Source of the DNA: Lentzea waywayandensis
GTDB lineage: Bacteria; Actinomycetota; Actinomycetes; Mycobacteriales; Pseudonocardiaceae
Assembly (NCBI RefSeq): GCF_900115955.1
Contig: NZ_FOYL01000007.1
Span: 186,001-250,000, forward strand
Length of the DNA stretch: 64,000 nt
Direction of reading: 5' to 3'
Shown here: piece by piece, positions 1 to 64,000 of the stretch
Position numbering within the stretch: position 1 is the stretch's first letter
Layout of the letters: each line of letters begins with the position of its first letter
Made by a program: the position numbers and the translations under genes
The notes under the pieces: model-generated
The model's database searches: none
What the model saw: the letters and a program-made list of their open reading frames with translations, nothing else
What the model was told of the DNA's origin: nothing

Positions 1-446
1 GCGCGGTCGGTGACTTCGTGCGCATGGTCGTGAACTGGTTCGTCTACGTCGACGGCGGCATCTTCATCGGCGTGGCGCGGGCGCTGGGCTCCGTGGTGCT
101 GATCTGGATCGCGTACACGCAGTGGTGGGCGTCCCGCGACGGTGAGGTGCGCGACGCCGTCCGGCGTGGCGCGCTGACGTTGCTGGCCGTGGCGCTGCTG
201 TCCCCCGCGACGCTGCCCTGGTACTTCACCTGGGCGCTGGCGCTGGCCGCCGGGTTCGCGTGGAGCACGGGCGCGCTGGTCACGGTGACGACCGCGTCGC
301 TGTTCCTGCTGCTGGTGACGTTCCCGAACGGCGACACGGCGCTGTACTCGTGGGGCTACCTGGCCTTCGCGCTGGTGGTGTCGGCGCTCGCCGCGCGTTC
401 TTTGGTGAAGCCGGACCCGTTCGGCCTGTCCTCTCGTTACGAATGA
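1..446 (+). CDS. C-terminal end of a GT-C polyprenol-phosphate-mannose mannosyltransferase (MptA-like), truncated by the window edge
   Basis: The reading frame is open from the first bases, so only the last ~147 residues are present. They form several hydrophobic membrane helices and contain LSPATLPWYFTW, which resembles the conserved LSP-x-x-x-PWY-x-x-W motif near the C-terminus of actinobacterial alpha-mannosyltransferases that extend lipomannan. These integral membrane enzymes use polyprenyl-phosphate-mannose on the outer face of the membrane. The neighbours (Rv2175c-like gene, pknL, aroG) match the M. tuberculosis mptA (Rv2174) locus, which supports MptA rather than MptB. Its stop overlaps the next gene's start (ATGA at 443-446), indicating translational coupling. 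The family call is good; the exact paralogue rests on context. Confidence 0.72.
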   Translation, partial: AVGDFVRMVVNWFVYVDGGIFIGVARALGSVVLIWIAYTQWWASRDGEVRDAVRRGALTLLAVALLSPATLPWYFTWALALAAGFAWSTGALVTVTTASLFLLLVTFPNGDTALYSWGYLAFALVVSALAARSLVKPDPFGLSSRYE

Positions 447-1330
447 GCCCCGGGACCGTGGACCTGGGCTCCGCCTATGCCGCCTGCCGTCGCGTGAACG
501 CGCGGTACGGCAAGACGTTCTTCCTGGCCACGACGTTGCTGCGGCCTGACCAGCGGCCCGCGGTGCATGCCCTGTACGCGTTCGCCCGGTGGGCCGACGA
601 GATCGTCGACGCGGCCGGGGTGACCGACCGCGCGGGTGAGCTGGACCGGGTGGAGCGGCTGCTGGAGAAGGCGCCGTCGAACCCGATCCTGCACGCGCTG
701 GCCGACACGATGCATCGCTACGACATCGACAGGTCGCTGTTCACGGACTTCCTCGCGTCGATGCGGATGGACCTCGACGTGACGGAGTACGCGGACCTCG
801 ACGCGCTCGGCGTCTACGTGCACGGCTCGGCGGAGGTCATCGGGCTGCAGATGCTGCCGGTGCTCGGCACCGTCGTGCCCCGCGAGGAGGCCGAACCGTA
901 CGCGGCCCGGCTCGGGGCGGCGTTCCAGCTCACGAACTTCCTGCGCGACGTCGGCGAGGACCTCGACCGCGGCCGCGTGTACCTGCCGCAGGACGTCCTC
1001 GGCGCGCACGGCGTCGACCGCGACCTTTTGCAATGGTGTCGTCGTCATCGTCGCGCAAACGACCGGGTGCAACGGGCGCTCGACGACCTCGTCGCGCACT
1101 CGTATGCGATATATCAGTCCGCGGAGCCCGGCATCGGGATGCTGTCCGCGACGTCCCGGCCCTGTATGCAGACCGCATACACCCTGTACCGCGACATCCT
1201 CGGGCTCGTTGGCTGCGAGGTGTTGTGGCGACGTGTGGCCGTGCCGAACTCACGGCGGCTCGCCGTGGCGGCGCCCGGCGTCGGCCGAGCCCTCCTCGCC
1301 CGTGTGACGACTCACGGGATTCCGGGGTGA
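443..1330 (+). CDS. Phytoene/squalene synthase family protein
   Basis: A 295-residue protein with both signature regions of head-to-head prenyl synthases: ALYAFARWADEIVD near residue 45 (first aspartate-rich motif) and FQLTNFLRDVGEDLDRGR near residue 160 (second motif). The family condenses two prenyl diphosphates to phytoene, dehydrosqualene or (pre)squalene; the sequence alone does not decide which. The ATG at 443 overlaps the preceding mannosyltransferase stop (ATGA), which argues for this start over the in-frame upstream extension to 260. No carotenoid desaturase is adjacent. An AT-rich GATATATC motif (1108-1115) lies inside the gene and brings in a rare ATA codon. A terminator follows at 1358-1394. 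Confidence 0.88.
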   Translation: MSPGTVDLGSAYAACRRVNARYGKTFFLATTLLRPDQRPAVHALYAFARWADEIVDAAGVTDRAGELDRVERLLEKAPSNPILHALADTMHRYDIDRSLFTDFLASMRMDLDVTEYADLDALGVYVHGSAEVIGLQMLPVLGTVVPREEAEPYAARLGAAFQLTNFLRDVGEDLDRGRVYLPQDVLGAHGVDRDLLQWCRRHRRANDRVQRALDDLVAHSYAIYQSAEPGIGMLSATSRPCMQTAYTLYRDILGLVGCEVLWRRVAVPNSRRLAVAAPGVGRALLARVTTHGIPG

Positions 1331-1357
1331 GCCCCGCTCTTTTAGCCTCGCGCAGCG

Positions 1358-1394
1358 GTTCCGGACGTCTCTCACCTGCGGAGACGTCCGGAAC
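1358..1394. terminator. Bidirectional intrinsic-type hairpin between convergent genes
   Basis: A perfect 14-bp stem (GTTCCGGACGTCTC paired with GAGACGTCCGGAAC) with a 9-base loop. It sits between the + strand synthase (ends 1330) and the - strand gene ending at 1411, so it can serve both. There is no U-tract, as is common in actinomycetes. Confidence 0.75.
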
Positions 1395-1410
1395 AGCTGT
1401 GATCGGTGAC

Positions 1411-1845
1411 TTAGAAGCCCATGGCCTGCGCGCGGCGCTTTACCTCACGCCCACGGTCTCCGCGCAATGCTTCGATCGGAGTGCCAGGGAGGCTTTCGTC
1501 CTCCGTGAAGAGCCAGCGCAGGATCTCGTCCGTGGAGTAGTTCTGGTCGCGCAGCACCGTGATGGTGCCGGGCAGACCCTTCACCACCCCTCCGGCAGCG
1601 AGAAACGCCTCGGGGACGACGAGAACGCCGGCCCGCCGCTCGGCGAGCAGTTGCCCGTCGCGCAACATTTGGTGGACCCGGGTGACCGGAAGTCCCATTC
1701 GGTCGGCCACCTCGGGGAGAGGAAGAACCTCCAGGTCGGCAGCCAATACATCCGCAGCGGCAGGAATCGCACTCACGGGGGTCACGATGCCATAACCGAA
1801 CTGGGAACGCCCTTCCGCCAACCGGGTCATCCTGAGCTTTACCAT
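1411..1845 (-). CDS. Rv2175c-like DNA-binding protein, probable PknL substrate
   Basis: Resembles M. tuberculosis Rv2175c, a small winged-helix DNA-binding protein phosphorylated by PknL. The shared pattern, from memory, includes LPEVADRMGLPVTRVHQMLRDG (DNA-binding helices), a VVPEAFL strand, GLPGTITVLRD, ILRWLFTED and the ending EVKRRAQAM. It is transcribed divergently from pknL, the same arrangement as in mycobacteria. Start choice is open: ATG 1845 is longest (144 aa), ATG 1830 follows a CAGG, and GTG 1776 or 1785 would give a protein starting nearer the conserved SAIPAAADVL segment. The gene it regulates is not evident here. Confidence 0.85.
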   Translation of the reverse strand: MVKLRMTRLAEGRSQFGYGIVTPVSAIPAAADVLAADLEVLPLPEVADRMGLPVTRVHQMLRDGQLLAERRAGVLVVPEAFLAAGGVVKGLPGTITVLRDQNYSTDEILRWLFTEDESLPGTPIEALRGDRGREVKRRAQAMGF

Positions 1846-1853
1846 CTCGCACT

Positions 1854-3875
1854 GTGGAGAGGTCGGTTTCGAACGTGATGGGTGGACTGCTGGAGCAGCG
1901 CTACCGGGTGGACTCCGTGCTCGCGCGCGGTGGCATGTCCACCGTCTATCGAGGTCGCGACACTCGCCTCGATCGCGATGTGGCCATCAAGGTGATGGAT
2001 CCGCACCTGACGGCGGACCCGGCGTTTGTCGCGCGCTTCGAGCGCGAGGCACGCGCGGCGGCCCAGTTGCACCACCCGGCAGTGGTGTCCGTGCACGACC
2101 AGGGCGTCGACGGTGACCAGGTGTACCTGGTGATGGAGCTGATCGACGGCGGAAACCTCCGTGACCTGCTCAATCAGCGCGGCAAGCTCGCTCCCGCCGT
2201 GGCGCTGAGCATCCTCGGCCCGGTGCTGTCCGCGTTGGGCGCGGCTCACCGCGCGGGGCTCGTGCACCGGGACGTGAAGCCGGAGAACGTGCTGATCGGA
2301 CCCGGTGGCCAGGTGAAGGTGGCGGACTTCGGGCTGGCCCGTGCGATCGCCGAGAACGGCGTCACGAGCGACAGCGAGATCCTGGGCACCGTCGCCTATC
2401 TTTCACCCGAACAGGTGGAATCGGGCGCTGCGGACGCGCGTAGTGACGTCTACGCGGCCGGGATCGTGCTCTACGAGATGCTGGCGGGTCAGGCGCCCTA
2501 TCGCGGCGAGACGGCCATCTCGGTGGCCTATCAGCACGTGAACTCGGACGTCCCGTCGGTTCCGGAGATCCCGCTGGCGCTCGACACGCTGGTGCGCAAG
2601 GCGACGCGGCGCGACCCGGTGCTGCGGCCCGCGAACGCCGACGCGTTCCTGGCCGAACTGGAGCGCGTGGGCACGGACCTGGGCCTCACGCCGCAGCCGG
2701 TGCCCGTACCCGGTTCGGCGCCCGAGAACGACAGGACGGTCATCATGCGACCGGTTCCGGTCGCGGTCGGCGCCACTCCTCCCTCCGCTGCCGAGCTGAC
2801 CAGGCCGGTGGTGCCGAAGCCGTCCCTGAACTCGGCGGCGATGACGACGGTGAGCACCGGGCCGCCGCCGCCTCCTCCCGGTATCTCCGGCACGCGCACG
2901 ATGCAGCGGCCGGAGCCGCCACGCCGTCGTCCCCCGCAGAAGAAGAAGCCGAAGGTCGACCCGGTCGAGGAGGAGCGCAAGCGGCGCAAGAAGCTCTTCA
3001 CGATCTGGGGTTCCGTGGTCGTCGTGGTGGCGATCATCGTCGGCCTGTTCTCCTGGTACGTCGGCGCGGGCCGCTACACGGAGATGCCGTCGGTGGCCGG
3101 GCAGTCCGAGCAGAACGCGATGGTGCTGCTCTCGAAGGCCGACCTCACCGGGCTGGTCGAGAAGGTGCCGTCCAACGACGTGCCCAACGGCACGGTCATC
3201 AGCTCCGACCCTGGTCCTGGCGCGGAGCTGCGCAAGAACCAGCAGGTGAAGCTCGTCGTGTCGCGCGGCAGGCCCGTGGTGCCGTTCATCAACACCGGCG
3301 TCGACGAGGCCGCCGCCACCAAGGACATCGAGGCCGCGGGCCTGAAGGCGGTCAAGGACGCCACGAAGGACGCGTTCCACGACACCGTGCCGATCGGCAA
3401 GGTCGTGGGCGTCGATCCACGCCCCGGCACGGCGCTCGCTCTCGACGCCCCGGTGACGCTGATCCTGAGCAAGGGACCGCCGCCGCGCCTGCCCGTGCCG
3501 AACGTGACGGGCAAGACGAAGGACGAGGCGGTCGCCGAACTCCAGCGCGCCGGTCTGGAAGCGGTCGACGCGGGTGGCGAGGACGCGCCGGAGAACAACG
3601 GGTCGCGCGTGGTGCGGACGGATCCGCCGGCGGGCACCGTGCTGGACCCGACGCAGAACAAGCGCGTCACGCTCTTCTACCAGAACAACCAGGAGATCGA
3701 GGTTCCCGACGTCACCCGGCAGAAGGTGCGGGAGGCCAAGGAGCAGCTCGAACAGGCCGGTCTGCGGGTGAAGGTCGAGTTCAACAAGAGCAACAACGCG
3801 ACCGTGGTGAACCAGTCGATCCCGCCGCGCACGCGGGTGAAGCGAGGAACCGAGATCACGATCGTCGGCCTCTGA
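1854..3875 (+). CDS. pknL: Membrane Ser/Thr protein kinase with PASTA repeats (PknL locus)
   Basis: About 673 residues. The N-terminal Hanks-type kinase has a glycine loop (ARGGMSTVYRG), catalytic Lys in VAIKV, catalytic loop HRDVKPENV, DFGLARA, and activation segment ending GTVAYLSPEQ. A Pro/Thr-rich linker with a Lys/Arg-rich stretch leads to one transmembrane helix (~residues 383-405). Four extracellular PASTA-like repeats follow, beginning near MPSVAGQ, VPFINTG, VPNVTGK and VPDVTRQ. PASTA domains sense peptidoglycan fragments or lipid II in PknB-type kinases. The position next to the Rv2175c-like gene and aroG identifies the pknL locus, yet M. tuberculosis PknL lacks PASTA repeats. Start may be GTG 1854 or ATG 1878. 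Confidence 0.93.
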   Translation: MERSVSNVMGGLLEQRYRVDSVLARGGMSTVYRGRDTRLDRDVAIKVMDPHLTADPAFVARFEREARAAAQLHHPAVVSVHDQGVDGDQVYLVMELIDGGNLRDLLNQRGKLAPAVALSILGPVLSALGAAHRAGLVHRDVKPENVLIGPGGQVKVADFGLARAIAENGVTSDSEILGTVAYLSPEQVESGAADARSDVYAAGIVLYEMLAGQAPYRGETAISVAYQHVNSDVPSVPEIPLALDTLVRKATRRDPVLRPANADAFLAELERVGTDLGLTPQPVPVPGSAPENDRTVIMRPVPVAVGATPPSAAELTRPVVPKPSLNSAAMTTVSTGPPPPPPGISGTRTMQRPEPPRRRPPQKKKPKVDPVEEERKRRKKLFTIWGSVVVVVAIIVGLFSWYVGAGRYTEMPSVAGQSEQNAMVLLSKADLTGLVEKVPSNDVPNGTVISSDPGPGAELRKNQQVKLVVSRGRPVVPFINTGVDEAAATKDIEAAGLKAVKDATKDAFHDTVPIGKVVGVDPRPGTALALDAPVTLILSKGPPPRLPVPNVTGKTKDEAVAELQRAGLEAVDAGGEDAPENNGSRVVRTDPPAGTVLDPTQNKRVTLFYQNNQEIEVPDVTRQKVREAKEQLEQAGLRVKVEFNKSNNATVVNQSIPPRTRVKRGTEITIVGL

Positions 3876-3888
3876 TCACGGCAAAGGC

Positions 3889-3921
3889 GAAGGGCCCCGC
3901 GTTCTCGACGCGGGGCCCTTC
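3889..3921. terminator. Bidirectional terminator between pknL and aroG
   Basis: A perfect 13-bp GC-rich stem, GAAGGGCCCCGCG paired with CGCGGGGCCCTTC around a 7-base loop, followed by GTTCTT. It lies between convergent genes. Confidence 0.88.
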
Positions 3922-3960
3922 GTTCTTCAGCTCGTCTTCAGGAAACTCGTCCGGAAGGTG

Positions 3961-5403
<1,443 letters not shown>

Positions 5404-5470
5404 TCAGCACGTGTTTTCCAGGTCACCCGCCCGTGTGCCGATCCTCCGCCGGCGGCGTGAGGTCTGTTAC

Positions 5471-5499
5471 TTGTCAACTATCTGCCTCTGCCCTATTGA
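5471..5499 (+). promoter_or_regulatory. Sigma70-type promoter for the DUF2891 gene
   Basis: TTGTCA (5471-5476), a 17-base spacer, then TATTGA (5494-5499): a close match to the vegetative consensus. The predicted transcription start is near 5505-5507. This would exclude the ATG at 5501 and favours a short-leader or leaderless start at 5513-5525. Confidence 0.6.
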
Positions 5500-5524
5500 G
5501 ATGTCGCACTGCATGATGTGGGCC

Positions 5525-6532
5525 ATGGACGCCACCCGATTGGATGACAGCACCGCGACCCGGCTGCTGGGCATCGCGATCGACAACATCCAACGCGACC
5601 ACCCGGTGCACTGGACGCACGTGATCGACGGAGACCACGGCCTGGTGCCCCAGCGGGTGCTGCACCCGGTGTTCGCCGGGTCGTTCGACTGGCACTCGTG
5701 CGTGCACCAGACGTGGTTGGCCGTGCGCTTGCTGCGGCTGCGGCCCTCTCTCGCGGGAGCGGACACGGCCCGCAACGCCCTGGACAAGCTGATCACGCCC
5801 GAGAACTGCGCCGTCGAGGCCTCCTTCTTCGCCTCCCGGGCCGGACGGCACTGGGAGCGGCCGTACGGGTGGGCGTGGCTGCTGCTGCTCGACGCCGAGC
5901 TGCGCACCTCGGGCCTGCCGTGGTCGGTCGCGCCGATCGCGGACGTGCTGCGCGACCGCTGGCTGGAATGGATCTCGGCGGCGCGCCTGCCGATCCGCAC
6001 CGGCACGCACAGCAACACCGCGTTCGCGACCGGACTCGTGTACGACACCGCCCAGGTGAACGGCGACTCCGAACTGGCCTCCGCGTGCGTCGACGCGGCG
6101 CTGCGATGGCACCGGGACGAGGCCGGATACGGCGGCTTCGAACCGGACGCCGCCGACTTCCTCTCCCCCGCGCTGACAACGGCCGACCTGATGCGCCGCG
6201 CCCTGAGCACCGCCGAGTTCGCCGACTGGTTCGACGCCTACCTGCCGGACCTCGAGTCGGAACGGTGGCGGGTGCTGCGCGAGCCGTATCCGGTCGACGA
6301 CCCCAGCGACCCCTACGGCTCGCACCTGGCCGGGCTCGCGTTGTCGCGCGCCTGGAACTGGGAGGCGATCGCTGGGGCGCTCCCGGACGGCCACCGCTAC
6401 ACCTCGCTGGCCCGGACGGCTTCCGCCGCGCATCGTGAGGCCGGGTGGACGTACGTGTTCGGCGGGCACGGCTACATGGCCGACCACTGGCTCGGCTCGT
6501 TCGGCGCCTACCTCGACGCAAAGGCCTTCTGA
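5525..6532 (+). CDS. DUF2891-family protein
   Basis: About 335 residues. It resembles the uncharacterised DUF2891 family, with an early FDWHSCVHQTWL block, ENCAVEASFF, RPYGWAWLLLL, RTGTHSNTAFA, and a late GHGYMADHWLGSFGAYL segment. The many conserved His, Trp and Tyr residues and the alpha-helical look suggest an (alpha/alpha)6-barrel-like enzyme, but no function is established. No signal peptide is seen. The start is uncertain: ATG 5525 is chosen because of the promoter position; ATG 5501, 5513 and 5516 are in frame. It is the first gene of the accessory island and is followed by a long palindromic repeat at 6552. Confidence 0.82.
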   Translation: MDATRLDDSTATRLLGIAIDNIQRDHPVHWTHVIDGDHGLVPQRVLHPVFAGSFDWHSCVHQTWLAVRLLRLRPSLAGADTARNALDKLITPENCAVEASFFASRAGRHWERPYGWAWLLLLDAELRTSGLPWSVAPIADVLRDRWLEWISAARLPIRTGTHSNTAFATGLVYDTAQVNGDSELASACVDAALRWHRDEAGYGGFEPDAADFLSPALTTADLMRRALSTAEFADWFDAYLPDLESERWRVLREPYPVDDPSDPYGSHLAGLALSRAWNWEAIAGALPDGHRYTSLARTASAAHREAGWTYVFGGHGYMADHWLGSFGAYLDAKAF

Positions 6533-6551
6533 CCTGCACTTACCCACCCAT

Positions 6552-6591
6552 TGCAAAAGACGTTTGCGGACGTCCGCAAACGTCTTTTGCA
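6552..6591. repeat. Perfect 40-bp palindrome of the dispersed hairpin family (copy 1)
   Basis: Two 20-base arms (left arm TGCAAAAGACGTTTGCGGAC) with no loop, centred between 6571 and 6572. The same 40 bases occur within 39116-39163. It lies between the convergent DUF2891 and iclR genes, 21 bases from an AT-rich element at 6613. Not followed by a U-tract. Confidence 0.95.
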
Positions 6592-6612
6592 TAAGGGCGG
6601 ACAAAACGGGCA

Positions 6613-6631
6613 CCGATATATTGGATTTCAG
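6613..6631. repeat. AT-rich element of the GATATATC family, overlapping the iclR stop
   Basis: CCGATATATTGGATTTCAG differs at one base from the reverse complement of 34531-34549. Bases 6628-6630 are the stop codon of the IclR gene, so the element contributes the end of that gene. Confidence 0.85.
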
Positions 6632-7392
6632 GTGCCTGACGACAACGTCGCGCGCCGGATCAGCGTCAGGGCGATGCCCGTCGCCGCCGCGTGCACCGAA
6701 GCCGCGTGCACGCGAGGGTCGAACCGCGTGGTCGGCCCGGCGACACTGACCGCGGCCACAACGGCACCGTCGTGACCGAGCACCGGCGACGCCACACAGG
6801 CGAGGCCGACCCTGGACTCCTCGAACTCGTAGGCCACCCCCGTCTGCCGGATCGTGGCCAGCTGACGCCGGAGCATGCCGGGCGTGACGACTGTGCGCGG
6901 AGTCCGGCGAGCCAAGGGGGCGGACAGGACTTCGGTGCGCAAGGACGGCTGGGAGTGGGCGAGCAGGGCCTTGCCGATCGCCGTCGCGTGCAGCGGCATG
7001 CGACCGCCCAGACGCGACGGTGAGGACGCCTGGCGGTGGCCGCCGATCTTGGCGGCGTAGACGACCTCGTGGCCTTCGAGGAGTCCGAGGTGGACGGTTT
7101 CGTGGGTGCGTTCGTAGAGGTCTTCCAGGTAGGGCGTGGACACCTCGACCAGGCGGCGTTCGACCGACGCGCGGATGCCCAGCTGGAACAGGTGACCGCC
7201 CAGGCGGTAGCCGCGCGTGCCCCGGTCGAGCAGGCGGACCTCGGCCAGGTCGCCCAGCAGGCGGTGCAGCGTCGCCTTCGACAGGCCGGTGCGTCTGCCC
7301 AGTTCCGCGAAGCCGAGCTCGTCGTCGTCGGCACCGAAGGCGTTCAGCACCGACATCACCTTGCCCAGCAGGGTGTTCGGTACCTCGGTCAT
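6628..7392 (-). CDS. IclR-family transcriptional regulator of the lower meta-cleavage operon
   Basis: About 254 residues with the IclR layout: an N-terminal winged helix (residues ~5-65, including LGFAELGRRTGLSKATLHRLL) and a C-terminal effector-binding domain with GGRMPLHATAIGKALLA and VGLACVASPV. The start is taken as ATG 7392; GTG 7395 is directly adjacent. It is divergent from the hydratase-dehydrogenase-aldolase operon, with a perfect palindrome between them (7410-7430), so it very probably senses a pathway aromatic or intermediate and controls that operon. Its stop codon lies inside an AT-rich repeat element. Confidence 0.92.
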   Translation of the reverse strand: MTEVPNTLLGKVMSVLNAFGADDDELGFAELGRRTGLSKATLHRLLGDLAEVRLLDRGTRGYRLGGHLFQLGIRASVERRLVEVSTPYLEDLYERTHETVHLGLLEGHEVVYAAKIGGHRQASSPSRLGGRMPLHATAIGKALLAHSQPSLRTEVLSAPLARRTPRTVVTPGMLRRQLATIRQTGVAYEFEESRVGLACVASPVLGHDGAVVAAVSVAGPTTRFDPRVHAASVHAAATGIALTLIRRATLSSGT

Positions 7393-7409
7393 CACCTGAT
7401 CGTGCCACC

Positions 7410-7430
7410 GAGTTCCGGTCAGCGGAACTC
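7410..7430. promoter_or_regulatory. Predicted IclR operator in the divergent iclR/mhpD region
   Basis: GAGTTCCG-GTCAG-CGGAACTC: perfect 8-base arms around a 5-base spacer. It is 18 bases upstream of the iclR start and 34 bases upstream of the hydratase start. This is typical placement for an autoregulating IclR protein. Confidence 0.72.
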
Positions 7431-7463
7431 CGAAGTCCCCACAGGACCGAGAACACCGCCACG

Positions 7464-8252
7464 ATGAGCGGCATGAACGAAGTCCTCATTGCAGCGGAGC
7501 GCCTGGCCACGGCGGCGCGCGAGAAGGTTCCGTGTGCGCCCGTGCGGGACCTCATCGGCGACGCCGAGGCCTACGCGGTGCAGCAGCACAACATCGCCGC
7601 GCGGATCGCGGACGGCGCCACAGTCGTCGGCCGCAAGATCGGCCTGACCTCTCCGGCGGTCCAGCAGCAGCTCGGGGTGGACCAGCCGGACTTCGGGGTG
7701 CTGCTCGACGACATGGCGTACAAGGACGGCGACGAACTGCCGGTGTCCGGTCTGTTGCAGCCGAAGATCGAGGCGGAACTGGCGTTCGTGCTGAAGGCGG
7801 ACCTCGCCGAGGGGCCGTTCGACGAGCAGACCGTCGCGAACGCCGTCGGGCACGTCAAGGCATCGCTGGAGATCGTGGACAGCCGGATCAGCGGCTGGGA
7901 CATCACCTTCGCCGACACCGTCGCGGACAACGCCTCGTCGGGGCTGTTCGTCCTCGGCACCGAGCAGGCGGATCTGGGTGAGGTCGTGCCGAAGAACGTG
8001 TCGATGGTGCTCAGCGTCAACGGCGAGGAACGTTCGGCGGGGTCCGGTGCCGCGTGCCTGGGCGACCCGCTGACCGCGCTGGCCTGGCTCGCCACGACCG
8101 CCGCGGACCTCGGCGCTCCGTTGAAGGCGGGCGACGTCGTGCTCAGCGGCGCGCTCGGCCCGATGGTCGGAGTCCAGGCGGGCGACCAGGTCGAGGCCAC
8201 GATCACCGGGCTCGGCACCGTGCGGGCCACTTTCGCGAAGCAGGAGGCGTGA
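7464..8252 (+). CDS. mhpD: 2-keto-4-pentenoate hydratase (MhpD-type)
   Basis: About 262 residues of the fumarylacetoacetate-hydrolase-like hydratase family. It adds water to 2-hydroxypenta-2,4-dienoate to give 4-hydroxy-2-oxovalerate. Recognisable segments are [19 protein letters not shown], the metal-site region [24 protein letters not shown], and [28 protein letters not shown] near the end. Start ATG 7464 (ATG 7473 also possible). It is the first gene of a tightly packed operon with MhpF and MhpE; its stop overlaps the next start (TGATG at 8250-8254). Controlled from the shared iclR/mhpD region. Confidence 0.95.
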
Positions 8253-9175
8253 TGCGCACGAAGGTCGCGATCATCGGGTCGGGCAACATCGGCACCGACC
8301 TCGTCATCAAGGTGCTCAAGCGGTCCACCACCCTGCAGGTGGCGGCGCTCGTCGGCATCGACCCCGAGTCGGACGGCCTCGCCAAGGCCCGCAAGCTCGG
8401 CGTTCCGACCACTTCGGACGGCATCCAGGGCCTGGTCGCGATGCCGGGGTTCGAAGAGATCGAGATCGTGTTCGACGCCACCTCCGCGGGCGCCCACGCG
8501 AAACACGCCGAAATCCTCGCCGCGCACGGCAAACGGGTCATCGACCTCACCCCGGCGGCGATCGGGCCGATGGTGGTGCCGACGGTCAACCTCGACGAAC
8601 ACCTGAGCGCGCCGAACGTCAACATGGTCACCTGCGGCGGTCAGGCCACGATCCCGATCGTCGCCGCGATCAACACGGTCACTCCCGTGCCGTACGCGGA
8701 GATCGTCGCCTCGATCTCGTCCCGAAGCGCGGGACCGGGCACGCGCGCGAACATCGACGAGTTCACCGAGACGACCGCGCAGGCCATCGCGGACGTGGGC
8801 GGCGCGCACAGGGGCAAGGCCGTCATCGTGCTCAACCCGGCCGACCCGCCGATCACCATGCGGGACACCGTTCTCGCACTCGTCAACGCACCGGATCCCC
8901 AGACACAGCACCGGATCCGCGCCTCCGTCGAGTACATGATCACCCAGGTGGCCGCCTACGTCCCCGGCTACCGCCTCAAACAGCCGGTTCAGATCGACCC
9001 GGTCGACCAGCCGCACACGCTCACCGAGGAACCGGTGACGCACCAGGTCACCGTGCTGCTGGAGGTCGAGGGCGCGGCCGACTACCTGCCTGCCTACGCG
9101 GGCAACCTGGACATCATGACCAGCGCGGCGCTGCGAGTCGCGGAGACCATGGCGAAGGCGGTCGTGCGCGCATGA
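8252..9175 (+). CDS. mhpF: Acetaldehyde dehydrogenase (acylating), MhpF-type
   Basis: About 307 residues. The Rossmann start [14 protein letters not shown] binds NAD. The catalytic Cys sits in [13 protein letters not shown], and [20 protein letters not shown] is conserved in the bacterial aldolase-dehydrogenase partners. It converts acetaldehyde, channelled from the aldolase, to acetyl-CoA. The ATG at 8252 shares bases with the MhpD stop, and its own stop overlaps the aldolase ATG (ATGA at 9172-9175). This is the usual sign of an operon whose products form the MhpE-MhpF (DmpFG-like) complex. Confidence 0.97.
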
Positions 9176-10176
9176 AGATCTACCTCCAGGACGTGACGCT
9201 CCGGGACGGCATGCACGCCCTGCGGCATCGCATCGATCCCCAGAAGGTCACCGAGATCGCCAGGGCGCTGGACCAGGCCGGAGTCGATGCCGTCGAGGTC
9301 TCGCACGGCGACGGCCTCAGCGGCGGATCGCTCGTCTACGGCCCCGGCAGCCACACCGACTGGGAGTGGATCGAGGCGGCCGCGGAAGCGTTGACCCAGG
9401 CCAAACTCACGACGCTGCTGCTGCCGGGCATCGGCACGCTCCACGACCTCAAGCGCGCCCACAGCCTTGGCGTGCGGTCCGTGCGCATCGCCACGCACTG
9501 CACCGAGGCCGACATCTCCGCCCAGCACATCGCCGGCGCGCGCGATCTCGGCATGGACGTGTCCGGGTTCCTGATGATGAGCCACCTCGCCGAACCGCAG
9601 GAGCTCGCTCGGCAGGCGAAGCTGATGGAGTCCTACGGCGCGAACTGCGTCTACGTAACGGATTCCGGCGGCCGTCTGCTCCCCCACGACGTCCGCACCA
9701 GGATCCGTGCCTACAAGGACGTGCTCGACGCCGACACCGAGATCGGCATCCACGCGCACGAGAACCTCTCACTAGCGGTGGCGAACTCCATCACCGCCGT
9801 CGAAGAAGGCGCTACCCGAGTCGACGCCTCCCTGGCCGGACTCGGCGCCGGAGCGGGGAACTGCCCCATCGAACCGTTCGTGGCCGTCGCGAACCTCCAG
9901 GAATGGCAGCACAACGCCGACCTGTTCGCGCTCCAGGACGCCGCCGACGACCTGGTCCGGCCGCTCATGGACCGCCCGGTCCGCGTCGACCGCGAGAGCC
10001 TCACCCTCGGCTACGCGGGCGTCTACGGCTCGTTCCTGCGCCACGCCGACACGGCCGCCCAACGCACCGGCGCCGACGTACGGACCCTCCTGCTGGAAGC
10101 CGGACGCCGGCGCTTGGTGGGCGGTCAGGAGGACATGCTGACCGACATCGCCCTGGACCTCACACGGCAAACGTAG
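9172..10176 (+). CDS. mhpE: 4-hydroxy-2-oxovalerate aldolase (MhpE-type)
   Basis: 334 residues, a TIM-barrel aldolase of the HMGL/DRE family. The start [12 protein letters not shown] carries the Arg-Asp of the metal site, and [16 protein letters not shown] carries the metal-binding histidines. It splits 4-hydroxy-2-oxovalerate to pyruvate and acetaldehyde, passing the latter to MhpF. It is the last gene of the three-gene operon. Its 3' end overlaps the 3' end of the convergent dioxygenase gene by 17 bp, and I see no terminator between them. Confidence 0.97.
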
Positions 10177-11092
10177 TTCCGATACCCATGCCGGTGATCC
10201 ACTCGGGCACCGGCTCGTAGCTCGTCCACACCAGCGGCAGGCCGACAGCGACCTGTCCGATGAGCCAGCAGCGGATCTCGTGCCCACCGCTGCCGGCGTG
10301 GTCCTCCAGCGCCTCGTGCCCGAGGGAGGCGATCTCACCGGCAGACCCCGCCGACAGCCGGTCGAGGAACCACCCGTCCCACACCGCGTTCACCTTCGCC
10401 TCGGGGTTGCCGCCCATGGCCTTCACCCGAGGCTCGCGCGCCGCGGCGAACTCCTTCGCGTACGCCCGTCCCCGGATCAACGACTCACGCCGCTCCCCCA
10501 CCACGGACGGATCGCGCGGGTCGTTGGACGGCAACCAGTGCGACAAGCCACCACTGGCGACGACCAGCACCCGTCCGGGAAACACCGACGACCGCAGCGC
10601 GGCTCCCAAAGCACGCCCCAGCTCCACGCACCTGTCCAGCGACGGCAACGGCGGCGCGGCCGTGTTGACCACCAACGGCACCAACGGAAGCGTCGTACCG
10701 CCGGTGATCATCTCGTAGCTCTGCACGATGCCGTGGTCGACGGTCAGCGAGTACGACAGCGACACGTCGAAGCCCGCGTCCGCCAGACCGCTGTGCGCCG
10801 ACCAGGCCAGCGTCTGGGCCACCGGTAACGGCCCCGAGCTGCTGCCGAAGTCACCGAACCCCACGGCTTCCTCGACCCCGAGCACGAACGGCGGCATCAC
10901 GTCGTAGAAGTTGGCGTGGAAGTGGTCCGGCCCGATCACGACGATCGCGTCCGGCGCCAGCTTCTCCACCGCCAGCCGCACGCGGTCCGCGTCGCGCAGG
11001 AACACCGACCCCGGCCCGTCGGAGCCGTCCGGTGGCAGCAGCGTCGCGAACGGGCTGTGCGACATCCCCGCGAATCCGATGATCTCTGCCAT
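10160..11092 (-). CDS. Class III extradiol ring-cleavage dioxygenase (LigB/MhpB-type)
   Basis: 310 residues. It contains the histidine-rich pattern of LigB-type Fe(II) dioxygenases: GMSHSPF near the N-terminus, [28 protein letters not shown] and [12 protein letters not shown]. By analogy with MhpB it cleaves a substituted catechol next to the hydroxyls. The start ATG 11092 overlaps the stop of the upstream hydrolase. It is the last gene of the operon SDR, cupin, hydrolase, dioxygenase. The true ring substrate is unknown. It resembles 2,3-dihydroxyphenylpropionate dioxygenases in length and motif order. Confidence 0.9.
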
Positions 11093-11976
11093 CAGGACGG
11101 GTCCTTTCCGTGCAGCAACCAGGTGCGGTGCGTGTCGAGGAACTCGGAGACCTTCTCCCACTGCGGCCAGTGCCCGGCGTCGTCGATGACGTGCAACCGC
11201 GCGTCGGGCAACCACTCCAGCAACATGTCGGCCTCGTCCAGCCCGCCCGTCGGGTCGTGGCTCGTCCACAGCAGCAGCGTCGGTGCCGCGACCTTGCCCA
11301 CCCACGCCGGGTCCCACGCGAAGTCCTTGCGCACCAATGGATCCTGCAACACCAGCGTGTTCGTGATCGCCTGCACGAACCCCGGCCGCGAGTACACCTG
11401 ACGACGCAGGTTCACCAGCTCGTCGGTGACCATCTCCTTGTGGTGGAACAGGAACTCCACCCGCCTGCGCACGGTCTCCTCGCTGGGATCGAGCACGGCG
11501 GCCATCGTGCTGTCCCGCATGCGTTGCATGACCTCGGGTTTGTTCGCGATGTTGCCGGGCGTGTTCAGCACGAGCCGGTCGACGCGGTCCGGGAAGTGCG
11601 CGGCGACCCACGCGACCACCCAGCCGCCCAGGGACTCACCGGACAGGTGCGTCTTCTCGACGCCCAGCGCGTCCAGCAGCCCCACGAGGTGCTCGGACAG
11701 CACGTCGATCGTGTACGGCAGGTCCGGCAGGTCGGACCAGCCGTGGCCGACCATGTCGTAGGCGGTGACGTGGAAGTCCTCCGCCAGTCCCGCGATGTCA
11801 CGGGAGTAGGCCTCCAGGTGGCCGCCGGTGCCGTGCAGCAGCACGAGTTCCGGTCCGGAGCCTGCCTGCAGGATCCTGGTCCGCACGGTGTGGCCGCGCA
11901 CCGGGACGTCGACGTGCCGCACGGCGTGGTCCACATGCGACAGTTCGCCCCAGATGCTGACGTGCTCGGGAATCAC
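11092..11976 (-). CDS. Alpha/beta hydrolase, probable meta-cleavage C-C hydrolase (MhpC/BphD-like)
   Basis: 294 residues with the alpha/beta-hydrolase triad: oxyanion region LLHGTGGHLEAY, nucleophile Ser in GESLGGW, an Asp around TSHDPTG, and His in DDAGHWPQWE near the C-terminus. In meta pathways this enzyme splits the ring-opened dienoate into a hydroxypentadienoate, which MhpD uses, and an acid. The start is GTG 11976, preceded by a strong GGGGAGG. It overlaps the upstream cupin stop (GTGA) and the downstream dioxygenase ATG. The family call is firm; the C-C bond specificity is inferred from context. Confidence 0.9.
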   Translation of the reverse strand: MIPEHVSIWGELSHVDHAVRHVDVPVRGHTVRTRILQAGSGPELVLLHGTGGHLEAYSRDIAGLAEDFHVTAYDMVGHGWSDLPDLPYTIDVLSEHLVGLLDALGVEKTHLSGESLGGWVVAWVAAHFPDRVDRLVLNTPGNIANKPEVMQRMRDSTMAAVLDPSEETVRRRVEFLFHHKEMVTDELVNLRRQVYSRPGFVQAITNTLVLQDPLVRKDFAWDPAWVGKVAAPTLLLWTSHDPTGGLDEADMLLEWLPDARLHVIDDAGHWPQWEKVSEFLDTHRTWLLHGKDPS

Positions 11977-12500
11977 TGGTCCTCCCCAGAAGTATCGAAA
12001 CGGGCACGAGCCTCGTCGAACGTCGCGAGGCCGGCGCTCTGCCTGCGGGCGAGCCCGAACAGCGCGAGCAGCCGGGAGTTCTCGATGGTGAGGAACTCGA
12101 CGGGGTGCTCGGTGGAGTCGTTGTAGTGACGGTGCCAGGTCCACGGCGGCGTGTAGACGAACGAGCCGGAAGTCCACGACACCGTCCCGAACTTGTCCGG
12201 TTCGGCGTCCTGGATCTCGCTGTGGCCGTCGCCGGAGATCACGAAGTGCACGGTCTCGTGGTAGTGCCGCTGCATGTCCGAGCTCTCGCCGCCTGGGATC
12301 ACCTGGCGGAACAGCTCGAACGTCGACGTCGGCAGTTTGCCCGCGATCCGCAGCGTCGTCGGGTTCGGCACCGCGCCCGGCGGGATCGTCTCCAGCTCGT
12401 CGTCGTGCACGACCAGCGGTCGCCCGCCGTCGGGCCGCACCGCGTGCGTGAGCGCCCCGAGGAAGTCGGTCATGGCGAAGTCGGGTCCTGAGGTGGCCAA
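11973..12500 (-). CDS. Cupin-domain protein of the catabolic operon
   Basis: About 175 residues with a single cupin barrel. The motif MQRHYHETVHFVISGDGHSE supplies the likely metal-binding His/Glu set, and PPWTWHRHYND the second half. Such proteins in aromatic clusters can be ring dioxygenases or isomerases, or have no assigned role. The start is set at TTG 12500 because AAAGGGA lies just upstream, immediately after the SDR stop; ATG 12473 is the alternative. It overlaps the hydrolase start by 4 bases. Exact reaction unknown. Confidence 0.82.
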   Translation of the reverse strand: MATSGPDFAMTDFLGALTHAVRPDGGRPLVVHDDELETIPPGAVPNPTTLRIAGKLPTSTFELFRQVIPGGESSDMQRHYHETVHFVISGDGHSEIQDAEPDKFGTVSWTSGSFVYTPPWTWHRHYNDSTEHPVEFLTIENSRLLALFGLARRQSAGLATFDEARARFDTSGEDQ

Positions 12501-12514
12501 CGCGATCGTCCCTT

Positions 12515-13285
12515 TCAGACTGAGGTTTCGGTGCGGCCGCCGTCGACGGTCAGCACGGTGCCGTTGACGTACGAGGCCTGCGGTGAAGCCAGAAACGCCA
12601 CAGCGGCGGCGATCTCGCTCGGATCCGCCGCACGCAGGGCCGGGATGTCCGCGAGGTCGTGCGCGGCCGCGGTGTCGAGGTCCACGCCCGCGGCCTCGGC
12701 CCTGCGCCGCAACACCTCCAGCCGTCGAGGCGTCAGGGTCGCGCCGGGAGCGACGCAGTTGACCGTGACGCCGTTCGCCGCGAACTGCCGCGACGCGAGC
12801 TTCATCGCCGACGTCACGGCCGCGCGCAGCACCGTCGACGACGCGAGGCCGGGTTGCGGCTGCCGCACGGCGGTCGACGTGATCACCACTGCCCGGCCGA
12901 ACCCGCGCCGTGCCATCAGCGGCAACGCCTCGCGCAGCAACGCCAGCGGCCCGAGCAGCAACAGGTCGAGGTCGCGGTGCCACTGCGCGTCCGGCACCTC
13001 GAAGACCCCGCCCGGCGACGGTCCGCCCGCGTTCACGACCAGCACGTCGAGCGAGCCGAACCGGTCGGCGACGTCGCCGGCGACAGCGGTGGCCTCACCG
13101 GGATCGGCGAGGTCGCAGACGAGGTAGTCGGCGCCGAGGGGCGCGGCCGTCTCCTTGAGGGTGGCTTCGGTGCGTCCGGCCAGCACGACGCGGTGCCCGC
13201 TCTCGACGAGCGCCGCGGCCGTCGCCGCACCGATTCCGCCGGCGCCGCCCCCGACGAGTGCGACCCGCGTGGTGTTTGCGTCCAT
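12515..13285 (-). CDS. Short-chain dehydrogenase/reductase lacking the usual Tyr-x-x-x-Lys
   Basis: 256 residues. It has the NAD(P)-binding start VALVGGGAGGIGAAT, the NAG motif in VLVVNAGGPSPGG and the end motif YVNGTVLTVDGGR. After the catalytic-Ser strand (VVITSTAVRQPQ) the position where YxxxK is expected reads SSTVLRAAV, so the catalytic Tyr and Lys are absent; a subgroup of SDR-like proteins shares this. It is the first gene of the - strand operon, and a predicted IclR operator lies 43 bp upstream. It might oxidise a diol, or act by a different mechanism, or not be a dehydrogenase. Confidence 0.88.
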   Translation of the reverse strand: MDANTTRVALVGGGAGGIGAATAAALVESGHRVVLAGRTEATLKETAAPLGADYLVCDLADPGEATAVAGDVADRFGSLDVLVVNAGGPSPGGVFEVPDAQWHRDLDLLLLGPLALLREALPLMARRGFGRAVVITSTAVRQPQPGLASSTVLRAAVTSAMKLASRQFAANGVTVNCVAPGATLTPRRLEVLRRRAEAAGVDLDTAAAHDLADIPALRAADPSEIAAAVAFLASPQASYVNGTVLTVDGGRTETSV

Positions 13286-13324
13286 GAGCTCCTACAGTCG
13301 CCGTGTGCGAATGGTCGACCAAGG

Positions 13325-14107
13325 ATGAGTCCCAGTGACCGGGACTCGCAGTCAGGCGAGCCGAGCGGTTCACTCGAACGCGCGGCGGCGATCCTGGACG
13401 CCTTCGACGTCACCCATCGCGAGCTGGGCCTCGCCGAACTCGTGCGCAGATCCGGGCTTCCGCGCTCGACGGTGCACCGCACGGCGGGTCGCATGATCGA
13501 GCTGGGCTGGCTCGACAAGCCGGGCGACCGCTACCGGATCAGCACCGGCCTGTTCAAGCTCTCCAGCCTGGTGCCCGTGCGGCACGAGCTGCGCGAGGCC
13601 GTGCTGCCGTTCCTCCAGGACCTCTACGCGGCCGCCCGCGTCACGGTCCAGCTCGGCGTGCTCGACGGCACGCGGGTGCTGGTCGTGGAGAAGATCACCG
13701 GGCACCGGCCGATGCCGATGCTCGACCAGGTCGGCGGCATGATCCCGGCGCACTGCTCGGGTCTGGGCCGCGCGATGCTCGCCTTCTCCGCCGCGTCCAC
13801 TGTGGACGCGGTGATCGCCGCCGGACTGGAACGCCGCACCCCGCGCACGATCACGAGCCCGACGGCGTTGCGCCGCGAGCTCGCCGCGATCCCGGACCAG
13901 GGTTGGGCCTACGACCGGGAGGAGGGCAACGTCGGCATCAGCTGCATCGCGGCCCCGATCTTCAACGCGGGCGGCGAGGTCGCCGCGGCGTTGTCGGTGA
14001 CCGGCCCCAGCGCGGCGGTGCGGCCGGACCGGATCGGGGCGGCCGTGCGGATGGCGGCCGCGGCGGCGACCCGCGCCTACTCGACCCGTCGCTGGGAGTC
14101 CCACTAG
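13325..14107 (+). CDS. IclR-family regulator of the aromatic-degradation island
   Basis: 260 residues. The winged helix (about residues 15-75) includes LGLAELVRRSGLPRSTVHRTA, and the effector domain contains GGMIPAHCSGLGRAMLA and VGISCIAAPIF. The protein is only loosely similar to the first IclR in the island. It is transcribed divergently from the SDR operon and lies upstream of the flavoprotein operon. Three copies of one 19-bp palindrome sit at its own 5' end, over its stop codon and before the ABM operon, so it is the probable regulator of all three. The first copy lies just inside the coding start, which suggests repression of its own transcription as well. Confidence 0.92.
   Translation: MSPSDRDSQSGEPSGSLERAAAILDAFDVTHRELGLAELVRRSGLPRSTVHRTAGRMIELGWLDKPGDRYRISTGLFKLSSLVPVRHELREAVLPFLQDLYAAARVTVQLGVLDGTRVLVVEKITGHRPMPMLDQVGGMIPAHCSGLGRAMLAFSAASTVDAVIAAGLERRTPRTITSPTALRRELAAIPDQGWAYDREEGNVGISCIAAPIFNAGGEVAAALSVTGPSAAVRPDRIGAAVRMAAAAATRAYSTRRWESH
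13328..13346. promoter_or_regulatory. Predicted IclR operator, site A
   Basis: AGTCCCAGTGACCGGGACT, 43 bp upstream of the SDR start and at the 5' end of iclR. It shares AGTCCCA-N6-CGGGAC with sites B and C. Confidence 0.72.
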
Positions 14108-14115
14108 CCGGGACT
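14097..14115. promoter_or_regulatory. Predicted IclR operator, site B
   Basis: AGTCCCACTAGCCGGGACT, overlapping the iclR stop codon and 70 bp upstream of the flavoprotein gene start at 14185. Same palindrome as sites A and C. Confidence 0.72.
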
Positions 14116-14184
14116 TCTGGTTGGCCGTGGACAGCGAAGCGCTCCACAGTGTGGTCCGTCACATCCTCACTCAGGAGGACCAGG

Positions 14185-15690
14185 ATGCGAGTCGCGATCA
14201 TCGGTGCCGGAGTCGCCGGCCTCACCACCGCCAAGGTGCTGCTGCAGGCAGGGCACGAGGTCGAGGTGTTCGACCGGACGCCGGACGTCGGCGGCGTGTG
14301 GAGCCGCACCAGGCGCTACCCCGGCCTCACCACGCAGAGCCCGAAGGCCCAGTACTCGTTCTCGGACTTCCCGATGCCGAAGGACCTGCCGGAGTGGCCG
14401 ACCGGCGAGCAGGTGCAGGCGTACCTGGAGGCCTACACCTGGCACTTCGGTGTCGACGCGTGCCTGCGCCTGGAGACGACGGTGACGTCCGTCGTGCCCG
14501 TCGGCAACGCGTGGGACCTGACCACGCACACCGGCACGACGTATCGGTACGACAGCGTGATCGTGGCCAACGGCGTGTTCTGCGAACCGTCCGTGCCGGC
14601 GTTTCCCGGCCGTGAGGAGTTCGAGGCGGCCGGCGGGCGAGTGCTCGCGGGCACCGAGTTCCTCGACGTCGAGGAGGCGCGGGACAGGCACGCGCTCGTC
14701 GTCGGGTACGGCAAGTCCGCGTGCGACGTAACGGTGCCGATCAGCGGTGTCGCCGCGAGCACCGACATCATCGCGCGGCAGCTGCTGTGGAAGGTCCCGC
14801 GCAAGATCGGCGGCGTCGTCAACTTCAAGATGCTGCTGCTGACCCGCATGGGCGAGGCCCTGTTCCGCTACCGCTGGCTGCGCGGGTTCGAGAAGTTCCT
14901 GCACGGCCCCGCGAACAGGATGCGGCGCTCGATGCTCAACTCGCTCGGATCGGTGTCGGTCAGGCAGTTCGGGCTCGCGAAGCACGACCTCGTGCCGTCC
15001 GGGCAGATGGAGGACATCGTCAAGGGCGCGATCGGCCTGGCCACCGAAGGGTTCTTCGAGGGCGTCGAGTCGGGCGCGATCCGCGTGCACCGCGACAGGA
15101 CGATCGCGCGGCTCAAGGCGGGTGGCGCGGAACTCTCCGACGGCGCGGTGCTGCCGGCCGATCTGATCGTCTGCGCCACCGGGTTCACGCAGGGCGTGCC
15201 GTTCCTGCCGGACGCCGTGCAGGAGCGGTTGTTCGACGAGCGCGGCAACTTCGCGCTGTACCGGCAGATCCAGCCGATCGGCGTGCCCGGGCTCTACTTC
15301 AACGGCTACAACTCGTCGTTCTTCAGCCCGCTCAACGCGGAGATGGCGGCGTTGTGGATCGCGGCCGATCTCGCGGGAGCGCTTCCGCTGCCGGACGCCG
15401 CCGCGCGCCGGGCGGAGGTGACGGCACAGCTCGCGTTCATGGACGAGGCGACGAACACGCACCACTGCCGCGGCACGAAGATCATCCCGTTCTCGCTGAA
15501 GAACGCCGACGAGGTGCTCGCGGACCTCGGTCTGCAGATCGGCCGGATGACCCGCGCGTCGCACTGGCTCAACCCGGTCGCGCCCTCCGCGTACCGCAAG
15601 GTCACGCCCCAGTTGCTCGCCCGGATCAGTCGAAATGAGGTTGGAGAACATGGAAACCCCCGTGAAGCATCACGTCTACCGCAGCGGTGA
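14185..15690 (+). CDS. FAD/NAD(P)-dependent flavoprotein monooxygenase (FMO/BVMO-like)
   Basis: 501 residues. GxGxxG in AIIGAGVAGLTTA binds FAD at the N-terminus, and VVGYGKSACDV near residue 175 is the second dinucleotide-binding motif. CATGFTQG near residue 330 resembles the late ATG motif of FMO-like enzymes. The region aligned with the FxGxxxH fingerprint reads FPGREEFEAAGGRVLAGTEF, with no His. An AGGAGG lies 7 bases upstream of ATG 14185. Its last ~40 bp overlap the following cupin gene. It could hydroxylate or Baeyer-Villiger-oxidise an aromatic ketone or side chain; the substrate cannot be read. Operator site B is upstream. Confidence 0.87.
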   Translation: MRVAIIGAGVAGLTTAKVLLQAGHEVEVFDRTPDVGGVWSRTRRYPGLTTQSPKAQYSFSDFPMPKDLPEWPTGEQVQAYLEAYTWHFGVDACLRLETTVTSVVPVGNAWDLTTHTGTTYRYDSVIVANGVFCEPSVPAFPGREEFEAAGGRVLAGTEFLDVEEARDRHALVVGYGKSACDVTVPISGVAASTDIIARQLLWKVPRKIGGVVNFKMLLLTRMGEALFRYRWLRGFEKFLHGPANRMRRSMLNSLGSVSVRQFGLAKHDLVPSGQMEDIVKGAIGLATEGFFEGVESGAIRVHRDRTIARLKAGGAELSDGAVLPADLIVCATGFTQGVPFLPDAVQERLFDERGNFALYRQIQPIGVPGLYFNGYNSSFFSPLNAEMAALWIAADLAGALPLPDAAARRAEVTAQLAFMDEATNTHHCRGTKIIPFSLKNADEVLADLGLQIGRMTRASHWLNPVAPSAYRKVTPQLLARISRNEVGEHGNPREASRLPQR

Positions 15691-16108
15691 GGGCACGAAC
15701 GTCGGCGCGATCGGCCTGGGCATCTACACGCGGCTGACCGGCGCGGACACCAAGGGCGCCTACTCGCTGTTCGAGTACGTCGTGCCGCCGAACCTCGGCG
15801 GGCCGCCCACGCACATCCACAGCCGCGAGGACGAGCTGTTCACGTGCGTGCAGGGACGGGTCGTCGTCGAGCTGGACGGCGAGGAACACGTGCTGGGGCC
15901 AGGGGATTCGCTGCTGATGCCGCGCGGGGTGCCGCACATGTTCCACAACCCGTTCGACGAGGAGACGCGTGTGGTGGCCGTCGTGTCGCCGCCGGGGCTG
16001 GAGAACTACTACCAGGCGCTGTCGGAGCTGCCACCGGGACCGCGTGACATGAAGCTGGTCGCGGAGATCATGGTGCGGCACGGGCTTTCGCTGCAGAAGA
16101 AGCCATGA
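15650..16108 (+). CDS. Single-domain cupin protein
   Basis: 152 residues. The cupin motif 1 (GGPPTHIHSREDELFTCVQG) has the His-x-His-and-Glu set for metal binding, and motif 2 is MPRGVPHMFHNP. Start ATG 15650 follows TTGGAGA; ATG 15635 is in frame upstream. It overlaps the flavoprotein 3' end and shares ATGA with the next gene, so the three are one operon. The function is unassigned; similar cupins are found with monooxygenases in polyketide tailoring and aromatic catabolism. Confidence 0.85.
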   Translation: METPVKHHVYRSGEGTNVGAIGLGIYTRLTGADTKGAYSLFEYVVPPNLGGPPTHIHSREDELFTCVQGRVVVELDGEEHVLGPGDSLLMPRGVPHMFHNPFDEETRVVAVVSPPGLENYYQALSELPPGPRDMKLVAEIMVRHGLSLQKKP

Positions 16109-16470
16109 GCACTGGTCGCGCCGAAATGGTGCGGCAGATGTGCGCCGCCGTCGATTCCGGTGATGCCGAAGCGTTCGGCGCTTGGTTCGCTGCCGATGCC
16201 ACTTACACGTTCGGCAACAACGAGCCGTTGATCGGTCGTGAGGCCGTCGTGGCGGCGACCGCGGGTGCCGCCGGAGCGTTGCCGTGGGTGCGGCACGTGG
16301 TCGACCAGGTCGCCGAGGTCGGCGACCAGCTGTTCTGCCGGTTCACCATCGAGACCGAGGCGCCGGATGGGAAACCGCTCGCGTTGCCTTGTGTGACGGT
16401 GATCTGGATGTCCGGCGAGGAGATCGTCGACTATCGCGTGCACATGGACATATCGCCGGCGATGGCGTGA
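16105..16470 (+). CDS. SnoaL-like (nuclear transport factor 2 fold) protein
   Basis: 121 residues. The pattern AVDSGDAEAFGAWFAADATYTFGN, a central VVDQVAEVGDQLFCRF and the ending IVDYRVHMDISPAMA are typical of SnoaL/NTF2-fold proteins, which act as cyclases, isomerases or hydrolases of small aromatic molecules. ATG 16105 overlaps the cupin stop. It is the last gene of the operon and a terminator follows at once. The last codons contain ACATATCG, a weak relative of the AT-rich motif family. Confidence 0.82.
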   Translation: MSTGRAEMVRQMCAAVDSGDAEAFGAWFAADATYTFGNNEPLIGREAVVAATAGAAGALPWVRHVVDQVAEVGDQLFCRFTIETEAPDGKPLALPCVTVIWMSGEEIVDYRVHMDISPAMA

Positions 16471-16471
16471 A

Positions 16472-16500
16472 GAAGGGGCCCGGTTCGCCGGGCCCCTCTT
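16472..16500. terminator. Bidirectional terminator
   Basis: Stem GGGGCCCGG/CCGGGCCCC closed by a TTCG tetraloop and flanked by AGAA and TCTT. It lies between the convergent SnoaL-like and MhpA-like genes. Confidence 0.88.
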
Positions 16501-16504
16501 CTCG

Positions 16505-18301
16505 TTACGCGGCTTGGATCTGCTGTGTGGCCGGGCGGTGCACCGTCGCGAGGAACCGTTGGCAGGCCTCGAAGTCGAGCTCGTCGCAGCGCCACGCGAC
16601 GTGGCCGTCCGGGCGGATCACGTAGAGGGCCTGCGAGGTCGGCTCGGTGAGGCCGTAATGCTCGAACACCTGCGCCGAGTCGGCGCGGTGCACCCTGTCG
16701 TCCGGCCTGGCTTCGACGCGCGCGACGAGGTGGCTCGTGGCGCCGAGCTCGTTCAACGCGGTCGTGTGCTCGGTGATCTCGGTGGCGGTGAGGTGCTTGC
16801 GGGACAACGCGATCACGTGCAGCTGATAGCCCTGCAGGAGGTCGAACATCTGCTCGCGGTCGTTGATCCGGGCGTCGGGAACGCGCTGGCCCGCCAGTGG
16901 ACCCTTGAGCGAGTAGAGCAGCTCGTTGACGTTGATCTCGCTGGGCCGGTAGCCGAGACTCAGTTGCGAGAGGCGGTGGAACGACTTGCGGTGCGGGATG
17001 GGCGCCGCCGACATCCGTCCGATCAGGAACGGCCCCGCCGTGTCGCGCAGCCACGCCTGCCAGCCGCGCAGGCCCGCCGCGACCCGGTAGAGGCGGTCGG
17101 TGAACTTCAGCAGCCTCACGCCGGCCGGATGACGTTCGGCGGAGTAGGTGTCGAGCAGGTCCACGTCGTCGTTGGTCGCCGCCGCGAGCTTCCAGGCGAG
17201 GTTGGCGGCGTCGTGCAGCCCGGTGTTCATGCCCTGGCCGCCCGCCGGGGAGTGGATGTGGGCGGCGTCGCCGACCAGGAACCCCCTGCCGCGGCGGTAG
17301 TCGTCGACGCCGCGCAGGTGGACCTGGTAGCGGCTGGTCCAGATCGGGGCGCTGAGGGTGACCGGCAGGTTCATCGCCCTGCGCAGCTCGTCCTGCAGGA
17401 TCCCCAGGTCGAAGTCCGCTCCGGGATCGCCGAAGTCGGTGACCATCACGCGGGACGTCTCGGCGCCTTTCAGGGGCAGGAACAGGCCGATGCGGTCGCG
17501 GTTCATGAACACCCGGAAGTGCGCGTGGTCGAGCGGCCACTCGACCTTGCAGTCGGCCAGAAGGTAGCGCTGGCCGTACTTGTCGCCGTCGAACCTGAGT
17601 CCGAGCTGCTGCCGGACGGTGCTGTGGGCGCCGTCCGCGCCGACGACGTACTGGGCGGTGATGGTCCGTTCTCCGAGCGTCGCCGTGACGGCGTCTTCGG
17701 TCTGCTCCAGCTCGGTGAGCCTCATACCGCGCCGAATCGTGACGCCGTGCCGCGTGAGATCCTTGAGCAGCACTTCCTCCACTTCGGACTGCGGCGCCAT
17801 CAGGATGAACTGGTACGGCGTGGTCGCCGCCTTCGCGCGGTCGAAGTCCAGGCCGCCGGCGTGCCTGCCCCTGATGTGGAAGCGGATGCCGGTGGTGACG
17901 ACGCCGCGTTCGAGCAGTTCTTCGGCGAGTCCGATGCTTCGGAACAACTCGATGGTGCGGGCCTGGACGGCGAACGCCCTCGACTCGGTGGCGGGACCGG
18001 CGTTGGCGTCGACCACGCACACCCTGACGCCCTGGCGAACTAGTAGTGCCGCCGTCATCAGGCCGCTCGGACCGGCGCCGACGACGAGCACGTCGCAGTC
18101 GTGGTGGGACGACCGGGGTGTGGTGCTCCTGGGTTTCGGCGGCGGGTTGACCGGGCGGGTCCGGGACTTGCCCAGACGGGTCAGGAAGCCGCTGCCAGGA
18201 CGTGCGGTGATCTGCGGCAGCGGATTGCCGGTGAACCTGCCCCACAGACGGCGGGTGAGGAGGAAGAGCAGCGTGACGATGGCGATGATCAGCAGGCCCA
18301 C
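16505..18301 (-). CDS. FAD-dependent aromatic hydroxylase (MhpA-like) with an N-terminal membrane segment
   Basis: 598 residues. A hydrophobic N-terminal segment (LLIIAIVTLLFLL followed by Arg/Trp) precedes a ~50-residue Pro/Arg-rich linker. Then comes a class A flavoprotein hydroxylase: FAD motif VLVVGAGPSGLMTAALL, VGADGAHSTVRQQLG (DG motif), and GDAAHIHSPAGGQGMNTG (GD motif). The C-terminal thioredoxin-like domain ends near residue 598. This family ortho-hydroxylates phenols to catechols for extradiol cleavage. GTG 18301 follows GGAGG within the end of the ABM gene, giving a coupled pair. The membrane anchor is unusual for the family. Operator C precedes the operon. Confidence 0.88.
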   Translation of the reverse strand: MGLLIIAIVTLLFLLTRRLWGRFTGNPLPQITARPGSGFLTRLGKSRTRPVNPPPKPRSTTPRSSHHDCDVLVVGAGPSGLMTAALLVRQGVRVCVVDANAGPATESRAFAVQARTIELFRSIGLAEELLERGVVTTGIRFHIRGRHAGGLDFDRAKAATTPYQFILMAPQSEVEEVLLKDLTRHGVTIRRGMRLTELEQTEDAVTATLGERTITAQYVVGADGAHSTVRQQLGLRFDGDKYGQRYLLADCKVEWPLDHAHFRVFMNRDRIGLFLPLKGAETSRVMVTDFGDPGADFDLGILQDELRRAMNLPVTLSAPIWTSRYQVHLRGVDDYRRGRGFLVGDAAHIHSPAGGQGMNTGLHDAANLAWKLAAATNDDVDLLDTYSAERHPAGVRLLKFTDRLYRVAAGLRGWQAWLRDTAGPFLIGRMSAAPIPHRKSFHRLSQLSLGYRPSEINVNELLYSLKGPLAGQRVPDARINDREQMFDLLQGYQLHVIALSRKHLTATEITEHTTALNELGATSHLVARVEARPDDRVHRADSAQVFEHYGLTEPTSQALYVIRPDGHVAWRCDELDFEACQRFLATVHRPATQQIQAA

Positions 18302-18303
18302 GG

Positions 18304-18660
18304 CTACCCCACCTCCGGCAGGGCGCTGGACATGCGCAGGAACTGCTGGACCAGGGGTCCTTCCACGAGCGGCTGGATCGCGCGCCGGAACTCGTGGACG
18401 TAGGGCTCGGCGAGGTGCTTCTCCAGGTCCTGCTTCGACCGGAACATCTCGTAGATCACGAACTGCGACCGGTCCGCGCGGTCCCGGTGAACGTGGAACT
18501 CGATAGCGCCCGCCTCGGCGCGCAACGGTTCCACGAGGCCGAGGATCAGTGCCTCCACCTGGTCCTCGTGGCCCGGCTTGGCCGTGGCGAATCCCAGGTG
18601 GGTGTAGGGCCCTGTCTCGTCGGCGTCCGGCTCGGGCAGGACGACTCGCGCGTCGCTCAT
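18304..18660 (-). CDS. Antibiotic biosynthesis monooxygenase (ABM)-domain protein
   Basis: 118 residues with a ferredoxin-like ABM fold: THLGFATAKPGHEDQVEALI, a central IEFHVHRDRADRSQFVIYEMF and DLEKHLAEPYVHEF. Such small cofactor-free proteins oxidise or stabilise quinol/phenol intermediates, or act as accessory dimers. An AGGGAGA precedes ATG 18660. It is the first gene of the operon with the membrane-anchored hydroxylase. A predicted IclR operator (site C) lies 72 bp upstream. Confidence 0.86.
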   Translation of the reverse strand: MSDARVVLPEPDADETGPYTHLGFATAKPGHEDQVEALILGLVEPLRAEAGAIEFHVHRDRADRSQFVIYEMFRSKQDLEKHLAEPYVHEFRRAIQPLVEGPLVQQFLRMSSALPEVG

Positions 18661-18731
18661 CAGGTCTCCCTTGACTGCTCAACGGATGATGAATTCACCA
18701 TCGCAGCGAGCGAGCGCGCGATCACAGCAGA

Positions 18732-18750
18732 AGTCCCAGCGAGCGGGACA
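18732..18750. promoter_or_regulatory. Predicted IclR operator, site C
   Basis: AGTCCCAGCGAGCGGGACA, matching sites A and B outside the central bases and 72 bp upstream of the ABM gene start. Confidence 0.68.
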
Positions 18751-18765
18751 CTCCCGGTATACAAG

Positions 18766-18808
18766 CCGGATGCCGGGCGTCGACTGTTCGTCGACACCCG
18801 GCATCCGG
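18766..18808. terminator. Hairpin downstream of the phosphofructokinase gene
   Basis: A 19-bp stem with one mismatch (left arm CCGGATGCCGGGCGTCGAC) around TGTTC. It starts about 20 bases past the - strand gene's stop. Confidence 0.8.
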
Positions 18809-18821
18809 TCAGCCAATATGC

Positions 18822-18829
18822 GATATATC
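18822..18829. repeat. GATATATC motif overlapping the pfp stop codon
   Basis: Exact GATATATC in GCGATATATCAGG. On the - strand the TGA stop of the kinase gene (18830-18828) is formed by CTGATATATC. Confidence 0.85.
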
Positions 18830-19856
18830 AGGCCCCGAAGAAGACCTCGGCCTCTTCGTAACGCTCGGTCGGAACCGTCTTGAGCTCGGCCGTCGCCTCC
18901 GACAGCTTCACGCGGACGATCTCGGTGCCGCGCAGTGCGACCATCGTGCCGAAGTCACCAGCGGCGACGGCGTCGACGGCGTGCAGGCCGAAGCGGGTCG
19001 CGAGGACGCGGTCGTAGGCGGTCGGCGTGCCACCGCGCTGGATGTGGCCGAGGACGGCCGCGCGGGACTCCTTGCCGGTGCGGTCCGCGATCTCCTCCGC
19101 GAGCCACTGGCCGACGCCGCCGAGGCGGACGTGACCGAAGGCGTCGCGCTCACCGGAGTGCAGCACCTCGGCGCCACCCTCGGGGATCGCGCCCTCGGCG
19201 ACGACGATGATCGGCGCGAACTCGCTCTCGAAGCGGCGCTCGACGTGCTCTACGACCTTGTCGACGTTGAACGGGCGCTCCGGGACGAGGATGACGTTGG
19301 CGCCACCGGCGAGACCGGAGTGCAGCGCGATCCAGCCGGCGTGGCGGCCCATGACCTCGACGACGAGCGCGCGGTGGTGCGACTCGGCCGTGGTGCGCAG
19401 GCGGTCGATGGCCTCGGTCGCGATGTGCACGGCCGTGTCGAAGCCGAACGTGTAGTCCGTGGCGCCGAGGTCGTTGTCGATCGTCTTCGGCACACCGACG
19501 ACGCCGATGCCGTCGTCGGTCAGGCGCTTGGCGACACCGAGGGTGTCCTCGCCGCCGATCGCGATGATGGCGTCGATCTGGTTCGCCGCGATGGTCTCGC
19601 GGATGCGGTCGACACCGCCCTCGACCTTGTAGGGGTTCGTGCGCGACGAGCCCAGGATCGTGCCACCGCGGGTGAGGATCTCCTCGACGTCCGTGAGGTC
19701 GATCGACTTGGTGAGGTTCTCGATCGGGCCCTGCCACCCGTTGCGGAACCCGACGATCTCCCAGCCGTGTGCCTTGATGCCCTTGCGGACCACGGCCCGG
19801 ATCACGGCGTTCAGACCGGGGCAGTCACCACCGCCAGTGAGCACACCGATGCGCAT
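18828..19856 (-). CDS. pfp: 6-phosphofructokinase with pyrophosphate-type active-site residues
   Basis: 342 residues of the PFK-A fold: LTGGGDCPGLN at the N-terminus, IGGEDTLGVAKRL, VPKTIDNDLGATDYTFGFD and EVMGRHAGWIA. ATP enzymes have Gly at the two phosphate-donor positions (GGDGS and PGTIDND in E. coli). Here they are Asp (GGED) and Lys (PKTIDND), the pair reported for PPi-dependent PFK such as that of Amycolatopsis methanolica. So PPi is the likely donor for fructose 6-phosphate, making the step reversible. The start is ATG 19856 after GGGGAAG; ATG 19868 is the longer option. The gene is single, with its own terminator. Confidence 0.93.
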   Translation of the reverse strand: MRIGVLTGGGDCPGLNAVIRAVVRKGIKAHGWEIVGFRNGWQGPIENLTKSIDLTDVEEILTRGGTILGSSRTNPYKVEGGVDRIRETIAANQIDAIIAIGGEDTLGVAKRLTDDGIGVVGVPKTIDNDLGATDYTFGFDTAVHIATEAIDRLRTTAESHHRALVVEVMGRHAGWIALHSGLAGGANVILVPERPFNVDKVVEHVERRFESEFAPIIVVAEGAIPEGGAEVLHSGERDAFGHVRLGGVGQWLAEEIADRTGKESRAAVLGHIQRGGTPTAYDRVLATRFGLHAVDAVAAGDFGTMVALRGTEIVRVKLSEATAELKTVPTERYEEAEVFFGA

Positions 19857-19931
19857 CTGCTTCCCCATCTCTCGTGTTCTGTGTCACGCAGACTGTCACG
19901 AGCTGTATCGGTGCAGCAACGCGGGTCTCAC

Positions 19932-20444
19932 TTACCGGACGGGAAACCCGATTTTCCGCCGCTGCTCCTCGATCACCTTCCACCGCGCGAGGTTGTGCCG
20001 CGCGTCGGCGAGGGCGTCGTGCGCGTCCGCCGGAGGAGCCGGCAGCTTGGGGCGGCCGACGTCGTCCCAGCGTTGCCGCAGGTCACGCGTGAAGCGGGGC
20101 AACGCTCGCGGCAACGCCGGCATCGCACCCCACAGCTGCGCCAGCGCCACGTGGTCGTAGGCGGCGAACCACGCCCACAACTCGACCTCGTCGCGCGCCG
20201 CGTTGCGGGCGTTGAGGAAGTCGAGCAGGTCCTCGCGGATGCGCTCGCGGCCGCGCCACGCCTTGTCCGCGGGCGAGGGCAGCTGGTTGAGAACGTTCTG
20301 CCGCACCCACGGCCCCGCGCGATCGGGATCGAACTCGGTGGACACGGCGTAGAACTCGCGGCCTTCCTCGTCGACCACACCGATCGACACGAGGTCGATC
20401 GTCAGCCCGTCCTCGATGAACTCACAGTCGTAGAAAAACCGCAC
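19932..20444 (-). CDS. DEDD-type 3'-5' exoribonuclease (Rv2179c-like)
   Basis: 170 residues. The N-terminus MRFFYDCEFIEDG carries the Asp and Glu of the DEDD metal site, a central WAWFAAYDHVAL holds a further Asp, and HDALADARHNL near residue 145 the final His-Asp. M. tuberculosis Rv2179c, with the same length and start, is a 3'-5' exoribonuclease. It is followed closely by the acyltransferase gene on the same strand but separately from pfp. Confidence 0.9.
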   Translation of the reverse strand: MRFFYDCEFIEDGLTIDLVSIGVVDEEGREFYAVSTEFDPDRAGPWVRQNVLNQLPSPADKAWRGRERIREDLLDFLNARNAARDEVELWAWFAAYDHVALAQLWGAMPALPRALPRFTRDLRQRWDDVGRPKLPAPPADAHDALADARHNLARWKVIEEQRRKIGFPVR

Positions 20445-20465
20445 CGCGACACCCTAGGGGTGCGC

Positions 20466-21200
20466 TCAGCTCGCCTTCTTCTCGGGCACCCGGTCGCCCT
20501 TCTTGCCCTGTTCCGGCACGTCGGCGGTCTGCTCCTTGGCCTTCGCCGCGTAGACGTCGACGTACTCCTGACCGGAGAGCTCCATCAACGCGTACATGAT
20601 CTCGTCGGTGATCGACCGCAGCACGAACCTGTCGCCGGACAGCCCCTCGTAGCGGGAGAAGTCGAGCGGCTTACCGATCTTGATGCGAATCGGGTACGGC
20701 TTCCACATCCTGGAGCCGATGGGGTTCGCCTTGTCGGTGCCGAACATCGCGACGGGAATGACCGGCGCGCCGGACTCCAGCGCGATCCACGCGACGCCGA
20801 CCTTGCCCTTGTAGAGGCGGGCGTCCGGCGAACGCGTGCCCTCGGGGTAGATGCCGAGCAGCTTGCCCTCGCGCACGATCCGCACGCCGGTGTCGAGCGC
20901 TCCCTGCGCGGCGGACGCGCTGGACCGGTCGATCGGCACCTGGCCGACGCCGGAGAAGAACCACTTCTGCAGCTTGCCCTTGATCCCGGTGCCGGTGAAG
21001 TACTCGATCTTCGCCGGGAAGGTCATGCGCCGCGACAGCATCAGCGGCAGGAAGAACGAGTCGGAGACGGCGAGGTGGTTGCTCGCCAGAATGGCGCCGC
21101 CGTCCTTCGGGATGTTCTCGGCGCCCTCGATGATCTTCGGCTGGAAGAACAGCCGCAGAATCGGTCCCAGGAGGACGTGCTTCATCAACCAGTACAGCAC
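20466..21200 (-). CDS. 1-acyl-sn-glycerol-3-phosphate acyltransferase (PlsC-type, Rv2182c-like)
   Basis: 244 residues. It has acyltransferase motif I NHLAVSDSF (H-x4-D) and motif III YPEGTRS, plus AKIEYFTGTGIKG, which is conserved in the actinobacterial group. It transfers an acyl chain to lysophosphatidate at the membrane. Start GTG 21200 is chosen because a GGGAGG lies 11 bases upstream and the resulting N-terminus (VLYWLMKHVLLGP) matches mycobacterial Rv2182c; a TTG at 21248 would add 16 residues. The C-terminal tail is Lys/Glu-rich. A close paralogue lies at 46164-46850. Confidence 0.92.
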   Translation of the reverse strand: MLYWLMKHVLLGPILRLFFQPKIIEGAENIPKDGGAILASNHLAVSDSFFLPLMLSRRMTFPAKIEYFTGTGIKGKLQKWFFSGVGQVPIDRSSASAAQGALDTGVRIVREGKLLGIYPEGTRSPDARLYKGKVGVAWIALESGAPVIPVAMFGTDKANPIGSRMWKPYPIRIKIGKPLDFSRYEGLSGDRFVLRSITDEIMYALMELSGQEYVDVYAAKAKEQTADVPEQGKKGDRVPEKKAS

Positions 21201-21445
21201 CTTGGGAAGCGCCTCCCTTAAGACCCCGCGAAACCTTGATCCCGACAATCAGCCTACGGAGCCGACCGCACCTCACACAACGAGTCCCAAGGTAGTGCGT
21301 CACGGCCGTGCCGAAGTGCCCGTCTGGAAGCGTGCCCGGGAGTGCGACGGAGAGTGGGACTGGGCCGACTGCCGTAACCCGCAACACATCCCGCCCGTGC
21401 AACGATGTGGGGTCAGAGGGTGGCGGCACGTGGGAGAGGCTCTGG

Positions 21446-21895
21446 ATGAACGCCCGGCGCGACTCGACCGACGGACCGGAGAACGTCGACGAGCTCTTTG
21501 CCGAGATCGTCGCGGGTCTCGAACGGGACGGGGTCGGCAAGGACTGGCTCGACCTCGACGAGGCGGGCCCACAAGAACCACGCACCATCGTGGCCGACGA
21601 ACCGGCACCGGAGCCCGCTGACGAGCCCGAAGGCCGGGATCCGGCCGACGAGGACCACTACGTTCCGCCGGAGCCGCCGCCGTTCCCGGTGCTGCGCGCC
21701 TCCACGCTCGCGGCTCTCGGCCTGTTCGTGCTGGGCATCCTCCTGCTGGTCGCGCCCGGCATCTTCGGCCTCCAGGCGCGCATCGGCACCCCGCTGTCCC
21801 TGGTCGCGTTGTGCGCGGGTGTCGGCTGGCTGATCCTGCGCATGCGCAACACCCCACCGCCCGACTCGGGCTGGGACGACGGCGCCCAGGTGTGA
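21446..21895 (+). CDS. Small membrane protein with an acidic N-terminal region
   Basis: 149 residues, function unknown. The first ~85 residues are rich in Asp, Glu and Pro. Two hydrophobic helices follow (about residues 92-112 and 118-136: LAALGLFVLGILLLVAPGIF and TPLSLVALCAGVGWLILRM). The tail is Pro/Asp-rich. GGGAGAGG stands about 7 bases before ATG 21446. It is divergent from the acyltransferase gene; conserved small membrane proteins occupy this spot in related genomes. Confidence 0.78.
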   Translation: MNARRDSTDGPENVDELFAEIVAGLERDGVGKDWLDLDEAGPQEPRTIVADEPAPEPADEPEGRDPADEDHYVPPEPPPFPVLRASTLAALGLFVLGILLLVAPGIFGLQARIGTPLSLVALCAGVGWLILRMRNTPPPDSGWDDGAQV

Positions 21896-21970
21896 CACGT
21901 CACGTCTTGCTTGGTAACGGCGTGATAACAGCCACTCAAACCTTCAGATAACGATTCGGTCGTGCTTACC

Positions 21971-22093
21971 GTGTCGGACATGGACCAGATGCAGCACCTG
22001 ATGATGGCCCGCGCCATGGCGACCCTGAGCAAGAAGGACGCGGAGCGCGCCAAGCGCCGCCGCCCGCGCATCCTGCGCCTGCTCGGCCGCTAG
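21971..22093 (+). CDS. Putative 40-residue basic peptide
   Basis: GTG 21971 (or ATG 21980) opens a short frame, beginning MSDMDQMQHLMMARA and ending RPRILRLLGR, with many Lys and Arg in the second half (SKKDAERAKRRR). The codon bias is actinobacterial and the preceding ~70 bases are relatively AT-rich, which could hold a promoter. No Shine-Dalgarno is visible. It may be a real small protein or a chance frame. Confidence 0.45.
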   Translation: MSDMDQMQHLMMARAMATLSKKDAERAKRRRPRILRLLGR

Positions 22094-22183
22094 ATCTGGG
22101 TCCGGCCCTCCGGCCGGTCGTTCGAGCTGGATGTTCGCGGCGGGTGAACAACCCCGACACGCCTGCCGCGACACTCCCCAATC

Positions 22184-22254
22184 GATATATCAGCCTCCCT
22201 GAACAGCACCTTTGCAACAGGTCTTTTGACTTCGTCCGCAAAAGACCTGTTGCA
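22184..22254. repeat. Composite repeat: GATATATC motif plus hairpin (copy 2)
   Basis: GATATATC at 22184-22191, then a 16-bp perfect stem at 22213-22228 and 22239-22254 (TGCAACAGGTCTTTTG and its complement) around ACTTCGTCCG. It lies just upstream of the acetyltransferase gene, in inverted orientation to the copy downstream of it. Confidence 0.93.
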
Positions 22255-22286
22255 CAGCCGCGCGAACGTCTGGTGCGGTTGACCTC

Positions 22287-23093
22287 GTGGGGCTGAACAG
22301 ACGGGACGCCGATCCCGTGACACGGGTTGATTTCGATCTTCTGCACCGAGGTTTCCAGGCACTGGGCGTGGCCAGGGGCGCGACGATCGTCGCGCACTCG
22401 TCCCTCTCGGCGTTCGGCGAGGTGGACGGAGGCGCCGAGACGGTGCTGCGCGCTCTGCGGAAGTGCGTGGGCAAGACGGGCACGGTCGTCGTCCCCGCGT
22501 TCACCGGTGACGTGATCACCGACCCGCATCCGGACTGCCGCACCGCCGGCGTCCCCGAGATCGAGGCGGCGAGGGCGCGTGTGCCGCTGTTCCACGACGC
22601 GTTCCCCACCGACATGGGCGCCGTTCGCAGCGCTGTGCTGGCAGAACCGGGCCGACGGCGCAGCCGGCATCCGCAGGTTTCGGTCGCAGCGCTCGGCGCG
22701 GCCGCCGAGTACGTCACCGAGCACCAGCCGTTCGCCTACGCGCTGGGGGCGGACTCGCCGTTCAGCAGGCTCTACGAACTACGGGCGCAGATCCTGCTGC
22801 TCGGTGTCGGGCACAACCGCAACTCGTTCCTGCACCACGCGGAATCGCTGTTGCCCGTCCATCGGACGAAGCTGCGCAGGTTTCCCTACCTCGTCGAGGG
22901 GGAGCGGGTCTGGGTCGAAGCGCCCGACGTCGGCAACGACGACAACACCCACTTCCCGCGGGTGGGTGCCGACTGGGCCACTCAAGGACAGACCCGTCGT
23001 CAGGTCATCGGAGCTGCCGGCTGTGAACTCGTGGACGCCGTTCCCTTCATCGACTTCGCTGCGAAGCGGCTCGGCCGGCTCCTGAGCGCATGA
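22287..23093 (+). CDS. Aminoglycoside N3-acetyltransferase (AAC(3)) family protein
   Basis: 268 residues. Family landmarks: ATIVAHSSLSAFGEVDGGAE, VVVPAFTGDVITDP, a GAVRSAVL block, RRSRHPQVSVAALG, and LLLGVGHNRNSFLHHAE, which carries a conserved His. The fold transfers acetyl from acetyl-CoA to an amine; true resistance activity versus another antibiotic or cell-wall substrate cannot be told. Start GTG 22287 or GTG 22317 (MTRVDFDLL). It is absent from the M. tuberculosis order at this place. The gene is bracketed by inverted copies of the composite repeat (22184-22254 and 23101-23183). Confidence 0.88.
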   Translation: MGLNRRDADPVTRVDFDLLHRGFQALGVARGATIVAHSSLSAFGEVDGGAETVLRALRKCVGKTGTVVVPAFTGDVITDPHPDCRTAGVPEIEAARARVPLFHDAFPTDMGAVRSAVLAEPGRRRSRHPQVSVAALGAAAEYVTEHQPFAYALGADSPFSRLYELRAQILLLGVGHNRNSFLHHAESLLPVHRTKLRRFPYLVEGERVWVEAPDVGNDDNTHFPRVGADWATQGQTRRQVIGAAGCELVDAVPFIDFAAKRLGRLLSA

Positions 23094-23100
23094 CCCGAGC

Positions 23101-23183
23101 CTTAGCAATGAGTCTTTTGCGGACGAAGTCTAAAGAGTCATTGCTAAGCAGCAAGTCAGCAGCGTCGCGGGAACTGATATATC
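23101..23183. repeat. Composite repeat: hairpin plus GATATATC motif (copy 3)
   Basis: A 17-bp stem with one mismatch, 23101-23117 with 23132-23148 (CTTAGCAATGAGTCTTT), around TGCGGACGAAGTCT. GATATATC is at 23176-23183. In reverse complement the loop (AGACTTCGTCCGCA) matches copies 2 and 6. Located between the convergent acetyltransferase and ROK genes. Confidence 0.92.
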
Positions 23184-23203
23184 GGTGCGGAATGCGCAGC
23201 GGG

Positions 23204-24202
23204 TCAGGAGCGGCGCGAGTGGTTCTTCGACGCCCGTGAGGCCGTCTGGGGGGGCATCTGGGCGGCCATCTCGCGGGCCAGGGTCGCCGCGCCCACGATG
23301 CCGGCGTCGTCACCGAGCTGGGCGGTGCGGATCCGGGCCAGCGGCCGGTGGCCCGCTCCCGTCACCACGGCGGAGTAGCGCTCGCGGGCGTCGTCGAGGA
23401 ACAGCGGCGCCGACGTCGACACCCCTCCCCCGATGACGATCACCTCGGGGTCGTAGACGTCGGCGACGAGCGCCAGGCCCTCGCCGAGCCAGCGGGCCAG
23501 GTCGGCCATCGCGCGCTTGGCCAGCGGGTCGCCGTCGCGAGCCGCGCCTGCCACTCGGCGGCCGGTCACCGCGCGGGAGTCGCCGGCGGCCTCGCGGGCC
23601 AGGACGGTGGAGACGCCGGGGTGTTTGGCGAGCAGTTCGACCGCCGTGGCGCTCAGGGCCGTGCCGCTGCAGTAGCGCTCCCAGCAGCCGTTCTTGCCAC
23701 ACGGGCAGGGGCGGCCGTCCGGGACGACGCGCAGGTGGCCCAGTTCGGGGGCGACGCCGTACGCGCCGCGGAAGACCTCGCCGTCGAGCAGCAGCGCGGC
23801 GCCGATGCCCGTGCCGATGGCGACGAGGACGGCGGTCTTGGCGCCTCGGGCGGCGCCGAAGCGGTGTTCGGCTAGGGCGGCGGCGTTCGCGTCGTGTTCC
23901 AGGACCACCGGCATGCCCAGGCGGTCGCTCATGCGGTCGGCCACGTCGGCCTGCCGCCACGCCAGGTGGGGCGCGAAACGGACCGTGCGACGGTCTGAGG
24001 CGATGAAGCCCGCCACGGCCAGTCCGACGGCGCTCACGGCGTGACGGTCCGCCACCTCCTCCACGGCGGCGACGATCGCGTCTTCTAGAGCGCGCTCGCC
24101 TGCCGGGGTGGGGGCGCGCGAGGTGTCCAGCACCGAACCGCGCGGGTCCACGACGCCAGCGCGCACGCTGGTGCCACCGATGTCCACTCCGACCGTGAGC
24201 AC
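23204..24202 (-). CDS. ROK-family sugar kinase (probable glucokinase)
   Basis: 332 residues. ATP-binding start VGVDIGGTSVRAG, sugar-binding VLEHDANAAALAEHRFG, phosphate motif AIGTGIGAALLLDG and the ROK zinc signature CPCGKNGCWERYCSG. Similar actinobacterial proteins phosphorylate glucose and take part in carbon catabolite control. Start GTG 24202 overlaps the stop of the upstream CxxCxxC gene (TAGTG), so the two are coupled. The C-terminal ~15 residues (SRASKNHSRRS) look like a non-conserved tail reaching toward the repeat copy at 23101-23183. Confidence 0.92.
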   Translation of the reverse strand: MLTVGVDIGGTSVRAGVVDPRGSVLDTSRAPTPAGERALEDAIVAAVEEVADRHAVSAVGLAVAGFIASDRRTVRFAPHLAWRQADVADRMSDRLGMPVVLEHDANAAALAEHRFGAARGAKTAVLVAIGTGIGAALLLDGEVFRGAYGVAPELGHLRVVPDGRPCPCGKNGCWERYCSGTALSATAVELLAKHPGVSTVLAREAAGDSRAVTGRRVAGAARDGDPLAKRAMADLARWLGEGLALVADVYDPEVIVIGGGVSTSAPLFLDDARERYSAVVTGAGHRPLARIRTAQLGDDAGIVGAATLAREMAAQMPPQTASRASKNHSRRS

Positions 24203-24555
24203 TAGTCGGTCTTCCTGACGACCTTGATGTGCTGCACGCGCTGTCCCGCGTCCGGCACGGGCTCGTCGGAGTCACCCGCAGGCGGCGAAGGCGGGGCACC
24301 GGGCTCGCGCAGGGCGGCACGCAGCACCGCCACCAGGCCCGCCGCGTGTTCGGCGGCCTTCGCGGCCAGTTCGGAACGGTCGCCGCGCAACAGTGCGACG
24401 CCGTTGCACAACGGGCACCAGCCGCACGTCTCGGGCGTGTGCGCGCCGTCGCCGGCCTCGGAGACGCGCTGAAGCCACGGCTGCATGCGTTCAGCGGCCG
24501 TGTCGATGAGCAGCCGCAGCTCCTCGGCGAGCTTGCCGGTGTTGTCCTGGGTCAT
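24202..24555 (-). CDS. Conserved actinobacterial protein with a CxxCxxC motif
   Basis: 117 residues, function unknown. The N-terminal half is helical. CGWCPLC at about residue 44 is a likely metal-binding Cys cluster, and SELAAKAAEHAAGLVAVLRAAL forms an amphipathic helix. The C-terminal part is Pro/Asp-rich. The first gene of a pair with the ROK kinase (overlap TAGTG) and 14 bp downstream of the ArsA-like gene, so probably in one transcript with it. Confidence 0.8.
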   Translation of the reverse strand: MTQDNTGKLAEELRLLIDTAAERMQPWLQRVSEAGDGAHTPETCGWCPLCNGVALLRGDRSELAAKAAEHAAGLVAVLRAALREPGAPPSPPAGDSDEPVPDAGQRVQHIKVVRKTD

Positions 24556-24569
24556 CTACAAGCTCCTGA

Positions 24570-25778
24570 TCAGCGCCAGAGGGAAGGGTCCGGGCGGAAC
24601 CCCACCGTCACGCCACCCGAGTCCATCTCCGCACCGGTGACGATGCAGCGCCTCAGCAACGACGGCAGTGCCACGAGCCGACGCCGGCCATCGACGGTCA
24701 GCGCCAGGTCGTCGCTCACGCGCGCGAGGTCCAGCTCCGTGTCGTCGGCCAGCGGCAACGCGATCCGCAGGGAGTATCGGGCGTCGAGTCCACGGCCGCT
24801 GCCCGACACCTCCAGCAACGTCTCCGACACAGCGGCCCCCGGCAACGGGTCCGAGTCGCCGTAGAGCTGCTCGGCGACCTCCAGCAACGCCGGCACGCCC
24901 ACGGGCTCCGACGCGCGGTGGTCGACCGTGCGGATCTCACCGATCCCGGTCAGCTCGGCCAGCACCGCGTCCTGCTCGTGGCGACGCGTGCGCAGCCAGG
25001 AAGCGGCGGCACCGCGCGCGGCACCCGGCGAGGGCACCAGCCGGTTCGCGATCACGCTGTCGACCCGGATTCCCTGCAACGCCAACGCGGTCAGCGTGCG
25101 CCGGGTCTCGGCGGCGACGACGCGTTCCGGCGTCAGCACCAGCCGCACCGAGCACGACGACGAGTCCGTGAGCATCGAGCGCAACGCGTCCAGCCGCTCG
25201 GCGAGCCGGCTCAGCGCGTCGGCCGTCGCGTCCCACTTCTCGACGGTGCCGGTTCCGGCGACGCCCGCGAGAAGCCCGCGCACCACGCGCCGGTGCGTGG
25301 GGAAGAGCCGTTCGAGATAGCCGGCGAACGCCTCGGGCAGCGACAGCAGTCGCAACGTCTCCGCGGTCGGCCCGCAGTCGACGACCACGACCTCCCACGG
25401 CCCGGACGACGCGAGCCGCCGCACCTCCGCCAGCGCGAGGAGTTCCTCGACACCGGGAAGCACGGTCAGTTCCTCGGCGTCGAGCTCGTCGACACCGGCG
25501 CCCGCCAGAACGGTTCGCAGGTGACCGCGCAGATCGCCCCAGGCCTCGTCGACGAGACCACGAGGATCGATCTGACACGCGAACAAGCCGCCCGAACCGT
25601 CTACTTCGGACGGTTCGGCACCGAGACGCACGTCGAGTGCGTCCCCCAGCGAGTGCGCGGGATCGGTGGAGACCACGAGCGCCTTGCGGCCGTGCGCGGC
25701 CAGCGAGGCGGCCGTCGCGGCCGACAGCGTCGTCTTGCCGACCCCGCCCTTGCCGGTGAAGAGCAGGACCCGGCTCAA
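24570..25778 (-). CDS. ArsA-like anion-transporting ATPase (Rv2184c-like)
   Basis: 402 residues of the ArsA/GET3 family. Deviant Walker A is FTGKGGVGKTTLSAATA, followed by the switch region VVSTDPAHSLGDALD, then VVVDCGPTAETLRLLSLPE. The C-terminal part has a small beta-rich domain (SGRGLDARYSLRIALPL), as in other actinobacterial members. Role unknown; not part of an arsenic operon. TTG 25778 shares bases with the stop of the SRPBCC gene (TTGA), so the two are translationally coupled, matching the Rv2184c-Rv2185c pair in mycobacteria. Confidence 0.88.
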   Translation of the reverse strand: MSRVLLFTGKGGVGKTTLSAATAASLAAHGRKALVVSTDPAHSLGDALDVRLGAEPSEVDGSGGLFACQIDPRGLVDEAWGDLRGHLRTVLAGAGVDELDAEELTVLPGVEELLALAEVRRLASSGPWEVVVVDCGPTAETLRLLSLPEAFAGYLERLFPTHRRVVRGLLAGVAGTGTVEKWDATADALSRLAERLDALRSMLTDSSSCSVRLVLTPERVVAAETRRTLTALALQGIRVDSVIANRLVPSPGAARGAAASWLRTRRHEQDAVLAELTGIGEIRTVDHRASEPVGVPALLEVAEQLYGDSDPLPGAAVSETLLEVSGSGRGLDARYSLRIALPLADDTELDLARVSDDLALTVDGRRRLVALPSLLRRCIVTGAEMDSGGVTVGFRPDPSLWR

Positions 25779-26215
25779 GCCGCCTTCTCCGCGCGCTTCT
25801 TGAGTTCCTTGAGCGCGGTGTCGAGGATCAGCTTCTCGGCCTTGCGGCGGAACAGCCCGATCATCGGGATCACCAGCTGCACCGACAGCGTGTAGGTGAC
25901 CTTGGTCCCGGTACCGGACGGCGCCAGCACGTAGCTGCCCTGCTGCGCCTTCTGCATGGTGCCCTTGACGAGCTGCCACTTCACCGACAGACCATCGGCG
26001 GCCCAGTCGTACTTCAGGGTGTACTCGTCCTTCACAGGACCCTGGTCGATCGCGAACCGCACCTGCTCGGCACGGCCGTCGTCGCGGGAGTCGAGGACCT
26101 CGACTTCCTTCATCCCGTTCGCCCAGTCCGGGTACGACGGGAAGTCCGCGATGATCGCCATGATCTTCTCAGGCGGAGCGTCGATGACGATGGACTGAGT
26201 GGACTCGTCGGCCAT
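25775..26215 (-). CDS. SRPBCC (START-like) lipid/polyketide-binding protein (Rv2185c/TB16.3-like)
   Basis: 146 residues, close to the 144 of Rv2185c. It begins MADESTQSIVIDAPPEKIMAI and has the START-fold pattern IIADFPSYPDWANGMKEVEV, ending in an amphipathic helix rich in Lys (ALKELKKRAEKAA). The SRPBCC fold makes a hydrophobic pocket for a lipid or small aromatic. The ATG 26215 start is preferred over the longer frame because of the family length. Coupled to the ArsA-like ATPase gene; a physical partnership is plausible but unproven. Confidence 0.88.
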   Translation of the reverse strand: MADESTQSIVIDAPPEKIMAIIADFPSYPDWANGMKEVEVLDSRDDGRAEQVRFAIDQGPVKDEYTLKYDWAADGLSVKWQLVKGTMQKAQQGSYVLAPSGTGTKVTYTLSVQLVIPMIGLFRRKAEKLILDTALKELKKRAEKAA

Positions 26216-26238
26216 GTGTGAGGAGGTTACTCGCGTCT

Positions 26239-27027
26239 TTACCAGTTGAGGACGTGAGGCTTGCCGCTGCGCTGGAAGTGCCCGACGTTGACGCACTCGG
26301 TGTAGCCGACGCGCACGCGCCTGGCCAACGGCTGGTGCACGTGCCCGAACACCGACCAGCGCGGACGCTCACGCACGATCTTGTCCAGCGCGCCCCGTGA
26401 TCCCCATTCGGGACGGCGCGCGACGACGTCGTAGGTCAGTTCCGGCACGAGCGGCGGTATGTGCGTGCACAGCACGTCGACCTGGCCCATCCGCTCCAGC
26501 GCGGACGCCATGTCCTCCTCCGTGCGCAGGTACGGGAACCACGGCGCGTTGGGGTTGCGGACCAGGCCGGGCACCATCAGCCCGCCGCCCGCGAAGCCGA
26601 ACCTCAGCCCTCCGATCTCCGCGGCCTCGCCGTCGAGCACGTGCACGCCGTCACGGGCGAACTGCGGCCACAGGTGCGGACTGTCCACATTGCCCGGTGT
26701 CGCGTACGTCGGCGCGGACATGGCGCTGAACAACGCGTGGTACTGCTCCAGCACCGCTTCTTCCACGACGGAACGGGCGTCGGCGAGGCCGTCCCACAGC
26801 GATCGGATGTAGCTCGCCGTGTCCGCGCGCCGGGTGCCGCGTCTCAGTTCGGCGAAGATCCCGACCTTCTCCGCGCCGAAGACGCGGCCGAGGATCCCCT
26901 TGGAATGGTCGTAGTAGTCGACGAAGTCGATCAGGTCGCCGAGCACGACGAGAGCGTCCGCCCCGTCGCCGGCGCGCGCCAGCGCCTCAGCGTTGCCGTG
27001 CACATCCGAGACCACGTGAACCCGCAC
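26239..27027 (-). CDS. Calcineurin-like metallophosphoesterase
   Basis: 262 residues. Metal-binding motifs are in order: VVSDVHGN (D-x-H), VVLGDLIDF (GD), TPGNVDSPH (GN), CTHIPP (H) and VFGHVHQP (GHxH). This is a complete set for a two-metal phosphoesterase. The substrate is not apparent. It stands alone between the two SRPBCC genes on the same strand. Confidence 0.9.
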   Translation of the reverse strand: MRVHVVSDVHGNAEALARAGDGADALVVLGDLIDFVDYYDHSKGILGRVFGAEKVGIFAELRRGTRRADTASYIRSLWDGLADARSVVEEAVLEQYHALFSAMSAPTYATPGNVDSPHLWPQFARDGVHVLDGEAAEIGGLRFGFAGGGLMVPGLVRNPNAPWFPYLRTEEDMASALERMGQVDVLCTHIPPLVPELTYDVVARRPEWGSRGALDKIVRERPRWSVFGHVHQPLARRVRVGYTECVNVGHFQRSGKPHVLNW

Positions 27028-27085
27028 GGTTCCAACTTAGTTGACGCCGCATGGGGGTGTTCTGTGAGACGCATGTCAAGCAAGA

Positions 27086-27466
27086 TCACCCTGCCGGCGG
27101 GCAGCCGGCCGGGCGACCGTCCTCCAGAGTCAGCTTGAGCCCCAGCGCGACGGACTTCGCGTCGAGCTGACGGCGTTGCACTTCGCGGCGGGCGTTGCGC
27201 GGCGTGAGCGACCCGGCCGGAGAATCAGCGCGGAGGAAGTAGTGCAGAACAGTGCCGTCGAGCATAGGTTCGAGCCAGATCTCCATCGTGCCGACGAGCG
27301 CTCCGCCGACGGTCCAGCGCAACCCCTCTTCGCCCCTGTCGGCGTAGACGTCCAGTTCGAGATCAGGCCAGAAAGCCCGCCACGACGAGGGCGGGGAGAA
27401 GGCGGCGGCGACCACGCTGGGTGGTACCGCGAGGAAAGTCTCGTCGACGACGTCCACGCTGGCCAT
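27086..27466 (-). CDS. SRPBCC-like protein (Rv2186c position)
   Basis: 126 residues. DVVDETFLAVPPSVVAAAFSPPSSW resembles the N-terminus of START/SRPBCC proteins, followed by WRAFWPDLELDVYADRGEEG and HYFLRADSPAG. The C-terminal helix is Arg-rich. Position between Rv2185c-like genes and fadD15 equals that of Rv2186c. Divergent from fadD15, with about 98 bp between starts for both promoters. Function unknown. Confidence 0.85.
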   Translation of the reverse strand: MASVDVVDETFLAVPPSVVAAAFSPPSSWRAFWPDLELDVYADRGEEGLRWTVGGALVGTMEIWLEPMLDGTVLHYFLRADSPAGSLTPRNARREVQRRQLDAKSVALGLKLTLEDGRPAGCPPAG

Positions 27467-27564
27467 GAGGACAAAAGGTAACGGAAGGGCGTACCAACCT
27501 TTGTATCGCCGGAATCACACGCTAAGTTTCCCCACCAGTAACATTTCACCGTACGGAGGTTGAC

Positions 27565-29361
27565 GTGCGCGAGTTCAGCGTCCCCGCCACCGCCGCTGTG
27601 GCTCCGGAGGAAAACCTCACCGACATGGTGTGGGCCAACGCGGAGCGCTTCGGCAACGCCGTCAGCTTCCGCAGGCAGGTCGACGGCACCTGGATCGACA
27701 TCACCGCGCGTGACTTCGCCGCGCAGGTGATGGCAGTCGCCAAGGGCATGATCGCGGCCGGCCTCGAACTGGGCGACCGGGTCGGCTTGGTCTCCAAGAC
27801 GCGCTACGAGTGGTCGTTGCTCGACTTCGCCATCTGGGCGGCGGGCGGCGTCGTGGTGCCGATCTACGAGACGTCGTCGGCGGACCAGATCGAGTGGATC
27901 CTGTCCGACTCCGGCGCGACGGCGGTGTTCGTCGAGGCGTCCTCACACCGCGCGATGGTCGACGACGTCGTCGGCACGCTGCCCGAGCTGCGCCACGTGT
28001 GGCAGATCGACGGTGCGGCGGCCGCGGTCGACGAACTGACCGCGCTGGGTGCCGAGATCACCGACGAGCAGGTGCACGAGCGTCGCGGGCAGGTGCAGGC
28101 GGACCAGACGGCGACGCTCGTCTACACGTCCGGCACCACCGGCCGCCCCAAGGGCTGCACGCTGACGCACCGCAACCTGCTGTCCGAGGTGCGGTCGGCG
28201 CTGTCGCGGTTCCCGGAGATCCTCACGGCCGGCAACTCACTGCTGCTGTTCCTGCCGCTCGCGCACATCCTGGCCCGTGCTCTGGCGCTGGCGTGCGTGT
28301 ACTCGCGGGCGACCGTGGGCCACACGGCGGACGTGAAGAACCTCGTCGAGGACCTCGGCCAGTTCCGCCCGACGTTCGTCGTCGCGGTGCCGCGCGTGTT
28401 CGAGAAGGTCTACAACGGCGCGAAGCAGAAGGCGCACGCCGGCGGCAAGGGCAAGATCTTCGACGCCGCCGAGGCGACGTCGGTCGCGTACAGCTCGGCG
28501 CTCGACAACGGCGGTCCCGGCCTGGGCCTGCGGATCAAGCACGCGGTGTTCGACAAGCTGGTGTTCACGAAGCTGCGTGCCGCCCTCGGTGGTCGCGCGA
28601 TCGCGGCGGTCTCCGGTGGCGCGCCGCTGGGTGACCGGCTGTCGCACTTCTTCCGCGGCGCGGGCATCCCGGTCTACGAGGGCTACGGCCTGACCGAGAC
28701 GTCGGCGGCGGCGTGCGTGACGTTCCGCGGCCAGGAGAAGGTCGGCACCGTCGGCCTGCCGGTGCCCGGCACGTCGGTGAAGATCGCCGAGGACGGCGAG
28801 ATCCTCATCAAGGGCGACATCGTGTTCACCGGCTACTGGAACAACGAGGCCGCCACCAAGGAGGCCTTGGAGGACGGCTGGTTCCACACCGGTGACATCG
28901 GCGAGCTCGACAACGACGGGTTCCTGAAGATCACGGGCCGCAAGAAGGAGATCATCGTCACCGCCGGTGGCAAGAACGTCTCCCCCGCGCAGCTCGAGGA
29001 CCGGATCCGGGCGCACCCGCTGATCTCGCAGTGCATGGTCGTCGGCGACAAGCAGCCGTTCATCGGCGCGCTGATCACGATCGACCCGGAGTTCTTCCCG
29101 TCGTGGAAGGAGTCGCACGGCAAGCCCGCGTCGGCCGAGGTTCCCGACCTGATCGAGGACGCGGACCTGCTGGCCGAGATCCAGGCCGTGGTGGACGACG
29201 CGAACAAGTCGGTGTCCAAGGCCGAGGCGATCCGCAAGTTCCGGGTGCTGCCGGTGGACTTCACCGAGGCTGGCGGCGAGATGACGCCGTCGCTGAAGCT
29301 GAAGCGCTCTGTCGTGGCGACGACCTACGCGTCCGACATCGACGCCATCTACGCGAAGTAA
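27565..29361 (+). CDS. fadD15: Long-chain fatty-acid CoA ligase (FadD15-like)
   Basis: 598 residues of the AMP-forming family. P-loop TLVYTSGTTGRPKG, YGLTETSAAACV, hinge HTGDIGELDNDGFLKITGR, and the catalytic Lys region KKEIIVTAGGKNVSP. It activates long-chain fatty acids to acyl-CoA via acyl-AMP. GTG 27565 follows CGGAGG by 6 bases. The position next to the Rv2186c-like gene matches mycobacterial fadD15. A strong terminator follows. Confidence 0.95.
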   Translation: MREFSVPATAAVAPEENLTDMVWANAERFGNAVSFRRQVDGTWIDITARDFAAQVMAVAKGMIAAGLELGDRVGLVSKTRYEWSLLDFAIWAAGGVVVPIYETSSADQIEWILSDSGATAVFVEASSHRAMVDDVVGTLPELRHVWQIDGAAAAVDELTALGAEITDEQVHERRGQVQADQTATLVYTSGTTGRPKGCTLTHRNLLSEVRSALSRFPEILTAGNSLLLFLPLAHILARALALACVYSRATVGHTADVKNLVEDLGQFRPTFVVAVPRVFEKVYNGAKQKAHAGGKGKIFDAAEATSVAYSSALDNGGPGLGLRIKHAVFDKLVFTKLRAALGGRAIAAVSGGAPLGDRLSHFFRGAGIPVYEGYGLTETSAAACVTFRGQEKVGTVGLPVPGTSVKIAEDGEILIKGDIVFTGYWNNEAATKEALEDGWFHTGDIGELDNDGFLKITGRKKEIIVTAGGKNVSPAQLEDRIRAHPLISQCMVVGDKQPFIGALITIDPEFFPSWKESHGKPASAEVPDLIEDADLLAEIQAVVDDANKSVSKAEAIRKFRVLPVDFTEAGGEMTPSLKLKRSVVATTYASDIDAIYAK

Positions 29362-29377
29362 CCGCAGGTCAAATGCG

Positions 29378-29418
29378 CGAAAGGCCCAGGAGCTGAGAGA
29401 GTGCTCCTGGGCCTTTCG
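29378..29418. terminator. Terminator of fadD15
   Basis: A perfect 16-bp stem, CGAAAGGCCCAGGAGC pairing with GCTCCTGGGCCTTTCG, around TGAGAGAGT, 16 bases after the stop. Confidence 0.92.
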
Positions 29419-29611
29419 ACCCCCAGCGATCGTGATCCGCGAACTTTCCGCGGAACCCGAGAAGTGTGTTGCCCCGGCCCCCCGACCGGGACATGAAGAA
29501 GATTGCCGTATGGCGCTGACGTATCGCTGACGCGCCGATGTCACTTGGCGACAGTGCGCTAATAGGCTGTGAGTCAGACGGGGATCATCTGGCACGCACG
29601 AGGGGTAGGCG

Positions 29612-32479
29612 ATGGCTTCGGGTCCGCAGTTCCGGCTGCTCGGCCCGATGGAGGTGCGCCTGGCCGGTTCCGCCGTCGTGTTGCGCGCGGGCAAGCACAG
29701 GGCGTTGCTGGCGGCGTTGCTGCTGCGGCCGAACCGCGTGGTTCCCGTGACGGAACTCGTCGAGCACGTGTGGGGGGACACACCGCCCGCACGCACGCGT
29801 GGGACGTTGCAGACGTACGTGATGCGGCTGCGGGCGGCGTTGGGTGATCCGTCGTTGATCCAGACGGCCGCCGACGGCTATCGGATGCGAGTGGACCCGC
29901 TGGCCGTGGACGCGCATCGGTTCGCCGACGCGGCGGCTCGCGGACGTGCGGCGTCGTCGTCAGAGGACCTGGTCACGGCGCGGAAAGCGTTTGCTGAGGC
30001 ATTGGAGCTGTGGCGCGGGCCGGTGCTGTCGGACGTGCCTTCGGAGACGTTGTACTCGGAGCACGCGCCGCGGCTGACCGAGCTGCTGATGACGGTGCAC
30101 GAGCAGCGGATCGACGTGGAGCTCGCGCTGGGCAACCACGCGGACGTGGTGCCGGAGCTGTTCGCGCTGACGCGGGACCACCCGTTGCGGGAGCGGTTCT
30201 GGGCACAGCTGATGCTCGCGCTGTACCGCTGCAGCAGGCAGGCGGAGGCGCTGGAAGCGTTCCGGCAGCTCGACCGGACTTTGGACGACCAGCTGGGCAT
30301 CGATCCGTCCGCCGAGCTCAGGGCGTTGCACCAGGCGATCCTGGTGGGGGCCAGGGAACTGGCGGCGCCGGTGGTGACGCGGGAGCCGGAACGCGCGCCG
30401 GCGTCGCCCCTGCGGCTGCCGGACGACATCGCGGACTTCACCGGGCGATCCTGGCACGTGGAGCGGATCTCCGGGCTGATCGCGGGCGGGTCGGTGCCGA
30501 TCGTGACGCTGGCGGGGCCGCCGGGAGTGGGCAAGACGACGCTGGCGGTGCGCGTGGCGCACCTGCTGCGGGACCGGTTCCCGGACGGGCAGCTCTACGT
30601 CGACCTGCGCGGGTACGCACTGGGGGCGCCCGCGGACGGGCTGGACGTGCTGTCGCGGTTCCTGCGGGCGCTGGGCGTGCCGCCGGACGAGATCCCGCCG
30701 GACGCGGACGAGCAGAGCACGATGCTGCGGTCGTTGCTGTCGGGGCGCCGGATGTTGCTGCTGCTGGACAACGCCTCCGCGCCCGACCAGGTGCGGCCGC
30801 TGCTGCCGGGGACGGCGTCGTGCCGGGTGATCGTGACGTCGCGGGACGACCTGCGCGGGCTGATCGCGATGCACGGCGCGCGGACCGTGCCGGTGGAGGT
30901 GTTCGAGGCTCAGGAGTCCGCGTCGTTGCTGACGAAGCTGCTCGGGCCCGGTGACCACGCGGAGCTGGCGTCGCGGTGCGGGCACCTGCCGCTGGCGTTG
31001 CGGGTGGCGGCGGCGTACCTGGCCGGGCGGGACGACGTGTCGATCTCCGGTTCGCCGATCGAGCTCGCCTACGCCGCGCTGCCTCCCGCGCCGCAGCGGT
31101 TGTTCCGGCTGCTGTCACTGGTGCCGGGACCGGACTTCACGGCGGAGGCCGCCTCCGCGCTGGCCGACGTGGACGCCGAGGGCCTGCTGACGGTGCTGGC
31201 GATCGCGCGTCTGGTCGTGCAGGCCGTACCGGGTCGCTATCGGTTCCACGACGAACTGGTCCGCTACGCCGCCACGTTGCGCGAGGAGTCGGACAGCCCG
31301 TCCGAGCAGCAGGCGTCGTGGGCGGCGTTGCTCAACCACTACCTGCGCGGCGTCGAACGCTGCGCCGAACTGCTCTACCCCGGAATCGTGCGGCTGCCGT
31401 CGTCGGCCTCGGGACCGGCGCCGCGGATCTCGACGTCCGCCGAGGCGCTGGCGTGGCTCGACGCGGAACGCCCGAACCTGATCGCCGCCATCCGGCACGC
31501 GGCCGACCACGGCCCCGCGGAGATGGCCTGGCAGCTGGCCGACGCGCTGCGCGGCTACCTCTGGATCGGCCAGCACGTCGGCGAATGGCTCGCGACGGCG
31601 CACCACGGCCTGCTGGCCGCGCAGAAGTCCGGGCACCGCCCGGCCGAGGCGGCGATGCACGCGAACCTCGGCACCCTCTACCTGCGGCTGGGCGAGTACG
31701 CACGCTCCGTCGAGCACCACGACCACGCCATCGAGCTGTACCGGGCGCTGGGCGACAAGGACGCCGAGGCGAGCGTGCTGAACAACCTCAGCCTCGTACA
31801 CCGCCGCTCTGGAGACCTGGCCGCCGCGAAGGACGCCCTGCTCCGCTGCCTGGAGATGCTGCGCTCGGCCCCGGCGGACAGCGTCAGCACCGGCCTGTAC
31901 AACCTCGGCCAGCTCGCCGTGGAACTCGGCGAGATCGACGGCGCCGTCGAGCACTTCTCGCAGGCCCTGGCCCTCGCCCCGAACGCCGACAGCCACACCT
32001 ACCTCGGCATGGCCCTGCGCCTGCAGGGCCGCCTGGACGAGGCCCGCACCCACCTCGACCGCGCTCTGGAGATCGGCAACGTCCCCGCCGGCGAGGCCGA
32101 GACCCTGGAGAACCTCGCCGCCCTGGAACTCTCCTCCGGCAACACCGAGGCGGCCCTGTCCCTGGCCTCGCGCGCCCTGTCCCTGGTCGCCGACGGCGGG
32201 GACCAGCAGGTGGCGACCACGACCCGGATCACGCTCGGCGAGATCCGCCGCGCCCTGTCCGACCTCGACACCGCCGCCGACCTGTACGAACAGGCCCTAG
32301 CGACGGCCCGGCGGATCGGCTACGCGTCCGGCGAGGTCCGCGCGCTGATCGACCTCGCCGTGGTGTTGCGGGACCTCGACCGCGACGCCGACTCCCGGTC
32401 CGCCGCCGAGCAGGCCGCGCGACGCGGCGCCGAACTCGGACTGCGCGCCCTGGAGAACCGGGCTCGCGAACTCGCCTGA
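29612..32479 (+). CDS. AfsR/SARP-family regulator with NB-ARC and TPR domains
   Basis: 955 residues. Domains in order: an OmpR-type winged helix (residues ~5-100, FRLLGPMEVR...), bacterial transcriptional activation domain (~105-250), NB-ARC NTPase with P-loop GPPGVGKTTLA near residue 305, Walker B-like LLLLDNASAPDQV, RVIVTSRDDLRGL, and C-terminal TPR repeats (from about residue 660). This is the AfsR architecture, integrating nucleotide and signal binding to activate secondary-metabolism genes. No biosynthetic cluster is adjacent, so the target is unknown. AGGGGTAGGCG precedes ATG 29612. The region from 29419 holds no other gene. Confidence 0.93.
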   Translation: MASGPQFRLLGPMEVRLAGSAVVLRAGKHRALLAALLLRPNRVVPVTELVEHVWGDTPPARTRGTLQTYVMRLRAALGDPSLIQTAADGYRMRVDPLAVDAHRFADAAARGRAASSSEDLVTARKAFAEALELWRGPVLSDVPSETLYSEHAPRLTELLMTVHEQRIDVELALGNHADVVPELFALTRDHPLRERFWAQLMLALYRCSRQAEALEAFRQLDRTLDDQLGIDPSAELRALHQAILVGARELAAPVVTREPERAPASPLRLPDDIADFTGRSWHVERISGLIAGGSVPIVTLAGPPGVGKTTLAVRVAHLLRDRFPDGQLYVDLRGYALGAPADGLDVLSRFLRALGVPPDEIPPDADEQSTMLRSLLSGRRMLLLLDNASAPDQVRPLLPGTASCRVIVTSRDDLRGLIAMHGARTVPVEVFEAQESASLLTKLLGPGDHAELASRCGHLPLALRVAAAYLAGRDDVSISGSPIELAYAALPPAPQRLFRLLSLVPGPDFTAEAASALADVDAEGLLTVLAIARLVVQAVPGRYRFHDELVRYAATLREESDSPSEQQASWAALLNHYLRGVERCAELLYPGIVRLPSSASGPAPRISTSAEALAWLDAERPNLIAAIRHAADHGPAEMAWQLADALRGYLWIGQHVGEWLATAHHGLLAAQKSGHRPAEAAMHANLGTLYLRLGEYARSVEHHDHAIELYRALGDKDAEASVLNNLSLVHRRSGDLAAAKDALLRCLEMLRSAPADSVSTGLYNLGQLAVELGEIDGAVEHFSQALALAPNADSHTYLGMALRLQGRLDEARTHLDRALEIGNVPAGEAETLENLAALELSSGNTEAALSLASRALSLVADGGDQQVATTTRITLGEIRRALSDLDTAADLYEQALATARRIGYASGEVRALIDLAVVLRDLDRDADSRSAAEQAARRGAELGLRALENRARELA

Positions 32480-32880
32480 CCCTCACCGATATCCAATACA
32501 TCGCACCACGCGATATGCCATATACCGCAAATCGCGGCCACGGATGACAACGTTGTCTTCTCTGGCCCAGAGTTCCGCGATATCCAATACATCGCGCATC
32601 CAGCTGGTCCGCCGAGATGGCCCGTCAGGCTGGCCTGCCAGGCTGACCCAAACGCGATACACCCTGCATACAGGCTGTCGACGCCCCGCATGCGATGCGT
32701 CGACCACGACCACACCGCAGCCATACCCCAGCCATACTGCGGCCACGCCACCAGCACACCACCGCAGCCGCACTGATATATCGAATACTGGCCACCCCGG
32801 CAGCCCGACCCGCCGACCCGGCTCCCCAGTGCGATATTTCGGGCCATCCAATACCCGATATATCGGGTATTGGATATCGG
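32480..32880. other. 401-bp intergenic region filled with AT-rich GATATC-type repeats
   Basis: Lies between the convergent AfsR-like and pimB genes. It contains GATATCCAATACATCGC at 32488-32504 and at 32579-32595, a GATATGCCATATACCGC segment near 32512, GATATATC at 32775-32782, GATATTTC at 32833, and a 30-bp perfect palindrome at 32846-32875. Short frames in it lack support. It looks like a nest of the dispersed element. Confidence 0.85.
32846..32875. repeat. Perfect 30-bp palindrome centred on GATATATC
   Basis: Arms of 15 bases, left arm ATCCAATACCCGATA, with no loop. The centre is GATATATC (32857-32864). It ends 5 bases before the pimB stop, so it could also act as a shared hairpin. Confidence 0.93.
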
Positions 32881-33984
32881 TCAGCCGATGAGGGTTTCGA
32901 GGCGGTGTGCGAGCTGGTCCCAGCGCCAGTGGTCGCTGACCCACTCCCGGCCCGTGCGCCCCATCTTGGCCGCCGTCTCGGGATCGGCGAGCAGCGAGGC
33001 GACCCGCTCGGCGACGTTCTCGACGTCGCGGCCGTCGACGACGTTGCCGGTGATGCCGTCGCGCACGGTCTCCGGCGCACCGCCGGACCGTCCGGCCACC
33101 ACTGGTAGCCCGGTCGCCGAGGCCTCCAGATACACGATGCCGAGCCCTTCGACGTCGAGGCCGCGGCCGCGCGTGCGGCACGGCATCGCGAAGACGTCGC
33201 CGGCGTTGTAGTGCGCGGGCAGTTCCTCCCACGGCACCGAGCCGGTCAGCACGATGTCCCGCGAACCGGCGGCCAGCTTCTCGAGCGTCCCCCGGTACGG
33301 CCCGCCGCCGACGATCAGCAGAGCGGCGTCCGGCACCGACCGCTGGATCAGCGGCAACGCGCGGATCAGGACGTCCTGCCCCTTGCGCGGCACGAGGCGC
33401 GACACGCACACGATCACCGGCCGGTCGCCCAGCCCGTACCGGCGGCGGATCTCGGCGCGCGCGGCGGGATCCGGGCGATAGAGCTCGGTGTCCACGCCGG
33501 ATGGAAGGTGTTCGAGCGCCGCCATCGGCCCGAACGCCGCCGCGAACCGCGAGCGGGTGTAGCGGCTGACGTAGGTCACGACGTCCACTCCGGACCCGAT
33601 GGCCCGCAACGCCTGCCGCGCCACCGGCAGCATCGACCAGCCGACCTCGTGCCCGTGCGTGCACGCCACCGCGCGGCTGAGCCCGAGCGACGGCGCCAGC
33701 AACGCCAGCGGTGCCGCCGCCCCGAACCACGCCGCCTCGCACGACTCGGCGCGGGCGATGTCGCGGGCACGGGCGAGGACGTCCGGCGTCGGCAGCATCA
33801 ACGACGTCGGATGCCGCACCACCGGGAAGGGCTGCTCGGCGTCGAACTCCTCCGCGCCCTTCCACTTCGGCGCGTAGACGACGAGCGAGTCCGCGGGCAG
33901 CCGTGTCGCCAAAGCGTGCAGGTAGGACTGGATGCCGCCGGGGCGGGGCGGGAAGTCGTTGGTCACCAGCAAGGTTCGGCGCAC
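32881..33984 (-). CDS. pimB: GDP-mannose-dependent phosphatidylinositol monomannoside mannosyltransferase (PimB'-like)
   Basis: 367 residues of the GT4 family. N-terminal TNDFPPRPGGIQSYLHALA, central VSRLVPRKGQDVLI with the nucleotide-contacting Arg and Lys, and the C-terminal EGLGIVYLEASATGLPVV motif with its paired Glu. It adds the second mannose to PIM1 at the inner face of the membrane. The position between fadD15 and the Rv2189c-like gene is the same as in mycobacteria (Rv2188c). Start GTG 33984. The stop lies just past a palindrome. Confidence 0.95.
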   Translation of the reverse strand: MRRTLLVTNDFPPRPGGIQSYLHALATRLPADSLVVYAPKWKGAEEFDAEQPFPVVRHPTSLMLPTPDVLARARDIARAESCEAAWFGAAAPLALLAPSLGLSRAVACTHGHEVGWSMLPVARQALRAIGSGVDVVTYVSRYTRSRFAAAFGPMAALEHLPSGVDTELYRPDPAARAEIRRRYGLGDRPVIVCVSRLVPRKGQDVLIRALPLIQRSVPDAALLIVGGGPYRGTLEKLAAGSRDIVLTGSVPWEELPAHYNAGDVFAMPCRTRGRGLDVEGLGIVYLEASATGLPVVAGRSGGAPETVRDGITGNVVDGRDVENVAERVASLLADPETAAKMGRTGREWVSDHWRWDQLAHRLETLIG

Positions 33985-33994
33985 GAACTCAACG

Positions 33995-34768
33995 CTATCC
34001 GATGCTCGTTTTCAGGAACTCACGCCAACCCGCCACGTCGACGACGCCCGAGTCCACAGAAGACAACGACGCGTGCCGCAGGAAGAAGTCCACGACGCCT
34101 CGCTCCCCCAGCCGCGACTCCAGATAAACCATGATCGAGTACGCCTGCTGGTACGCCAGATCACGCCCGGAGCCGCCGAAGTCGACCGGCAACGCCGAGA
34201 CGTCCGGCGTGAGCAGCGGCGCGGCCTGACGGAGCGACAGCCCCGTGCCGTGGAACGCCACCCAGTCCGCGAACCCCTCCACCAGCCACAGCGGGGCGGA
34301 GTCCGAGGTCAGGTCACGCGTCGCGACATGCGTGATCTCGTGCCGCAGCAGCACGCGCAACTCCACGTCCGACAACGCCGATGCCCGCACCCGGTTGATG
34401 ACGACGCGTTGCCCGGAACCGTCGCTGTCCCGAATGGCGATCCCGGCCATGTCCGCGAAGGCCGGCCCGACGAGCGACACCAGCTCGCTGTCCGTGGCCG
34501 GAACGACGACGTCGACCCGCCGACCCCAGCTGATATCCAATATATCGGCGACCTCGCGCACCGAGGAGTCCAACGACCCCGACACCCGCGACGCCAGCGC
34601 ACCGTCACAAGAACTGCTGGTCACGGTGCCTGACGCAGCCGTCAGCACCGTCTCATTGCAATGGGTTGTTGCGGTCGGCTGCAACTCAACGGGGCGTAGT
34701 GCAACGCTGACGCCCAGCAGGAACGTCATGGCGACGGTGACCGCCAGCAACGTCCGGAGGTGCTTCAC
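33995..34768 (-). CDS. Exported zinc metallopeptidase of the peptidase-MA type (Rv2189c-like)
   Basis: 257 residues. A signal peptide or membrane anchor at the N-terminus (HLRTLLAVTVAMTFLLGVSV). Zinc motif HEITH (HExxH) at about residue 150 in LLRHEITHVATR, with EGFADW about 20 residues later providing the third ligand: a gluzincin pattern. The C-terminal region includes YQQAYSIMVYLESRLGE. Probably acts outside the membrane. 11 bp upstream of the NlpC/P60 gene and 10 bp before pimB on the same strand, so possibly one transcript. It contains the 17-mer GATATCCAATATATCGG (34532-34548), read as part of DILDIS. Confidence 0.85.
   Translation of the reverse strand: MKHLRTLLAVTVAMTFLLGVSVALRPVELQPTATTHCNETVLTAASGTVTSSSCDGALASRVSGSLDSSVREVADILDISWGRRVDVVVPATDSELVSLVGPAFADMAGIAIRDSDGSGQRVVINRVRASALSDVELRVLLRHEITHVATRDLTSDSAPLWLVEGFADWVAFHGTGLSLRQAAPLLTPDVSALPVDFGGSGRDLAYQQAYSIMVYLESRLGERGVVDFFLRHASLSSVDSGVVDVAGWREFLKTSIG
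34532..34548. repeat. Long form of the AT-rich element inside a coding gene
   Basis: GATATCCAATATATCGG, identical to 58607-58623 within cobS and nearly identical to 6613-6631 in reverse complement. Confidence 0.88.
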
Positions 34769-34778
34769 CGGCGCAACG

Positions 34779-35783
34779 CTAGCCCTCGATGCGCCGAATC
34801 ACCGCGATGGGCCCGATGGCGTCGATCGGCGCGATCTTCACCGGCTGCCCTTCCGTCGAGGCGTGCACGGCCCGCCCGTTGTCGACGGCCATGGCGACGT
34901 GCGACCGGCTCGAGTAGTAGATGATCAGATCGCCCGCACGGACCTCGCCACGTGACACGGCGCGTCCGACCCCGGCCTGGCCGCCGGACGTGCGCGGGAT
35001 CGTGAACCCGGCCGCCGCGTAGGCCTTCATCGTCAGCCCGGCGCAGTCCCACCGGTCCGGCCCGGTCCCACCGTACTGGTAGTCGTCCCCGCGCTGCCCG
35101 AGCGCGAAGTTCAGCGCGAGGCCCGCCACTCCGGAGGGCACGCTGACCTGCGAGCGGTCGCCCGGATCACGCAGCTGGTTCACGACGGGGGCGGGCAGCC
35201 GTGTCAGCGCCGTCCGCACCTCGTTGATCTGCGTCTGCAACGCCTGGTTGCGCCCGTCGAGGTCGCTCTTCAGCTTCTCGGCCGCCGCGGTGGTCTCCGC
35301 GGCCCGAGCGCGCGCGTTCTCGGCCACCTGGTGCGCCTGCCGGGCCTTCTCCACCGCGCCGGACAGCCGCGCGAGCGACTCCGCCTTGTCGGAGGCCAGC
35401 ACCCGCATCATCTCGAGGCGGTTCAGGAAGTCCTGCTGCGAGTCCGCCACGAGCAGTGCCGACAGCTGGTTGAAGCGCGCACCCTCGAACGACGCCTGGG
35501 CGATGAGGTCGACCTGCCCCTGGAAGTCGTCCTCGTCGCGCTTGGCCTGCCGCTCGATCTGCTGCGCCGCCGCCACTGTCGCGGTCGCGCGATCGAGTTC
35601 GCCCCTGCGCTGGACGAGATCCTCCTGCGCGCGCAGGACTTCCTCGTTGAGCTTCGTCGCCTGCGCCGTCAGATCCGCGTACGCGCGCGCGGGATCAGCC
35701 GGCTGCGCGGCTAAAGACGCGGCCGGAGTCGCCGAGAGCAACAGCAGGAGAACTACAAAACCACGGGTGAAGTTGCGCGACAT
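34779..35783 (-). CDS. NlpC/P60 peptidoglycan endopeptidase with N-terminal coiled coil (Rv2190c-like)
   Basis: 334 residues. Signal peptide (FVVLLLLLSATPAASLAAQ), a long helical coiled coil (~residues 30-215), then a C-terminal NlpC/P60 domain. The catalytic Cys is in RWDCAGLTMKAY and the His in SHVAMAVDNG. It should cut the peptide stem of peptidoglycan between D-Glu and meso-diaminopimelate. It resembles the RipC group; the coiled coil may autoinhibit or bind a partner such as FtsEX. Position equals Rv2190c. Confidence 0.94.
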   Translation of the reverse strand: MSRNFTRGFVVLLLLLSATPAASLAAQPADPARAYADLTAQATKLNEEVLRAQEDLVQRRGELDRATATVAAAQQIERQAKRDEDDFQGQVDLIAQASFEGARFNQLSALLVADSQQDFLNRLEMMRVLASDKAESLARLSGAVEKARQAHQVAENARARAAETTAAAEKLKSDLDGRNQALQTQINEVRTALTRLPAPVVNQLRDPGDRSQVSVPSGVAGLALNFALGQRGDDYQYGGTGPDRWDCAGLTMKAYAAAGFTIPRTSGGQAGVGRAVSRGEVRAGDLIIYYSSRSHVAMAVDNGRAVHASTEGQPVKIAPIDAIGPIAVIRRIEG

Positions 35784-35848
35784 GAGGTCGCCGATCCCCC
35801 TCGCCAGAACAAGCCCGTCAAGATCGACGGCGTCAGGCTACCGGGTGA

Positions 35849-37219
35849 TCAAACGCGCCCGAGACGGGCCAGCAACACAGCGGACGGCACCGGGTGCGCA
35901 CCGCGGCGACGCACCGAATCCGCGACCGCGCGATCCGACGTCACCACCACCACAGGCCGTCCCTCGGGCTCCGCGGTGACCAGCGCACGGATCACGTCGT
36001 CGGCCAGAACACCGGGATCGCTGAAGAGCACGCGCACGCCACGAGGAGCCGCGGCGGGCACCGCTACCACCCCCGCGCCGTCGAACACCAACGTCACCTC
36101 AGCACCCGTGCGCGCGGCCAGCACCGCGAGCTGGTGCACGAGCCGATCGCGTTGATCCGACAACGACAGCTCCGGATACCCGGTCTTCGTGACGTTGTAG
36201 CCGTCCACCACCAGGTGCACGGCGGGCAATGCCAGCAGCCGGTCCAGAGCCGCGGGGTCCTCCACCCGTCCGACAGCCCCCTGTGACGCACTGGCGCCAC
36301 GCACGAGGTCGGCGGGACGCGGCCCGGTGCCCTCCCCCAGAGCCAGCTCACGACGCAGGCCCGTGACGGCGCCGTCGAGGGTGTCCACGAGCAACGCGAG
36401 GCGTACCTCGTCCGCCTGCCGGGCCTCCCGCGCGGACTGCCGCGCCACCTCGGCGTCGGCGATCGCCCGCTGTGCCTTGCCGCGCTCGGTCTCGGCGCGT
36501 TCCCGTTCCCGGTCGCGTTCGGCGGACAAGCGCTTGACCTCGTCCGCGGTGCGTTCCTGGATCTTGCCGACCTCGGCGGACGCCGCCGCGGCCGCGTCCT
36601 TGGCCTCACGGAGCTTCACGCCCTGCTCGCGCAACCGCTTGCGCAGGCGTTCCAGCTCGATCTCGGCGTCCGCGCGAACGCGTTCGGTGGCGCCGTCGAA
36701 CTGGGTGCGCTCGGCCCGCAGCCGTTCCAGCTCGCTTTCCATCCGTTCCGCGCGCACGACGGCCGCGTCCCGTTCGGCCCGCAGCGTCGCGTCGCCGACC
36801 CGCCGCGTGACGAGCTCCACGTAATGCAGTGCGACGTCGTCACCGGTCAGCACCGCCGCCGCGGCCGCCGTCACCGGATCCGGTGAGGTCACCTCCAGCG
36901 TCGACGGCCTGTTCTTGCGCAGCCACTCGACCACGGCGGTGCGGAAGTTCGCCGAGTCCCGCAAGCCGGCCACGACCTGTGCGCCGCCCAGACGAGCGCG
37001 TTTGGTCGGGGCGAACTTCGCCACCGGTCGCAGGTGCTGGGGCACGTCGACCTTCGCCATCTCGCCCAACGCGTCGGCGCCCAGCTCCGCGAGCCTCACC
37101 CGCAACGGCTCCGGCAGGGCCGACCAGTCCACAGTAGATTCCTCTGCGGATTCCTCTGCGGACTCACCTGCCTCATCGGCAGGCTGGTCGAACTCAGGCG
37201 CGGGCATCGGGTCGGGCAC
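35849..37219 (-). CDS. NYN-domain protein (YacP-like putative RNase) with a long coiled coil
   Basis: 456 residues. The N-terminal ~30 residues are acidic. About residues 30-160 form a conserved helical region, and residues 165-300 are a highly charged Arg/Glu coiled coil. The C-terminal ~130 residues are a NYN/PIN-like nuclease: VDGYNVTKTG (metal-binding Asp), VTLVFDGAGVV and VVVVTSDRAVADSV. Such proteins are probable endoribonucleases of RNA processing. GTG 37219 begins it. Divergent from the DnaQ-UvrC gene. Substrate unknown. Confidence 0.88.
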   Translation of the reverse strand: MPDPMPAPEFDQPADEAGESAEESAEESTVDWSALPEPLRVRLAELGADALGEMAKVDVPQHLRPVAKFAPTKRARLGGAQVVAGLRDSANFRTAVVEWLRKNRPSTLEVTSPDPVTAAAAAVLTGDDVALHYVELVTRRVGDATLRAERDAAVVRAERMESELERLRAERTQFDGATERVRADAEIELERLRKRLREQGVKLREAKDAAAAASAEVGKIQERTADEVKRLSAERDRERERAETERGKAQRAIADAEVARQSAREARQADEVRLALLVDTLDGAVTGLRRELALGEGTGPRPADLVRGASASQGAVGRVEDPAALDRLLALPAVHLVVDGYNVTKTGYPELSLSDQRDRLVHQLAVLAARTGAEVTLVFDGAGVVAVPAAAPRGVRVLFSDPGVLADDVIRALVTAEPEGRPVVVVTSDRAVADSVRRRGAHPVPSAVLLARLGRV

Positions 37220-37390
37220 CCCAACAGGCTAGAGCCCTCGCGCTTGAGCAGCGCACGGACGTGTCCGCCCTTCGGAACAACGATCTGGAAAAGATCACCC
37301 GAAGATCACTCCAACGGAGCAACCGCAGGTCAAGGCGTCGCGACAGCTCCCCGCAGAAAATTGTCAGACCCCGTCGCTAACGTCGGCCAC

Positions 37391-39091
37391 GTGACCGGAC
37401 AACTGTCCTTCGACGAGCTCGGGACGCCTCTGCGCGACACCACGTTCGTCGTCTTCGACCTGGAGACGACGGGCGGCAGCGCCGAGGAGGACGCCGTCAC
37501 CGAGATCGGCGCGGTGAAGGTGCGCGGCGGCCAGATCCTCGGCGAGTTCGCCACCCTCGTCGACCCCGAACGCGGCATCCCGCCGATGGTCGCGCAGCTG
37601 ACCGGGATCACGCAGCTGATGGTGACGGGCGCGCCGACCATGAAGACGGTGCTGCCCGCGTTCCTCGAGTTCGCGGCCGGAGCGGTGCTGGTCGCGCACA
37701 ACTCGGGCTTCGACGTCGGGTTCATGAAGGCCGCCTGCGAACGGCACGGCTACCGCTGGCCGAAGCCGTCGGTCGTGTGCACGGTCAAGCTCGCACGCAG
37801 GGTGCTCAGCCGCGACGAGGCGCCGTCGTGCCGGCTGTCGGCGCTCTCGGACCTGTTCCACACGGAGACCAAGCCGACGCACCGGGCGCTGGCCGACGCC
37901 CGCACGACCGTCGAGGTGCTGCACGCGCTGCTGGAGCGCGTCGGCAACGTCGGCGTGCACTCCCTGGAGGAACTGCTGGCGTACCTGCCGGAGGTGACGC
38001 CGGAACAACGCCGCAAACGTTCCCTGGCCGCCCACCTGCCGTCCACGCCGGGTGTGTACCTCTTCCGCGGCCCGAAGGAGGAGGTGCTCTACGTCGGCAC
38101 GGCGTCAGACCTGCGCCGCAGGGTCCGCCAGTACTTCACGGCCAGCGAAGGCCGGCGCAGGCTGCGCGAGATGGTCGCTCTCGCGGTGCGTGTCGACGCC
38201 GTGGAATGCGCCCACCCGCTGGAGGCCGAGGTCCGCGAGCTCCGCCTCTTACGCGCTCACCGTCCCGCGTACAACCGACGCTCGAAGAACCCCCACCACG
38301 CCTGGTGGCTGACCCTGACCGACGAGCCGTTCCCGCGGATCTCGCTCGTCAAGATTCCACGAGACGGAGCCCTGGGCCCGTTCCGCACGCGAAAGGCGGC
38401 CGAATCGGTCGCGGACGCGCTGCTCGACGCCGTTCCACTGCGCTCCTGCACCATCAAGATCCCCGCGGCGAACCAGCGCGCCTCGCCCTGCGCGCTGGCC
38501 GAGCTCGACCGCTGCAAGGCGCCCTGCGCGGGCCGACAGTCCGTCGACGAGTACTCCCCCGCCGTCGTGGCCGTGCAGGATCTGGTCGTCGGCCGCAGCA
38601 CGGACCCGTTGCGCACGCTCATCGACCAGCTGGGCGGCCTGGCCTCAGCCGAACGCTTCGAGGAGGCCGCCCGCCGCCGCGACCGCCTGGCGGGCCTGGT
38701 CCGCTCCCTCGACCGCGCCCAGCGCCTGGCGGCCCTCGCCTCCCTGCCCCAACTGGTGGCCGCTCGTCCAGACCGCGAAGGCGGCTGGGAGTTCTCGGTG
38801 GTGCGCTACGGCCGCCTGGCCTCCGCCGGGGTCGCCCGCCGCGGCACCCGCCCGATGCCGGTGGTCGACGCACTCGTCGCCTCCGCCGAAACGGTCGTCC
38901 CGACACCCGGCCCACTGCGCGGCGCGCCACCGGAAGAAGCCGGCGTCGTCCTGCGCTGGCTCGACCAGCCAGGCACCCGCCTCGTCTACGCCGACGAACC
39001 GTGGTCCTCCCCGGCCGGCGCCGCCGCGGCGTGGGTGCCGTGGGCCGAACAAGCCGCGAGCGCCCGCCCCATCCACGACCACTGGAACTGA
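37391..39091 (+). CDS. DEDDh exonuclease / UvrC-like GIY-YIG fusion (Rv2191-like)
   Basis: 566 residues. Domain 1 (residues ~15-190) is a DnaQ-type exonuclease: VVFDLETTGG, AHNSGFDVGF and HRALADA. Domain 2 starts at about residue 215 with PGVYLFRGPKEEVLYVG, the GIY-YIG nuclease of UvrC, followed by the ELRLLRAHRPAYNRRSK Glu region and a Cys pair in DRCKAPCAG. This fusion is characteristic of actinobacteria and is presumed to work in DNA repair. GTG 37391 is 7 bases after TAACGT, which fits a leaderless transcript. A 48-bp palindrome follows the gene. Confidence 0.93.
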   Translation: MTGQLSFDELGTPLRDTTFVVFDLETTGGSAEEDAVTEIGAVKVRGGQILGEFATLVDPERGIPPMVAQLTGITQLMVTGAPTMKTVLPAFLEFAAGAVLVAHNSGFDVGFMKAACERHGYRWPKPSVVCTVKLARRVLSRDEAPSCRLSALSDLFHTETKPTHRALADARTTVEVLHALLERVGNVGVHSLEELLAYLPEVTPEQRRKRSLAAHLPSTPGVYLFRGPKEEVLYVGTASDLRRRVRQYFTASEGRRRLREMVALAVRVDAVECAHPLEAEVRELRLLRAHRPAYNRRSKNPHHAWWLTLTDEPFPRISLVKIPRDGALGPFRTRKAAESVADALLDAVPLRSCTIKIPAANQRASPCALAELDRCKAPCAGRQSVDEYSPAVVAVQDLVVGRSTDPLRTLIDQLGGLASAERFEEAARRRDRLAGLVRSLDRAQRLAALASLPQLVAARPDREGGWEFSVVRYGRLASAGVARRGTRPMPVVDALVASAETVVPTPGPLRGAPPEEAGVVLRWLDQPGTRLVYADEPWSSPAGAAAAWVPWAEQAASARPIHDHWN

Positions 39092-39115
39092 TCCCGAGCA
39101 CCCTCGTTGCAAGGG

Positions 39116-39208
39116 CTTATGCAAAAGACGTTTGCGGACGTCCGCAAACGTCTTTTGCATAAGGATGGATAAGGGCAGGTCAACGGCGGTGGCGGCAACC
39201 GATATATC
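39116..39208. repeat. Composite repeat: 48-bp perfect palindrome plus GATATATC (copy 4)
   Basis: The palindrome spans 39116-39163 with 24-base arms and no loop. It contains the same 40 bases as copy 1, extended by CTTA on one side and TAAG on the other. GATATATC is at 39201-39208. It lies between the DnaQ-UvrC gene and the Lrp-like gene, both on +. Confidence 0.95.
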
Positions 39209-39350
39209 AGTTGGGATGTCGACAAAGCGACACGCGCGGGGTGTGTCCGGCTCGCGTGCCACGACCGGCGACGTCCTCACGCCGGTGATCAGGCGGTAGG
39301 GCAGACTACGGGTGCTTGAGACACCGGAGCCCAGACCCGAGGAGGACGCC

Positions 39351-39638
39351 GTGGTCACCGCCATCGTGCTGATCCAGGCCGCCGCCGAACGCATTCCCGA
39401 GGCCGCGCAGGAGATCGCCGACATCGACGGAGTCACCGAGGTGTACTCCTGTGCCGGTGACGTGGACCTGATCGCGCTGGTACGGGTCAGCAAGCACGAG
39501 GACCTCGCCGCGCTGGTCCCCGGCAAGATCAGCAAGGTCGCCGGTGTGCTGAACACCGACACGCACATCGCGTTCCGCAGCTACTCGAAGCGCGACGACG
39601 AGGCCGCGTTCGCCATCGGCTTGGACGACGCCCAGTAG
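39351..39638 (+). CDS. Stand-alone Lrp/AsnC ligand-binding (RAM) domain protein
   Basis: 95 residues. VVTAIVLIQAAAERIPEAA is the start of the RAM fold, followed by IADIDGVTEVYSCAGDVDLIALVRV and a C-terminal TDTHIAFRSY. There is no helix-turn-helix, so it is a single-domain sensor that may bind an amino acid or pair with full-length Lrp proteins. GTG 39351 is preferred: GGAGG ends 6 bases before it, whereas the longer start at 39312 has no site. Confidence 0.9.
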   Translation: MVTAIVLIQAAAERIPEAAQEIADIDGVTEVYSCAGDVDLIALVRVSKHEDLAALVPGKISKVAGVLNTDTHIAFRSYSKRDDEAAFAIGLDDAQ

Positions 39639-39656
39639 CCCGGATCACCAGGACAG

Positions 39657-39692
39657 CGAAAAGCCCCCGTGAGGAATCACGGGGGCTTTTCG
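39657..39692. terminator. Bidirectional terminator between the RAM-domain gene and qcrB
   Basis: Perfect 15-bp stem CGAAAAGCCCCCGTG/CACGGGGGCTTTTCG around AGGAAT, with runs of A and T at the stem base, serving both convergent genes. Confidence 0.93.
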
Positions 39693-39710
39693 GTGCTTCA
39701 AACCTGGAGA

Positions 39711-41381
39711 TCAGGCCTTCGGGTCCGCGGGCTTGCCCGCGAGCTCGCCGGACTTCTCCTCGGACTTCTCTGCGGAACCGGAGTCCAGCAGGTTCGTGTG
39801 CTTCGCGTTCTCCAGGGCCACGGTCTCCTCGACCGGGTCCGGCGACCACGTGCTGCCGGCGACCGGGTGACCGGCCGAGCCGAGCTTGTTCATCTTCTTC
39901 GGCACCGACGCGCCCTGGTAGGCGAGCGGGATCGGGTGGCCGTGGTCGTCCACCGGGCCCAGCGGCTGGTGGATCTCGATGAACTCGCCGTGCGGCAGGC
40001 GCTTGATGATGCCGGTCTCGACGCCGTGCTCGAGCACCTCGCGGTCGCCGCGCTGCAGGCCGATGCAGATCCGGTACGCGACGAAGTACGCGATCGGAGG
40101 CAGGATCAGCATGCCGATGCGGCCCATCCACGTCGTCAGGTTCAACGAGATGTCGAACTTGTACGCGAAGATGTCGTTGCCGCCCATGAGCAGCAGGACC
40201 ATGAAGTACGTGATCGCCATCCAGCCCAGCGCGGTGCGGACCGGAACGTCACGCGGGCGCTGCAGCAGGTTGTGGTGCGCGTAGTCCTTGGTCATCTTCT
40301 TTTCGATCCACGGGTAGACCGCCGCGATGCCGGTCAGCAGCGGCAGGCCGAGGATGAACGGCAGGAACGCACCGGGGATCGTGTAGTTGCCCAGGTAGAA
40401 CTCCCACGCGGGCCAGATGCGGACCAGGCCGTCGGTCCAGCCCATGTACCAGTCCGGCTGCGAGCCGGCGGAGATCTGCGCGGGGTTGTACGGGCCGAAG
40501 TTCCAGATCGGGTTGATCTGGAAGACGCCACCCATGATCGCGATGACACCGACGACGATGGCGAAGAAGCCACCGCCCTTCGCGGCGAACACCGGCATGA
40601 TGCGGACACCGACGACGTTGGTCTCCTTGCGGCCCACGCCCGGGAACTGCGTGTGCTTCTGATACCAGACCAGCGCGAGGTGCGCCGCGATCAGACCCAG
40701 GATGATCGCCGGGATGATCAGGATGTGCGCGGTGTAGAGCATCGGGATGATGTCCGTGCCGGGGAACTCCCCGCCGAACATCAGCCAGTTGATCCAGGTA
40801 CCGACCACCGGGAACGAGATCAGCAGGGCCGCCATGACGCGGAGGCCGGTGCCCGAGAGCAGGTCGTCCGGCAGCGAGTAGCCGAGGAAGCCCTCGATCG
40901 CGCCGAGCATGAACAGCACGATGCCGATGACCCAGTTGATCTCACGCGGCTTGCGGAACGCGCCGGTGAAGAAGATCCGGAACATGTGCACGACGATCGC
41001 GGCCATGAACAGCAGCGCCGCCCAGTGGTGCACCTGGCGGACGAACAGGCCACCGCGCGTCTCGAACGAGATGTCGAGCGTGGACGCGAACGCCCGCGAC
41101 ATCTCGATGCCGCGCAGGTTCTCGAACGAGCCGTTGTAGGTGACCTCGGTCATCGACGGGTCGAAGAACAGCGCGAGGTACGTGCCCGACAGCAGCAGCA
41201 CGATGAAGCTGTAGAGGGCGATCTCACCGAGCAGGAACGACCAGTGCGTCGGGAAGACCTTGTTCAGCTGTTTGCGCAGGCCAGAGGCCGCGTGGTACCG
41301 CTCGTCGGCAGCGTTGGCCGCCGCCCCTGCGACGCGCGCGGCCGCGTTGGCCGGCTTCGTCGGCGTGGTGATGGCACTCAT
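39711..41381 (-). CDS. qcrB: Cytochrome bc1 complex cytochrome b subunit
   Basis: 556 residues with about 8-9 membrane helices. Heme-ligand histidines lie in [22 protein letters not shown] and in [20 protein letters not shown]; the quinol-site motif PDWYMGW (PEWY-type) is present. The C-terminal ~100 residues are a hydrophilic extension typical of actinobacteria. It oxidises menaquinol in the bcc-aa3 supercomplex. ATG 41381 overlaps the qcrA stop (ATGA). Last gene of ctaE-qcrC-qcrA-qcrB. Confidence 0.97.
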
Positions 41382-42502
41382 GACTTCCGCTCCCAGAACG
41401 CCGGACCCACAGCCTCGATGAAGTCGCTGCGGGCAACCAAGTATCCGTCTTCGTCCACCGTGATCGGAAGCTGGGGAAGAGGACGGGTTGCCGGACCGAA
41501 CCGCGGCTTGGCGTACTCGAACACGTCGAACTGCGACTGGTGGCACGGGCAGAGCAGCAGACCGGTCTGCTGCTCGAACAGCGACGTCGGGCATCCAAGG
41601 TGCGTGCAGATCTTGGAGTACGCGTAGAGGTCGCCGTAGTTGAAGTCTTCCTGACCAGAGCGCTTGGTGACCGCCTGGTTCGGGCGCATGCGGATGAGCA
41701 TGACCGGCGCGTCGGCCCGCTTGAGGGCCGCGACCAGGGCGTGCTCGTCCTCGCGCTCGGACTCCCGGAACGGGAACACCGTCTCGAAGCCGCCCGGCTC
41801 GACGTCCTCGGGACGCACCAGGGAGACCTCGTGGAAGTTGCCGGTGTGGCGGCGCAGGTAGACCTTCTCGCCCTTTTCGGCCTTCCAGCCGGTGTGCCAC
41901 AGCGAGTTCTTGGTCTCGCTGTCCGCGTGCGGGTTCTTGATGAGCGCGCCCAGCGGGACGGCCGCGACGCCCAGACCCAGCACGCCGGCGCCGAGGCCCG
42001 CGGTGCGCTTGATCAGGCTGCGGCGCGCGATGCCGCTGCGCTCACCCGCGTCGGCGAGCTCCGCGACCAGGGTGGCGCGGTCGACCTCGGCCGACGGGCC
42101 GTCGTGGCGCTGCTGCACCGCGAGCTCTTCCGGGATGAACTTCTTGGTGTAGAGCAGCGCGGCAACGCCCAGCGCGACCACCGACAGGCCCAGGAACAGG
42201 CCGATCAGCGGGTTGTAGAGCATGTGCAGCAGGTGGCCGTCGGTGTGCGGGGCCTCGTACTGCCACGGCCAGAACAGGAACACGCCGAGGAAGGCCAGTC
42301 CGGACAGCGCGGAGATCACGAACCAGAGCGCGACGACGCGCTCGGCGCGACGCTCGGCACGCGTCCCGGGTACCGGGAACCTCTCCTCGTAGTGGACGAG
42401 CTCGACACCGTCCATCTTCGTGCCGAGCCTGACGAGGTCGTCCCGGCTCATCTCCGCGAGCTCTGCCTCGCTGGGCAGCTCGGTCGGCTTGTCGCCGCTC
42501 AT
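41378..42502 (-). CDS. qcrA: Rieske iron-sulfur subunit of the cytochrome bc1 complex
   Basis: 374 residues with three N-terminal membrane helices (about residues 58-76, 95-113 and 170-190), the actinobacterial form. The [2Fe-2S] ligands are in CTHLGC and CPCHQSQF near the C-terminus; a disulfide Cys is present in each. Its ATG overlaps the qcrC stop (ATGA). It passes electrons from menaquinol to QcrC. Confidence 0.97.
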
Positions 42503-43311
42503 GCCTTGGCTCCGATCCAGAGGGTCACGCCGATGAGCGCGGCGATGCCCACGATGAACGCGATCAATCCCTCGGAGACGGGTCCGAACCCGCCCAGGGG
42601 GTTACCGCCGGAGTTGTTGTTTCCGTCGGTGACCGACTTGACGTACGCGATGATGTCTTTCTTCTCTTCCGGCGTCAGCTGGCGCTCGCCGAACTTCGGC
42701 ATGTTCTGCGGGCCGGTCAGCATCGCCGTGTAGATCTGCTCCTCGGTCACGCCGTCGAGTTCCGGCGCGAACTTGCCGGACGACAGCGCGCCGCCGCGAC
42801 CCGTGAAGTTGTGGCAGCTGGCGCAGTTGAGGCGGAAGAGCTCGCCACCACGCGCCGGGTTGTCGCCGCGCAGGGCCTCGCCGGACTCGGAGGGCTTCTT
42901 CGGGCCCTCGCCACCGTTGGCGGTGATGTAGGCCATCAGCGCGTTGATCTGCTCGGGCGTGAGCTTCGCGGGCTTGCGGATGGCCTGCGCCTCCTGCCGC
43001 GCCATGGGCATGCGGCCGGAGGAAGTCTGGAAGTACACCGCGGCGTCACCGACGCCGATCAGGCTCGGCCCGCGGTCCTTGACGCCTTCGAGGGACTTGC
43101 CGTGGCAGCCCGCGCAGGTGTTCAGGTAGATCTGCTCGCCCTGGCGGACCAGAGCGTCCTCCTGCTGCGCCTGGGCGGTCTGCGCCTGGGGCGCGAACGC
43201 GGCGAACAGCATGCCTGCGCTGAGCAGGGCGAAGCCCAGCGCGAGCAGACCGGCGACCCGGCGGCGCAGCTTCGTGCGGGCGCCGCGCGGGCGTTTCGTA
43301 GTGGTGGTCAT
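42499..43311 (-). CDS. qcrC: Diheme cytochrome c subunit of the bc1 complex
   Basis: 270 residues. An N-terminal signal anchor (LLALGFALLSAGMLFAAF), two heme-binding motifs, CAGCH and CASCH, in two cytochrome c domains, and a C-terminal membrane helix (LIAFIVGIAALIGVTLWIG). The diheme form is the hallmark of the bcc-aa3 supercomplex, where it replaces soluble cytochrome c. Start ATG 43311 after AAGGG; a TTG at 43323 is in frame. Confidence 0.97.
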   Translation of the reverse strand: MTTTTKRPRGARTKLRRRVAGLLALGFALLSAGMLFAAFAPQAQTAQAQQEDALVRQGEQIYLNTCAGCHGKSLEGVKDRGPSLIGVGDAAVYFQTSSGRMPMARQEAQAIRKPAKLTPEQINALMAYITANGGEGPKKPSESGEALRGDNPARGGELFRLNCASCHNFTGRGGALSSGKFAPELDGVTEEQIYTAMLTGPQNMPKFGERQLTPEEKKDIIAYVKSVTDGNNNSGGNPLGGFGPVSEGLIAFIVGIAALIGVTLWIGAKA

Positions 43312-43363
43312 GGTGTGCGGCAACCCTTGCTGTCAGTTCGGGAGCTCGTGGCTGGGGAGCAGG

Positions 43364-43975
43364 TCAGGGCACGATGTAGATGATGGCGAAGAGCCCGATC
43401 CACACGACGTCGACGAAGTGCCAGTAGTACGACACGACGATGGCGGAGGTGGCCTGCGCCGGCGTGAACTTGCTGAGCTTCGTCCGGATCAACAGGTAGA
43501 CGAACGCGATCAGACCGCCGATGACGTGCAAGCCGTGGAAGCCGGTCGTGAGGTAGAAGACCGTGCCGTAGGCCGACGACGGGATCGTCGTGCCCTCCTC
43601 GACGAGGGTGAAGTACTCACCCGCCTGGCCTCCGACGAAGATCGCTCCCATGATCAACGTCACGATGTACCAACGACGCAGACCGAACACGTCGCCCCGC
43701 TCAGCGGCGAACACGCCCCACTGACACGTGAAGGACGACGCGACCAGGATGATCGTGAAGACCGCCGCGTAGGGAACGTTCAGGTGGGTGGGCGCTGGGG
43801 GCCAATGCCCAGTGTCGTTCTGGGCCTTCACCGTGAAGAACATGGCGAAGAGGCCAGCGAAGAACATGAGCTCGCTGGACAGCCAGACGATCGTGCCGAC
43901 GCTGACCATGTTCGGGCGGTTCAGCGAGTGCACGCGCTGGCCGATTGAAGGCGCTGCCGTGGTCACGCGCAGCAT
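43364..43975 (-). CDS. ctaE: Cytochrome c oxidase subunit III
   Basis: About 203 residues with five membrane helices, as in the short actinobacterial CtaE. Starts [32 protein letters not shown]; ends [22 protein letters not shown], the conserved subunit III C-terminus. The start may be ATG 43975 or GTG 43966. First gene of the ctaE-qcrCAB operon, 52 bp before qcrC, as in mycobacteria. Divergent from a hypothetical gene at 44069. Confidence 0.96.
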
Positions 43976-44068
43976 TATTGCCTGCGGAATTTCCGTCCGC
44001 CCATCGGGTCCTGCGCGGATCATGGGTCGGCTGGGTCACACAGCGGGTGATCGCGAGGAGATCAACGA

Positions 44069-44470
44069 ATGGGTTTGCTGGGCCGATTGCGGGACATGCT
44101 GCGCCAAGACGAGGTGCCGACGCTGTCGATCGACGATCCGGCGCTCGTCGTCGTGGTCGAGGCGTTCGACATCGCGGAGGCCGATTCGGCCGCTCTGGCC
44201 CGTTCACCGAAGTGGCGAGCCGACGACCTGGCCGTGTTCCGGCACCACCTGCGCATCCCCGCTGACCAGGTCGAACGCGCGCGAGAGCTGCTCACGCCCG
44301 ACGGCTGGGTGCTAGTCGCCGGTGATATATCGCATATCAGTCGCGTGCAGAAGCTGGACGCCCTGCACTGCGCTCAGGAGCGGTCGCGGATGGCCTCGCT
44401 GGCGCAACGGCTCGGTGGCGACGCCCTGGGGTGGGACGCCCTGCAGAAACCACACGAACCGGCCCGATAG
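44069..44470 (+). CDS. Conserved hypothetical protein
   Basis: 133 residues, not recognised. N-terminus MGLLGRLRDMLRQDE, a middle VFRHHLRIPADQVERARELL, then GWVLVAGDISHISRVQKLDALHCAQERSRMASLAQRLGGD. No membrane segment. The pattern suggests a small soluble alpha/beta protein. GAGGAG stands 8 bases before ATG 44069. An AT-rich GATATATC motif (44324-44331) followed by CATATCAG lies within the gene, encoding DISHIS with a rare ATA codon. Confidence 0.75.
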   Translation: MGLLGRLRDMLRQDEVPTLSIDDPALVVVVEAFDIAEADSAALARSPKWRADDLAVFRHHLRIPADQVERARELLTPDGWVLVAGDISHISRVQKLDALHCAQERSRMASLAQRLGGDALGWDALQKPHEPAR

Positions 44471-44535
44471 CATCACGGCGACCTTGGTCACTTTCTTCAG
44501 GACCGCAGTCGGCAGTCGCAGCGGAGGATCCAGAG

Positions 44536-44946
44536 ATGAGCACGCAGACCACGAAGATCCTGGTGTTCAGCCACCGGCCCGAGGTGCGTGAGACGATCAT
44601 CACTGCGGTCGGCCGCCGTCCCGCGCCGGACCTCGCGCGCGTCGAGTACGTCGAGGTCGGCACCATCGCGGACGTCCTCTACGAGGTGGACAACGGCACC
44701 GTCGACCTGCTGATCCTCGACGGCGAGGCGCAGCCGACCGGTGGCATGGGCCTGTCCCGCCAGCTCAAGGACGAGATCACGAACTGCCCGCCGATCGTCG
44801 TCGCGGTGCGCCGCAAGGACGACAGGTGGCTCGCCACCTGGTCGCAGGCGGACGCGGTGCTGGTGCACCCGCTCGACCCGCTGGCCGCCGCCGAGACCGT
44901 GGCCGAGGTGCTGCGGGGCTTGGCTTTGCCCGTCGTCAAGGGCTGA
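44536..44946 (+). CDS. Receiver-like single-domain protein upstream of trpD
   Basis: 136 residues with a response-regulator receiver-like fold: ILVFSHRPEVRETIITAV at the start, a probable phospho-acceptor Asp in LLILDGEA, the Lys region in VVAVRRKDD, and no DNA-binding output domain. The paired acidic residues normally seen near the N-terminus are not evident (SHRPE instead of DD), so phosphorylation is doubtful. It ends 7 bp before trpD, which suggests co-transcription. Start ATG 44536 after GGAGGATCCAGAG. Confidence 0.75.
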   Translation: MSTQTTKILVFSHRPEVRETIITAVGRRPAPDLARVEYVEVGTIADVLYEVDNGTVDLLILDGEAQPTGGMGLSRQLKDEITNCPPIVVAVRRKDDRWLATWSQADAVLVHPLDPLAAAETVAEVLRGLALPVVKG

Positions 44947-44953
44947 TCCCGTC

Positions 44954-46006
44954 ATGAGCCAGCGCACCTGGCCCTCACTGCTCAACCGCCTGCTCGACGG
45001 CGTCGACCTGACCGCGGACGACACCGCCTGGGGAATGGACCAGGTGATGTCCGGCGAGGCGACCGCGGCGCAGATCGCGGCGTTCGTCGTCGCGTTGCGC
45101 GCCAAGGGCGAGACGCCGGAGGAGGTCGACGGCCTCGCGACGATGATGCTCAACCACGCGAACCGGTTCACGGTGGACGTGCGGGCGACCGACATCGTGG
45201 GCACCGGCGGCGATCATTCCGGTTCGGTGAACATTTCGACGATGGCCGCGATCATCACGGCCGCCGCGGGCGTGCCCGTGGTCAAGCACGGCAACCGCGC
45301 GGCGTCGTCGCAGTGCGGCACGGCGGACGTCCTGGAGGCGCTGGGCGTCGCGATCGACCTGCCCGCCGACGGCGTGCGGGAGACCGTGCGCGAGCTCGGC
45401 ATCGGCTTCTGCTTCGCGCCGGTGTTCCACCCCGGGTTCCGGCACGCCGGCCCGGTGCGGCGGGAGATCGGCATTCCCACGTCGTTCAACCTGCTCGGCC
45501 CCCTGACGAACCCGGCGCAGCCCACGGTCGGCCTGATCGGCTGTGCGCGGGCCTCGGCGGCGCCGCTGATCGCCGGTGTGTTCGCGCGGCGCCGCAACAC
45601 CGCCCTGGTGGTGCGGGGCGACGACGGCCTCGACGAGATCACCACGACCACGACGACGTCCGCGTGGCTCGCGCAGGACGGCGTGGTGCGCACGGAGACC
45701 ATCGACCCGTCCGTGCTCGGTGTGAAGCCCGCGCGCGAGGAGGACCTGAAGGGCGGCGACTCGTCGGTCAACGCCCAGGTGGTCCGCGACCTCGTGGCCG
45801 GCAAGACGGGTTCGGTGCGGGACGCGGTGCTCGTGAACGCGGCGGGGGCCATCGCGGCGCACGGCGGGTTCTCCGACGACCTGCACGCCGACCTGTCGGC
45901 CTCGCTGGGCCGCGCGGCCGACGCGATCGACTCAGGCAGGGCGGCGACGCTGCTGGGCCGCTGGGTGGAGCTCTCGCAGGCTCTGAAGGCGTCCCCGAAG
46001 AAGTAA
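44954..46006 (+). CDS. trpD: Anthranilate phosphoribosyltransferase
   Basis: 350 residues. VGTGGDHSGSVNIST is the PRPP phosphate loop, VVKHGNRAASSQCG the Lys-His-Gly-Asn motif, and GIPTSFNLLGPLTNP binds anthranilate. It attaches ribose 5-phosphate to anthranilate in tryptophan synthesis. The gene is next to ctaE, the order also found in mycobacteria (Rv2192c-Rv2193), rather than in a trp operon. ATG 44954; a hairpin follows at 46032. Confidence 0.96.
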   Translation: MSQRTWPSLLNRLLDGVDLTADDTAWGMDQVMSGEATAAQIAAFVVALRAKGETPEEVDGLATMMLNHANRFTVDVRATDIVGTGGDHSGSVNISTMAAIITAAAGVPVVKHGNRAASSQCGTADVLEALGVAIDLPADGVRETVRELGIGFCFAPVFHPGFRHAGPVRREIGIPTSFNLLGPLTNPAQPTVGLIGCARASAAPLIAGVFARRRNTALVVRGDDGLDEITTTTTTSAWLAQDGVVRTETIDPSVLGVKPAREEDLKGGDSSVNAQVVRDLVAGKTGSVRDAVLVNAAGAIAAHGGFSDDLHADLSASLGRAADAIDSGRAATLLGRWVELSQALKASPKK

Positions 46007-46031
46007 CTGAACGACTGACTGAGCGGGTTTC

Positions 46032-46059
46032 GGTCACGCGTCGTCGTCGACGCGTGACC
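46032..46059 (+). terminator. Probable trpD terminator hairpin
   Basis: Perfect 12-bp stem GGTCACGCGTCG/CGACGCGTGACC around TCGT, 26 bases after trpD. Confidence 0.75.
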
Positions 46060-46163
46060 CTGCTCGCACGGCCGCCGCATGGGCGTAGTCCGAGCGAGTG
46101 ATGGGCCAGAGATGCGCGCCACGTGGTAACGCCGTCGCAATCGCCACCTGGAATGCTGGAGTC

Positions 46164-46850
46164 ATGGCCTTCCTCTACCCGGTGATGAAGCACGTCGTCG
46201 CGCGCACCGCCCGTCTGGTCTACCGCCCGGTGGTGGACGGTCTGGAGAACATCCCCACCGACGGCCCCGTCATCCTGGCGGCCAACCACCTCAGCTTCAT
46301 CGACAGCGTCGTGATCCCGATGGTCGTTCCGCGCCGGGTGTCGTTCCTCGCGAAGGCGGAGTACTTCACGGGCACCGGCCTGAAGGGCTCGCTGTCGCGC
46401 TGGTTCTTCTCCTCGCTCGGCCACGTGCCGGTGCACCGCGGCAAGGGCCGTGATGCCCGCGCCGCTCTCGACACGGCCGCCGACATCCTCGCGCGGGGTG
46501 ACGCCTTCGCCATCTACCCGGAGGGCACGCGCTCGCTCGACGGCATGCTCCACCGCGGCCGCACCGGTGTCGCCCGCATGGCGCTGGAGTCCGGGGCCCC
46601 GGTCATCCCGGTCGGGATCATCGGCACGGACAGGGTGCAGCCGGTCGGCAGCAGGTTCCCGAAGATCGTCCCGGTGACGGTCCGCTTCGGCGAGCCGCTC
46701 GACTTCAGCCGCTACGAGGGCATGGAGGAGTCGCTGCCGGTGCTGCGCAGCGTCACCGACGAGATCATCTACCGCATCCTGGACCTGAGCGGCCAGGAGT
46801 ACGTCGACGCGTACCAGAAGACCCCCGAGAAGGTGACGGCCGCCGCGTAG
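46164..46850 (+). CDS. 1-acyl-sn-glycerol-3-phosphate acyltransferase (PlsC-type), second copy
   Basis: 228 residues. ANHLSFIDSVVIPM (H-x4-D motif), AKAEYFTGTGLKG and YPEGTRS are the acyltransferase blocks. Closely related to the gene at 20466-21200, sharing the ending SGQEYVDAY. Start ATG 46164 behind CTGGAG; the longer frame to 46098 lacks support. Role in phospholipid synthesis at the membrane. A strong terminator follows. Confidence 0.92.
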   Translation: MAFLYPVMKHVVARTARLVYRPVVDGLENIPTDGPVILAANHLSFIDSVVIPMVVPRRVSFLAKAEYFTGTGLKGSLSRWFFSSLGHVPVHRGKGRDARAALDTAADILARGDAFAIYPEGTRSLDGMLHRGRTGVARMALESGAPVIPVGIIGTDRVQPVGSRFPKIVPVTVRFGEPLDFSRYEGMEESLPVLRSVTDEIIYRILDLSGQEYVDAYQKTPEKVTAAA

Positions 46851-46873
46851 CCGCCGCAACCCGTTCCAGGCCT

Positions 46874-46916
46874 GCGAAAGGGCCCTCCCCGCTGTTGCCG
46901 GGGAGGGCCCTTTCGC
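46874..46916. terminator. Bidirectional terminator
   Basis: Stem GCGAAAGGGCCCTCCCCG paired with CGGGGAGGGCCCTTTCGC (18 bp) around CTGTTGC, downstream of the acyltransferase. Confidence 0.93.
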
Positions 46917-46918
46917 TG

Positions 46919-46950
46919 CGATATGCGATGTATCACATACGGGATATCAG
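46919..46950. repeat. AT-rich element of the GATATC family
   Basis: Begins GCGATATGCGATG and ends GGGATATCAG, a divergent copy of the element between two terminator hairpins. Confidence 0.75.
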
Positions 46951-46959
46951 TCCACACGC

Positions 46960-46996
46960 GACTGAGGCCCCCTCCACTGTGGAGGGGGCCTCAGTC
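46960..46996. terminator. Second terminator between acyltransferase and ctaF
   Basis: Perfect 16-bp stem GACTGAGGCCCCCTCC/GGAGGGGGCCTCAGTC around ACTGT; likely serves the ctaF side. Confidence 0.9.
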
Positions 46997-47000
46997 GAAG

Positions 47001-47024
47001 CGATATCCGATGTACCGGATATCA
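47001..47024. repeat. AT-rich element supplying the ctaF stop codon
   Basis: CGATATCCG-N6-CGGATATCA with inverted arms GATATCCG/CGGATATC. The ctaF TGA (47024-47022 on the - strand) lies in its CTGATATC end. Confidence 0.82.
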
Positions 47025-47438
47025 GTCGTGGTTGGGTCCGGTGTGGTACTCGAACACCAGACCGCCGACCATGATCAGCACCAGGACGATGGCGATCACG
47101 AGCAGCCACACGTGCCAGAACGCCACCGCGACACCGGTGGTCGCCGCCGCGGCGGCGAGACCGACCGGCCAGTACGAGCCAGGGCTGAAGAAGCCCAGCT
47201 CGCCGGCGCCGTCGGACACCTCGGCATCGGGATTGTCCTCCGGCCGCACCTCGATGCGGCGGGCGACGAACCGGAAGTAGGTGCCGGTGATGAGGGCCAG
47301 GCCACCGGTCAGCGCGAGCGCCACCGTGCCGGTGGGTTCGACGTGGCCGGTCGCCAGGTGCGTCCAGTAGCCGTAGACGACGGCCATCAGGAACGAGAAG
47401 GCCATCACCAGGTCGAATACGCGAGCTTCGATCTTCAT
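47022..47438 (-). CDS. ctaF: Cytochrome c oxidase subunit IV (actinobacterial CtaF)
   Basis: 138 residues with four hydrophobic helices. Starts MKIEARVFDLVMAFSFLMAVVYGYW and has the conserved loop GSYWPVGLAAAAA; ends HTGPNHD. This small subunit is specific to actinobacterial aa3 oxidase. It follows ctaC by 13 bp on the same strand, as in mycobacteria (Rv2199c-Rv2200c). The stop codon lies in an AT-rich repeat element. Confidence 0.95.
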   Translation of the reverse strand: MKIEARVFDLVMAFSFLMAVVYGYWTHLATGHVEPTGTVALALTGGLALITGTYFRFVARRIEVRPEDNPDAEVSDGAGELGFFSPGSYWPVGLAAAAATTGVAVAFWHVWLLVIAIVLVLIMVGGLVFEYHTGPNHD

Positions 47439-47451
47439 CGCGAGGCGTTCC

Positions 47452-48384
47452 CTACTTCTGGCCCGCACCGGAGGCTTCGCGCGCCGTCCGGTCGGTGTTG
47501 AACGGGGTGGTCGTCGTGGCCAGCGGTGAACACCACTTGTCACAGTTCACCTGAGAGAGGGCCTCGGCCGTGGTGTACGGCTTGCCCGTCTTCTCGTTGA
47601 CCTGCTTGCGCAGCTCGATGTACTTCTCGAAGTCGGCTTCCTCAAGGGCGCGGACCTCGAAGTTCATCACCGCGTGGTACGAGCCGCAGAGCTCGGCACA
47701 ACGGCCGACGAACGCTCCAGGACGATCGATCTGGTCGATCTGGAAGACGTTGTCCTGGTTGTTCTTCTCCGGCATCGGGAAGACGTCCCGCTTGAAGTGG
47801 AACTCCGGCACGAAGAACGAGTGGATGACGTCCGTCGAGCGCAGCGTGAACTGGATGCGCTTGCCGGCCGGCAGCACCATGATCGGGACCTCGCCCGAGG
47901 TGCCGACCGTGCTGACGGCCTTGCCCTCCTCGGTCTTGTGGTCCGGGTACTGGAACTCCCAGTTCCACTGGAACGCGATCACGTCGACGTTGACGTCGGG
48001 CTTGCCCGACTTGTCCGTGACGTAGTTCTGCGTGACGGCGGTGAAGTAGAACAACACCGCCACGATCACCGTCGGCACGACGATGAGCACGATCTCCAGC
48101 GGGAGGTTGTACGCCGTCTGACGCGGCAGCTCCTCCGACTTCTTGCGGTGGAACACCACCGACCACAGGATCAGGCCCCACACGATGACGCCGACGACGA
48201 GCGCGGCGACCACGGACCAGGTCCAGAGCTCGCGCATCTTCTCGGCCTGCGGCGTGACGGCCTGCGGCCATCCGAAGCGCAGCACCTCGTCCGTGGAGCA
48301 ACCGGTGGCCCCGATGCCGACCAGGCCTACCAGCCCAGCGGTCTTCACCAGCCGGGATGCCCTGGTGCCCTCCTTCAGGCCCAC
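47452..48384 (-). CDS. ctaC: Cytochrome c oxidase subunit II
   Basis: 310 residues. Lipoprotein signal with lipobox ending GATGC, two membrane helices (~residues 50-75 and 95-120) and a CuA domain with the ligands in CAELCGSYHAVMNF. An extra C-terminal segment carries Cys residues (NCDKWCSP). The GTG 48384 start follows GAGGAGG; ATG 48408 is possible. It receives electrons from QcrC. Divergent from asnB; ctaF follows. Confidence 0.96.
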   Translation of the reverse strand: MGLKEGTRASRLVKTAGLVGLVGIGATGCSTDEVLRFGWPQAVTPQAEKMRELWTWSVVAALVVGVIVWGLILWSVVFHRKKSEELPRQTAYNLPLEIVLIVVPTVIVAVLFYFTAVTQNYVTDKSGKPDVNVDVIAFQWNWEFQYPDHKTEEGKAVSTVGTSGEVPIMVLPAGKRIQFTLRSTDVIHSFFVPEFHFKRDVFPMPEKNNQDNVFQIDQIDRPGAFVGRCAELCGSYHAVMNFEVRALEEADFEKYIELRKQVNEKTGKPYTTAEALSQVNCDKWCSPLATTTTPFNTDRTAREASGAGQK

Positions 48385-48565
48385 TGCTCGCCCGCCTCCT
48401 CGTTCCATGCCAACGGATCAAGCGGGAGCGTAGCCCAGCGCAACGGCGCTCACCCCTTGGGGGCACCGCCGCTGCGGTGCAGTTTCGGTCACACAGAGGC
48501 CCTTCGGCATACTGAGGACTTCCCCGTGGTCTTCCCCTTCGTGTTTCTTGAGAGGTGCGAGAGCC

Positions 48566-50494
48566 TTGTGCGGCCTGGCAGGACTTGTATGCCCTAGCGA
48601 GAACGAGGCCGAGAACGCGCGCCCGGCCATGGAGGCGGCGCTGCGGTGCATGCGGCACCGCGGGCCGGACGAGAGCGGCACCAGGCGGGTCGACGAGGTC
48701 GTGTTCGGCTTCAACCGGCTCGCCATCATCGACATCGAGCACTCCCACCAGCCGTTGACCTGGGGTCCGGCGGAGTCGCCGAGCCGGTACACGATCAACT
48801 TCAACGGCGAGATCTACAACTACCTGGAGCTGCGCGCCGAGCTCACCGAGAAGCACGGCGCGGTCTTCCACACCGACGGCGACACGGAGACCATCGTCGC
48901 CGCCTACCACTACTTCGGTCCCGCGGCGATCACGAGGCTGCGCGGCATGTTCGCGTTCATGATCTGGGACTCCGAGCGCGACATCGTGTTCGGCGGCCGC
49001 GACCCGTTCGGCATCAAGCCGCTGTACTGGGCGCAGGGTCAGAGCGGGGTCGCGTTCTCCAGCGAGAAGAAGCTCCTGCTGGAGCTCGCCTCCACGATCG
49101 GCATCGCCCCGAAGATGAACGTCAAGGGGCTGCAGCACTACCTCACGCTTCAGTACGTGCCGGAGCCCGCCTCGCTGCACGACCAGATCTTCCGCGTCGA
49201 GTCCGGTCACTCGTTCACGCTGGTCCCGGGCGAGTCGCCGAAGTTCGAGCGGTACTTCCCGGCGAACTTCAAGGTCCGCACCGTCCGCAGCGAGGGCGAG
49301 GCGGAGGCGCTCTACGACGAGATCACGGCGGCGCTGCGTGACTCGGTCGCCAAGCACATGCGCGCGGACGTGACGGTCGGTTCGTTCCTGTCCGGCGGCA
49401 TCGACTCGACGGTGGTCGCGGCGCTGGCCAAGGAGCACAACCCGGACCTGATCACGTTCACCACGGGGTTCGAGCGCCAGGGGTTCTCCGAGGTCGACGT
49501 GGCGGCGGAGTCCGCGGCGCTGATCGGCGTGAAGCACGTCGTCCGCACGGTCAGCGCGCAGGAGATGATGGACTCCCTGCCGCTGATCACCTGGTACCTC
49601 GACGACCCGGTGGCCGACCCGGCGCTGGTGCCGTTGTGGTTCATCGCGCGTGAGGCGCGTCAGCACGTGAAGGTCGTCCTGTCCGGTGAGGGCGCGGACG
49701 AACTCTTCGGCGGGTACACGATCTACCGCGAACCGTTGTCGCTGGCGGGGTTCGAGAAGGTGCCGGGCGCGCTGCGCAAGGCCATGGGCAAGGTCTCCAC
49801 GAAGATCCCGCACGGCGTGCGCGGCAAGGACCTGCTGCGTCGTGGGGCTTTGACGCTGGAGGAGCGCTACTACGGCAACGCGCGCATCTTCCTCGACGAC
49901 CACCTGCGTCAGGTGTTGCGCACGTACGACCCGGCGGTGTCCCACATGGACGCGACGGCCCAGCCGTACCGCGAGTCGCGCAACTGGGACCCGGTCACGC
50001 GCATGCAGCACGTCGACCTGTTCACGTGGCTGCGCGGGGACATCCTGGTCAAGGCCGACAAGATGACCATGGCGAACTCGCTGGAGCTGCGCGTCCCGTT
50101 CCTCGACCCCGAGGTCTTCAAGATCGCGTCGCAGATCCCGAGTGAGTTGAAGATCACGAAGGACACGACGAAGTTCGCGCTGCGCAAGGCGATCCGCGAC
50201 ATCGTGCCGGCGCACGTGCTGAACCGCCGCAAGCTCGGCTTCCCGGTGCCGATCCGGCACTGGCTCAAGGACGAGATGCACGACTGGGCCGTCGACATCG
50301 TGCGCGCGTCGCAGACCGACCAGTACATCGACAAGTCCGCGGTGCTGCGGCTGATCGAGGAGCACCGCTCCGGCGTGCTCGACCACAGCCGCCGCATCTG
50401 GGCGCTGCTGGTGTTCATGATCTGGCACGGCATCTTCGTCGAGGGCCGCATCCAGCCGGTGGTGCCGGAGCCGCACTACCCGGTCAAGCTCTAG
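48566..50494 (+). CDS. asnB: Glutamine-dependent amidotransferase of the asparagine synthetase B family
   Basis: 642 residues. The N-terminal nucleophile domain begins directly at Cys (LCGLAGLVC), so the TTG at 48566 is the start, giving Met-Cys with Cys exposed after removal of Met. Further glutaminase motifs are MRHRGPDESG and NFNGEIYNY; the C-terminal synthetase P-loop is FLSGGIDSTVVAALA. In corynebacteria and mycobacteria the asnB/ltsA gene beside ctaC amidates meso-diaminopimelate in peptidoglycan and affects lysozyme resistance; the same role is likely here, rather than asparagine synthesis. Confidence 0.94.
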   Translation: MCGLAGLVCPSENEAENARPAMEAALRCMRHRGPDESGTRRVDEVVFGFNRLAIIDIEHSHQPLTWGPAESPSRYTINFNGEIYNYLELRAELTEKHGAVFHTDGDTETIVAAYHYFGPAAITRLRGMFAFMIWDSERDIVFGGRDPFGIKPLYWAQGQSGVAFSSEKKLLLELASTIGIAPKMNVKGLQHYLTLQYVPEPASLHDQIFRVESGHSFTLVPGESPKFERYFPANFKVRTVRSEGEAEALYDEITAALRDSVAKHMRADVTVGSFLSGGIDSTVVAALAKEHNPDLITFTTGFERQGFSEVDVAAESAALIGVKHVVRTVSAQEMMDSLPLITWYLDDPVADPALVPLWFIAREARQHVKVVLSGEGADELFGGYTIYREPLSLAGFEKVPGALRKAMGKVSTKIPHGVRGKDLLRRGALTLEERYYGNARIFLDDHLRQVLRTYDPAVSHMDATAQPYRESRNWDPVTRMQHVDLFTWLRGDILVKADKMTMANSLELRVPFLDPEVFKIASQIPSELKITKDTTKFALRKAIRDIVPAHVLNRRKLGFPVPIRHWLKDEMHDWAVDIVRASQTDQYIDKSAVLRLIEEHRSGVLDHSRRIWALLVFMIWHGIFVEGRIQPVVPEPHYPVKL

Positions 50495-50500
50495 CGGTTC

Positions 50501-50522
50501 GGGCCCCTCTGCGGAGGGGCCC
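50501..50522. terminator. Terminator after asnB
   Basis: Stem GGGCCCCTC/GAGGGGCCC around TGCG followed by TTCTCGTT; serves asnB and the convergent methyltransferase gene. Confidence 0.9.
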
Positions 50523-50530
50523 TTCTCGTT

Positions 50531-51307
50531 CTAACGGCGTCCCTGAGCGCTGCAGATCGCGTACGAGCTGACGACGGTGTCCGGGGACGCCATCAGTTCC
50601 AGGTAGCGGGCGAACTCCTCGTCGGTGAGCGGGAGCTTCGCGCGTATCAGCCGCGCGGTCGCGGCGAGCAGACGGCAGCCCGCCGAACCGCCCTGCCACT
50701 CCCGCACCTCACGGGAGCCGCTGACGTCGTTCAGCCCGGCGTCGAGCAGCGCCCTCTCGATGCGCGCGCCCCACGCCAGTTCGGCGCCCGCGTGGTCGAG
50801 CGACGTCAGCAGGGCGTTCTTCACCCGCATGATCAGCTTCGCGTCCTCGGGGCCGGAGGACGGTCCGGTGGAGAGGACTTCGAGCGGGAGGCAGTCGAAC
50901 TCCTCGAGCACGAGCCATCCGCCGGGACGCAACGAGTCGCGCAGCTTGCGCAACACGACCTCGCGGGCGGGGAGGTAGAAGAGCACCAGGCGGGCGTGGA
51001 CCAGGTCGAACGCGTTGCCGGGCAATATATTGGATACTACGTCGTGCTCCAGAACGGTGACGTTGTCGCGTTCCTCGAGCCGGGTGACGTCGATGTCGGT
51101 GACCGTCACGTGCCCGGCCGGAGCGACGACGTCGGCGAGCCAGTTCGCCACCGACCCGCCACCACCTCCGACTTCGAGGCAGCGCCAGCCGTCCGCGACA
51201 CCCAACTGCTCGACGCGGGCGAACGTGCCCGCGTCGAGCAGAGAGCTCAGCGCGTCGAACTTCGGATCGAGCGACTCACCGGTGCCGCCGAACAGGTACG
51301 TCCCCAT
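50531..51307 (-). CDS. Class I SAM-dependent methyltransferase
   Basis: 258 residues. SAM motif I is LEVGGGGGSVANWLA, motif II VTVTDIDVTRLEE, post-motifs FDLVHARLVLFYLP and RPGGWLVLEEFD. Start ATG 51307 (MGTYLFGGTGE); an upstream in-frame extension is unsupported. Substrate unknown. The AT-rich CAATATATTGGATA (51023-51036) lies inside. It ends 8 bp upstream of adoK's stop region on the same strand. Confidence 0.88.
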   Translation of the reverse strand: MGTYLFGGTGESLDPKFDALSSLLDAGTFARVEQLGVADGWRCLEVGGGGGSVANWLADVVAPAGHVTVTDIDVTRLEERDNVTVLEHDVVSNILPGNAFDLVHARLVLFYLPAREVVLRKLRDSLRPGGWLVLEEFDCLPLEVLSTGPSSGPEDAKLIMRVKNALLTSLDHAGAELAWGARIERALLDAGLNDVSGSREVREWQGGSAGCRLLAATARLIRAKLPLTDEEFARYLELMASPDTVVSSYAICSAQGRR

Positions 51308-51314
51308 TGTCCGA

Positions 51315-52313
<999 letters not shown>

Positions 52314-52404
52314 CTACGTGACAACTCACCCGGACGAGTACCGCTGTGAAGACTACTGTTTGGTAGGTCTACCGCAGGTCAGACCGCCGTCATACGGTCG
52401 GAAG

Positions 52405-52578
52405 GTGACGATCCCAGAGGCGACCACGATGAGTGAACTGATCGAGGACTGCGCGCAGCTCCCCTTCGCTCTGACCCACCCCGAGCACCCCCTTCCCGCC
52501 CCGCGCGACGCCGCGCCCTGGCAGGTCGACGAGCGGTGCGCCCACCAGGTCGAAGGCCTCGCCGAATACGGCGTCTAG
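52405..52578 (+). CDS. Small conserved hypothetical protein
   Basis: 57 residues from GTG 52405 (ATG 52429 gives 49). MSELIEDCAQLPFALTHPEH, then LPAPRDAAPWQVDERCAHQVEGLAEYGV. Two Cys residues; no membrane segment. Divergent from adoK, with about 115 bp between starts containing AT-richer sequence (TACTGTTTGGTAGGT). Codon use looks coding. Function unknown. Confidence 0.6.
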   Translation: MTIPEATTMSELIEDCAQLPFALTHPEHPLPAPRDAAPWQVDERCAHQVEGLAEYGV

Positions 52579-52581
52579 CTT

Positions 52582-52624
52582 TCCGGGTCTGACTTTCAGG
52601 GTCTGACTTCCGGGTCTACCTGCC
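52582..52624. repeat. Short imperfect tandem repeats
   Basis: About three 14-base units sharing GGGTCTGACTT or GGGTCTACC (CCGGGTCTGACTTT, CAGGGTCTGACTTC, CGGGTCTACCTGC) just after the small gene. Confidence 0.7.
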
Positions 52625-52669
52625 GGCTTCCCAGTCTGTCCGGGTGATACCTGGCAGATTTCCTGGTCC

Positions 52670-52723
52670 ACACGCGGAGAGGCCGCGTTCCCGTCGATGC
52701 GGGAACGCGGCCTCTCCGCGTGT
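52670..52723. terminator. Very strong 24-bp hairpin terminator
   Basis: Perfect 24-bp stem, 52670-52693 with 52700-52723 (starting ACACGCGGAGAGGCCGCG), around TCGATG. It lies downstream of the - strand erpA (stop 52729) and after the small + gene. Confidence 0.9.
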
Positions 52724-52728
52724 TCGCC

Positions 52729-53097
52729 TTAGTGGAACGAGTCGCCGCAGGCGCAGGACCCGCCGGCGTTCGGGTTGTCGATCGTGAAGCCCTGCTTCTC
52801 GATCGTGTCCACGAAGTCGATGACAGCGCCTTCGACGTACGGGGCGCTCATGCGGTCGACGGCGACCTTCATGCCGTTGAAGTCGACCATCGCGTCACCG
52901 TCGAGCGCACGCTCGTCGAAGAACAGCTGGTAACGAAGGCCGGCGCAACCACCGGGCTGGACGGCGATGCGCAGGTGCATGTCATCGCGGCCCTCCTGGT
53001 CGAGCAGCGCCTTGGCCTTGACGGCGGCCGCATCGGTCAGCGTCACGCCGTGGCTGGGCGCCTCAGTGGTCGAAGCGGCATCCTGAGCGGTCGTCAT
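52729..53097 (-). CDS. erpA: A-type iron-sulfur cluster carrier (ErpA/HesB-like)
   Basis: 122 residues. Three Cys ligands in family positions: PGGCAGLRYQ and GSCACGDSF. The VTLTDAAAVKAKALLDQEG start is typical. It carries and hands over [Fe-S] clusters. Position between adoK and glycerate kinase matches Rv2204c. Single gene with its own terminator. Confidence 0.95.
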   Translation of the reverse strand: MTTAQDAASTTEAPSHGVTLTDAAAVKAKALLDQEGRDDMHLRIAVQPGGCAGLRYQLFFDERALDGDAMVDFNGMKVAVDRMSAPYVEGAVIDFVDTIEKQGFTIDNPNAGGSCACGDSFH

Positions 53098-53241
53098 GGC
53101 TCTCCTAAGAGGTCCTTTGCGGGCGGTTCACCCATCAACAACACGGGCGTTCCCCGCCTTGTTCCGCTTCCCATGGTCCCACAACGGCGGGCCGCATCGC
53201 CTCAAGTGTCGACTGTCACGTAGACCACGCTCAAGGCAGCC

Positions 53242-53359
53242 GATATATCAGCCGGCCGCACGCACGGTTCTACCTCGACTCTTATCGCGACCACTGCGTG
53301 GCCACGTGCCGGGCCGTTGCAATGAGACTTTTGCGGGCGTCCGCAATCGACTTTTGCAC
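53242..53359. repeat. Composite repeat: GATATATC plus hairpin (copy 5), partly inside a gene
   Basis: GATATATC is at 53242-53249, upstream of erpA. The hairpin-like part (53317-53359) has core TTGCGG-GCGT-CCGCAA at 53331-53346 and degenerate outer arms (TGCAATGAGACTT, TCGACTTTTGCA). It is inside the 3' end of the glycerate kinase gene. Confidence 0.82.
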
Positions 53360-54316
53360 AGAGCCGACGTGGTCGGACACCGAGTAGGCGGCCTGGACGC
53401 CGGCTGCGCCCATCTCGCGGCGGCCGACGCTGACCTGGCCCGCGACGGCGAGGCACGGGATGCCGCGTTCGGCGGCGCCCGAGGCGACGGCGGTGATGAG
53501 CTTGCCGCGCAGTGACTGCCAGTCGAAGCTGCCTTCGCCGGTGATGACGACGTCGGCGTCGTCGAGGGCGGCGTCGAGGCCGGCGAGTTCGCGGACGAGG
53601 CCCGCGCCGGACGTCACCGTCGCGCCCAGCGAGAGGAGCGCGGCGCCCAGGCCGCCCGCCGCTCCGGCGCCCGACATGTCGGCTACTGGTTTGAGGACGT
53701 CCATGGCGGCGAGCTTCGCTTCGAGACGTTCCACGGCTTCCGGGGACGCACCCTTCTGCGGGCCGAACGTGCGCGCGGCGCCGTGCGGGCCGAGGAGCGG
53801 GTTCTCGACGTCGGAGGCGGCCACCAGCGATATATCAGTGAGGTCGACGCCCGCGTCCGACACAGCGGCGAGCATGCCGGCGCCGCCGTCGGTCGTGCCG
53901 GAGCCGCCGAGGCCGACCGTGATGACATCGTTGTCATTCGCCGCTGCCGCGATGAGTTCGCCGACGCCTCGCGTCGTTGCCGTCTCGCAGGACTGCGGGC
54001 GGAGGTCCGCGGGGATGAGGTGGAGGCCGCACGCCTCGGCGGACTCGATGTAGGCAACGCGTCGACCGTCTGCGTGCACGCTGAGCCAGCGTGCCTCGAC
54101 AGGAACTCCGAGCGGGCCGGTGACGCTGATATATCGGATTTCGCCGTTCGTGGCGACCTGCAGGACGTCCACGAAGCCGGGTCCTCCGTCGGCCAGGGGA
54201 CGTTGGGTGACGACGTCGTCGGGCTTGGCGTCGTGCCAGCCGGTGGCGATGGCGTCAGCGGCCTCGCGAGCGGTCAGGGTGCCGCCGAAGCAGTCCGGAG
54301 CGATGAGTACGCGCAC
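53282..54316 (-). CDS. Glycerate kinase (GckA/GlxK family, Rv2205c-like)
   Basis: 344 residues. Begins MRVLIAPDCFGGTLTAREAA (family start), then ADGGPGFVDVL, TVGLGGSGTTDGGAGML, GAAGGLGAALL and VVITGEGSFDWQSLRGK, all typical of type I glycerate 2-kinases. The last ~30 residues (SVQKSIADARKSLIATARH onwards) are encoded by a copy of the dispersed palindrome. Two GATATATC motifs at 53829 and 54128 lie inside the gene in different reading phases. The catalytic core appears intact. Confidence 0.92.
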   Translation of the reverse strand: MRVLIAPDCFGGTLTAREAADAIATGWHDAKPDDVVTQRPLADGGPGFVDVLQVATNGEIRYISVTGPLGVPVEARWLSVHADGRRVAYIESAEACGLHLIPADLRPQSCETATTRGVGELIAAAANDNDVITVGLGGSGTTDGGAGMLAAVSDAGVDLTDISLVAASDVENPLLGPHGAARTFGPQKGASPEAVERLEAKLAAMDVLKPVADMSGAGAAGGLGAALLSLGATVTSGAGLVRELAGLDAALDDADVVITGEGSFDWQSLRGKLITAVASGAAERGIPCLAVAGQVSVGRREMGAAGVQAAYSVSDHVGSVQKSIADARKSLIATARHVATQWSR

Positions 54317-54358
54317 CTCGCGAAAGGTACAGAAGAACCACTGTCCTACCCTGTCGTT

Positions 54359-54985
54359 GTGAGGTTCCTGCGCCGCAACGCCGCTGACACCGATGCCCCG
54401 GCCGCCGAGTCGGCCGACGAGGCCGCCGACGCCACCCGCTCCGCGGGCAAGGGCAGGCCCACGCCCAAGCGGCGTGAGGCGCAGGGCAGGCGTTCCGGGC
54501 CGGTTCCGCCGCCGCCGCGCACGCAGCGCGAGGCGTTCAAGCGCATGCGTGGCAACAAGGTGAGCAAGGAAGAGCGCCGTGCCGCGGCCACCGAGCGTCG
54601 TCAGCGCATGATGGCGGGCGAGGACAAGTACCTGCTGCCGCGTGACCGCGGTCCGGTGAAGGCGTACATCCGCGACCTCGTCGACTCGCGGCGCAACCTC
54701 ATGGGCCTGTTCATGCCGCTCGCGGTGCTGGTGTTCGTGGCGCTGCTGACGCCGTCGCTGGCCGTGCAGCGGTACGCGACGCTGGCGACGACGTTCATGC
54801 TGATCGCGATGGTCATCGAGGGCCTCGTGCTCGGCCGCCTCGTCACGCGCAAGGTGCGGGTGAAGTTCCCGGCCGAGCCGATCAAGGGCCTGTCGATCGG
54901 CTGGTACTCGTTCATCCGCGCGAGCCAGATCCGCAAGCTCCGCGTGCCCAAGCCGCGGGTGAAGCCGGGCGACGCCATCAAGTAG
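54359..54985 (+). CDS. DUF3043 membrane protein (Rv2206-like)
   Basis: 208 residues. An Ala/Glu then Lys/Arg-rich N-terminal half (residues 1-105; RPTPKRREAQGRR), two membrane helices (~118-137 and ~145-165), and a basic C-terminal tail. DUF3043 proteins are common in actinobacteria, with no known function. GTG 54359 stands 10 bases after TACCCT, compatible with leaderless expression. The stop overlaps the next start (TAGTG). Confidence 0.9.
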   Translation: MRFLRRNAADTDAPAAESADEAADATRSAGKGRPTPKRREAQGRRSGPVPPPPRTQREAFKRMRGNKVSKEERRAAATERRQRMMAGEDKYLLPRDRGPVKAYIRDLVDSRRNLMGLFMPLAVLVFVALLTPSLAVQRYATLATTFMLIAMVIEGLVLGRLVTRKVRVKFPAEPIKGLSIGWYSFIRASQIRKLRVPKPRVKPGDAIK

Positions 54986-55617
54986 TGCGCCGAGAACCGC
55001 GCAAGCTTCAGCTGCCGGAGAAGCTGCGGTGGAACCACAACGAGTGGTACCGCCGCTGGCTGCTCCGGCAGTTGCCGTCTCGGGCCGGATCAGCGCTGGA
55101 CGTCGGCTGCGGTCTGGGCGACCTGGCGCGGTCGCTGCGAGCAGACGACGTCACCGCGATCGACGCGAGCGCGCGCATGATCGAACGTGCGAGGGCCGGC
55201 AGCGATCGGGTCAACTGGATCCACGGCGACGTCCTCACCCACGATCTGGGCCGCTACGACGTCGTCACCGCCGAGGCGAGCCTGCACCACCTGCCGTTGC
55301 GCGAAGGTCTCTCCCGGCTCGCCGCGCTGACCAAGCCCGGCGGAACGCTCGTCGTCATCGGGCTCTACCTGACCTCGACGCGATCAGACCACGCGATGGA
55401 GTTCGTGACGTTGCCGGCGAACGCCGTTGTCGGTCTGGTCAAAGCGATCAACGGTACCGGCGGCAAGCCCCACGACACCGAGATGCCGATGGTGATGACG
55501 GCGCCGACGTTGCCGGAGATCCGCGCGGCCGCGGCGGAGATCGTGCCCGGCGCGCGGGTCCGCCGGCACTTGTTCTGGCGGTATTCCATGGTGTGGCACG
55601 CGCCCGAAGTTCATTAG
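54985..55617 (+). CDS. Class I SAM-dependent methyltransferase
   Basis: 210 residues. Motif I ALDVGCGLGDLARSL, VTAIDASARMIERAR, and VVTAEASLHHLPLREGL then KPGGTLVVIGLYL. A coupled partner of the DUF3043 gene (TAGTG overlap at 54983-54987), but the substrate is unknown. The N-terminal HNEWYRRWLLRQLP is common to small-molecule methyltransferases of this group. Confidence 0.88.
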   Translation: MRREPRKLQLPEKLRWNHNEWYRRWLLRQLPSRAGSALDVGCGLGDLARSLRADDVTAIDASARMIERARAGSDRVNWIHGDVLTHDLGRYDVVTAEASLHHLPLREGLSRLAALTKPGGTLVVIGLYLTSTRSDHAMEFVTLPANAVVGLVKAINGTGGKPHDTEMPMVMTAPTLPEIRAAAAEIVPGARVRRHLFWRYSMVWHAPEVH

Positions 55618-55650
55618 CAGCACGAACGATTTCGGTTTAAGCTCCGATGT

Positions 55651-56637
55651 ATGAAGTTCCGTCGACTCGGCCGCAGCGGCCTGTCCATCAGTGAGATCTC
55701 GTACGGCAACTGGCTCACGCACGGTTCCCAGGTCGAAGAGGACCAGGCCCACGCCTGTGTGAAGGCGGCGCTGGAGTCGGGGATCACGACCTTCGACACC
55801 GCCGACGTCTACGCCAACACCGCCGCGGAGTCGGTGCTCGGCCGGGCGCTGCAGGGTCAGCGGCGCGAGTCGCTCGAGATCCTCACCAAGGTCTACTGGC
55901 CGACCGGCCCCGGCGGCCCCAACGACCGCGGGCTCGGCCGCAAGCACATCATGGAGTCGGCCAACGCGTCGCTCAAGCGCCTGCAGACCGACTACGTCGA
56001 CCTGTACCAGGCCCACCGGTTCGACTACAGCGTCCCGCTCGAGGAGACGATGCTGGCGTTCGCCGACCTCGTCCGTCAGGGCAAGGTCCTCTACGTCGGT
56101 GTCTCCGAGTGGACCGCCGAGCAGATCACCCGCGGTGCCGCGCTGGCCCGTGAGCTCAACGTCCCGTTCGTGTCGCACCAGCCGCAGTACTCGATGTTGT
56201 GGCGCGTGATCGAGCCGCAGGTCATCCCGGCGTGCGAGCGCGAGGGCCTGAGCCAGATCGTCTTCTCCCCCGTCGCGCAGGGCATCCTGACCGGCAAGTA
56301 CCTGCCGGGCGCCGAGGTGCCGGAGGGGTCCCGCCTGGCCGACGCGCGCGGCTCGCAGATGATCGCGCGCTGGATGCGGGACGACGTGCTCAACGCCGTT
56401 CAGCAGCTCAAGCCGATCGCCGAGGAAGCGGGCATCACGCTGGCGCAGCTCGCCGTCGCGTGGGTGCTGAAGAACCCGAACGTCGCGTCCGCGATCATCG
56501 GCGCGTCGCGTCCGGAGCAGGTCTTCGAGAACGTCAAGGCCATCGACATCGAGCTCGACGACGACGTGCTCACGCAGATCGACAAGGTCCTCGAGGGCGT
56601 CGTCACCGACGACCCGCGCCTCACCGCCCAGGGCTGA
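55651..56637 (+). CDS. Aldo/keto reductase
   Basis: 328 residues of the AKR barrel. Catalytic Asp and Tyr in [10 protein letters not shown], Lys in LTKVYWP and His in YQAHRFD. NADP-binding regions [14 protein letters not shown] and [15 protein letters not shown]. Close to the voltage-gated potassium channel beta-subunit-like bacterial AKRs. The ATG at 55651 begins [11 protein letters not shown], the family start. Substrate not predictable. Confidence 0.94.
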
Positions 56638-56638
56638 T

Positions 56639-56839
56639 CTAGCCGGCCGAGTGCAGGCTCATCGGGCCGTACACCTCGGATTCCGAGCGCAGCAGCGTGA
56701 CCTGTTCGACCCCGGCGTCGAGCAGGTCACGCCACTGCGCGCTGAACCAGTCCTCGGCCTCGGCCTGCTCGGCGAACGTCACATCCGGGCCCGCGACGTC
56801 GCGTCCCTGTGCATCCTGGTAGCGCCAGCGGTAATCCAC
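56639..56839 (-). CDS. Small conserved hypothetical protein
   Basis: 66 residues: [46 protein letters not shown] and the tail [13 protein letters not shown]. Acidic and aromatic-rich, no membrane segment. Begins at GTG 56839. Convergent with the aldo/keto reductase (1 bp apart) and divergent from cobU. Looks like a real small soluble protein of actinobacteria with unknown role. Confidence 0.75.
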
Positions 56840-56855
56840 GGACGAAGGCTAACTC

Positions 56856-57395
56856 TTGTCATCTCGGACGCTCGTGCTCGGCGGAGCGCGGTCAGGCAAG
56901 TCGGCGCACGCGGAAGGTCTGCTCACCGAGGCGGCCGTGACCTACGTCGCAACCGCGCGCAGATACCCGGACGACCCCGACTGGGACGCACGCATCGCGC
57001 TGCACGTCGCGCGGCGTCCGTCCACTTGGCACACGGTCGAGGCGTCGGCTCCGGCCGACCTGCCGGCGTTGCTCACCGCGACGCAGTACGAGGACCCGCC
57101 GATCCTGGTGGACGACCTGTCGACGTGGCTGGTCGGCGTGCTCGACGACGCCGACGCGTGGGAGGGCGACGGCGCCGAGGCGATCGCGGGCGACATCGAC
57201 GCGATCGTGCGCTCGGTCGCGACCTGCCGGGCGCGACTGGTGCTCGTGACGGCGGAGGTCGGCCTCGGCGTCATTCCGTCGACGCGCTCTGGCAGGCTCT
57301 TCCGAGATCACCTCGGTGCGCTCAACGCGCGCGTCGCCGAGGTGTGCGACGAGGTCACCTTGCTCGTCGCCGGCATCCCGTTGAAACTGCGATGA
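56856..57395 (+). CDS. cobU: Adenosylcobinamide kinase / adenosylcobinamide-phosphate guanylyltransferase
   Basis: 179 residues. P-loop [14 protein letters not shown] at the start, VTYVATARR, then VDDLSTWL and the late [19 protein letters not shown]. CobU phosphorylates and then guanylylates adenosylcobinamide in nucleotide-loop assembly of cobalamin. The TTG 56856 start has no Shine-Dalgarno; GGCTAACTC just upstream could be a -10 for a leaderless mRNA. First gene of cobU-cobT-cobS; the stop overlaps the longer cobT frame. Confidence 0.94.
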
Positions 57396-57406
57396 GGAGT
57401 GACCAG

Positions 57407-58450
57407 GTGAGCACCGAGTTCCCGCCGGTCGAACCGCCGGACGAGACCGTTCTGCGCGAGGCCGAGGCCCGGCACGCGGTGCTGACCAAGCCGGTCGGCT
57501 CGCTCGGAAGGCTCGAGGAGCTGGGCAACTGGATCGCCGCCTGTCAGGGCGTCGTACCGCCCAAGCCGTTCGTGCGGCCGCGTGTCGTCGTGTTCGCGGG
57601 CGACCACGGCATCACCGCTCAGGGCGTGTCGGCGTTCCCGAGCGAGGTGACCGGCCAGATGGTCGCGAACTTCCTGACCGGCGGCGCCGCCGTGAACGTG
57701 CTCGCGCAGGTCGCGGGTGCCACGGTGCGCGTGGTCGACATGGCCGTCGACGCGGACACCCCGGCCGCGGTCAGCCAGCACAAGGTGCGGCGCTCGTCCG
57801 GGTCGATCGACCGCGAGGACGCGCTCACCCGTGAGCAGTGCGAGCTCGCGATCGCGGCCGGCCGTGCGCTGGCCGACGAGGAGGTCGACGCGGGCGCCGA
57901 CGTGCTCGTCGCCGGTGACATGGGCATCGGCAACACGACGCCCGCCGCCGTGCTGATCGCGTCGCTGACCGGGTCGGAACCCGTCGCGGTCGTCGGACGC
58001 GGCACCGGCATCGACGACCAGGCGTGGATGCGCAAGACGGCGGCGATCCGGGACGCGCTGCGCCGGGCCCGCCTCGTGATCAGCGACCCGATCGCGTTGC
58101 TCGCGACGGCCGGTGGCGCCGACATCGCCGCGATGGCGGGGTTCCTGGCGCAGGCCGCTGTGCGGAAGACGCCGGTCGTGCTCGACGGCGTCGTCGTGGG
58201 TGCGGCGGCTGTCGTGGCCGAGGAGCTGGCGCCTGGGGCGCGTGAGTGGTGGGTGGCCGGGCACGAGTCGGCCGAGCCCGCGCACGCGATCGCGCTCGGG
58301 CACCTCAACCTGAAGCCGCTGCTGGAGTTCGGAATGCGGCTCGGTGAAGGCTCCGGTGCCGTGGCGGCGCTGCCGTTGCTGATCTCGGCGGTGAAGGTGC
58401 TCGCGGAGATGGCGACGTTCGAGAGCGCCGGCGTCACCAACAAGGAATGA
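57407..58450 (+). CDS. cobT: Nicotinate-nucleotide-dimethylbenzimidazole phosphoribosyltransferase
   Basis: 347 residues. [43 protein letters not shown] with catalytic-region residues and [13 protein letters not shown]. It activates the lower-ligand base by ribosylation for cobalamin. GTG 57407 has GAGGAG 7 bases upstream; ATG 57392, overlapping the cobU stop, is the alternative. 10 bp before cobS. Confidence 0.97.
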
Positions 58451-58460
58451 AGCTTCGCCC

Positions 58461-59162
58461 TTGAAACTGGCACTGTCCTGGCTGACCGTCCTGCCGCTGC
58501 GTGTCGACGACGTCGACCGCAAAGCGGCGGGGCGGGCCATCGCGTGGACACCGCTCGTCGGCGTCGTGCTCGGCGCCTTCGTCGTCGGCGTCCTCAAGCT
58601 GCTTGCGATATCCAATATATCGGCGCTCGTGGCCGGGTTCCTGGTCGTCGGCGTCGTCGCACTGTCGACACGCGGTATGCACCTCGACGGGCTTGCCGAC
58701 GTCGCCGACGGGCTCGGTTGCTACGGGCCGCCGGAGCGTGCGCTCAAGGTCATGAAGGACGGCGGCGCCGGACCGTTCGGCGTGGTGTCGCTGATCGTGG
58801 TGCTGGGCGCGCAGGCCGCCGCACTCCCCCACGCTCAGTGGGGCGTCGTCCTGCTGGCGTTCGCGACGAGCCGGGCGGCGTTCGGCATCTGTTGCATGCG
58901 CGGTGTGCCTGCCGCACGGCCTGAGGGGCTCGGTGCGCTCGTTGCGGGCACTCAGCATCCGTTGATGGTCATCGGCACGTGGGTGGTGCTCGCTGCTGCG
59001 GCGATTCCGCTCGGGTGGCGCGCGGTCGTCGCCGTCGTCGTCGCGTTCGCGCTCGTGTGGGTACTGGTGCAGCACACCAGAAAGCGTTTCGGCGGCATCA
59101 CCGGTGATGTGCTCGGTGCTGCCGCCGAAATCGCGCTTCTGGCCGTGCTGGTGATCGCCTGA
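58461..59162 (+). CDS. cobS: Adenosylcobinamide-GDP ribazoletransferase
   Basis: 233 residues with several membrane helices. The family motif is MHLDGLADVADGLGCYG (Asp residues bind Mg), followed by ALKVMKDGGAGPFGVV. It joins GDP-cobinamide and alpha-ribazole to complete cobalamin. Starts at TTG 58461. The 17-mer GATATCCAATATATCGG (58607-58623) is part of the coding sequence (AISNIS in a membrane segment), identical to that in the Rv2189c-like gene. Confidence 0.95.
   Translation: MKLALSWLTVLPLRVDDVDRKAAGRAIAWTPLVGVVLGAFVVGVLKLLAISNISALVAGFLVVGVVALSTRGMHLDGLADVADGLGCYGPPERALKVMKDGGAGPFGVVSLIVVLGAQAAALPHAQWGVVLLAFATSRAAFGICCMRGVPAARPEGLGALVAGTQHPLMVIGTWVVLAAAAIPLGWRAVVAVVVAFALVWVLVQHTRKRFGGITGDVLGAAAEIALLAVLVIA
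58607..58623. repeat. Long form of the AT-rich element inside cobS
   Basis: GATATCCAATATATCGG, the same 17 bases as 34532-34548, in an otherwise GC-rich gene. Confidence 0.88.
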
Positions 59163-59172
59163 CCCCAGAGCC

Positions 59173-60264
59173 CTAGGAGTGCAGCACCGTCATCCAGCCG
59201 TGGGTGTCGGCGACGTGGCCGTGCTGGAGGCCGGTCAGGCGCTCGCGCAGTTGCTTCGTCACCGAGCCGGTGCCGCCGTCGGCGATGTCGAACTCGCCAC
59301 CGGCGTGCTTGACGTGGCCGACCGGCGTGATGACCGCGGCCGTGCCACAGGCGAAGACCTCGGTGAGCTCACCGGAGGCGTTGGCCTTCTCCCACTCCTC
59401 GGTCGAGATGCGGCGCTCCTCGACGGTCAAGCCGAGCTCGGAGGCCAGTTCCAGCAGCGAGCTCCGGGTGATGCCGGGCAGCAGCGTGCCGGTCAGCTCG
59501 GGCGTGATCACCTTGTCCCCGAAGACGAAGAACAGGTTCATGCCGCCCATCTCCTCGACCCAGCGGCGTTCCACCGCGTCGAGCCAGACGACCTGGTCGC
59601 AGCCCTTCTCGGCGGCCTGCGCCTGCGCCACGAGGGACGCGGCGTAGTTGCCGGCGAACTTGGCCGCGCCGGTGCCACCGGGGGCCGCGCGGACGTACTC
59701 GGTCGAGAGCCACACGCTCACCGGGCGGACGCCGCTCGCGAAGTAGGAGCCGGCGGGGGAGGCGATCAGCACGTAGAGGTACTCGGACGCGGGTCGCACG
59801 CCGAGGCCCTTCTCCGTGGAGATCATGAACGGCCGCAGGTAGAGGGACTCCTCCTCGGCCGAGGGCACCCAGCGGTCGTCGACCGCGAGGATCTGCCGCA
59901 CGGACTCCAGGAAGAGCTCGTCGGGAAGTTCGGGCATCGCCATGCGGCGGGCCGAGGCGCGGAAGCGCTCGGCGTTGGCCTCAGGGCGGAAGGACGCGAT
60001 CGAACCGTCGGGCTGCCGGTAGGCCTTGAGCCCTTCGAAGATCGCCTGGCCGTAGTGCAGCACCATTGCCGCGGGGTCCAGTGCGAGAGTGGAGTACGGG
60101 CCGACTTCAGCGTCGTGCCAGCCCTGCTCGCGGTTCCAGCGGATCGTCACCATGTGATCGGTGAAGTGCTGCCCGAAGCCCGGCTTGGCAAGTACCTCCG
60201 CTACGCGCTCCGGGGTCGCCGGGTGCGGGTGGGGAGTCCGGGTGAAAGGCAACTCGCTCGTCAT
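59173..60264 (-). CDS. ilvE: Branched-chain amino acid aminotransferase
   Basis: 363 residues of the fold type IV PLP family. [17 protein letters not shown], the PLP-binding Lys in [27 protein letters not shown] and [16 protein letters not shown]. It interconverts branched-chain amino and keto acids. Start ATG 60264 ([11 protein letters not shown]); a longer frame is unlikely. Convergent with cobS, 10 bp apart, with no clear terminator between. Confidence 0.97.
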
Positions 60265-60356
60265 GAGAGCACGGTAACCCGCAGGTGGGGATACGGAAAA
60301 TCGTCTTCCCAAAACTCGGACGTCCTACTAAGTCAACCTCGATAGAGTCCCCGGCC

Positions 60357-60626
60357 ATGACCGAGGCGGAAAGATCTTCGAAGGGTGCGGACGTCCGCAC
60401 CGTGCTGCAGGCCGCGCTGCTCGTTCTGGGCACCGGCATGACGTTCCTCGACGGATGGGTGCTCGGCGGCGTCGGTGGTGTGGTGGGTGCCGTGATCGCC
60501 GCCGCCGTCTTCCTGGCCGTCTACTGGGCGCTCATCAAGGAGAAGGAGTCCACCAACGGCCGCATCATCGGGCTTGCGGTGTGTGTTGGCGTGACGCTGC
60601 TCGTTTTCCTCTCAGCAACGCTGTGA
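60357..60626 (+). CDS. Small three-helix membrane protein (DUF3017-like)
   Basis: 89 residues: TVLQAALLVLGTGMTFLDGW, GAVIAAAVFLAVYWALI, then IIGLAVCVGVTLLVFLSATL form three membrane segments. The short length, the position near ilvE and the charge pattern suggest DUF3017, but this is tentative. TAGAGT (60343-60348) 8 bases before ATG 60357 suits a short leader. Its last 62 bp overlap the permease gene on the opposite strand. Confidence 0.8.
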   Translation: MTEAERSSKGADVRTVLQAALLVLGTGMTFLDGWVLGGVGGVVGAVIAAAVFLAVYWALIKEKESTNGRIIGLAVCVGVTLLVFLSATL

Positions 60627-61800
60627 GGCCGATGAGCCCGGTACCGATGCCGAGTCCCGCGATCGAGATGAGCATCGCGGGCACCGGCATGCTCATGGCG
60701 AGCAGCACCGAGAGCCCGAGTCCGAGACAAGCCGTGCGCATGGGCCACGTGCGGTCGTTCTGCAGCAGGACTCGAGCCGACGCGTTCGTGAAGGCGTAGT
60801 AGAACAACGTCCCGCAGGCCGCCACGCCCAGCGCCGTCCTCAACGGCATCAGCACGACGGCGAGTGCGGAAGCGACGACCACGACGAGCGTCAGCGCGCC
60901 GGGCTTGAGGCGGGTCGGCAGGTCGCCGTCCTCGGTCAGTCCGGTCAGGGTGCGGTGGGCGGACGCGAGAACGAAGTGCAGCGCGGCCACCCCGGCCACC
61001 GCCGCGGCGATCTGCACGAGCGGCACCAGCGCGGCCGAGTCCGCTGCGACGAGGGCGTCGCGCAACGGGGCCGGTGACAATGCGAGACGCGCGCTACCGA
61101 GCTGCCGAAGCACACCGGCGCCCACCGCGAGACAGACCACGAACGACAGTCCGATGAGGACCGGAATCGCGATCTTCAGCACGGACGGCGCGTGGTGCTT
61201 CTCCCCTCGATTCGGAGCGGTGATGCGTTCGAAACCGGCGAACGCCATGAACATCAGGCCGGCGACGCCGACGAGTTCGTTGACGGTGCCCGCCTCCCCC
61301 GCCGACGGCACGGGCGCGATCGAGAAGCTCGCCGCGACGACCAACGCGAGCACGCCGAGGACGACCACGGACACCAGCACGCTGACGCCCGCGGTGAAGC
61401 GGAAGCCGGCCGCGCCGAGCAGCGCCGTCGCGACGACCAGTGCGAGTGCGCCGATCATCGGCTGGTCCGGCACCACGTACGCGCCGAACATCGACGCCAC
61501 CGCGGCCGCCATGGCGCACCGGCCCAGAAGGTGTGCGCTCGCCGTCATCCGTGCGGGCCACACGCCGAGCTGCGCGCGCACGTATCCGTAACCGCCGCCG
61601 ACGTCCGGGTAGGCGCGCGACTGGTCCGCGGTCGAGAAGGCCGAGCAGAGAGCGGCTAGCGCGGAGATGGCCAGCGCCGGGAGCACCCACCAGCCCGCAA
61701 GGCCTGCGGCTGGGGCGAATCCGGCGAAGACCCCCGCTCCGAGCACCGCGGGAAGACCGAGCGCGACCGCCGTGACGATCTCGCGAGGCGTGTGGGTCAC
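60565..61800 (-). CDS. APC-superfamily amino acid permease
   Basis: 411 residues and about 11-12 membrane helices. AVLGAGVFAGFAPAAGLAG matches the helix 1 G-x-G motif (GSGIF-like), SRAYPDVGGGYGYVR the helix 3 region, and AFAGFERITAPNRGEKHHA the F-x-G-E helix 6 region. Likely a proton-coupled amino acid transporter; substrate not readable. GTG 61800. 3' overlap with the small membrane gene. Confidence 0.9.
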   Translation of the reverse strand: MTHTPREIVTAVALGLPAVLGAGVFAGFAPAAGLAGWWVLPALAISALAALCSAFSTADQSRAYPDVGGGYGYVRAQLGVWPARMTASAHLLGRCAMAAAVASMFGAYVVPDQPMIGALALVVATALLGAAGFRFTAGVSVLVSVVVLGVLALVVAASFSIAPVPSAGEAGTVNELVGVAGLMFMAFAGFERITAPNRGEKHHAPSVLKIAIPVLIGLSFVVCLAVGAGVLRQLGSARLALSPAPLRDALVAADSAALVPLVQIAAAVAGVAALHFVLASAHRTLTGLTEDGDLPTRLKPGALTLVVVVASALAVVLMPLRTALGVAACGTLFYYAFTNASARVLLQNDRTWPMRTACLGLGLSVLLAMSMPVPAMLISIAGLGIGTGLIGLTALLRGKRAASRQHTPQAR

Positions 61801-61999
61801 CGGTACACATTCTCAGATGCGGCATCCGGCCGTAACCACCCGGTCGACTGATGCGTGAAACGGGCGAATCGCCACTGTGCGCAACTGTCAACGTCACGGA
61901 TTGCGGCGATCGGGGCGGGGCTGGGCATTAGTGGGACAGTCCGACCTTTAGCATGAGTCACGATTCCGAGCCCCGCACGCAACAACCCTGGAGCAGCAC

Positions 62000-63472
62000 G
62001 TGACAGCCCCGAAGCTGGCCCTCACCGAGGGTGATCTGAGCACCACCGCCGCGGACGCAGTCGTCGTGGGCACCCTGCAGGGTGCGGACGGTCTGGAGCT
62101 CGCCCCCGGTGCCGAAGCTGTCGCCGCCGCGTTCGACGGCGCGCTGCTCGACGTGCTCGGCACCCTGCGCGCGTCCGGCAAGGCCGACGAGCTGGTGAAG
62201 GTGCCGACGTTCGGCAAGATCGCCGCTCCGCTCGTGCTGGCCGTAGGCCTCGGCAAGACCGCCGGTGAAGAGCAGGTGCGCCGTGCGTCCGGTGTCGCCG
62301 CCCGTGCGCTGGGCGGCAAGAAGCGCGCGATCAACACGCTCGCCGCGCTGCACGTCGGTGCGGCGGCCGAGGGCACGCTGCTCGGCGCCTACTCGTTCAC
62401 CGAGTACAAGTCCGACAAGGGCGAGGGCCCGGTCGCGAAGGTCGACCTGCACGCCGCCGGTTCCAAGGAGAACAAGGCCGCGCTGAAGGCCGCCGTCGCG
62501 ATCGCCGAGTCCGTCGCCATCGCGCGTGACTTCATCAACACGCCGCCGAACGACCTCTACCCCGCTTCGTTCGCCGCCCGCGCGGAGAAGCTCGCCACCG
62601 CGGCCGGTCTCGACGTCGAGATCCTCGACGAGAAGGCGCTGAAGAAGCAGGGCTTCGGCGGCATCCTGGGTGTCGGTGTCGGTTCGACGCGCCAGCCGCG
62701 CCTCGTGCGCATCTCGTACAAGGGCACGAAGGCCGTCAAGAAGGTCGCGCTCGTCGGCAAGGGCATCACGTTCGACACCGGCGGCATCTCCATCAAGCCG
62801 GCCGCGGGCATGGACGAGATGACCTCGGACATGTCGGGTGCCGCCGCGATCGTCGCCACGATGGTGCTCGCCGCGAAGCTCAAGTACCCGCTGGAGATCA
62901 TCGCGTCGATCCCGATGGCGGAGAACATGCCGTCCGGTGACGCCTACCGCCCCGGCGACGTGCTGACCATGTACGGCGGCAAGACCGTCGAGGTGCTCAA
63001 CACCGACGCCGAGGGCCGCCTGATCCTGTCCGACGCCATCGTGCGCGCGTGCGAGGACAACCCCGACTACCTGATCGAGACCGCGACGCTGACCGGCGCG
63101 CAGGTCGTCGCCCTCGGCAAGCGCACCTCGGGCGTCATGGGCTCCGACGAGTTCCGCGACCGCGTCGCCGCCATCGGCACCGCCGTCGGCGAGTCGGCGT
63201 GGGCGATGCCGCTGCCCGAGGAGCTGCGCGCGGACCTCGACTCGCGCCTGGCGGACCTCGCGAACGTCACCGGGCACCGCTGGGGCGGCATGCTCGCCGC
63301 CGGGCTGTTCCTGCGCGAGTTCGTGGCCGAGGGCGTGCAGTGGGCGCACATCGACATCGCCGGTCCGGCATTCCACACGGGTGGCCCTTACGGATACACC
63401 TCGAAGGGCGGCACCGGCGTTCCGGTGCGGACCATCGCGGCTGTTCTGGCGGACATCGCCGCTAACGGCTGA
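62000..63472 (+). CDS. pepB: Leucyl aminopeptidase (M17)
   Basis: 490 residues. The two-metal site is clear: [31 protein letters not shown] and the family signature [21 protein letters not shown] and [19 protein letters not shown] complete the C-terminal domain. It removes N-terminal Leu and other residues, probably as a hexamer in the cytosol. GTG 62000 follows CTGGAG. Position matches mycobacterial pepB (Rv2213). A hairpin terminator with a TTCG loop follows. Confidence 0.97.
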
Positions 63473-63488
63473 GCCATTCTTTCCGCAC

Positions 63489-63522
63489 AACGGGCGGAGC
63501 TCCTTCGGGGGCTCCGCCCGTT
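63489..63522 (+). terminator. Terminator after the aminopeptidase gene
   Basis: 15-bp stem AACGGGCGGAGCTCC with one G-T pair to its partner, closed by TTCG. Confidence 0.93.
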
Positions 63523-63533
63523 GCGTTGCAACT

Positions 63534-63614
63534 GATATATCGGCTGCTTCAGCGTTGCTGACCAGCACCTTTGCAACAGGTCTTTTGACTTCGTCCGCAA
63601 ACGTCCCGTTGCAA
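63534..63614. repeat. Composite repeat: GATATATC plus hairpin (copy 6)
   Basis: GATATATC at 63534-63541. Hairpin arms 63571-63587 and 63598-63614 (left TTGCAACAGGTCTTTTG) around ACTTCGTCCG, with a few mismatches. The left arm and loop match copy 2. It lies after, and separate from, the terminator. Confidence 0.92.
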
Positions 63615-63858
63615 GGGGGGTCGGGCAAGGGCTTCGGCGGGCGGGCTGAAATGTGCGGCGCGGACTTTCGCGGTCACGGCTTGCCATTTCACGGAAAGAT
63701 GCCCCGCAGAGGACTTGCGGGCATTTTCTCGTGTTCGCGGAGGTGATCACGGTGCCGGCCGTCGGCGAGGCTCGTGCTCGCCGTGGAGCAGGCAGTCCGA
63801 GAGAGATGCCGGTCGCTCAGGGCTGTGCTCCAGGCCCCGGCGAGAGGAGTATTTCCAC
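63615..63858. other. Leader region upstream of the OsmC-like gene
   Basis: Together with the terminator and repeat this makes a 386-base stretch without a gene after 63472. It holds a hairpin with a T-run (63699-63728) and several GC-rich inverted repeats such as GCTCGTGCTCGCC. No known riboswitch class was recognised. Confidence 0.6.
63699..63728 (+). terminator. Hairpin with T-run in the osmC leader
   Basis: ATGCCCCGCA and TGCGGGCAT pair with one bulged C, followed by TTTTC. Could be a terminator or attenuator about 130 bp before the gene. Confidence 0.6.
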
Positions 63859-64000
63859 ATGGGGACGCATCAGTACGAGGCCGACGTCGTCTGGACCGGG
63901 AACACCGGGAGCGGGACCTCCGGGTACAAGTCCTACGAGCGCGCGCACGAGGTCCGGGTCGAGGGCAAGGAGACGATCCTCGGGTCGTCCGATCCGTCGT
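63859..64000 (+). CDS. OsmC/Ohr-family protein, N-terminal part, truncated by the window edge
   Basis: Only 47 codons are present: ATG 63859, MGTHQYEADVVWTGNTGSG, SGYKSYERAHEV, then GKETILGSSDPS. The VWTGN-TSGY and SSDP pattern is that of OsmC-type peroxidase-like proteins, which reduce organic hydroperoxides with a Cys pair not yet reached here. AGAGGAG lies about 10 bases upstream. Confidence 0.85.
   Translation, partial: MGTHQYEADVVWTGNTGSGTSGYKSYERAHEVRVEGKETILGSSDPS

Follow-up and report, generated by a model that had tools for sequence, protein, structure and literature searches.

Two families of short sites, a palindrome of approx. 46 bp (A) and a motif with the core GATATATC (B), are repeated over one ~385-kb domain of the chromosome of Lentzea waywayandensis and its relatives, which suggests an undescribed mode of marking a chromosome domain. 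They were recognized in a 64-kb stretch of DNA that was analyzed at its full length (the window). At even odds (probability approx. 0.5), A and B serve as operator-type targets for two regulators whose genes lie inside the domain; by bridging these sites, the regulators may fold or mark the ~385-kb stretch.

Two distinct families of sites in the window

A profile search of the window detected A at six places only (E values from 4e-08 to 9e-12), with a B core located 24–72 bp from the edge of A in each case, and all six two-part copies recognized in a previous sequence-only reading were recovered in place. The same reading took A and B for a single two-part repeat. The association of the two parts was borne out (see below), but the unity of the repeat was not: of the 20 B-type sites found in the window at a threshold of at least 10 bits, six are placed beside A and 14 stand without it, and B is therefore a separate family and no component of A. 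Exact copies of GATATATC number 12. The features are as follows (A elements from the profile search, copy 1 also from ORF calls; B sites are listed without strand).

1108..1115, B site without A, 25.3 bits
6552..6594, minus strand, A copy 1, perfect palindrome of the Y-Y type, between convergent ORFs
6615..6622, B site GATATATT, partner of copy 1, 26.4 bits
18822..18829, B site without A, 23.2 bits
22184..22191, B site, partner of copy 2, 19.2 bits
22211..22254, plus strand, A copy 2, in a gap between same-strand ORFs
23104..23147, minus strand, A copy 3, between convergent ORFs
23176..23183, B site, partner of copy 3, 26.0 bits
32495..32502, weak B-type site, clustered, 14.6 bits
32586..32593, weak B-type site, clustered, 14.7 bits
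32775..32782, B site, clustered, 21.8 bits
32857..32864, B site at the centre of a perfect 30-bp palindrome (32846-32875), 27.8 bits
34539..34546, B site within an ORF, 28.4 bits
39117..39160, plus strand, A copy 4, perfect palindrome of the Y-Y type
39201..39208, B site, partner of copy 4, 28.6 bits
44324..44331, B site, coding likely by eye, no called ORF, 23.9 bits
46927..46934, weak B-type site, 18.1 bits
47009..47016, weak B-type site, 14.9 bits
51024..51031, B site AATATATT within an ORF, 21.6 bits
53242..53249, B site, partner of copy 5, directly beyond the glycerate kinase stop, 22.8 bits
53282-54316, minus strand, glycerate kinase ORF
53317..53358, minus strand, A copy 5, in the 3' end of the glycerate kinase ORF
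53829..53836, B site within the glycerate kinase ORF, 23.5 bits
54128..54135, B site within the glycerate kinase ORF, 23.0 bits
58614..58621, B site AATATATC within an ORF, 27.2 bits
63488-63523, GC-rich hairpin ahead of A copy 6
63534..63541, B site, partner of copy 6, 25.7 bits
63570..63614, plus strand, A copy 6, after this separate hairpin

Confinement to a single domain

The copies are not limited to the window. The genome search proposed in the sequence-only reading located both families within one ~385-kb domain and almost nowhere else. In G156, the sole Lentzea genome available as a single contig, 41 of the 49 occurrences of GATATATC fall within 182–566 kb of 10.0 Mb, while the 42 found in the genome of the window are divided between its own contig C14 (34), contig C31 (4) and other locations (4). 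All nine matches to the A core with up to three mismatches in the latter genome are on C14, as are 21 of its 23 A copies, the other two being on C31. The 0–820 kb region of G156 contains 18 A copies, and none was found in 39 control samples. Words of both families were also yielded by an unbiased k-mer contrast, and one domain contains 17–23 A and 61–67 B in the two genomes rich in B that were examined. B counts in G156 drop from 10 to 0 past a distance of 200 kb; copies at 54–56 kb, 733–785 kb and 4.45 Mb of this genome lie outside the domain and count against strict confinement. A domain-specific excess of ATA codons was considered and rejected, the flanks being equally high.

Pairing, gene context and conservation

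On C14, B is present within 100 bp of 19 of the 21 A elements (expectation 2.1; no more than 8 reached in any of 2000 random placements in intergenic DNA), and in G156 of 13 of 17 (1.3 expected; at most 7 in random placements), so the association exceeds chance. The sites are mostly located away from promoters. A was found between convergent ORFs in 8/21 cases on C14 and in 6/17 in G156, versus intergenic shares of 14% and 20%, respectively, according to rough ORF calls in which the strand of the glycerate kinase gene was misread, affecting the class of copy 5. The claim that the copies lie at gene 3' ends holds as a bias of A; copy 5 is situated within the last codons of the glycerate kinase gene, however, and B also occurs deep inside genes. 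The six copies as read contain no T-run, and thus no hairpin followed by a T-run at a gene end that would define an intrinsic terminator, as had been noted before for most of them.

Many of the sites recur at syntenic places in G156 (13/21 A versus 0.8 expected; 50/61 B versus 6.9 expected), and 12/19 A do so in G051. Comparison of species revealed that B originates by base substitution at fixed places. The A elements are mutually similar and built from interchangeable halves, and some are present or absent between species as whole blocks. Relative to the B-poor G051, in-gene B sites alter codons far more than their flanks do (13 sites, one mis-framed through the misread glycerate kinase strand), which is at odds with the idea that in-gene changes are mostly synonymous.

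Candidate binding proteins

A search for binding proteins, also suggested by the sequence-only reading, pointed to one candidate per motif, P0001 for A and P0002 for B; together with the match between the A arm and words in regulator promoters, this is consistent with its proposal of a protein target site. The alternative it had raised, a structured RNA, is unsupported, since a search of the window against Rfam at gathering scores gave no match and the A arm words occur in promoters of regulators.

P0001 is a regulator with HTH_38 and a MarR winged helix. Its gene, 63.6 kb to the left of the window, adjoins lexA and is divergent to a P450 gene. An A site is located 30 bp upstream of the gene in 20/20 Lentzea orthologs, i.e. 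at the regulator's own promoter, where an autoregulatory operator of an HTH_38-MarR protein would be placed. Among distant homologs from other genera, the arm word CATTGCA is present in 18/24 promoters and GCAATGA in 17/24, with 4/24 lacking the word set and 0/24 containing the arm words in two control windows; these enriched words were chosen after the fact, and the 24 homologs are mutually related. P0001 lies ~4 kb off the midpoint of the B range in G156, and the A range (midpoint ~394 kb, median 406 kb) is less central. No domain motif was found within 50 kb of the 42% paralog of P0001 on contig C22, so the idea that each HTH_38-MarR paralog marks its own domain was abandoned and dispersal is no general trait of this family.

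G105 lacks the P0001 gene, the P450 and the A core, and retains 18 B sites. Among the seven genomes compared, six contain both the A core and P0001 and one contains neither; the P0001 ortholog is also absent from G152, G164 and G165, outside this set.

P0002 (GntR/FCD) is the best candidate for the binder of B. Its gene, 10.5 kb to the left of the window, is beside a gene for a PLP-dependent enzyme, and B is placed at its start codon in all five loci read. This site is unchanged between G163 and L091, present in G156 and retained even in the B-poor G051 and G163; coding constraint could preserve it, since it overlaps the first codons. The retention of P0002 in G051 despite the loss of most B sites counts against its assignment to B. 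The ArsR gene g0077 was dismissed as encoding the B binder, its B site being away from the promoter in G156.

Proposed mechanism and alternative explanations

We propose that P0001 would bind A and P0002, probably, B, at operator sites dispersed ~190 kb to each side of the regulator genes. The regulators would occupy numerous A–B pairs, chiefly at the 3' ends of genes, together with B-only sites inside genes, and by bridging them the bound proteins could fold or mark a mid-replichore stretch of ~385 kb as one domain. We infer binding, bridging and effects on folding or segregation from what was read in the DNA, namely where the sites lie and how they are confined, paired and conserved, together with the copies present at both regulator genes.

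Operator-like sites, mostly off promoters, with both candidate regulator genes inside the domain, might instead be decoys that titrate both regulators close to where they are encoded and tune the P450 and PLP-enzyme units, their confinement reflecting the highest regulator concentration near the gene. For titration, however, A need not stand beside B, the sites need not break off sharply near 190 kb and genes need not be recoded, which makes this explanation rather unlikely. It is distinctly unlikely that A was copied locally from the P0001 operator as a REP-like palindrome without a role in the domain, B being a separate matter: the likeness of the ~46-bp elements, their interchangeable halves and the en bloc presence or absence of some would fit, but most copies are old, as their synteny in G156 and G051 indicates, they are paired with a motif that arises by substitution, and A is lost where P0001 is missing (the sole case tested). 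Roadblocks formed by A/B complexes at gene 3' ends, halting read-through or convergent transcription, would account for the A elements between convergent ORFs; nevertheless, there is no known reason for this region alone to need them, many B sites lie inside genes, and the window copies as read lack a T-run, so we regard this as very unlikely.

The GC skew on C14 flips its sign near 260–300 kb, as it might if the sites marked the replication terminus. This reading, scarcely credible in our judgment, is contradicted by the position of a site which we take to be dif-like from its resemblance to the dif consensus. Present as one exact copy in 24/24 genomes, it lies outside the domain both in G000 (on contig C29) and in G156 (at 7.66 Mb, with the domain at 0.18–0.57 Mb and dnaA at 2.90 Mb), although the ends of the G156 contig do not join and contig order bears on this rejection. 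The domain does not contain dif, as one of the MatP/matS type would; a search of C14 and of 0–820 kb of G156 with dif patterns gave nothing convincing. The two replichores could not be told apart by oligomer or third-position skews.

Returning to the proposed dispersed operators of P0001 and P0002, we suggest more tentatively, with the odds somewhat against us, a new kind of chromosome domain: mid-replichore, defined in cis by paired operators of two metabolic-type regulators turned domain organisers, with selection at the DNA level recoding genes and one site family dropped as a set at least twice. The system is large and offers candidate binders as well as natural losses of either part (the A core in G105; B, reduced to one exact copy each, in G051, G163 and G165). 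The origin of a macrodomain site system, here seemingly grown from a regulator's own operator, would thereby become testable.

Comparison with known systems

Nothing relevant to this motif or system was found among the literature matches listed, and the family appears to be undescribed, as previously supposed. To our knowledge, every domain-specific site system known so far is associated with the origin, with the terminus or with the control of division.

REP/BIME and Rickettsia palindromic elements are intergenic palindromes, frequently found at gene 3' ends. The Lentzea sites resemble them in this respect, but are restricted to one domain instead of spread over the whole genome, are operator-like and paired with a second motif, and include B, which also occurs in genes. 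The comparison with these elements put forward in the sequence-only reading is not supported, given this domain restriction, the origin of B by substitution and the syntenic recurrence of both families; inspection of ORF starts by eye showed no transposase (RAYT included). The sites of parS/ParB, SlmA and Noc are linked to the origin or to terminus exclusion. They too are dispersed protein sites with a regional bias; their sequences differ, and the Lentzea domain has no ParB-type candidate.

GalR, a metabolic regulator of E. coli, has scattered operators proposed to connect distant DNA and shape the chromosome, according to PMC5110547. A chromosome-shaping role for scattered operators of metabolic regulators is likewise proposed here, but GalR operators are described there as chromosome-wide, whereas the sites in Lentzea occupy a single domain and in most cases lie off promoters. 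For the Ter macrodomain of E. coli, PMC3330122 reports 23 copies of the 13-bp matS over 800 kb. MatP/matS and the Lentzea system share short palindromic sites that are repeated over one large domain and scarce elsewhere. In contrast to the Ter location of matS in that source, the Lentzea domain is mid-replichore; it also has two paired site families, and its candidate binders are of the MarR and GntR types, encoded within the domain and each with a putative site at its own gene.

Two paired site families

All six two-part copies described by the sequence-only reading were found at their places in the window, which spans positions 186001-250000 of contig C14 in the Lentzea waywayandensis genome (G000; 10.15 Mb, 33 contigs). 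Each joins an A element, a palindrome of about 46 bp, to a B site, which is AT-rich and has the core RATATATY (most often CCGATATATCAG), frequently with outer GATATCC/GGATATC; exact GATATATC occurs 12 times in these 64 kb of 69% GC DNA. An iterated profile search, seeded from C14 and then from its own matches, returned 21 A copies on C14, two on C31, 18 in 0-820 kb of the single-contig Lentzea genome G156 (17 of them inside the domain holding most sites), 12 in 400 kb of G051 (L. xinjiangensis), and none in 39 G156 control samples (778 kb). As read by eye from the profile matches, A comprises two inverted halves, each either of type X (CTTTGCAATGAGTCTTTTGACTTCG-like) or of type Y (GGATGCAAAAnACGTTTGCGGACG-like), in the arrangements X-X, X-Y or Y-Y. 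B sites scoring at least 10 bits with a 26-bp matrix numbered 61 in C14 0-325 kb, 67 in G156 180-566 kb, five in 400 kb of G051 and two in the 778-kb control, the C14 and G156 counts being partly by construction, since the matrix was trained on their sites.

The proposed association of the two parts goes well beyond chance: a B site lies within 100 bp of 19 of the 21 A elements on C14, where random intergenic placement gives 2.1 (maximum 8), and within that distance of 13 of the 17 in G156, where it gives 1.3 (maximum 7). The A copies farthest from any B (810 and 803 bp) fit the copy in the promoter of the regulator gene P0001. By rough ORF calls, the C14 elements lie between convergent (8), same-strand (9) or divergent (2) ORFs or in ORF/other (2), against intergenic shares of 14%, 47% and 39% for the first three classes; the G156 counts are 6, 9, 1 and 1, against 20%, 58% and 22%. 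The two C14 cases classed as divergent are the P0001 promoter and the fifth window copy, which in truth falls within the 3'-terminal part of a gene for glycerate kinase.

Other palindromes were also seen. A GC-rich hairpin at 52670-52723 of the window (24-bp perfect arms, 6-nt loop) is unrelated to A. Three near-perfect hairpins of 57-61 bp outside the domain (G000:C14:334916-334976, G000:C22:271684-271744 and G000:C22:290815-290871) differ in their arms and share a loop like GACACGCTTTTCGTC; they are possibly another long-palindrome family.

Confinement to one domain

Of 42 copies of GATATATC in G000, 34 are on C14, four on C31 and four elsewhere. C31:185-200 kb is syntenic with G156 at about 223-237 kb, i.e. 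within the same domain, and the C14 copies at 413-429 kb are past its edge. All nine A cores found in G000 at up to 3 mismatches are on C14. The 49 copies of GATATATC in G156 are distributed over 182-566 kb (41), 54-56 kb (2), 733-785 kb (5) and 4.45 Mb (1), and a k-mer contrast of the domain with the remainder of this genome ranked B words top and A words next. Beyond the domain edge, GATATATC is clustered in one gene (three copies in G000:C14:413105-413211, four in G156:C1:733451-733772), within a stretch whose length varies between species.

Every one of 24 Lentzea genomes carries CYGATATATCRG (1-34 copies; read-backwards control, 0), and 143 genomes of other genera have 0-2 copies (31 genomes with a match, 9 with control matches). 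The A core at up to 1 mismatch was found in none of these 143. Its exact form occurs in 67 stretches of the contig database: 40 Lentzea, two Nocardia (NRRL S-836), one Blastococcus and 24 unrelated, mostly as single copies. The two stretches named Nocardia sp. NRRL S-836 (L098 and L100; NZ_LGDY01000125.1) together carry the Lentzea core twice, and this record is perhaps a misnamed Lentzea. The exact 18-bp core is also present on four contigs (L037, L043, L058, L077) of one unrelated Latescibacterota MAG, Baikal-deep-G205.

Conservation and loss of the sites

Sites recur at syntenic places in G156 (A 13/21, 0.8 expected; B 50/61, 6.9 expected) and in G051 (A 12/19, 0.7 expected; B 6/57, 1.1 expected). 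Between-species comparison indicates that in-gene B sites originate by base substitution at fixed places. Comparison of C14 with G051 at 13 in-ORF sites shows differences in 32 of 39 motif codons (11 synonymous, 21 not) and in 412 of 1115 flank codons; one site (C14:240128) was scored in the wrong frame, and its exclusion leaves 29/36 (10 synonymous, 19 not). Most of the nonsynonymous differences lead to the Ile codon ATA. The corresponding values for B-bearing G156 are 14/39 and 435/1113. ATA codons per thousand reach 0.46 (C14) and 0.40 (G156) in the domain, compared with 0.24 in G051 and 0.26 in controls, and are likewise high in the domain flanks (0.43-0.52).

At 25 B sites, G051 differs from C14 in 114 of 300 motif bases and 481 of 2500 flank bases, while B-bearing G156 differs at 22 sites in 36/264 and 450/2200; at two sites adjoining an A in the Lentzea genome G163, changes number 8/24 in the motif and 11/200 in the flanks. 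CYGATATATCRG is single-copy in G051, G163 and G165. A lexA tree covering 22 genomes, weakly supported at 13 of its 19 inner branches, nests G163 among the B-bearing G123, G166 and G153 (100/99) and puts G051 in another part of the tree and G165 as the farthest row; B has therefore probably been lost on two or more occasions in Lentzea.

Candidate binding proteins

Two regulator genes in the domain carry copies of the sites:

C14:121696-122436, minus strand: g0092, product P0001 (HTH_38, 1e-13; MarR_2, 6.5e-07), one A element in promoter
C14:174920-175549, minus strand: P0002 gene, GntR and FCD domains

P0001, the candidate A binder, has orthologs (84-100% identity) in 20 of 24 Lentzea genomes, all 20 with an A element 30 bp upstream of the start. 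The promoters of 24 homologs from other genera (39-49% identity) contain CATTGCA (18/24) and GCAATGA (17/24), both within the A outer arm, and two control windows contain neither (0/24); because the two words were selected for ranking highest in enrichment, among homologs that are themselves related, these counts serve as support and not as a P-value test. A divergent cytochrome P450 gene (Pfam 1.5e-25) accompanies the regulator at 20/20 Lentzea loci, in G165 and at 11/24 other-genus loci. The interval between lexA and the next gene in the Lentzea genome G105 (L272, G105:C41 near 119.2 kb) cleanly lacks exactly the regulator and P450 genes; 87 bp remain there, containing a B site. This genome keeps 18 B sites and has no A core at up to 1 mismatch genome-wide, nor any A in 10 kb of the locus. 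G165 (L262, G165:C17 near 140.9 kb) has a strongly diverged regulator and P450 in the same place beside lexA.

The P0001 gene of G156 (377.6-378.3 kb) is about 4 kb off the centre of the range spanned by B (182.1-565.5 kb) and less central in the A range alone (223-566 kb). By distance from it, in 50-kb bins (the last unequal), RATATATY counts are 14, 13, 11, 10, 0, 0, 3, 5 and 1, and A counts 6, 3, 3, 5, 0, 0, 0, 1 and 0. A P0001 paralog on C22 has TTGCAA sites in its own promoter and no domain of A/B sites in the 50 kb around it, so dispersal sets the P0001 lineage of Lentzea apart.

For B, the site at C14:175538 is identical in G051 and G163 and overlaps the P0002 start codon. The gene adjoins one for a PLP-dependent enzyme (PALP; ACC-deaminase-like by eye), and G051 retains P0002 despite the loss of most B sites. 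We give P0002 an even chance of being the B binder.

Chromosomal position

The C14 GC skew first suggested a terminus; this was ruled out by a dif-like site outside the domain. ATAATCTACATTATGTCAA, which we take to be dif from its resemblance to a dif consensus, has exactly one copy in each of the 24 Lentzea genomes, including:

G000:C29:163624-163642: dif-like ATAATCTACATTATGTCAA
G156:C1:7661587-7661605 (7.66 Mb): dif-like ATAATCTACATTATGTCAA

In G156, dnaA (2.90 Mb) is opposite this site. The domain (0.18-0.57 Mb) lies some 2.5 Mb away from dnaA and would, on a circular chromosome, be equally some 2.5 Mb away from dif, with the caveat that the contig ends do not join.

Comparison with known systems

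The best supported reading, with a probability of roughly 0.5, is that two regulators encoded within the domain use A and B as operators, which are dispersed along it and serve as domain-wide architectural sites. The sequences themselves establish the two site families with their confinement, pairing and conservation, the copies at both regulator genes, the arm words in promoters of P0001 homologs and the lack of A and P0001 in G105. On this reading, the two proteins would bind these operators, bridge them and organise the stretch as one domain. The earlier comparison with REP/BIME elements is rejected, and none of the literature matches listed is a paper on these sites or their domain. In its working, the proposed system most resembles MatP/matS (PMC3330122); the Lentzea domain differs in that it is not Ter, and its sites are therefore no member of the matS system. 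The proposed use of a metabolic regulator is paralleled by GalR (PMC5110547).
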